Made by a program: the position numbers and the translations under genes. The notes under the pieces were generated by a model that worked only from the letters and a program-made list of their open reading frames with translations, was not told where the DNA came from and ran no database searches. From NCBI GenBank assembly GCA_027604185.1, contig JADGKB010000187.1, positions 1 through 18,621 of the forward strand: 18,621 nt of DNA, read 5' to 3'. Shown one piece after another: positions 1-18,621 of the stretch (position 1 is the stretch's first letter; every line of letters starts with the position of its first letter). Source of the DNA: Boothiomyces macroporosus (lineage: Eukaryota > Chytridiomycota > Chytridiomycetes > Rhizophydiales > Terramycetaceae).

Positions 1-1385
1 TTTTGCTGCGTAAACCCAGCAGCAGCAAAGTTGAAACCTGAAGTCGGAGGAGCAGCAGATATATTTGACACTTGTGAAGCTGTTTTATCAGATAATCCAC
101 CATTTACCGCTCCGCTTTTGGGAGTTTCACACGCTATGCATTTCACTGCTTCTTGTTTGTTTTCAACTAAACATGCATCACATTTCCATACATTACTTTT
201 GCTTGATACCATGAATGTTCTAGTATTGACATTACTTGATGTTTGCTTCAAATCAGTCCATGTAAACGACATGTCGGGAGTAACTGTCTCCCAAACTTTG
301 TGATTGATTAACCATTCAGGCAAATTAACTTGAGGATTAGACCACTTGAATTCCTAATGTCAACAAGTAAATACAGATTCGCTTGCTGGATTCATTTCCA
401 AATCTTTCTTTGATGAATCTTTCAATTTAAATGTATGTTGTGGTATCTCTATCTTTTTCGCAATCTTGCTTTCTTCTTTTGGCAATGCTACTGGTGCAGA
501 TTGAATTGGCTTTTCTGGTACTTGAATATCTGGTTTCTTGCCAAAATTGAACAGATCATTTGATGGCCTTGATGCTTCTTTTTCATCATCTCCAACAATG
601 AATTTTAAAATCTCTGCCGCTTTAGATTTGGGGGGTACAGTGGGTTGAACCAATACTGTTTTTCCAGGAGTAGCAGGAATTGATCTATTTGGTGAATTTG
701 ACACACTCTTAATTGGTGATTTTGCAGGCAAAGTTCCTCTAGAACTAGTTCCAACCCCACTATATTCTTTTGGTTTCTTACTAGGACTGATTTCAGGTAT
801 CTTTGCCAAGTATGGATTTGGTAATGGCTCCACATTTCCAAACAACAAATCAATTGGAGCCAAAGAATCCAGAATAATCCTTCCGGCCGCAGATTGAGGC
901 TTTGCAGGTTCTTTTTCTATTTGCTCCACTTTTGGACTTTTGTCTAGTTTTTGTCTTTTGATATCCACTCTTTGGTGAAGATCAATTACTGGGGCGGGTT
1001 TCTTCACATAAGAAAGATACTGAAATGGTTTCTTTGTGATTTTCACTTTAACGTTCTTTCTGATTTGCGTAGGTCTGGATGGTTTGCTAGTGAGCGTTGA
1101 TGGGTACGAAAACAACGGTCTTTTTAGTGATGGAGCAGGATTGACTGGCTGCCCGCTTTTTTCTTGGTTTGATTCCATTCCAGCTGTTTGATTCATTATG
1201 GCATTGACTGCTTGGACCGTTTTTTCTGTTAATTTGCCAGTCATCAATTCGTTGCAATACGAAATCTCTTCTGGGGAGAATATTCCCTTCTTGAATGATG
1301 TGAAGCGGACCAGTAATTCATTCGCGTTTACATTTCTGAGGATCGAAGAATTACTTGTCATTGAGATTATTTTTTGTTTTTTCAA
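1..1385 (-). CDS. FG-nucleoporin with RanBP2-type zinc finger, partial (runs off left end)
   Basis: The reading frame starts best at the ATG at 1361; a TTG at 1385 is in frame but a poor start. About 329 codons of a low-complexity, Ser/Pro/Lys-rich basic N-terminal region are followed by a 21-nt intron (354-374). Exon 2 (353-1) encodes a RanBP2-type zinc finger, with W-x-C-x2-C-x10-C-x2-C around WKCDACLVENKQEAVKCIAC, and then begins FG-type sequence (GFNFAAAGF) where the window ends. The order basic N-terminus, zinc finger, FG repeats resembles the Nup153/Nup1 group of nuclear-basket nucleoporins, which bind Ran and import receptors; a motif AGRIILDSLAPI may match the ILxxLE-type helix of that group (inference). 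The zinc finger and FG sequence are seen directly. The exact orthologue is uncertain, and the C-terminus lies outside the window. Confidence 0.75.
354..374 (-). other. 21-nt intron in nucleoporin gene
   Basis: On the minus strand this reads GTATTTACTT...TTGACATTAG. It lies between codons (phase 0) and carries an in-frame TGA. Removing it joins ...SES to EFKWSNPQ and opens the frame into the zinc-finger exon. The branch-like TGAC sits at positions 13-16, one base later than in the 19-20 nt introns of this window. Confidence 0.85.
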
Positions 1386-1475
1386 ATGTAAAGATTTCTA
1401 GCCCAACTTTAGCAAGATATCATGGACCCAGGGTTGGTACCTTATTAGCCAAACGCATTACATTTCAAGTTGAGA

Positions 1476-1534
1476 GTAGAAACTGGTTGTAGACCTTTCT
1501 ATGGTAGAAACAACTGGTTGTGGACCTTTCTAGG
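1476..1534. repeat. Imperfect tandem duplication, about 28-31 bp, two copies
   Basis: Copy one (1476-1503) and copy two (1504-1534) share GTAGAAAC, then TGGTTGT, one variable base, then GACCTTTCTA. Copy two has three extra bases (AAC) and single substitutions. A third GTAGAAAC occurs alone near 1680. Function unknown. Confidence 0.75.
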
Positions 1535-1788
1535 GAAAGACTTAGCAACTTTATACTTTTGAGCACTTGCAAGCTTCCAAGCCATATTGATTTACATTCA
1601 AATGTGGGACTGGAATCATACTAGTTTTTTCCACCTTTACTATTTATCCACAAAGTTTGTTGAGAGTATTAGCACGTCGGTAGAAACGAACTGAATCAAC
1701 TAAAATCCAAGCAACGATTCCGATTATTGCATTAGTGTTGATTTTATTGGTGGGGATGTTTGCAGGGATGGGATTTCTACCTTGGCGG

Positions 1789-1826
1789 ATGGCCCGAAAA
1801 ACTTCCCAATTCAGCATGGCCCGAAA
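1789..1826 (+). promoter_or_regulatory. Paired ATGGCCCGAAA elements upstream of hydrolase
   Basis: Two identical 11-mers, ATGGCCCGAAA, lie at 1789-1799 and 1816-1826, 27 bp apart and 80-118 bp before the hydrolase ATG. Exact duplication at this position suggests a transcription factor site; the factor is unknown. Confidence 0.45.
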
Positions 1827-1877
1827 TACCCATGAAGTCCCAGTTCAAAAAGTTTCCTTTTAAATTCGCATTAGATG

Positions 1878-1885
1878 CATAAATA
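1878..1885 (+). promoter_or_regulatory. TATA-like box of hydrolase gene
   Basis: CATAAATA lies about 28 bp upstream of the ATG at 1907, implying a very short 5' leader. This is by position and sequence only. Confidence 0.45.
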
Positions 1886-1906
1886 CTGACGCATTTTATC
1901 CTCAGT

Positions 1907-3496
1907 ATGCTTGGCCTACTATTATCCAGTGTTGCGGCAGCAGCAACTTACCTTGCTCCTCCTGATTCAAAATCTGGACCTGAAGCTGTTCTTGTCTTTA
2001 TCCAAGGTGCTCAGATTCCATCTACATCGTATATTGATACAGTTAAAGCTATTCAAGACGCCTCAAACTTTCCTATCCATGCAGTTCTCCCAGAGTTCTT
2101 CTTGGATCTTGCTCTGCCGATCCAGTCTTATTTGCACAAAGGAATCCAAGATGCCTTGAACTTGGCTCCGTCAGATTTGCCTGTTTACATTGTAGGTCAT
2201 TCGCTAGGAGCAGCAGCAGCTATGGAAGAAGCTACAGCTTACCCAGATCAATACAAGGCGTGTGTTATTTATGGTGCTTCAGTGAATAGAAAATATCAAT
2301 ACAACTTCCCAATGCCTGTTCTTGCGGTCAACGCTGAACTGGATGGTCTTCAAAGGGTTTCCAGAGTTGGAGAAGCATTTTTCAATTACTTTGACAGAAA
2401 TAATACACCAATTGATGCTGACAGTGTTTCGAGCCATCCAATCGTAATTATAAAAGGAATGTCTCATATTCAGTATGCTGATGGTGAAAGCGTTCCGATT
2501 ACTGTATCGCATCTTGACTTGAAGCCAGATATCAACATTGCTGAAGCTCACCAACAAACCGCTACTGTTACTTCACTCTTTCTGTGCCTTCAACAACAAA
2601 CTTGTTCCGATGCTACCGATTTGATTCAACTTGTACAAGATACCAGAGCATATCTTGACCCAATGCTGAAAGCGTTTGAAATGGAAGCTTCACCAAACCT
2701 CTACACCCCTTGTAATTCGGACAAACCGTCTCCACACTGCCCGTATTACCCTGCATGGCCATTACAACCCAACAGACAAATGTCACCAGATTCAAACTGT
2801 ATTTGCGGTGTGCCGTTTACCAATACTGCAGCTCATATAATGGCAGGCTTAGATGAAACCAAATATCCACTAATCAACGTTGACGCAATTCACGATGTTT
2901 CGGACACTAAACCGTATCACCACGCTCACATATGGTCAAATTGCACTACAGGTGCTTTACCCTGTTTAATGAATTCAACTACAGTCTCTCAGGTAATGTA
3001 CGAGGAAGATTCTTCGGATTCAGGGTTCCCTAGTGCCAGTGCTTATGAAATCAGAGTTAAAATGAAAGCCAGACAGATATACAAACTATTTTCTTCAGAC
3101 CCAAACGTACCCTTGGATTCAGTCGACCAAGGGAGTATTTGTGCTGATATCAATCAAGCATCTTACGACTGGGCTCTCAATGCAGCTTCAAAAGATGTTC
3201 AGGATAGATTTAATCAATACGGACAACCAATGGTTATGCAGCCAGATACTGCTCCAATCTTACCTATTGGACCGCTATTTATCAATTCAAAGCTAGGATT
3301 CAAGGACGCAAAAGTCAATGGCAAATGGGAATTGCAAGTGACATCAGTTGGATTTAAAACTCCTGAAGACTCTTTTGTCACGCACCTGTACCCAGACTCC
3401 AACGGATATCACTATTGCAAAGTATTGTCACCTGCTAGAGTTATGGAATGGATTCACACTGACGGGTTGAGAAAGAATAAGGGTATTTGGAACTAG
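1907..3496 (+). CDS. Secreted alpha/beta hydrolase with long unassigned C-terminal region
   Basis: A 529-residue intronless protein. The first 13 or so residues (MLGLLLSSVAAAA) look like a short signal peptide. Residues about 25-195 read as an alpha/beta hydrolase fold: nucleophile elbow GHSLG with Ser99, a likely acid at Asp146 in NAELDG, and a likely catalytic His187 in GMSHIQ. The fold resembles the esterase/lipase group but the substrate cannot be told. Residues 200-529 contain several cysteines (for example CLQQQTC, and CNSDKP...HCPYYPAW...NCICG) and potential N-glycosylation sites (WSNCT, MNSTT), consistent with an extracellular disulfide-bonded domain; I do not recognise this part. The ATG is preceded by a TATA-like box, and a perfect hairpin follows the stop codon. 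The next gene on the same strand is also a secreted enzyme. Confidence 0.75.
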   Translation: MLGLLLSSVAAAATYLAPPDSKSGPEAVLVFIQGAQIPSTSYIDTVKAIQDASNFPIHAVLPEFFLDLALPIQSYLHKGIQDALNLAPSDLPVYIVGHSLGAAAAMEEATAYPDQYKACVIYGASVNRKYQYNFPMPVLAVNAELDGLQRVSRVGEAFFNYFDRNNTPIDADSVSSHPIVIIKGMSHIQYADGESVPITVSHLDLKPDINIAEAHQQTATVTSLFLCLQQQTCSDATDLIQLVQDTRAYLDPMLKAFEMEASPNLYTPCNSDKPSPHCPYYPAWPLQPNRQMSPDSNCICGVPFTNTAAHIMAGLDETKYPLINVDAIHDVSDTKPYHHAHIWSNCTTGALPCLMNSTTVSQVMYEEDSSDSGFPSASAYEIRVKMKARQIYKLFSSDPNVPLDSVDQGSICADINQASYDWALNAASKDVQDRFNQYGQPMVMQPDTAPILPIGPLFINSKLGFKDAKVNGKWELQVTSVGFKTPEDSFVTHLYPDSNGYHYCKVLSPARVMEWIHTDGLRKNKGIWN

Positions 3497-3497
3497 T

Positions 3498-3518
3498 TTC
3501 AATATAATTGATATTGAA
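3498..3518 (+). repeat. Perfect inverted repeat just after hydrolase stop codon
   Basis: TTCAATAT, a 5-base loop (AATTG), then ATATTGAA, beginning two bases after the stop codon. It may act in 3'-end formation or mRNA stability, or be chance in AT-rich DNA. Confidence 0.5.
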
Positions 3519-3771
3519 TTTTGTGTCATTGTTTTTAAGATCCTTGTGCTGCATGGCGTCACATAATCTGCGGTCAGGTATCGGGTAATTTCGGCATTAA
3601 TTGGCAACTGATCGATTCCTTGAGGGCACTGGAAATAGACCCTCACCTAAACAAGAATCAAATTAATGCATTGAAGCAGTTGGGTATATTATCGAATGGC
3701 TGGAAAAGCCTTAATTGCGACTGGATTGAATTTTTGTGCCCATTGAAAAGCATTCATGTCGTGCTATGTGA

Positions 3772-3812
3772 TTGACACAGACTGCACGCGATATCGATAA
3801 CCCTTTGACACA
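3772..3812 (+). promoter_or_regulatory. Paired TTGACACA elements upstream of sedolisin
   Basis: Identical octamers TTGACACA occur at 3772-3779 and 3805-3812, 33 bp apart, just upstream of the TATA box. Between them lies GATATCGATA, partly palindromic. A candidate upstream activating region; the binding factor is unknown. Confidence 0.4.
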
Positions 3813-3817
3813 AGCTG

Positions 3818-3825
3818 TATATAAT
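3818..3825 (+). promoter_or_regulatory. TATA box of sedolisin gene
   Basis: TATATAAT begins 34 bp before the ATG at 3852, a strong match to a TATA element and implying a very short 5' leader. Confidence 0.6.
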
Positions 3826-3851
3826 CCAATAGACTAGATTTATTCCTATCA

Positions 3852-5555
3852 ATGAAGATATCAACTATTACACTTTTAGTGGCTTATGCAACTGCCATGC
3901 CAAATCCATCTTCCAACTCCTTTCTCATCAAGGACTCTATTGCTGTGCCTTCAGGGTGGGTTCAAGGGAATGCACCAGTTGACTTGGAACAAACTGTGGA
4001 CTTTGGGTTTGGATTGACGCAATCAAACATGGATTTATTGGTGGCCAAGTTGTATGAAGTGTCTGATCCTTCCCACCCAAATTACGGGAAACACTTGTCC
4101 AAAGAGCAGGTTGATGCTCTTACTGCTCCTTTACCAGAGACTGTCAAAGCAGTTACTGATTGGCTGGCAGAAAATGGTGTCACGGAATCTGACATCAACT
4201 TCAACTCTGGAAAGGACTGGTTACATGTCAAACTGCCGCTTTCAAAAGCCCAACAGCTTCTTCAAGCTAATTACCAATCCTTCACGCATCCAGAGTCTGG
4301 AAAGACAGTCATCAGAACTACAAAATACTCTCTCCCACAAAAAGTACACTCTCACATAGACTTGATCAAGCCAACCACACTGTTTGGTGCTAGACCTAAA
4401 CAGCTTACTACCAGGCCAGGCAAAGTTCACTCAAAGAGAGATGCTTCATCCGACTGTGCCAATGGCGTCACTCCTACTTGTCTAAAATCATTATACAATG
4501 TGGGTACTTACAAACCAACCAACCAAAATAACGTTATCGGTGTTACAGCTTACGGTGGCCAATACGCATCAACTTCAGACTTGCAACAATTTACAAAAAG
4601 CTTTGCATCATCAGCTAGAAATGCAAAATTCACATTTGTCTCAATCAATGGTGGTCAAAATGTTGATGATCCATCACAAGGTGGTGTAGAAGCAGAATTG
4701 GATATTGAAACTACTGTCGGGTTAACTTGGCCAACCAAGAATTTATTCTACTCTACTGGTGATGGTGATAATTCTATCCAGTATTTCCATCAACCTGATG
4801 ATTGGGCGCTAGCACTGATAGACAAACCAAATTCTGAATTACCTCAAGTAGTTTCTACTTCATATGGAGATGATGAACCAAACTTTCCTGCTGATTTTGC
4901 CGTTAGAGCTTGTAATGACTTTGCAAAACTTGGTGCTAGGGGTATTTCTTTGATTTTTGCTTCTGGTGATGGTGGTGTAAATGGTGGTCACGGCCAATCT
5001 CAATGCCAAGACGCAAATGGAAATACAGTCTTTGTTCCTGTCTTTCCGGCTACTTGTCCTTACATTACTTCTGTTGGCGCAACTACAAGTGTTCCAGAAA
5101 CTGCAGCTCAACTATCTTCAGGTGGATTCAGCAACTATTTCACTCGTCCATCTTATCAAGACAGCGCTGTTGACTCTTACTTGAACTTTTTGGGTTCTAC
5201 ATATCAAGGATACTACAATTCCTCTGGTCGTGCTTTCCCTGATGTTTCTGCACAAGGCCAAAACTACCAAATTGTTAGCGGAGGTCAAGTTCAAGGCGTT
5301 GATGGCACTTCATGCTCTTCACCTGCATTCGCATCAATCATTTCTTTGATCAATGACAACTTGCTGAACAAGGGGAAAAGTGCCTTGGGATTCTTGAACC
5401 CATGGTTGTACTCCAAGGGCTACCAGGGCCTTAACGATGTAACATCAGGCAACAATCCTGGCTGTAATCTCGATGGGTTCTCTGCTACTCAAGGGTACGA
5501 TCCAGTAACTGGTCTTGGAACGCCAGATTTCAAGAAATTGTTGGACCTGGTCTAA
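3852..5555 (+). CDS. Secreted sedolisin (tripeptidyl-peptidase/serine-carboxyl peptidase, family S53)
   Basis: A 567-residue intronless preproprotein, the usual length for fungal sedolisins. A short signal peptide (residues 1 to about 16) precedes a pro-kumamolisin prodomain (about 32-175). A dibasic KR at 195-196 is a likely Kex2-type maturation site. The catalytic domain shows Glu280 and Asp284 in GGVEAELDIET, oxyanion Asp373 in SGDGG, and nucleophile Ser487 in GTSCSSP. The C-terminal calcium site is present: Asp529 in LNDV and the GYDPVTGLGTPD motif. All catalytic and metal residues are intact, so it should be an active acid peptidase exported to digest protein outside the cell; tripeptidyl- versus endo-peptidase activity cannot be decided. 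It has its own TATA box and ends 5 bp from the stop of the convergent DHFR gene. Confidence 0.95.
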   Translation: MKISTITLLVAYATAMPNPSSNSFLIKDSIAVPSGWVQGNAPVDLEQTVDFGFGLTQSNMDLLVAKLYEVSDPSHPNYGKHLSKEQVDALTAPLPETVKAVTDWLAENGVTESDINFNSGKDWLHVKLPLSKAQQLLQANYQSFTHPESGKTVIRTTKYSLPQKVHSHIDLIKPTTLFGARPKQLTTRPGKVHSKRDASSDCANGVTPTCLKSLYNVGTYKPTNQNNVIGVTAYGGQYASTSDLQQFTKSFASSARNAKFTFVSINGGQNVDDPSQGGVEAELDIETTVGLTWPTKNLFYSTGDGDNSIQYFHQPDDWALALIDKPNSELPQVVSTSYGDDEPNFPADFAVRACNDFAKLGARGISLIFASGDGGVNGGHGQSQCQDANGNTVFVPVFPATCPYITSVGATTSVPETAAQLSSGGFSNYFTRPSYQDSAVDSYLNFLGSTYQGYYNSSGRAFPDVSAQGQNYQIVSGGQVQGVDGTSCSSPAFASIISLINDNLLNKGKSALGFLNPWLYSKGYQGLNDVTSGNNPGCNLDGFSATQGYDPVTGLGTPDFKKLLDLV

Positions 5556-5560
5556 CTTTA

Positions 5561-6079
5561 TTACAATAAATGCTTCTTTAGAACTTGGAATTCATATTCT
5601 ACTTGTCCTTGCTTTTGCAATTCGCTTTTTTCCACTAGTTTGAAGTATTCTGGTAATTCCAAGAACGTATCGCATTCAAATTCAGTAAAGATTCTTGTAA
5701 GGTAAAAGGTATCAATATAATCGTAAAACAGCTCATAAATCATTTTTCCACCGATAACAAATACATCCTGATAATCTATTTTCTCGAGTTCTTGAAATAC
5801 TTGATTGACCGAATTGCAGTAAATTACAGATTCATCCTTTATGTTCTGCCTGGTCAATACAATATTAATGCGATCTGCTAGCGGTCTGAATTTCTTTGGG
5901 ATGGAATCAAAAGTCTTTTTCCCCATAATAACAACATTTGGTTTCTGTGTTTTTGAAATTGTCGTGTTTTTGAAAAACTCCATGTCTTTGGACAACCGCC
6001 ATGGGAGTGCGTTTTTATTTCCGATGCCGTGATTGGTGGTTGCTGCTACGATTGCTTTGAAATTGTATTTTCTCGTCAT
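5561..6079 (-). CDS. DFR1: Dihydrofolate reductase
   Basis: A 172-residue, intronless, stand-alone DHFR that reduces dihydrofolate to tetrahydrofolate with NADPH. Visible family features: AIVAATTNHGIGNKNALPW near the N-terminus (GIG and LPW), the active-site acid Glu34 in LSKDMEFFK, the NADPH-binding VIMGKKTFDSIP (50-61), and VIGGKMIYEL (108-117). The protein ends in the usual FxVLKK-like strand. It is not fused to thymidylate synthase, which fits an opisthokont rather than a plant or alveolate. It lies downstream of uS11m on the same strand, 122 bp away, and its upstream region carries two telomere-like TAGGGTTA sequences. Its stop is 5 bp from the convergent sedolisin stop. Confidence 0.95.
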   Translation of the reverse strand: MTRKYNFKAIVAATTNHGIGNKNALPWRLSKDMEFFKNTTISKTQKPNVVIMGKKTFDSIPKKFRPLADRINIVLTRQNIKDESVIYCNSVNQVFQELEKIDYQDVFVIGGKMIYELFYDYIDTFYLTRIFTEFECDTFLELPEYFKLVEKSELQKQGQVEYEFQVLKKHLL

Positions 6080-6135
6080 TCTGATTTAAGAGTTGAAATT
6101 TTTCAGAAACAATTCGTGAATGTAAAGATCAGCGA

Positions 6136-6182
6136 TTAGGGTTAGAAATGGAATAAAAATGAAGGATTAGCGGGTAGGGTTA
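6136..6182. promoter_or_regulatory. Two telobox-like sequences upstream of DHFR
   Basis: TTAGGGTTAG at 6136-6145 and TAGGGTTA at 6175-6182 lie 57-103 bp before the DHFR start. In fungi, telobox sequences in promoters of growth and ribosomal genes are bound by Tbf1-type factors (established knowledge); that it applies here is inference. Confidence 0.4.
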
Positions 6183-6201
6183 TAATAATATGAATAAACA
6201 A

Positions 6202-6721
6202 TTATATTCTTCTCTTCTTTTTTGGTCTGCAACCGCCATGTCTGATTGGAGTAACATCAACCAGTCTGTTGATTTTCCACTCATTCGCAACAATGGCACG
6301 GTATGCTTGATCTCTTCCTGGTCCGAAACCTTTAAATCTAATACACACACCTTGGGTCTTTATATTGCCAACCTTTTCCTGTGCTTTTTCAATCATTGAT
6401 AAACAGGCTTGGTACCCAGCGTCACTGGTTCCTCTATTCGCTTTCTTTAATCCAACAGTTCCCGCCGATGCCCAGCAAATAGCTTTGCCTACATTACCAA
6501 CAATTACCTTGCTTGTCAAACAGAAAACACAGAGTATTATTCCTGTTGGCTGTAATCGAAACAGTGAATGAATTGGTTGGTTGCACTATTCTCTTTGGGG
6601 TAATGAAATTAAATGCGAGTCTGTCCTTGGTTGTATTAATCGCTGCGTGGAATGCATCCGTGTAACTTGGTTTAGGAATATTGTCGATTATGGACGAAAA
6701 TGCTCTCTGAAAGATTCTCAT
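6202..6721 (-). CDS. uS11m: Mitochondrial small-subunit ribosomal protein uS11m
   Basis: Two exons (6721-6508 and 6488-6202) give a 166-residue protein. The N-terminus (MRIFQRAFSSIID) is a plausible mitochondrial targeting sequence. The uS11 core is clear: NRNNTLCFLFDKQG, then KAICWASAGTVG, then RFKGFGPGRDQAYRAI, ending in DVTPIRHGGCRPKKKRR, the diagnostic tail that contacts 16S-type rRNA. Read without splicing, the frame stops at NCW and the second half lacks a start. Removing 19 nt (6489-6507) restores exactly 13 residues between NNT and WASAG, the spacing in bacterial S11. The gene shares strand with DHFR downstream and diverges from the SET-domain gene. Confidence 0.93.
6489..6507 (-). 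other. 19-nt intron in uS11m gene
   Basis: Minus-strand sequence GTAATTGTTGGTAATGTAG, phase 1 within codon GGC. TAA is at positions 12-14. Removal restores the uS11 family spacing exactly; retention gives a stop four codons later. Confidence 0.93.
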
Positions 6722-7101
6722 TCCTGTAAAAAAATTTTTGAAATTTCACTTTTTTAAGTTGAATTATTCTGCGTACACCCTGTCAATATAAATCATCTGG
6801 ATAGGAGTATTTCAGAGATTATAATTTATTGTATTAGAAGGTGGTATTTCCTTGGAGAATTTAACCATTGAGAGTATAGCGGTAATTTCGATCAATGCGA
6901 GAACAAAGACAATAATTTCGCGTTGGATTTTCACATGGAAAAAACTTTAGTTTCTCATTTCATCTTATGTCTATTTTTTGTGGAGAGTTTAACCGCTGCT
7001 CAGCCATTATTTAACCACCCATTCTAATTGCTCAGCTGGGTTATCGCCGCAAAATAAATCCCGCGTGGGGTGATGAAAAGAAATATCTTTTTTTCTCTAA
7101 T
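6722..7101. other. Intergenic region between divergent uS11m and SET genes
   Basis: No coding sequence was recognised. It has a near-exact direct repeat, GGAGAATTTAACC at 6854-6866 and GGAGAGTTTAACC at 6982-6994, and a T-rich tract directly before the SET ATG. Presumably a bidirectional promoter. Confidence 0.5.
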
Positions 7102-7600
7102 ATGACTCAAGTAGCTGAAACCTATCAACCGCCATTCACTGACAAATCAGTCTATCCTTCTGATATCGAAATTATCATCAACCAAAACTACACTTCAAAA
7201 GCCGTGATAAAAAAGCAAGTAAAGAAAGGGTAAGCGTTTCTAATCTAGTGATTTGATTTTGTATATCACTGGTACTACAAAGTCAAAGAAGAGATGGACA
7301 TCTGTACAGGTCGGTGTTGATGAGCATGTTGAATTGAATAGCGAATTGGTCTACATGAATCATTCATGCGACCCATCTGTAATTTTAGACACTTCAAAAA
7401 TGTGTCTCATTGCCAACAAGGATTTGAATGTTGGTGATGAAGTCACGTTCTTTTACCCAAGTACAGAGTATGAAATGGACCAGCCTTTCCAATGCTGGTG
7501 CGGGTCTAAAAGCTGTGTTGGGTTGGTAAACGGTGCCAAAGGCGGTTTAAAAGAAGGATACTTTTACAACAAGCATATCCTTGAGTTGGTTAAGCAATAA
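7102..7600 (+). CDS. Small SET-domain protein lysine methyltransferase
   Basis: Two exons (7102-7229 and 7249-7600) give 159 residues, essentially one SET domain plus a post-SET motif. Residues about 24-50 fit the N-terminal SET strands (KQVKKGDLILYI). YMNHSCDPS (about 78-86) is the NHxCxP pseudoknot motif that binds S-adenosylmethionine, and GDEVTFFYPSTE (105-116) is the second knot segment. The post-SET cysteines Cys125, Cys127 and Cys132 in CWCGSKSC should bind zinc with the knot cysteine. There are no other domains, as in compact SET proteins of fungi and bacteria, so the substrate (histone or other protein) is unknown. The ATG at 7102 follows a T-rich leader. Without splicing the first exon stops at the intron's own TAA. 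Confidence 0.88.
7230..7248 (+). other. 19-nt intron in SET-domain gene
   Basis: GTAAGCGTTTCTAATCTAG, phase 2, splitting codon GG|T. It has a CTAAT branch-like motif with TAA at 12-14. Removal joins KQVKK to GDLILYITG in frame; retention gives an immediate TAA. Confidence 0.95.
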
Positions 7601-8503
7601 AGTGTTGTTTAATCGTGAATTTGATAATTGTACTATTAGATGTGTTTATATTGAGTGAGTCTTTGTAAATATATTTCCTATCATGTTCAAAAGTAAAATA
7701 TTATACTCATCTAGGAAATTATTCTGGCTCACAGGAAAAGCTGCACTAAGCGAAAGCAAGCGCATTGACAACTGCAGCAATTGGTAAATAGTAAACGAAT
7801 CCAAATTCTTTCATGACGCTTTTATTTCCTGATCGTAGTGCCCATAACACACATTCAGATTCCTTTCAATCACAAGAGATTCCGTATATAGATGCAAAAA
7901 GGAAAGAGAAAGGTGGTCAACTGATATTTTGCCTATTTGGGATGGCTTTCGTGGAAATAACCGTCAAAGAGCTTACCTCAGTATCCAAATTGAAGCAAGG
8001 CCCAAGTGTCTAAAAGTTAAAAGGAAAATTCAAATTACATGGTTTTATCACTCGGTCAGCCCGCCATTCTACTCGCAACATTCAGAACACTTTTTTCATC
8101 ATTTCTTGCTTCCCAAACCCTATTGACTTTCTTTATGATTGAATCAAATGCTTTTGGTGGCGTTACATCTGAACTTCTATGGTCAGGCAAAGAGATAAGA
8201 CTTTAAACTCTTTATTAATAGATTCTGGTAGCATTTGGTTATCCTAGCATAGTGAAAAGATCACATTGGTAGGCCGAGCTAGTCGTACTGCAAAACTAGG
8301 TTCAGCTGTGTTTATTGTGGTATAATTATCCAGTAAGCTCGCTTTATTTAATACAGAATAAGCTGAGTCGGATTATATAATTTTTATGGTCGATTCTTTA
8401 TCGTGAATAGTAGAGTATCGATTTACCAACAACTATCGCTTTTTGCTTTCAGGTTTGCCGAATTCGAATAAAAAGGACCCTGAAATGACTGAACAATTTG
8501 TAA
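7601..8503. other. About 900-bp region without a recognised gene
   Basis: Short open frames exist (for example 7813-8126) but none has recognisable protein features, conserved motifs or plausible splice joins. An intron-like GTAAGC...TTTAATACAG of 24 nt occurs at 8333-8356 and could be a 5'-leader intron of the next gene. No tRNA was seen. This is long for a window with such tight gene spacing. Confidence 0.5.
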
Positions 8504-9418
8504 ATGTCTCGTTCATTCTTAGGCAACTGGTCACCTAATCATCTTGAAATAGAAGGAAGGAAAATCGCTATCAGCGATTGCTTTCATGTATCCCTCGAAA
8601 AAAACATGTTCTGGGCTACATGGGAAAAACAAGAATATGTTACTTGTCTGAAAGCAAACTACTTGTTTATTTACCTTCGCTTACAACCAGTATTCTACCA
8701 TCTACTGTGCAAGAAGGACATTTACATTGAAGGAAAAAAGCTCACAGGCAAACTCAAAACGTGTATTTCCAAACAGCCTGGCTATAGAGTCGAACAAGTA
8801 ATTGACTCAAATAGACGGTCGTTTACCAAAGACCCAGAAGATTTGATCTTTGATAAAGATACGCTCAACCCAAAGAAAGTGGCAATCCACAAACTGAAAG
8901 CAGATGAACTATGTGTCAAGCACAAGAGGATAAAGTTGGGAATTAGAGACAGAAAAATCAACCTTATAAACTTGACTGTAACTCTGTATGCTGAAACCGA
9001 CGAAGGATTTGTTCAAATTGGCGAATGGACTTCAAACACAGTCAGTGTACGATTCGGCAACTGTTCTGAACACGCTGATATACATTCCATACCTGCAAGA
9101 GAAAGAGAACGATCCTATTGCGCGCAATTGTACAAGGAGATCTTGGCTTTCCAAAAGATACCATCTGCTGATTTGAAGTTTTTGAATGACATTCCCCAAT
9201 TGCCTAGTCCTGTCTTGCGATTTACTAAAAGCGCATTTGACGAACCGCAAATCAGAGCGGATTTTTGTGGATCTTCAACTGACAGTCTGTTCAGCCCGGT
9301 TATTGGATTCCCAATGCAAAGCCCTTTTGCAGCATTCAACCGTGATCTACAAGCCCAATATTTTAGCTTTTGCTCTACTCCAAATTTTACATACCAACCT
9401 TATTCATTATTTCAATAA
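8504..9418 (+). CDS. NDT80/PhoG-like DNA-binding protein with divergent RGRSP motif
   Basis: A 304-residue intronless protein. Residues about 20-195 resemble the NDT80 Ig-like DNA-binding fold: MFWATWEKQEYVTCLKANYL matches the opening W-x-x-Y/C-x-R-x-N-Y-F region, and INLTVTLYAETDEGFVQIG followed by EWTSNTVSVR matches the strand pair before the RGRSP loop. Family members (Ndt80, Vib1/XprG, MYRF) are transcription factors for meiosis, nutrient or stress control. The usual RGRSPxHY reads RFGNCSEHAD here, so key DNA-contact residues differ. The C-terminus is Phe/Pro/Ser/Gln-rich and could be an activation region. A TAA lies immediately before the ATG, fixing the start. The next gene begins 57 bp after the stop. 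The family assignment is from pattern only. Confidence 0.6.
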   Translation: MSRSFLGNWSPNHLEIEGRKIAISDCFHVSLEKNMFWATWEKQEYVTCLKANYLFIYLRLQPVFYHLLCKKDIYIEGKKLTGKLKTCISKQPGYRVEQVIDSNRRSFTKDPEDLIFDKDTLNPKKVAIHKLKADELCVKHKRIKLGIRDRKINLINLTVTLYAETDEGFVQIGEWTSNTVSVRFGNCSEHADIHSIPARERERSYCAQLYKEILAFQKIPSADLKFLNDIPQLPSPVLRFTKSAFDEPQIRADFCGSSTDSLFSPVIGFPMQSPFAAFNRDLQAQYFSFCSTPNFTYQPYSLFQ

Positions 9419-9474
9419 ATTCACTTGTATCGTTGAGCCATCGTTAACTTGTCCGAAAAAAAAGATAATCGAAA

Positions 9475-10998
9475 ATGGAGCAAATTCGAAAGCGGCCCAG
9501 AATCGAATTGACAGACTTGAATCAGCAGGAAATTAAGGATATCGAGTCAATCAGAGATATACTCTTGCAAGAAGGAGTGAACGATGATTTGTTGTCGTTT
9601 GATACCAGTAACCAAGCTGAGAAACCAGTCATCACATATCCGAATAATGGAAATAATTTGTTTAACGAACACCAAAATGAAGTTGAATTGGATGACTATG
9701 AAGATTTCAACATTGATGAGCAAACATGGAACGAATTGCAAGAGCAAGCGACTCAGAAACTGAAAGAAATGGATCAAGAGCTGAAATTCAATGCATCAAA
9801 TGTAAATACTGTACCGCAAAACACAGCGGCGTACATTACACCCACTCCTACTTTTAAACCACCACCAGTGATGAACAGCCAACTGATTTTCCCGTTAGCA
9901 TCGCAGAGAGAAGACCCAAAGATCAAGGAGCTGGAATCAGCATTGCTTGAAAAACAAGGGGAAATCACATTTGCAAGAAACAAAATATTGAAACTTACAG
10001 AACTGAATAACGAGTTAATCAAAAAAACCAGTGTTAAGGAAGATTCGGCTCACAAGAATGAAATAGAACGACTTAAAATGGAACTGGAATTCATGAAGCA
10101 AGAAATTAAAACTCTGAGAGAAAAACGGATCCAGCCAAGAAGAGAAAAGATGGAACCTCTCGCAAGTCAAAGCCAGAATATTCCCAGTTTTGTTCCTAAA
10201 TCAAAATTCACCCAACCAAAGAAATTGCTGGACGATTTTGATATGAATATGTACAGAGCAAAGAGTATGAAAAAGATTGAACCAGTCCAAGATCAACTAG
10301 ATTTGATGGATGTCGACATTATTCCTGCAGAGCCTTCTTCATATATAAAGCAATCACAGGTAGAAAAAGAGGTTGAAACAAAATCAGTAGAAACGAATAC
10401 ATTCAAGATGATTGAAATTAACATGGAAAAGGAACTGGTTCTGGTGCTCTCTCAGTACCTATCATTTACGGAACTAGACGCCTTCTTTTGCTCAGATATC
10501 GCTGAATTTTTAAATCAACATCAGTATATTGTTGAAATAGCAATGATATTGATTGAATTTCAAGATTACAAACTTCCATCAGACCTGATACCTCAACTAT
10601 ACAACTCGAAATCGACTCAATTGTACAGATTGTTGGTTCTGTTGATTCAAGATGGAAATGAAATTGATGTTACTAAACTTGAGCCTGATTACAATAACCC
10701 TGAATATATACGGTTGCTTCATTTGGCTGTAGTAACACGAAATATCCCAATTGATTTGCAGTCATTGGATAATATCGCTTTAACTCATGAGCTGATAGGG
10801 TTATACTGTACTCTAAGACAATGTAAAAGAGTGTACCAAGTGATTGATTACTACAAGGAAACAAAGGACAGCACAGTGTTTTACTTGCTCCATGTAATCT
10901 ACCACGAAAAAGAAATTCTCGATTTCAAAGAGTTCTGCATGGTAAAAGTATTCCTTGAAGAATACGATACGGAAAAACAATGGCCCATATTTGAATAA
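9475..10998 (+). CDS. rad26: ATRIP/Rad26/Ddc2-like DNA-damage checkpoint protein
   Basis: A 507-residue intronless protein. Order of features: a basic start (MEQIRKRPR); an acidic motif DDYEDFNIDEQTWNEL (about 73-88) like the N-terminal RPA70-binding segment of ATRIP; a coiled coil at about 148-218 (KELESALLEKQGEITFARNK and MELEFMKQEIKTLREKR), typical of ATRIP dimerisation; a linker; and a helical C-terminal half that would bind the ATR/Rad3/Mec1 kinase. In the family the protein brings ATR to RPA-coated single-stranded DNA to start the S/G2 checkpoint. Length is shorter than human ATRIP (791) but close to fungal forms. The call rests on architecture and the coiled-coil motif, as these proteins diverge fast; another coiled-coil nuclear protein remains possible. 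It ends 15 bp before a possible convergent ORF. Confidence 0.65.
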   Translation: MEQIRKRPRIELTDLNQQEIKDIESIRDILLQEGVNDDLLSFDTSNQAEKPVITYPNNGNNLFNEHQNEVELDDYEDFNIDEQTWNELQEQATQKLKEMDQELKFNASNVNTVPQNTAAYITPTPTFKPPPVMNSQLIFPLASQREDPKIKELESALLEKQGEITFARNKILKLTELNNELIKKTSVKEDSAHKNEIERLKMELEFMKQEIKTLREKRIQPRREKMEPLASQSQNIPSFVPKSKFTQPKKLLDDFDMNMYRAKSMKKIEPVQDQLDLMDVDIIPAEPSSYIKQSQVEKEVETKSVETNTFKMIEINMEKELVLVLSQYLSFTELDAFFCSDIAEFLNQHQYIVEIAMILIEFQDYKLPSDLIPQLYNSKSTQLYRLLVLLIQDGNEIDVTKLEPDYNNPEYIRLLHLAVVTRNIPIDLQSLDNIALTHELIGLYCTLRQCKRVYQVIDYYKETKDSTVFYLLHVIYHEKEILDFKEFCMVKVFLEEYDTEKQWPIFE

Positions 10999-11013
10999 AC
11001 TGTCGATAAAAAA

Positions 11014-11220
11014 TCAATAGAAAAGAGCAACGATCCTCTTTAACATGAGCTTTTACCTTTACTCTTCCCCAGTTTTTCCCAGTCATCGAATTCATTGATT
11101 TAGAATAGACAACTTCTACTATAAAGGGGTTGCGCAATCGTAAAGCATTGAGCGGCGGTATTCCATAGCGCAGCCCAATGCCTTGTGCTCGCTTGTTGAG
11201 CAACTTGCTCCTGGATGACT
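11014..11220 (-). CDS. Possible small protein, unrecognised; start codon not found
   Basis: A minus-strand frame beginning after an in-frame TAG near 11221 reads SSRSKLLNKRAQGIGLRYG, continues IPPLNALRLRNPFIVEVVYS, then MTGKNWGRV. The basic, folded-looking composition suggests a small (perhaps mitochondrial) protein. Read straight through, the frame runs into the 3' end of the ATRIP-like gene. Removing a 19-nt GTAAAA...TTAAAG segment (11038-11056) ends it at KRIVALFY and a stop at 11014, just short of that gene. Against it: no upstream ATG in frame (only TTG, or an internal ATG at MNSMTG), and the proposed intron lacks TAA at positions 12-14. I do not recognise a family. Confidence 0.3.
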
Positions 11221-11293
11221 AGAAAAAAAAAGTAGAAATTAGGTGTGGCAAAACAGACGTAAAATGTAAACAAGAAACTATTTCTATTGTTTA

Positions 11294-12354
11294 ATGAACA
11301 CTACGAAAATAAATATCGTGCCAAGCTCGCCGGTTAATAGCCGCCCTCAGAGCAACAAGAACAGCCGAACAAACAGCCGCCAAACCAGTCGCGCCAATAT
11401 TGCACAGAAACCACCAAAAATCAAATTCAACCTGGATAATATAAAGGAGCGAAAAGAGTTTGAACCTCATTTTTACAAGATCCAAGAATCACAAAGGCTT
11501 GATAATCGATTAGTAAATTGGTACCACAAAGATGTAACTGCTACTGTTGGCACTTATGATCCGTATCCTCCAACTTGGGAAAAAACAGAAAAGAAGAGTA
11601 GCTGGGGAAAAAAGAGTGAGAGATTTGCAGATAAATCCAATCAAATTGCACTTGGGCCTGGGTCATACCCGCATACTGATTTATATACCCCAAAACCTGT
11701 TGCCAGTTCATTTAAAAGTAAAACTATCCGGTTTAAACCACCACCTTCAAACCAAATATCACCCGCGTCGTACAATGTAAGTAGGATTAATATAGCTGGA
11801 CAGTGTTCATTCAGTGCACACTTGGAGACCGTGGATAGAAACACTATCTTCGCGTCTAGGAAGAATGCTAGATCCACCAAGAATAAAGAAACTATCCGGA
11901 ACAGAATCACAAATCTTGCAAGAACTCTCAAATACAGTGGTATGTAAGCCAGCATTTGTAGAAACAAAAAACAGAATAGTACTAATTGTTAATCTAGAAT
12001 AACGAGTTGCATAAAAAACAAAACCATCTTAGTATCAAGCAAGATAATATATTGTACTTGGGATTAATCATAGGTCGAAGACTACGCTTAATCCGTACAA
12101 TCCGATATACCTTGTTCATTCGGTGAATACTAATCTACCGACATTGCTACCGCCAAACGAAGAAGCAAGATGTAATTATTGTTAATGTAGCAAGTAGGAT
12201 GGATATGAGTGCTAGCAAACACGATTTAAGAGCACCTTCTAAAACACCATCAAAAGCACCATCAAGGGTACAGTCACCAAGAAATAGCGCAAACCAAGAA
12301 AAAGAACAAAGCCCAATTGAAATCATAATCGCACCAGAAACAGTCAACATTTAA
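11294..12354 (+). CDS. Sperm-tail PG-rich repeat (STPGR/SHIPPO-like) protein, five exons
   Basis: Exons 11294-11939, 11962-11978, 11998-12053, 12074-12171 and 12191-12354 total 981 nt, or 326 residues. The N-terminus is Ser/Asn/Arg-rich. Three short PG-type motifs follow: GTYDPY (86-91), GPGSYPHTDLY (121-131) and SPASYNV (156-162), the pattern of sperm-tail PG-rich repeats found in proteins associated with flagellar or cytoplasmic microtubules. The spliced C-terminus is basic and Ser/Pro-rich (SKTPSKAPSRVQSPRNS). Unspliced, the frame stops at 11947 after 217 residues. Each of four downstream introns of 22, 19, 20 and 19 nt restores an open frame, and the frame closes at a stop 4 bp from the COQ8 stop. 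The motif presence suggests a flagellated stage in the life cycle (inference). Confidence 0.72.
11940..11961 (+). other. 22-nt intron 1 in PG-rich repeat gene
   Basis: Begins GTATGTAAGCC and ends ATTTGTAG, phase 1. It lacks TAA at 12-14, so it is the least certain intron. An 18-nt alternative using GTAAGCC puts the following exons out of frame, giving a stop. The 22-nt form keeps all downstream exons open. Confidence 0.65.
11962..11978 (+). other. 17-nt microexon in PG-rich repeat gene
   Basis: An exon of 17 nt that encodes about six residues (ETKNRI with flanks), between introns of 22 and 19 nt, so it is shorter than either neighbour. Confidence 0.6.
11979..11997 (+). other. 19-nt intron 2 in PG-rich repeat gene
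   Basis: GTACTAATTGTTAATCTAG, phase 0, with TAA at positions 12-14 and the same TTAATCTAG end as the second CBS intron. Confidence 0.8.
12054..12073 (+). other. 20-nt intron 3 in PG-rich repeat gene
   Basis: GTACTTGGGATTAATCATAG, phase 2, TAA at positions 12-14. Confidence 0.8.
12172..12190 (+). other. 19-nt intron 4 in PG-rich repeat gene
   Basis: GTAATTATTGTTAATGTAG, phase 1, TAA at positions 12-14, and almost identical to the uS11m intron. Downstream is the last exon, which starts in the middle of a codon. Confidence 0.8.
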
Positions 12355-12358
12355 TTCA

Positions 12359-13883
12359 TTAAAATTTATAAGCCTTGTATCTCGTTTCAAATTCTTTTGC
12401 GCAATTAATACGCGATTTAAGTTTCCCGCATAGCAAGAAACATCCAGATAGCTTTCTATGCAGAGAGTAAGTTTCGTCTGGTGGCGGTGTTAATCGTTCT
12501 CTAAGCATTGTTGGAATATCACTTCGTACTTTTTCAGTTAGTTCGCTAGATTTCCCAAAATCATAAAATGGAGAGTCTGTTTTGTGGAACGGTAGTGCAA
12601 GTGTAAACAAAGAGTTTACGTGTGCAAAAGTCATTTGCTGGGTTAGTATATCTTACTTGACTTTCTAGCCCAGTGAGGAACCCCAACTCTATAGAGTGCT
12701 GGATAGCTTTTTCTCTATCCTGATCTGCACCAGCTTTTAATAGTTTTAAATATGTATCAGTGAATGACTTTGGAAAGTCTCTTGCAGCCCCAAAATCCAA
12801 CAACTCAATCTTTTTGGTTTTTTCATTGTACAAGAAATTTGACCAGTTTGGGTCTGTTTGCATGAATCTGAATTCAAATAATTCCATTAAACACAGTTTC
12901 AACAGGCTAGAGCCAAGCTATTGTTAATATAACGTACATAATCTCTATCCATCTGAGACAAGTTTGTTACGGTGTCTATTGGCTTGCCGTATACAAATTC
13001 AGTTACCAAGACTTTTTCGGTTGATAGTTCAGTGTATACTTTGGGTACATGGAACACTCTATCCAAGTTTTCCATTTTGATTAATTCACGAAATCGGTCA
13101 ATTGATGCAGCTTCTCTTAAATAATCACATTCCATCTTTAGTTCATTTCTGGCTACACGAACTGTATTGTCCAAGTACAATCCTTTAGGTAACAGTTGCC
13201 CAAGCGAAAGCAACATGACGAGATTATCCAAATCAGAATCAATAGATTCAACTACTCCCGGATACTGAATTTTAACCGCCACAGTTTCTCCAGTCTTCAA
13301 TTTTGCTTTGTGAACTTGTCCAATTGATGCTGCAGCAATAGGTATCTTTTCAAAGTGCTCGTAGTCCTTCATCCAGTCACTCCCCAATTCCTTATTCAAC
13401 ACTCCCTAAATTAATTGGAAATACATCCAGTTGCCATTCAGGCATGAAATCCGCACTGTTCTGCACTCTTCGCATAATGGTATGAACTTCTTCTGGGATC
13501 ATTTTTGAATCTTGGATACTCAGCATTTGCCCAATCTTTAATGCAGCTCCCCTCATTTTGATTAGTTTCTGTACTATCCGTTCCACGTTAGCTGGTGAGA
13601 ATATCGAATTGCCAGATGACAGTCCAACCGACTGCTTTAACTTGTCTGATATTATTCCACCTGTGATTCCAATCCCCAGCGAAGTGAATTCATATATTCT
13701 CCCTAATCTGGTAGACGGTATTTTCGACGGTTTCATTTCTACTTTTGGTTGGTGAATTGGGTTAGGGTCTGGTATGGGATTAGTGTATGTCTTTGGAATG
13801 GTTTTATAAATAGGATATTTCTTTGGTTTGAGTATTTTTGACGCTCCCAGCAGCATGGCTACAAAGTCAACGCTTGAAACCAT
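12359..13883 (-). CDS. COQ8: COQ8/ABC1/ADCK family atypical kinase of ubiquinone biosynthesis
   Basis: Four exons (13883-13425, 13405-12938, 12917-12657, 12637-12359) give 488 residues, normal for the family. COQ8 is a mitochondrial atypical kinase/ATPase that supports the coenzyme Q biosynthetic complex. Visible motifs: [16 protein letters not shown] (about 57-72); the KxGQ motif in [10 protein letters not shown] (KIGQ at 117-120) that covers the active site; the Ala-rich loop AAAS (177-180) replacing the Gly-rich loop; the nucleotide-binding lysine in VAVKIQYPG (Lys198); the catalytic-loop region [13 protein letters not shown]; the metal-binding DFG in [10 protein letters not shown]; and the C-terminal [17 protein letters not shown]. 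All hallmarks are intact, so the broken frames are introns, not decay. It starts only 44 bp after the CBS stop, on the same strand. Confidence 0.96.
12638..12656 (-). other. 19-nt intron 3 in COQ8
   Basis: Minus-strand GTAAGATATACTAACCCAG, phase 0, containing the canonical fungal branch sequence TACTAAC. Removal joins GLESQ to [10 protein letters not shown]. Confidence 0.95.
12918..12937 (-). other. 20-nt intron 2 in COQ8
   Basis: Minus-strand GTACGTTATATTAACAATAG, phase 0, TAA at 12-14. Removal joins MDRDY to [18 protein letters not shown], the conserved COQ8 segment. Confidence 0.95.
13406..13424 (-). other. 19-nt intron 1 in COQ8
   Basis: Minus-strand GTATTTCCAATTAATTTAG, phase 0, TAA at 12-14. 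Removal joins PEWQLD to GVLNKELG, matching the family (usually xVLxxELG). Confidence 0.95.
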
Positions 13884-13927
13884 TTTTCTGATTGAAGTGG
13901 AAAAAATAAATAGAATAAAAAAGTGAT

Positions 13928-15427
13928 TTATTTGAGCTTGCTGGTCAAGAATGAAAGCAAATCGACTTTGGTAACGACAGACACAATCAATAATTCATTC
14001 AACGGAGATCTCTTTGTAACAACAGCGCTACTGTGGTTTTCAAAGAACTTTGTCATTTGGTCTAGCGGAGTATCGACAGTGATTTCTTTGAATTTCTTTT
14101 CCAGTTTGAATTGGTACATTGCGGAATCGCAAGAGTCGGTTAGTTTGCATCTGCCAGCTCCAATCTTTGCTAATAACCCACCAAGAGTAACTAGACCAAT
14201 GCAGTGTTTAGAGTCTGAAGCAGAAGTGACTGGAAGCTGGTCGAATCCGTTAGATTTCATGATTTCAATCGCGTTTTTGATTGAAATAGCTGCAGGAACC
14301 GTAATAGCCTGTGGCAAGTTCAAATCCTTGGATTAAAATAAAGTACTTTGATAGTAGCGCCTTCCCATTGACTCTTTCTTTCTGCTTCTTCCTTTAAAGT
14401 CTTTTCATCGCTAAAGCCCATCTTTTTCATCCATCCGTCGTTCAAGAATTTAGTCATGTAGTTTCTAACTGAATCTGGAAGTAATACAACAGCTCTTTGA
14501 CCTTTCTTTAACATCTTGGCGGCCTTCAAAGCACCAACCATGGCAGTACCAGATGATCCACCACACAACAAGCCTTCTTCTTTAATTAATCTACGAGCCA
14601 TCAAGAAAGATTCCTTGTCGTTGGTTTTGACCCATTCATCAACATAGGATCTGTTTAATACATCAGGAACGAAATCATAACCGATACCTTCAACCTAGAT
14701 TAAAGATGTTTACTTGATAGGAATGAACACCTTCATGATTGAGTGAATCTGGAAGAGCCAAAATAGAGCCAAAAGGATCAACACCAACAATCTTGACAGT
14801 TGGAATCAATTCCTTTAATCTTTTACCAATACCAGCAATGGTACCACCAGTACCAACACCAGCAATAAACATGTCAATTTTACCGTCGCACTGCGCATAT
14901 ATTTCTTCAGCAGTTCCATGGTAGTGAGCGTCAGGGTTATTGATATTCGAGTATTGATCAGGAATCCATGAATTGTCGATTTCTTTGTTTAATCTCTTGG
15001 CAACTCCGATATGAGAGTCTGGAGAGTCCCAAGCAGCTTCGGTTGGAGTACGGATAATTTCAGCACCCAAGGCTTTCAATACATCTACTTTTTCTTGCGA
15101 CATTTTTTCAGGTAGAGTGATAATTGCTCTGTATCCTTTGACTGCGGCAGCTAATGCCAAGCCAATACCAGTGTTACCGGAAGTAGGTTCAATGATTGTA
15201 GCTCCAGGCTTCAAGATACCGTCTTTTTCACCGTACTCTACCATTCTCTTTCCGATTCTATCTTTTACAGAACCACCGCTGTTAAAGAACTCGCATTTGG
15301 CAACAATCTCGCATTCTATTCCCTCTTCCTTTCCGATGCGGTTGATTCTGACCATTGGCGTTCCTCCGATATGTTCGAGAATGTTTGGTAATATCTTGTT
15401 TCCTTCCACTACTTTTTGTGCAGACAT
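13928..15427 (-). CDS. CYS4: Cystathionine beta-synthase (PLP enzyme with C-terminal CBS domains)
   Basis: Three exons (15427-14714, 14694-14347, 14326-13928) give 486 residues from the ATG at 15427, close to the yeast enzyme. It condenses serine and homocysteine to cystathionine (transsulfuration). Seen: the PLP lysine Lys55 in NSGGSVKDR; the substrate loop PTSGNTG (81-87); the phosphate-binding [19 protein letters not shown]; and a C-terminal pair of CBS motifs ([20 protein letters not shown] and [12 protein letters not shown]) for regulation. There is no N-terminal heme-binding Cys/His segment, as in yeast. An in-frame ATG at 15502 would add 25 residues; I prefer 15427 because it follows an A-rich leader and gives the usual family N-terminus. 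A 36-bp tandem repeat lies 185 bp upstream. Confidence 0.96.
14327..14346 (-). other. 20-nt intron 2 in CBS gene
   Basis: Minus-strand GTACTTTATTTTAATCCAAG, phase 0, TAA at 12-14. Removal joins EGATIK to [10 protein letters not shown], linking the catalytic core to the CBS domain pair. Confidence 0.93.
14695..14713 (-). other. 19-nt intron 1 in CBS gene
   Basis: Minus-strand GTAAACATCTTTAATCTAG, phase 0, TAA at 12-14. Removal joins GVHSYQ to [13 protein letters not shown], conserved in all CBS enzymes. Confidence 0.96.
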
Positions 15428-15840
15428 TTTTCTTTTTTTTGAAAGTGCAGGTATGCCACAACCCAACCAAATACGGATGGTCAAGTGATGATTTTCGATC
15501 ATTAATTAAAAATCATTTTGCTGCAGGTGAGCCTATTCTTTAGATTTTCCTCTTTGATGCTCGGGCAGTATCGTGATAGTGATTGGTGTAATTAGAGCTA
15601 GTACTGCATAGATAGCACCGCATCGATAGTTGGTATCTCATCCTCACATAGCACCGCATCGATAGTTGGTATCTCATCCTCACATAGTACCGCATAGATA
15701 GTACTGCATCCACAATCAGATATGAGTGTAAGCGAAACCGCTAAACCAATTCAAAGACAATTATATGGAAAAACAAACTATTAATGGGTATTAAAATCTA
15801 TTAGATAGTTAATATACAATTAAAGAAAAAAAAACAAAAA
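15428..15840. other. Intergenic region between CBS and decapping cofactor genes
   Basis: No coding sequence was recognised beyond the optional N-terminal extension of CBS (to 15502). It holds the 36-bp tandem repeats and an A-rich tract next to the 3' end of the decapping cofactor gene. Confidence 0.6.
15612..15711. repeat. 36-bp tandem repeat, two full copies and a partial third
   Basis: Identical units start at 15612 and 15648 (period exactly 36): ATAGCACCGCATCGATAG, then TTGGTATCTCATCCTCAC. A third partial unit starts at 15684 (ATAGTACCGCATAGATAG). Flanking TAGTACTGCATAG at about 15600 and 15699 looks like further decayed copies. Each full copy carries palindromic ATCGAT. It lies upstream of CBS; it could be a regulatory array or a minisatellite. 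Confidence 0.9.
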
Positions 15841-16353
15841 TCAAGGAAGGCCAAGAACGTTTTTGAGGTTCTGGCTCATAGCGTCCAATTCGCCATCTTG
15901 CGAATGAACAGGTGGATGATACAGTGGTTGATTTTGTTTTTGATAGAAATGCATTGGTTGGTTAAAGAACACAGGGAAGGGAGGGTACTGGTAATGATCC
16001 ATATCCATTTGGAACATTTCGTCCGGAATAGATTGCCTGCGATTGATTGGTGGTTGAGTAAATTGCTGACTGAATTGCGGTTGATTAAACTGATAATCTT
16101 TGGAGGGGGAGCTGGGAAACCCTCGCTTCATTTCCGAGGAACTAGAGTACGAATTTACAGATCCGTCGAGAGGAGAATTTCGTTTGAATGGACTTGACTG
16201 AGTAAAAGTGGGGATTGGAAGGGAAGACGGTGCGGGAGAGTTTTGAAAAGTTGCTCCAGCGTAGAGGACTTCCTTTTTCTTTGGGGTTTTGGATTTCGGG
16301 GTTTTTTCTGCTGTTAGTAATCGACTACTTTGAGAGACGGTCGCTGTGGACAT
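15841..16353 (-). CDS. PNRC/Edc1-like mRNA decapping cofactor
   Basis: A 170-residue, intronless, mostly disordered protein rich in Ser, Pro and Gln. Residues 31-50 (YAGATFQNSPAPSSLPIPTF) match the short motif of the PNRC/Edc1 family: a YAG-x-x-F activation motif followed by the proline segment LPxP that docks on the Dcp1 EVH1 domain. In the family it stimulates Dcp2 to remove the 5' cap before mRNA decay in the cytoplasm and P-bodies. The C-terminus (LDAMSQNLKNVLGLP) is a predicted amphipathic helix, also typical. An Lys-rich stretch (TPKSKTPKKKEV) precedes the motif. No enzyme domain is present. The call rests on one short but distinctive motif. Confidence 0.72.
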   Translation of the reverse strand: MSTATVSQSSRLLTAEKTPKSKTPKKKEVLYAGATFQNSPAPSSLPIPTFTQSSPFKRNSPLDGSVNSYSSSSEMKRGFPSSPSKDYQFNQPQFSQQFTQPPINRRQSIPDEMFQMDMDHYQYPPFPVFFNQPMHFYQKQNQPLYHPPVHSQDGELDAMSQNLKNVLGLP

Positions 16354-17747
16354 TTGCGCTATGTTTTCGTTTTCGTTTGTTGTATTTTTGGCAAGTTTTT
16401 AAGTGAGAGCCACCTTCTTTGGAATGTTCGGGAGCTACCCCCTATCTTTTAGATGAAACATATCAATGAAACTGGCTTTCTGAAGGCACTATAAGTATTT
16501 CCTGCTGCATATACCGTTGCTGTTGGTGATTATTACATCTCCCTCAATGTGAAAATATGGGGCTTGTGTCATGCTTCAGCAGAGCTATTTTGAGTGGTCT
16601 AGTGTCCTATTTATAGTCTATTTCTCTCTCAATTTATCGCAGTTCTGACACTGCACATTCTTGATATTACAATCGATGTCTAAATCAACAATAAGCACCC
16701 AGAGATGGATTATTCAGCTGCTTTATTCAGTCAGCTTGCTTGATTGCTGCATCGAAACTTGCTAGTCCAGAGTGGACAGCTGCTTGCCAAACCATTGCGA
16801 GTATCCCTTTTCTAATTGAGGGATCCTACCAACTTAATTCCTCTAATAGGATATCTAAAAGTTGGTTCCTTGTTTTATTTTGCTCTCACCCAACTATTCT
16901 TGATTGTATGCTAATCCTTATTGAGAAATTGAGTTTGTATCTATCACCAACCTGGCCATTAAATTTAAGATCAGACCAAGTAACAAGTGTCACATAATAG
17001 AACTCTAAATTGTTTAAGACGTCTGGTTCTATATGTAAAAATCCTGAAAAGCAAAATATCCAATTACTATGAACTCTGCTACCAGTAACTATCCGACTAG
17101 TATGAAATCCACAGAGTTCACTGTCCATCCATCACAAGTGCAAGTCGATGAGCCTCTGTAGTGTGCTACTGAACCGGAACTGTTCCAATGTTAAGATTGG
17201 TTTATTTGAGTCTCTTTTCCAAAATGTTTCGTGAATACGTTCATTGAGCGTGTATATTCACCTGAACGTCTCGATAGTACATGAACATCTGTGTCTTTTT
17301 CCTTTAGTATCCCTTGATTTGAGTAATCACTCTGGTAGCATGTTAACGGCACATTATTGGCCGCATGTTCACATTTTTCTGTATTTGAACAAGAAACTAT
17401 GGAAAAAGGTACATATCAGGAACCGGATATTATCTACTAGACTGTTCCGGGTAGAAAAATGGCCAGAATGATTCCTTTTTTTATCATTTTGATGTCGATC
17501 TCTATTTGGTTTTGATGGTGTGTCTAGATCGGAAACCACTGCATGAAGAATCGGCTCCAGAAACAAAAGTTCCCGATCCACAAAAAGTCAAAGGAAGAGC
17601 TATTTAAAAATCAACAAGGAATTAATTCTGGGAAAATTTGGTTATGCGCAAAGATAGTAGGTTTCATTCAACTCTTTCGTGATCTATATATTCCTCGCAA
17701 TTCTTTGCTGGAGTTTTTATCAAAGTGACCCATCAAATCTACGAAGC

Positions 17748-17792
17748 GCCTGGCTATCGCATGCCTGGCTGAGAACCGCAATGACCAGGCAT
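17748..17792 (+). promoter_or_regulatory. Direct and inverted GCCTGG repeats upstream of EXORDIUM-like gene
   Basis: GCCTGGCT occurs at 17748-17755 and 17763-17770 (15 bp apart). ATGCCTGG (17761-17768) is perfectly inverted as CCAGGCAT (17785-17792), spaced by 16 bp. All lie 24-68 bp upstream of the TATA box, a likely factor-binding array. Confidence 0.45.
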
Positions 17793-17815
17793 TCATGATA
17801 TCAATGTAACAGTGG

Positions 17816-17822
17816 TATAAAA
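17816..17822 (+). promoter_or_regulatory. TATA box of EXORDIUM-like gene
   Basis: TATAAAA begins 43 bp before the ATG at 17859. Confidence 0.6.
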
Positions 17823-17858
17823 TCAAGAAATATCTTGTATTAGACATCATACAATAAA

Positions 17859-18621
17859 ATGAAATTCATCGCTGCTGCTACTCTTGTCTCCATGGCTTTG
17901 GCTACCACCAAGCCAAACAATGTCCATCATCTCTCTCGCCCACACAACTCTGCATCCCTCCAAAACACTGCTGCTCCAGCTGGTGCGAAATTGACTTACT
18001 ATGGTGGTCCAGTCATCTCCAACGTCAAAGTCTTTACCATCTTCTGGGGAGGTCAATCCAATGTACAATATGCATCTCAAATCAACCAATTTTATACTGG
18101 TGTTACAAACTCTGCCTTGTTTGACATGTTGGCTCAATACGACACTCCAACCCAGAACATCGGACGTGGTTCATTCATTGGATCTTATGATTACACTGCT
18201 GGAGCAAAAGGAACTCTTGATGATTCAACCATTCAATCTACTCTTCAAAGTTTGATTTCATCTGGAAAAGTCCCAGCTGCTGATGCAAATACTTACTATG
18301 CCATCCACTTTGCTCCTGGTGTTTCCATCACCCAAGGTGGAAGCTCTTCATGCCAAGAATTCTGTGCCTATCACGGTACCATCAAACAAGGATCTGGATA
18401 CATTTACTATGGTATCATTCCTGACCAGGGTGGCAACTGCGCTGGTGGATGTGGTTCTGACTCTAACCCATTCAACAACCTGTGCTCTGTTTCTTCCCAC
18501 GAATTGATTGAAGCTACTACTGATCCAGCTGTTGGTTTGGCTACTGCAAACGCTGCTCCATTGGCTTGGTACGACGCTAACAATGGTGAAATCGGAGATA
18601 TCTGCAATGCTCAACAAGGAA
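17859..18621 (+). CDS. Secreted EXORDIUM/PHI-1-like protein, partial (runs off right end)
   Basis: The first 254 codons of an intronless gene. Residues 1 to about 15 (MKFIAAATLVSMALA) are a clear signal peptide. AKLTYYGGPVISNVKVFTI (43-61) followed by FWGG (62-65) is the strand pair that opens phosphate-induced/EXORDIUM proteins; SCQEFCAYHG (164-173) and GNCAGGCG (192-199) are its Cys-rich segments, likely disulfide-bonded. SSHELIEATTDP (212-223), then AWYDANNGEIGDIC (236-249), forms an HExxE...TDP...GEIGD pattern that resembles a metal-binding site, though whether it is a peptidase is unproven. Plant relatives act in cell-wall growth signalling; in fungi the function is unknown. The C-terminus lies beyond the window. 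A TATA box and GCCTGG repeats precede it. Confidence 0.65.
   Translation, partial: MKFIAAATLVSMALATTKPNNVHHLSRPHNSASLQNTAAPAGAKLTYYGGPVISNVKVFTIFWGGQSNVQYASQINQFYTGVTNSALFDMLAQYDTPTQNIGRGSFIGSYDYTAGAKGTLDDSTIQSTLQSLISSGKVPAADANTYYAIHFAPGVSITQGGSSSCQEFCAYHGTIKQGSGYIYYGIIPDQGGNCAGGCGSDSNPFNNLCSVSSHELIEATTDPAVGLATANAAPLAWYDANNGEIGDICNAQQG

Follow-up and report, generated by a model that had tools for sequence, protein, structure and literature searches.

Results

Twelve very short predicted introns in one contig

The window analysed here, 18,621 nt in length, spans an entire contig of Boothiomyces macroporosus, in which we place twelve introns in six genes, with outer ends at 354 and 14713. A sequence-only reading of the same DNA had arrived at this count and these ends, and both stand. 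It gave seven introns a length of 19 nt and one a length of 22 nt, where we have eight at 19 nt and none at 22 nt; for 20 nt (three) and 21 nt (one) the counts agree. We found no support for a 22-nt intron in the window. A GT..AG candidate of this length at 7261-7282, in a small SET-domain gene, breaks the frame when combined with the 19-nt intron of that gene.

Homology backs ten of the twelve joins (two in CBS, three in COQ8, four in a SHIPPO-like gene and one in the gene for mitochondrial uS11), where removal of the segments would restore a conserved protein as expected of U2-type introns. In CBS (15426-13928, minus strand), the joins at intron 1 (19 nt, 14695-14713, GTAAACATCTTTAATCTAG) and intron 2 (20 nt, 14327-14346, GTACTTTATTTTAATCCAAG) both align without gaps to seven relatives. 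COQ8 (13883-12359, minus strand) has intron 1 at 13406-13424 (19 nt, GTATTTCCAATTAATTTAG), intron 2 at 12918-12937 (20 nt, GTACGTTATATTAACAATAG) and intron 3 at 12638-12656 (19 nt, GTAAGATATACTAACCCAG), and its spliced product is identical to the deposited B. macroporosus protein at 488/488 positions, all three joins included. The alignment runs without a gap through joins 1 and 3, and all the joins are continuous in relatives, except in one deposited model, from which 11 residues next to join 2 are missing. In the uS11 gene (6721-6202, minus strand) the join at the 19-nt intron 6489-6507 (GTAATTGTTGGTAATGTAG), which our gene finder also predicts, is covered by a single Pfam S11 match (residues 54-165). 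For these three genes the earlier reading had held that the joins restore family sequence, and the alignments agree with it. Its description of the genome as fungus-like can be made more definite, the source being a true fungus, a chytrid of the Rhizophydiales (Chytridiomycota).

The gene at 11294-12354 (plus strand), which we take to belong to the SHIPPO-like family, yields a product with no Pfam match and was compared with related proteins instead. After intron 1 (19 nt, 11777-11795, GTAAGTAGGATTAATATAG) the frame matches Globomyces, as does the sequence across the join of intron 3 (20 nt, 12054-12073, GTACTTGGGATTAATCATAG), where ILSKTTLNPYNPIYLVHSV corresponds to Globomyces DLSKVALNPYNQMYLVHSI. 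At intron 2 (19 nt, 11979-11997, GTACTAATTGTTAATCTAG) the upstream exon, with VETKNRI preceding the intron, matches Boothiomyces sp. JEL0866 (IETKNRM) and the downstream exon matches the deposited model; at intron 4 (19 nt, 12172-12190, GTAATTATTGTTAATGTAG, score 10.1) the upstream exon matches the deposited model and the C-terminus 3' of the join matches JEL0866.

The remaining two introns are placed by restored frame and signals, with a recognised Pfam domain downstream of each join. One (21 nt, 354-374, minus strand, GTATTTACTTGTTGACATTAG, score 6.6) lies in a RanBP-zinc-finger protein gene that runs from 1361 to the window start on the minus strand and is interrupted by the contig end, and the other (19 nt, 7230-7248, plus strand, GTAAGCGTTTCTAATCTAG), predicted by the gene finder too, lies in the SET-domain gene (7102-7600). 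All twelve window introns score 6.5-10.1 bits under a signal model trained on another contig, C1, whose own modelled introns served as yardstick (5-95% range 4.5-9.8). A gene finder trained on C1 recovered ten of the twelve unaided, missing 354-374 and 12918-12937. It also predicted a 207-nt intron at 16308, which is doubtful and which we treat as a model error.

A narrow length band throughout the genome

The earlier claim that such introns are pervasive is upheld by several genome-level counts. In a scan for candidates by reading frame alone, using 200 kb of a contig outside the window, GT..AG gave 43, 84 and 58 candidates at 19, 20 and 21 nt, against 17-38, 11-35 and 12-45 for nine other dinucleotide pairs, and was the only one of the ten with an excess at 19-21 nt. 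With longer flanks the counts at 20 nt were 26 for GT..AG and 1-9 for the others, while at 22 nt, with flanks of 40 codons, GT..AG (26) did not rise above the other pairs (13-32). Isolated outliers of other pairs appear in this stop-free-flank scan, for example 76 for AT..AG at 27 nt, none of them at 19-22 nt. The scan replaced an earlier one by codon usage, which had low power, with ten GT..AG candidates over threshold and 7-16 for eight decoy pairs.

A gene model with a flat length prior of 16-300 nt, for which 200 kb of C1 served for training and counting alike, predicted 192 introns, of which 163 measured 19-22 nt and none 16-18 nt; ten decoy pairs under the same model gave 0-4 introns at 19-22 nt. 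Independent checks of this model are provided by the window, by loci L024-L028 and L030-L033, and by counts of signals alone. In four C1 proteins with 21 joins between them, six joins fall within the best Pfam stretch displayed. Because 29 of the 192 modelled introns have lengths other than 19-22 nt, the band is not fully uniform. As a class we rejected these 29, since most contain a possible tiny intron and the decoys yield 14-132; a few may be real, and a 46-nt intron in Isy1 is likely. As in other ultra-short intron systems, most intron lengths lie within a few nucleotides of one another, with a minority of longer introns likely.

Across the whole 15.2-Mb genome we counted 1,781 matches to a fixed signal pattern of 20 nt, against 106 to its reversed form, and 31 matches to its TACTAAC version against 2 in the control. 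When identical signal pieces were set at 37 spacings, the 19-nt spacing gave 43 occurrences and the 20-nt spacing 26, and the remaining 35 spacings gave 0-4 apiece. A variable-gap pattern gave a total below its reversed control (1,488 versus 2,401, the wrong direction); from this pattern we used only the lengths of the 100 matches listed, and 67 of these first 100 were 19-22 nt. Roughly 12,000 introns in total are implied.

Signals inside the introns

The introns begin with GT and end with AG, as U2-type introns do, and those of 19-22 nt share a layout of GTA, then a YTAAY branch site, then YAG, the +5G of the 5' splice site being lost. The YTAAY motif emerged from EM. Its branch A lies at intron nucleotide 14-15 in 147 of the 163 modelled introns and 5-6 nt before the intron end in 159 of them. 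Both U2 loci carry the GTAGTA element complementary to this branch site, a further property of U2-type introns.

These observations bear on whether the segments are introns at all. Frame breaks that mimic tiny introns at convenient GT and AG dinucleotides could arise from faulty sequencing or assembly or from gene decay, and the assembly does comprise 216 contigs with some segments repeated. Errors, however, would not prefer GT..AG, a single range of lengths and a fixed distance to a branch-site motif, nor would they bring back conserved protein sequence in genes that include CBS and COQ8, and we regard this explanation as extremely improbable. The earlier reading had argued against chance and sequencing error, and this evidence supports its argument.

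Spliceosome components

A U2-type intron presupposes a genome that encodes the major spliceosome RNAs and factors, and our search, which covered U1, U2, U6 and proteins, found the components that follow. The genome has U1, U2 and U6 snRNA genes with canonical elements for recognition of the 5' splice site and branch site and the ACAGAGA element, the U1 score falling 0.7 bits short of the Rfam cut-off. Genes for Prp18, Slu7, Cwc25 and Isy1 are present, together with a U2AF65-like protein at 230.7 bits, below the model's cut-off of 310.3. As far as this selection goes, the presence of these accessory factors speaks against reduction of genome or spliceosome. The Isy1 profile match begins at position 4, with the first exon not placed, and a search with the RED_N profile gave no match and was uninformative. 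A predicted 20-nt intron of Slu7 falls where the Slu7 profile match has a gap (positions by arithmetic). Another predicted intron of this gene, of 21 nt, has a length divisible by three and contains no stop codon, and was not used as evidence.

It might also be supposed that the segments are DNA-level elements, removed as in the programmed DNA elimination of ciliates, or are skipped by translational bypassing rather than RNA splicing. This we think scarcely credible, given signals resembling U1/U6 sites, U2 sites and 3' splice sites, all oriented on the coding strand of the genes, and matching snRNAs and splicing factors encoded in the genome.

A third proposal accepts the introns as real and supposes a spliceosome whose active site is specially altered, as proposed for Stentor, where Cwc25 is reported to be without its GGG plug and the ISY1 N-terminus to be non-conserved (PMC9505925). 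The Cwc25 locus of Boothiomyces, by contrast, encodes the N-terminus MGGGDLNLKKSWHP with the glycine plug intact, so that the Stentor type of plug loss is absent; Prp18 and Slu7 are retained, and U1, U2 and U6 keep their canonical recognition elements. On the evidence of these components we consider an altered active site unlikely.

Discussion

Taken together, the genomic evidence suggests that the segments are very probably U2-type (major) spliceosomal introns trimmed nearly to their recognition signals and held within a 19-22 nt band genome-wide. We also lean, with appreciably less confidence, towards the view that a conventional, unreduced fungal spliceosome removes the roughly 12,000 introns, with 5' splice site and branch A 13-14 nt apart. 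That distance is about a quarter of the approximately 50-nt minimum reported for human splicing (PMC6692369).

In such a mechanism U1 would pair mainly with GTA(A), because +5G is lost, and U2 would pair with YTAAY, its second A bulged. U6 would then take over the 5' splice site from U1, branching would close a loop of 14-15 nt, and the 3' splice site would be the first YAG 5-6 nt past the branch A. A polypyrimidine tract would have no space within the intron, and U1 and U2 snRNPs could hardly sit on one intron simultaneously, so that assembly probably proceeds via cross-exon contacts or an early hand-over from U1 to U6. The narrow length distribution probably reflects a steric floor from below and deletion bias from above. 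If this is true, minimal introns could exist in an unreduced genome, with an unreduced spliceosome and the Cwc25 plug in place, and spliceosome assembly would have to keep U1 and U2 from occupying the intron at once.

The earlier reading had named the Bigelowiella nucleomorph and heterotrich ciliates as comparators, in agreement with PMC10245619, which adds the mikrocytids (16-17 nt). Stentor coeruleus is alike in having thousands of AT-rich GT-AG introns within very tight length limits. There too GTA is the strongest signal at the 5' end, some 5 nt separate branch A from the 3' end, the snRNAs are canonical and the genome is not reduced (PMC9505925). However, Stentor introns are 15-16 nt rather than 19-22 nt, with branch A at nucleotide 10-11 and no strong branch consensus, whereas Boothiomyces has branch A at 14-15 and a clear YTAAY; the Cwc25 plug, missing in Stentor, is present in this fungus. 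PMC10245619 gives the chlorarachniophyte (Bigelowiella) nucleomorph nearly the same range, 18-21 nt, although this is the extremely reduced relict nucleus of an endosymbiont and not a 15.2-Mb fungal genome. By the same account, mikrocytids share a very narrow band and conserved intron sequence, but are parasites with 224 predicted introns, against an estimated 12,000, and a spliceosome down to 17-19 proteins, while Boothiomyces keeps Prp18, Slu7 and Cwc25. Trichomonas likewise has short introns with fused 3' signals (PMC12316389); these number a few dozen in two classes, whereas those of Boothiomyces are genome-wide and shorter. The intron-rich fungus Cryptococcus neoformans also combines short introns with a functional full spliceosome, yet its introns average 56 nt, against 19-22 nt here (PMC11913375).

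In that 2025 study fungal introns below 60 nt are called ultra-short, and in PMC12316389, also from 2025, 23 nt is still termed among the shortest known. The B. macroporosus introns, as predicted here, appear to be among the smallest known. We found no report of such introns in a chytrid in the open-licence literature, searched mostly at title and abstract level; introns of 19-22 nt throughout a chytrid genome would bring the phenomenon into fungi. Because sequenced genomes exist for relatives, Batrachochytrium among them, one could date the shrinkage and compare changes in the spliceosome over a short distance. It becomes a testable question how little RNA a conventional spliceosome can work with and how an intron of 20 nt can serve both U1 and U2, and B. 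macroporosus could show the smallest intron that a normal spliceosome can remove.

Some of these introns are already in public annotation and others are missed there. Of two deposited models checked residue by residue, that of COQ8 is right and includes all three tiny introns of the gene. The SHIPPO-like model has dropped the seven residues VETKNRI at intron 2 and misses intron 4, into which it reads before stopping. Deposited proteins of this clade may carry many such model errors.

Tiny introns in the window and their public annotation

From the DNA we place twelve putative GT..AG introns in six genes of the window, eight of 19 nt, three of 20 nt and one of 21 nt. The sequence-only reading had also counted twelve, and that total stands; its division into seven, three and one of these lengths plus one of 22 nt gave way on re-placement, the 22-nt intron finding no support. 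Homology backs 10 of the 12 joins: two in CBS (intron 1, 14695-14713; intron 2, 14327-14346), three in COQ8 (introns 1 to 3 at 13406-13424, 12918-12937 and 12638-12656), four in the SHIPPO-like gene (introns 1 to 4 at 11777-11795, 11979-11997, 12054-12073 and 12172-12190) and one in uS11m (6489-6507), with joins 2 and 4 of the SHIPPO-like gene each matched on their two sides by different deposited proteins. The other two (354-374 and 7230-7248) were placed by frame and signals. The spliced COQ8 is identical to the deposited B. macroporosus protein at 488/488 residues, whose model includes all three tiny introns, and a gene finder that had been trained on a different contig recovered 10 of the 12 window introns unaided, together with one doubtful prediction of 207 nt.

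The deposited B. macroporosus SHIPPO-like protein (P0241; window 11294-12354) lacks seven residues at intron 2, which is what a 40-nt intron from 11958 would produce, and stops within intron 4; the SHIPPO-like protein of Boothiomyces sp. JEL0866 has counterparts of both lost stretches. The JEL0866 COQ8 model (P0122) is itself missing 11 residues immediately upstream of the intron 2 join, which suggests a mis-modelled tiny intron there.

Boothiomyces macroporosus is a chytrid (Chytridiomycota, Rhizophydiales, Terramycetaceae), and its assembly comprises 15,203,306 bases in 216 contigs, of which the window is C187. The spliced CBS is 97% identical to that of JEL0866, 88% to Globomyces pollinis-pini, 86% to Kappamyces and 79% to Batrachochytrium dendrobatidis. 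Upstream of CBS a short tandem repeat with a unit of about 36 bases is visible by eye (15600-15690), and an open reading frame for a probable secreted protein (17861-18621) is truncated by the contig end.

Genome-scale evidence

Our genome-scale evidence comes from 200 kb of contig C1 and from whole-genome pattern searches. A frame scan of C1:1-200000, which uses no signals, counts segments without which two open frames, otherwise closing nearby, run together. With 40-codon flanks it gave 43/84/58/26 GT..AG segments at 19/20/21/22 nt, against 17-38/11-35/12-45/13-32 for nine other dinucleotide pairs; with 80-codon flanks the counts were 26 versus 1-9 at 20 nt, 21 versus 0-5 at 21 nt and 10 versus 0-6 at 22 nt.

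An EM signal model was given GT..AG candidates of 14-30 nt and started from a weak T.A branch-site pattern, an enrichment of A at +3 and a slight preference for pyrimidines at -3; it converged on YTAAY shortly upstream of YAG, with lengths of 19-22 nt. Its training and its counts both used these 200 kb, and the window and other loci provided independent checks. Under a flat length prior (16 to 300 nt), the spliced-gene model predicted 130 genes and 192 introns in this stretch, with 36/75/38/14 at 19/20/21/22 nt, none at 16-18 nt and 29 elsewhere, whereas ten decoy pairs gave 0-4 introns at 19-22 nt and 14-132 elsewhere. The 163 tiny introns occur in 78 of the 130 genes, a density of 1.11 for each kb of coding sequence in the model, and are richer in AT than the stretch (70.5% vs 61.4%); modelled internal exons (n=105) have a median of 216 nt. 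Pfam searches with four C1 proteins put 6 of 21 joins within the displayed best domain stretch (three in a V-ATPase subunit, two in an FtsH-like protease and one in an SH3 protein).

Across the whole genome, the fixed 20-nt pattern GTA N8 YTAAY N YAG has 1,781 matches versus 106 reversed, and its TACTAAC version 31 versus 2. When the same signal pieces were set at 37 spacings in the 200 kb, the 19-nt spacing had 43 matches and the 20-nt spacing 26, and the remaining 35 had 0-4 each. Among the first 100 listed matches to a looser pattern with variable gaps, 67 were 19-22 nt long (34 lengths being possible); the total for this pattern lay below its reversed control. Since the fixed pattern fits 23 of the 163 modelled tiny introns, the genome would hold (1781-106) x 163/23, or about 11,900, such introns. 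A scaling based on length puts the number at about 12,400, and both estimates are rough. Intron or protein matches are repeated at C49:3542-3652 and C100:5137-5247, and recur at constant offset in C2 (about 269.7-307.7 and 312.3-350.3 kb), C3 (about 193.6-198.6 and 215.2-220.2 kb), C20 (about 74.2 and 119.3 kb) and C1 (about 16.5 and 18.9 kb). These are segmental duplications or uncollapsed haplotypes, and they inflate genome-wide counts slightly.

Comparison with known systems

In the portions of the literature available to us, introns measure 18-21 nt in the nucleomorph, 16-17 nt in mikrocytids and 15-16 nt in heterotrich ciliates (PMC10245619), ultra-short in fungi denotes under 60 nt (PMC11913375), and the accessible part of a survey of 644 fungal genomes does not mention such introns (PMC8476143). 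Searches of an open-licence library turned up no report of tiny introns in a chytrid. The kind of intron is already known; its setting, a fungus with an apparently conventional spliceosome and about 12,000 introns, appears to be new.

Splicing signals, machinery and a possible mechanism

Of the 163 tiny introns, 96% have A at +3, 93% have T or C at -3 and only 14% have G at +5; the information content is 6.2 bits for donor positions 1-6 and 6.1 bits for the branch site. The model places the branch A at nucleotide 14 or 15 in 147/163, and 5-6 nt upstream of the last G in 159/163, which puts the 5' splice site and branch A 13-14 nt apart. At this distance the U1 and U2 snRNPs should clash; the human minimum is about 50 nt, and in the B complex about 21 nt bridge the two helices, according to the part of PMC6692369 available. 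Most likely, either 5' splice site recognition would be handed over early to U6, or initial contacts would be made across the exon, and the 3' splice site would be the first YAG downstream of the branch site. Minimal spacers added to a donor of six nt, a branch core of five and an acceptor of three would set a length floor of about 19-20 nt.

The genome has one U6, two U2 and one U1 locus, the U1 match lying 0.7 bits below the Rfam cut-off, and ACAGAGA, GUAGUA and ACUUACCUG are intact. The two U2 genes (L022 on C80 and L023 on C178) have diverged from each other, and both have a canonical branch-site element. Prp18 and Slu7 are encoded; in yeast both are reportedly dispensable at such short distances from branch to 3' splice site. 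Cwc25 retains its GGG plug, and a RED_N search gave zero matches, an absence that is uninformative. The best U2AF65-like match, which has four stops within it, scores 230.7 bits, below the model cut-off of 310.3; in our gene model four introns of 19-20 nt divide this gene. Isy1 is encoded by a gene on C39 (L033) that matches the profile from position 4, and this locus probably contains a 46-nt intron whose donor is a full GTAAGT and whose branch site is CTAAT. Longer introns would on this evidence persist, likely as a minority in the genome, and the Isy1 intron may preserve the ancestral consensus of the donor, lost from the tiny ones.
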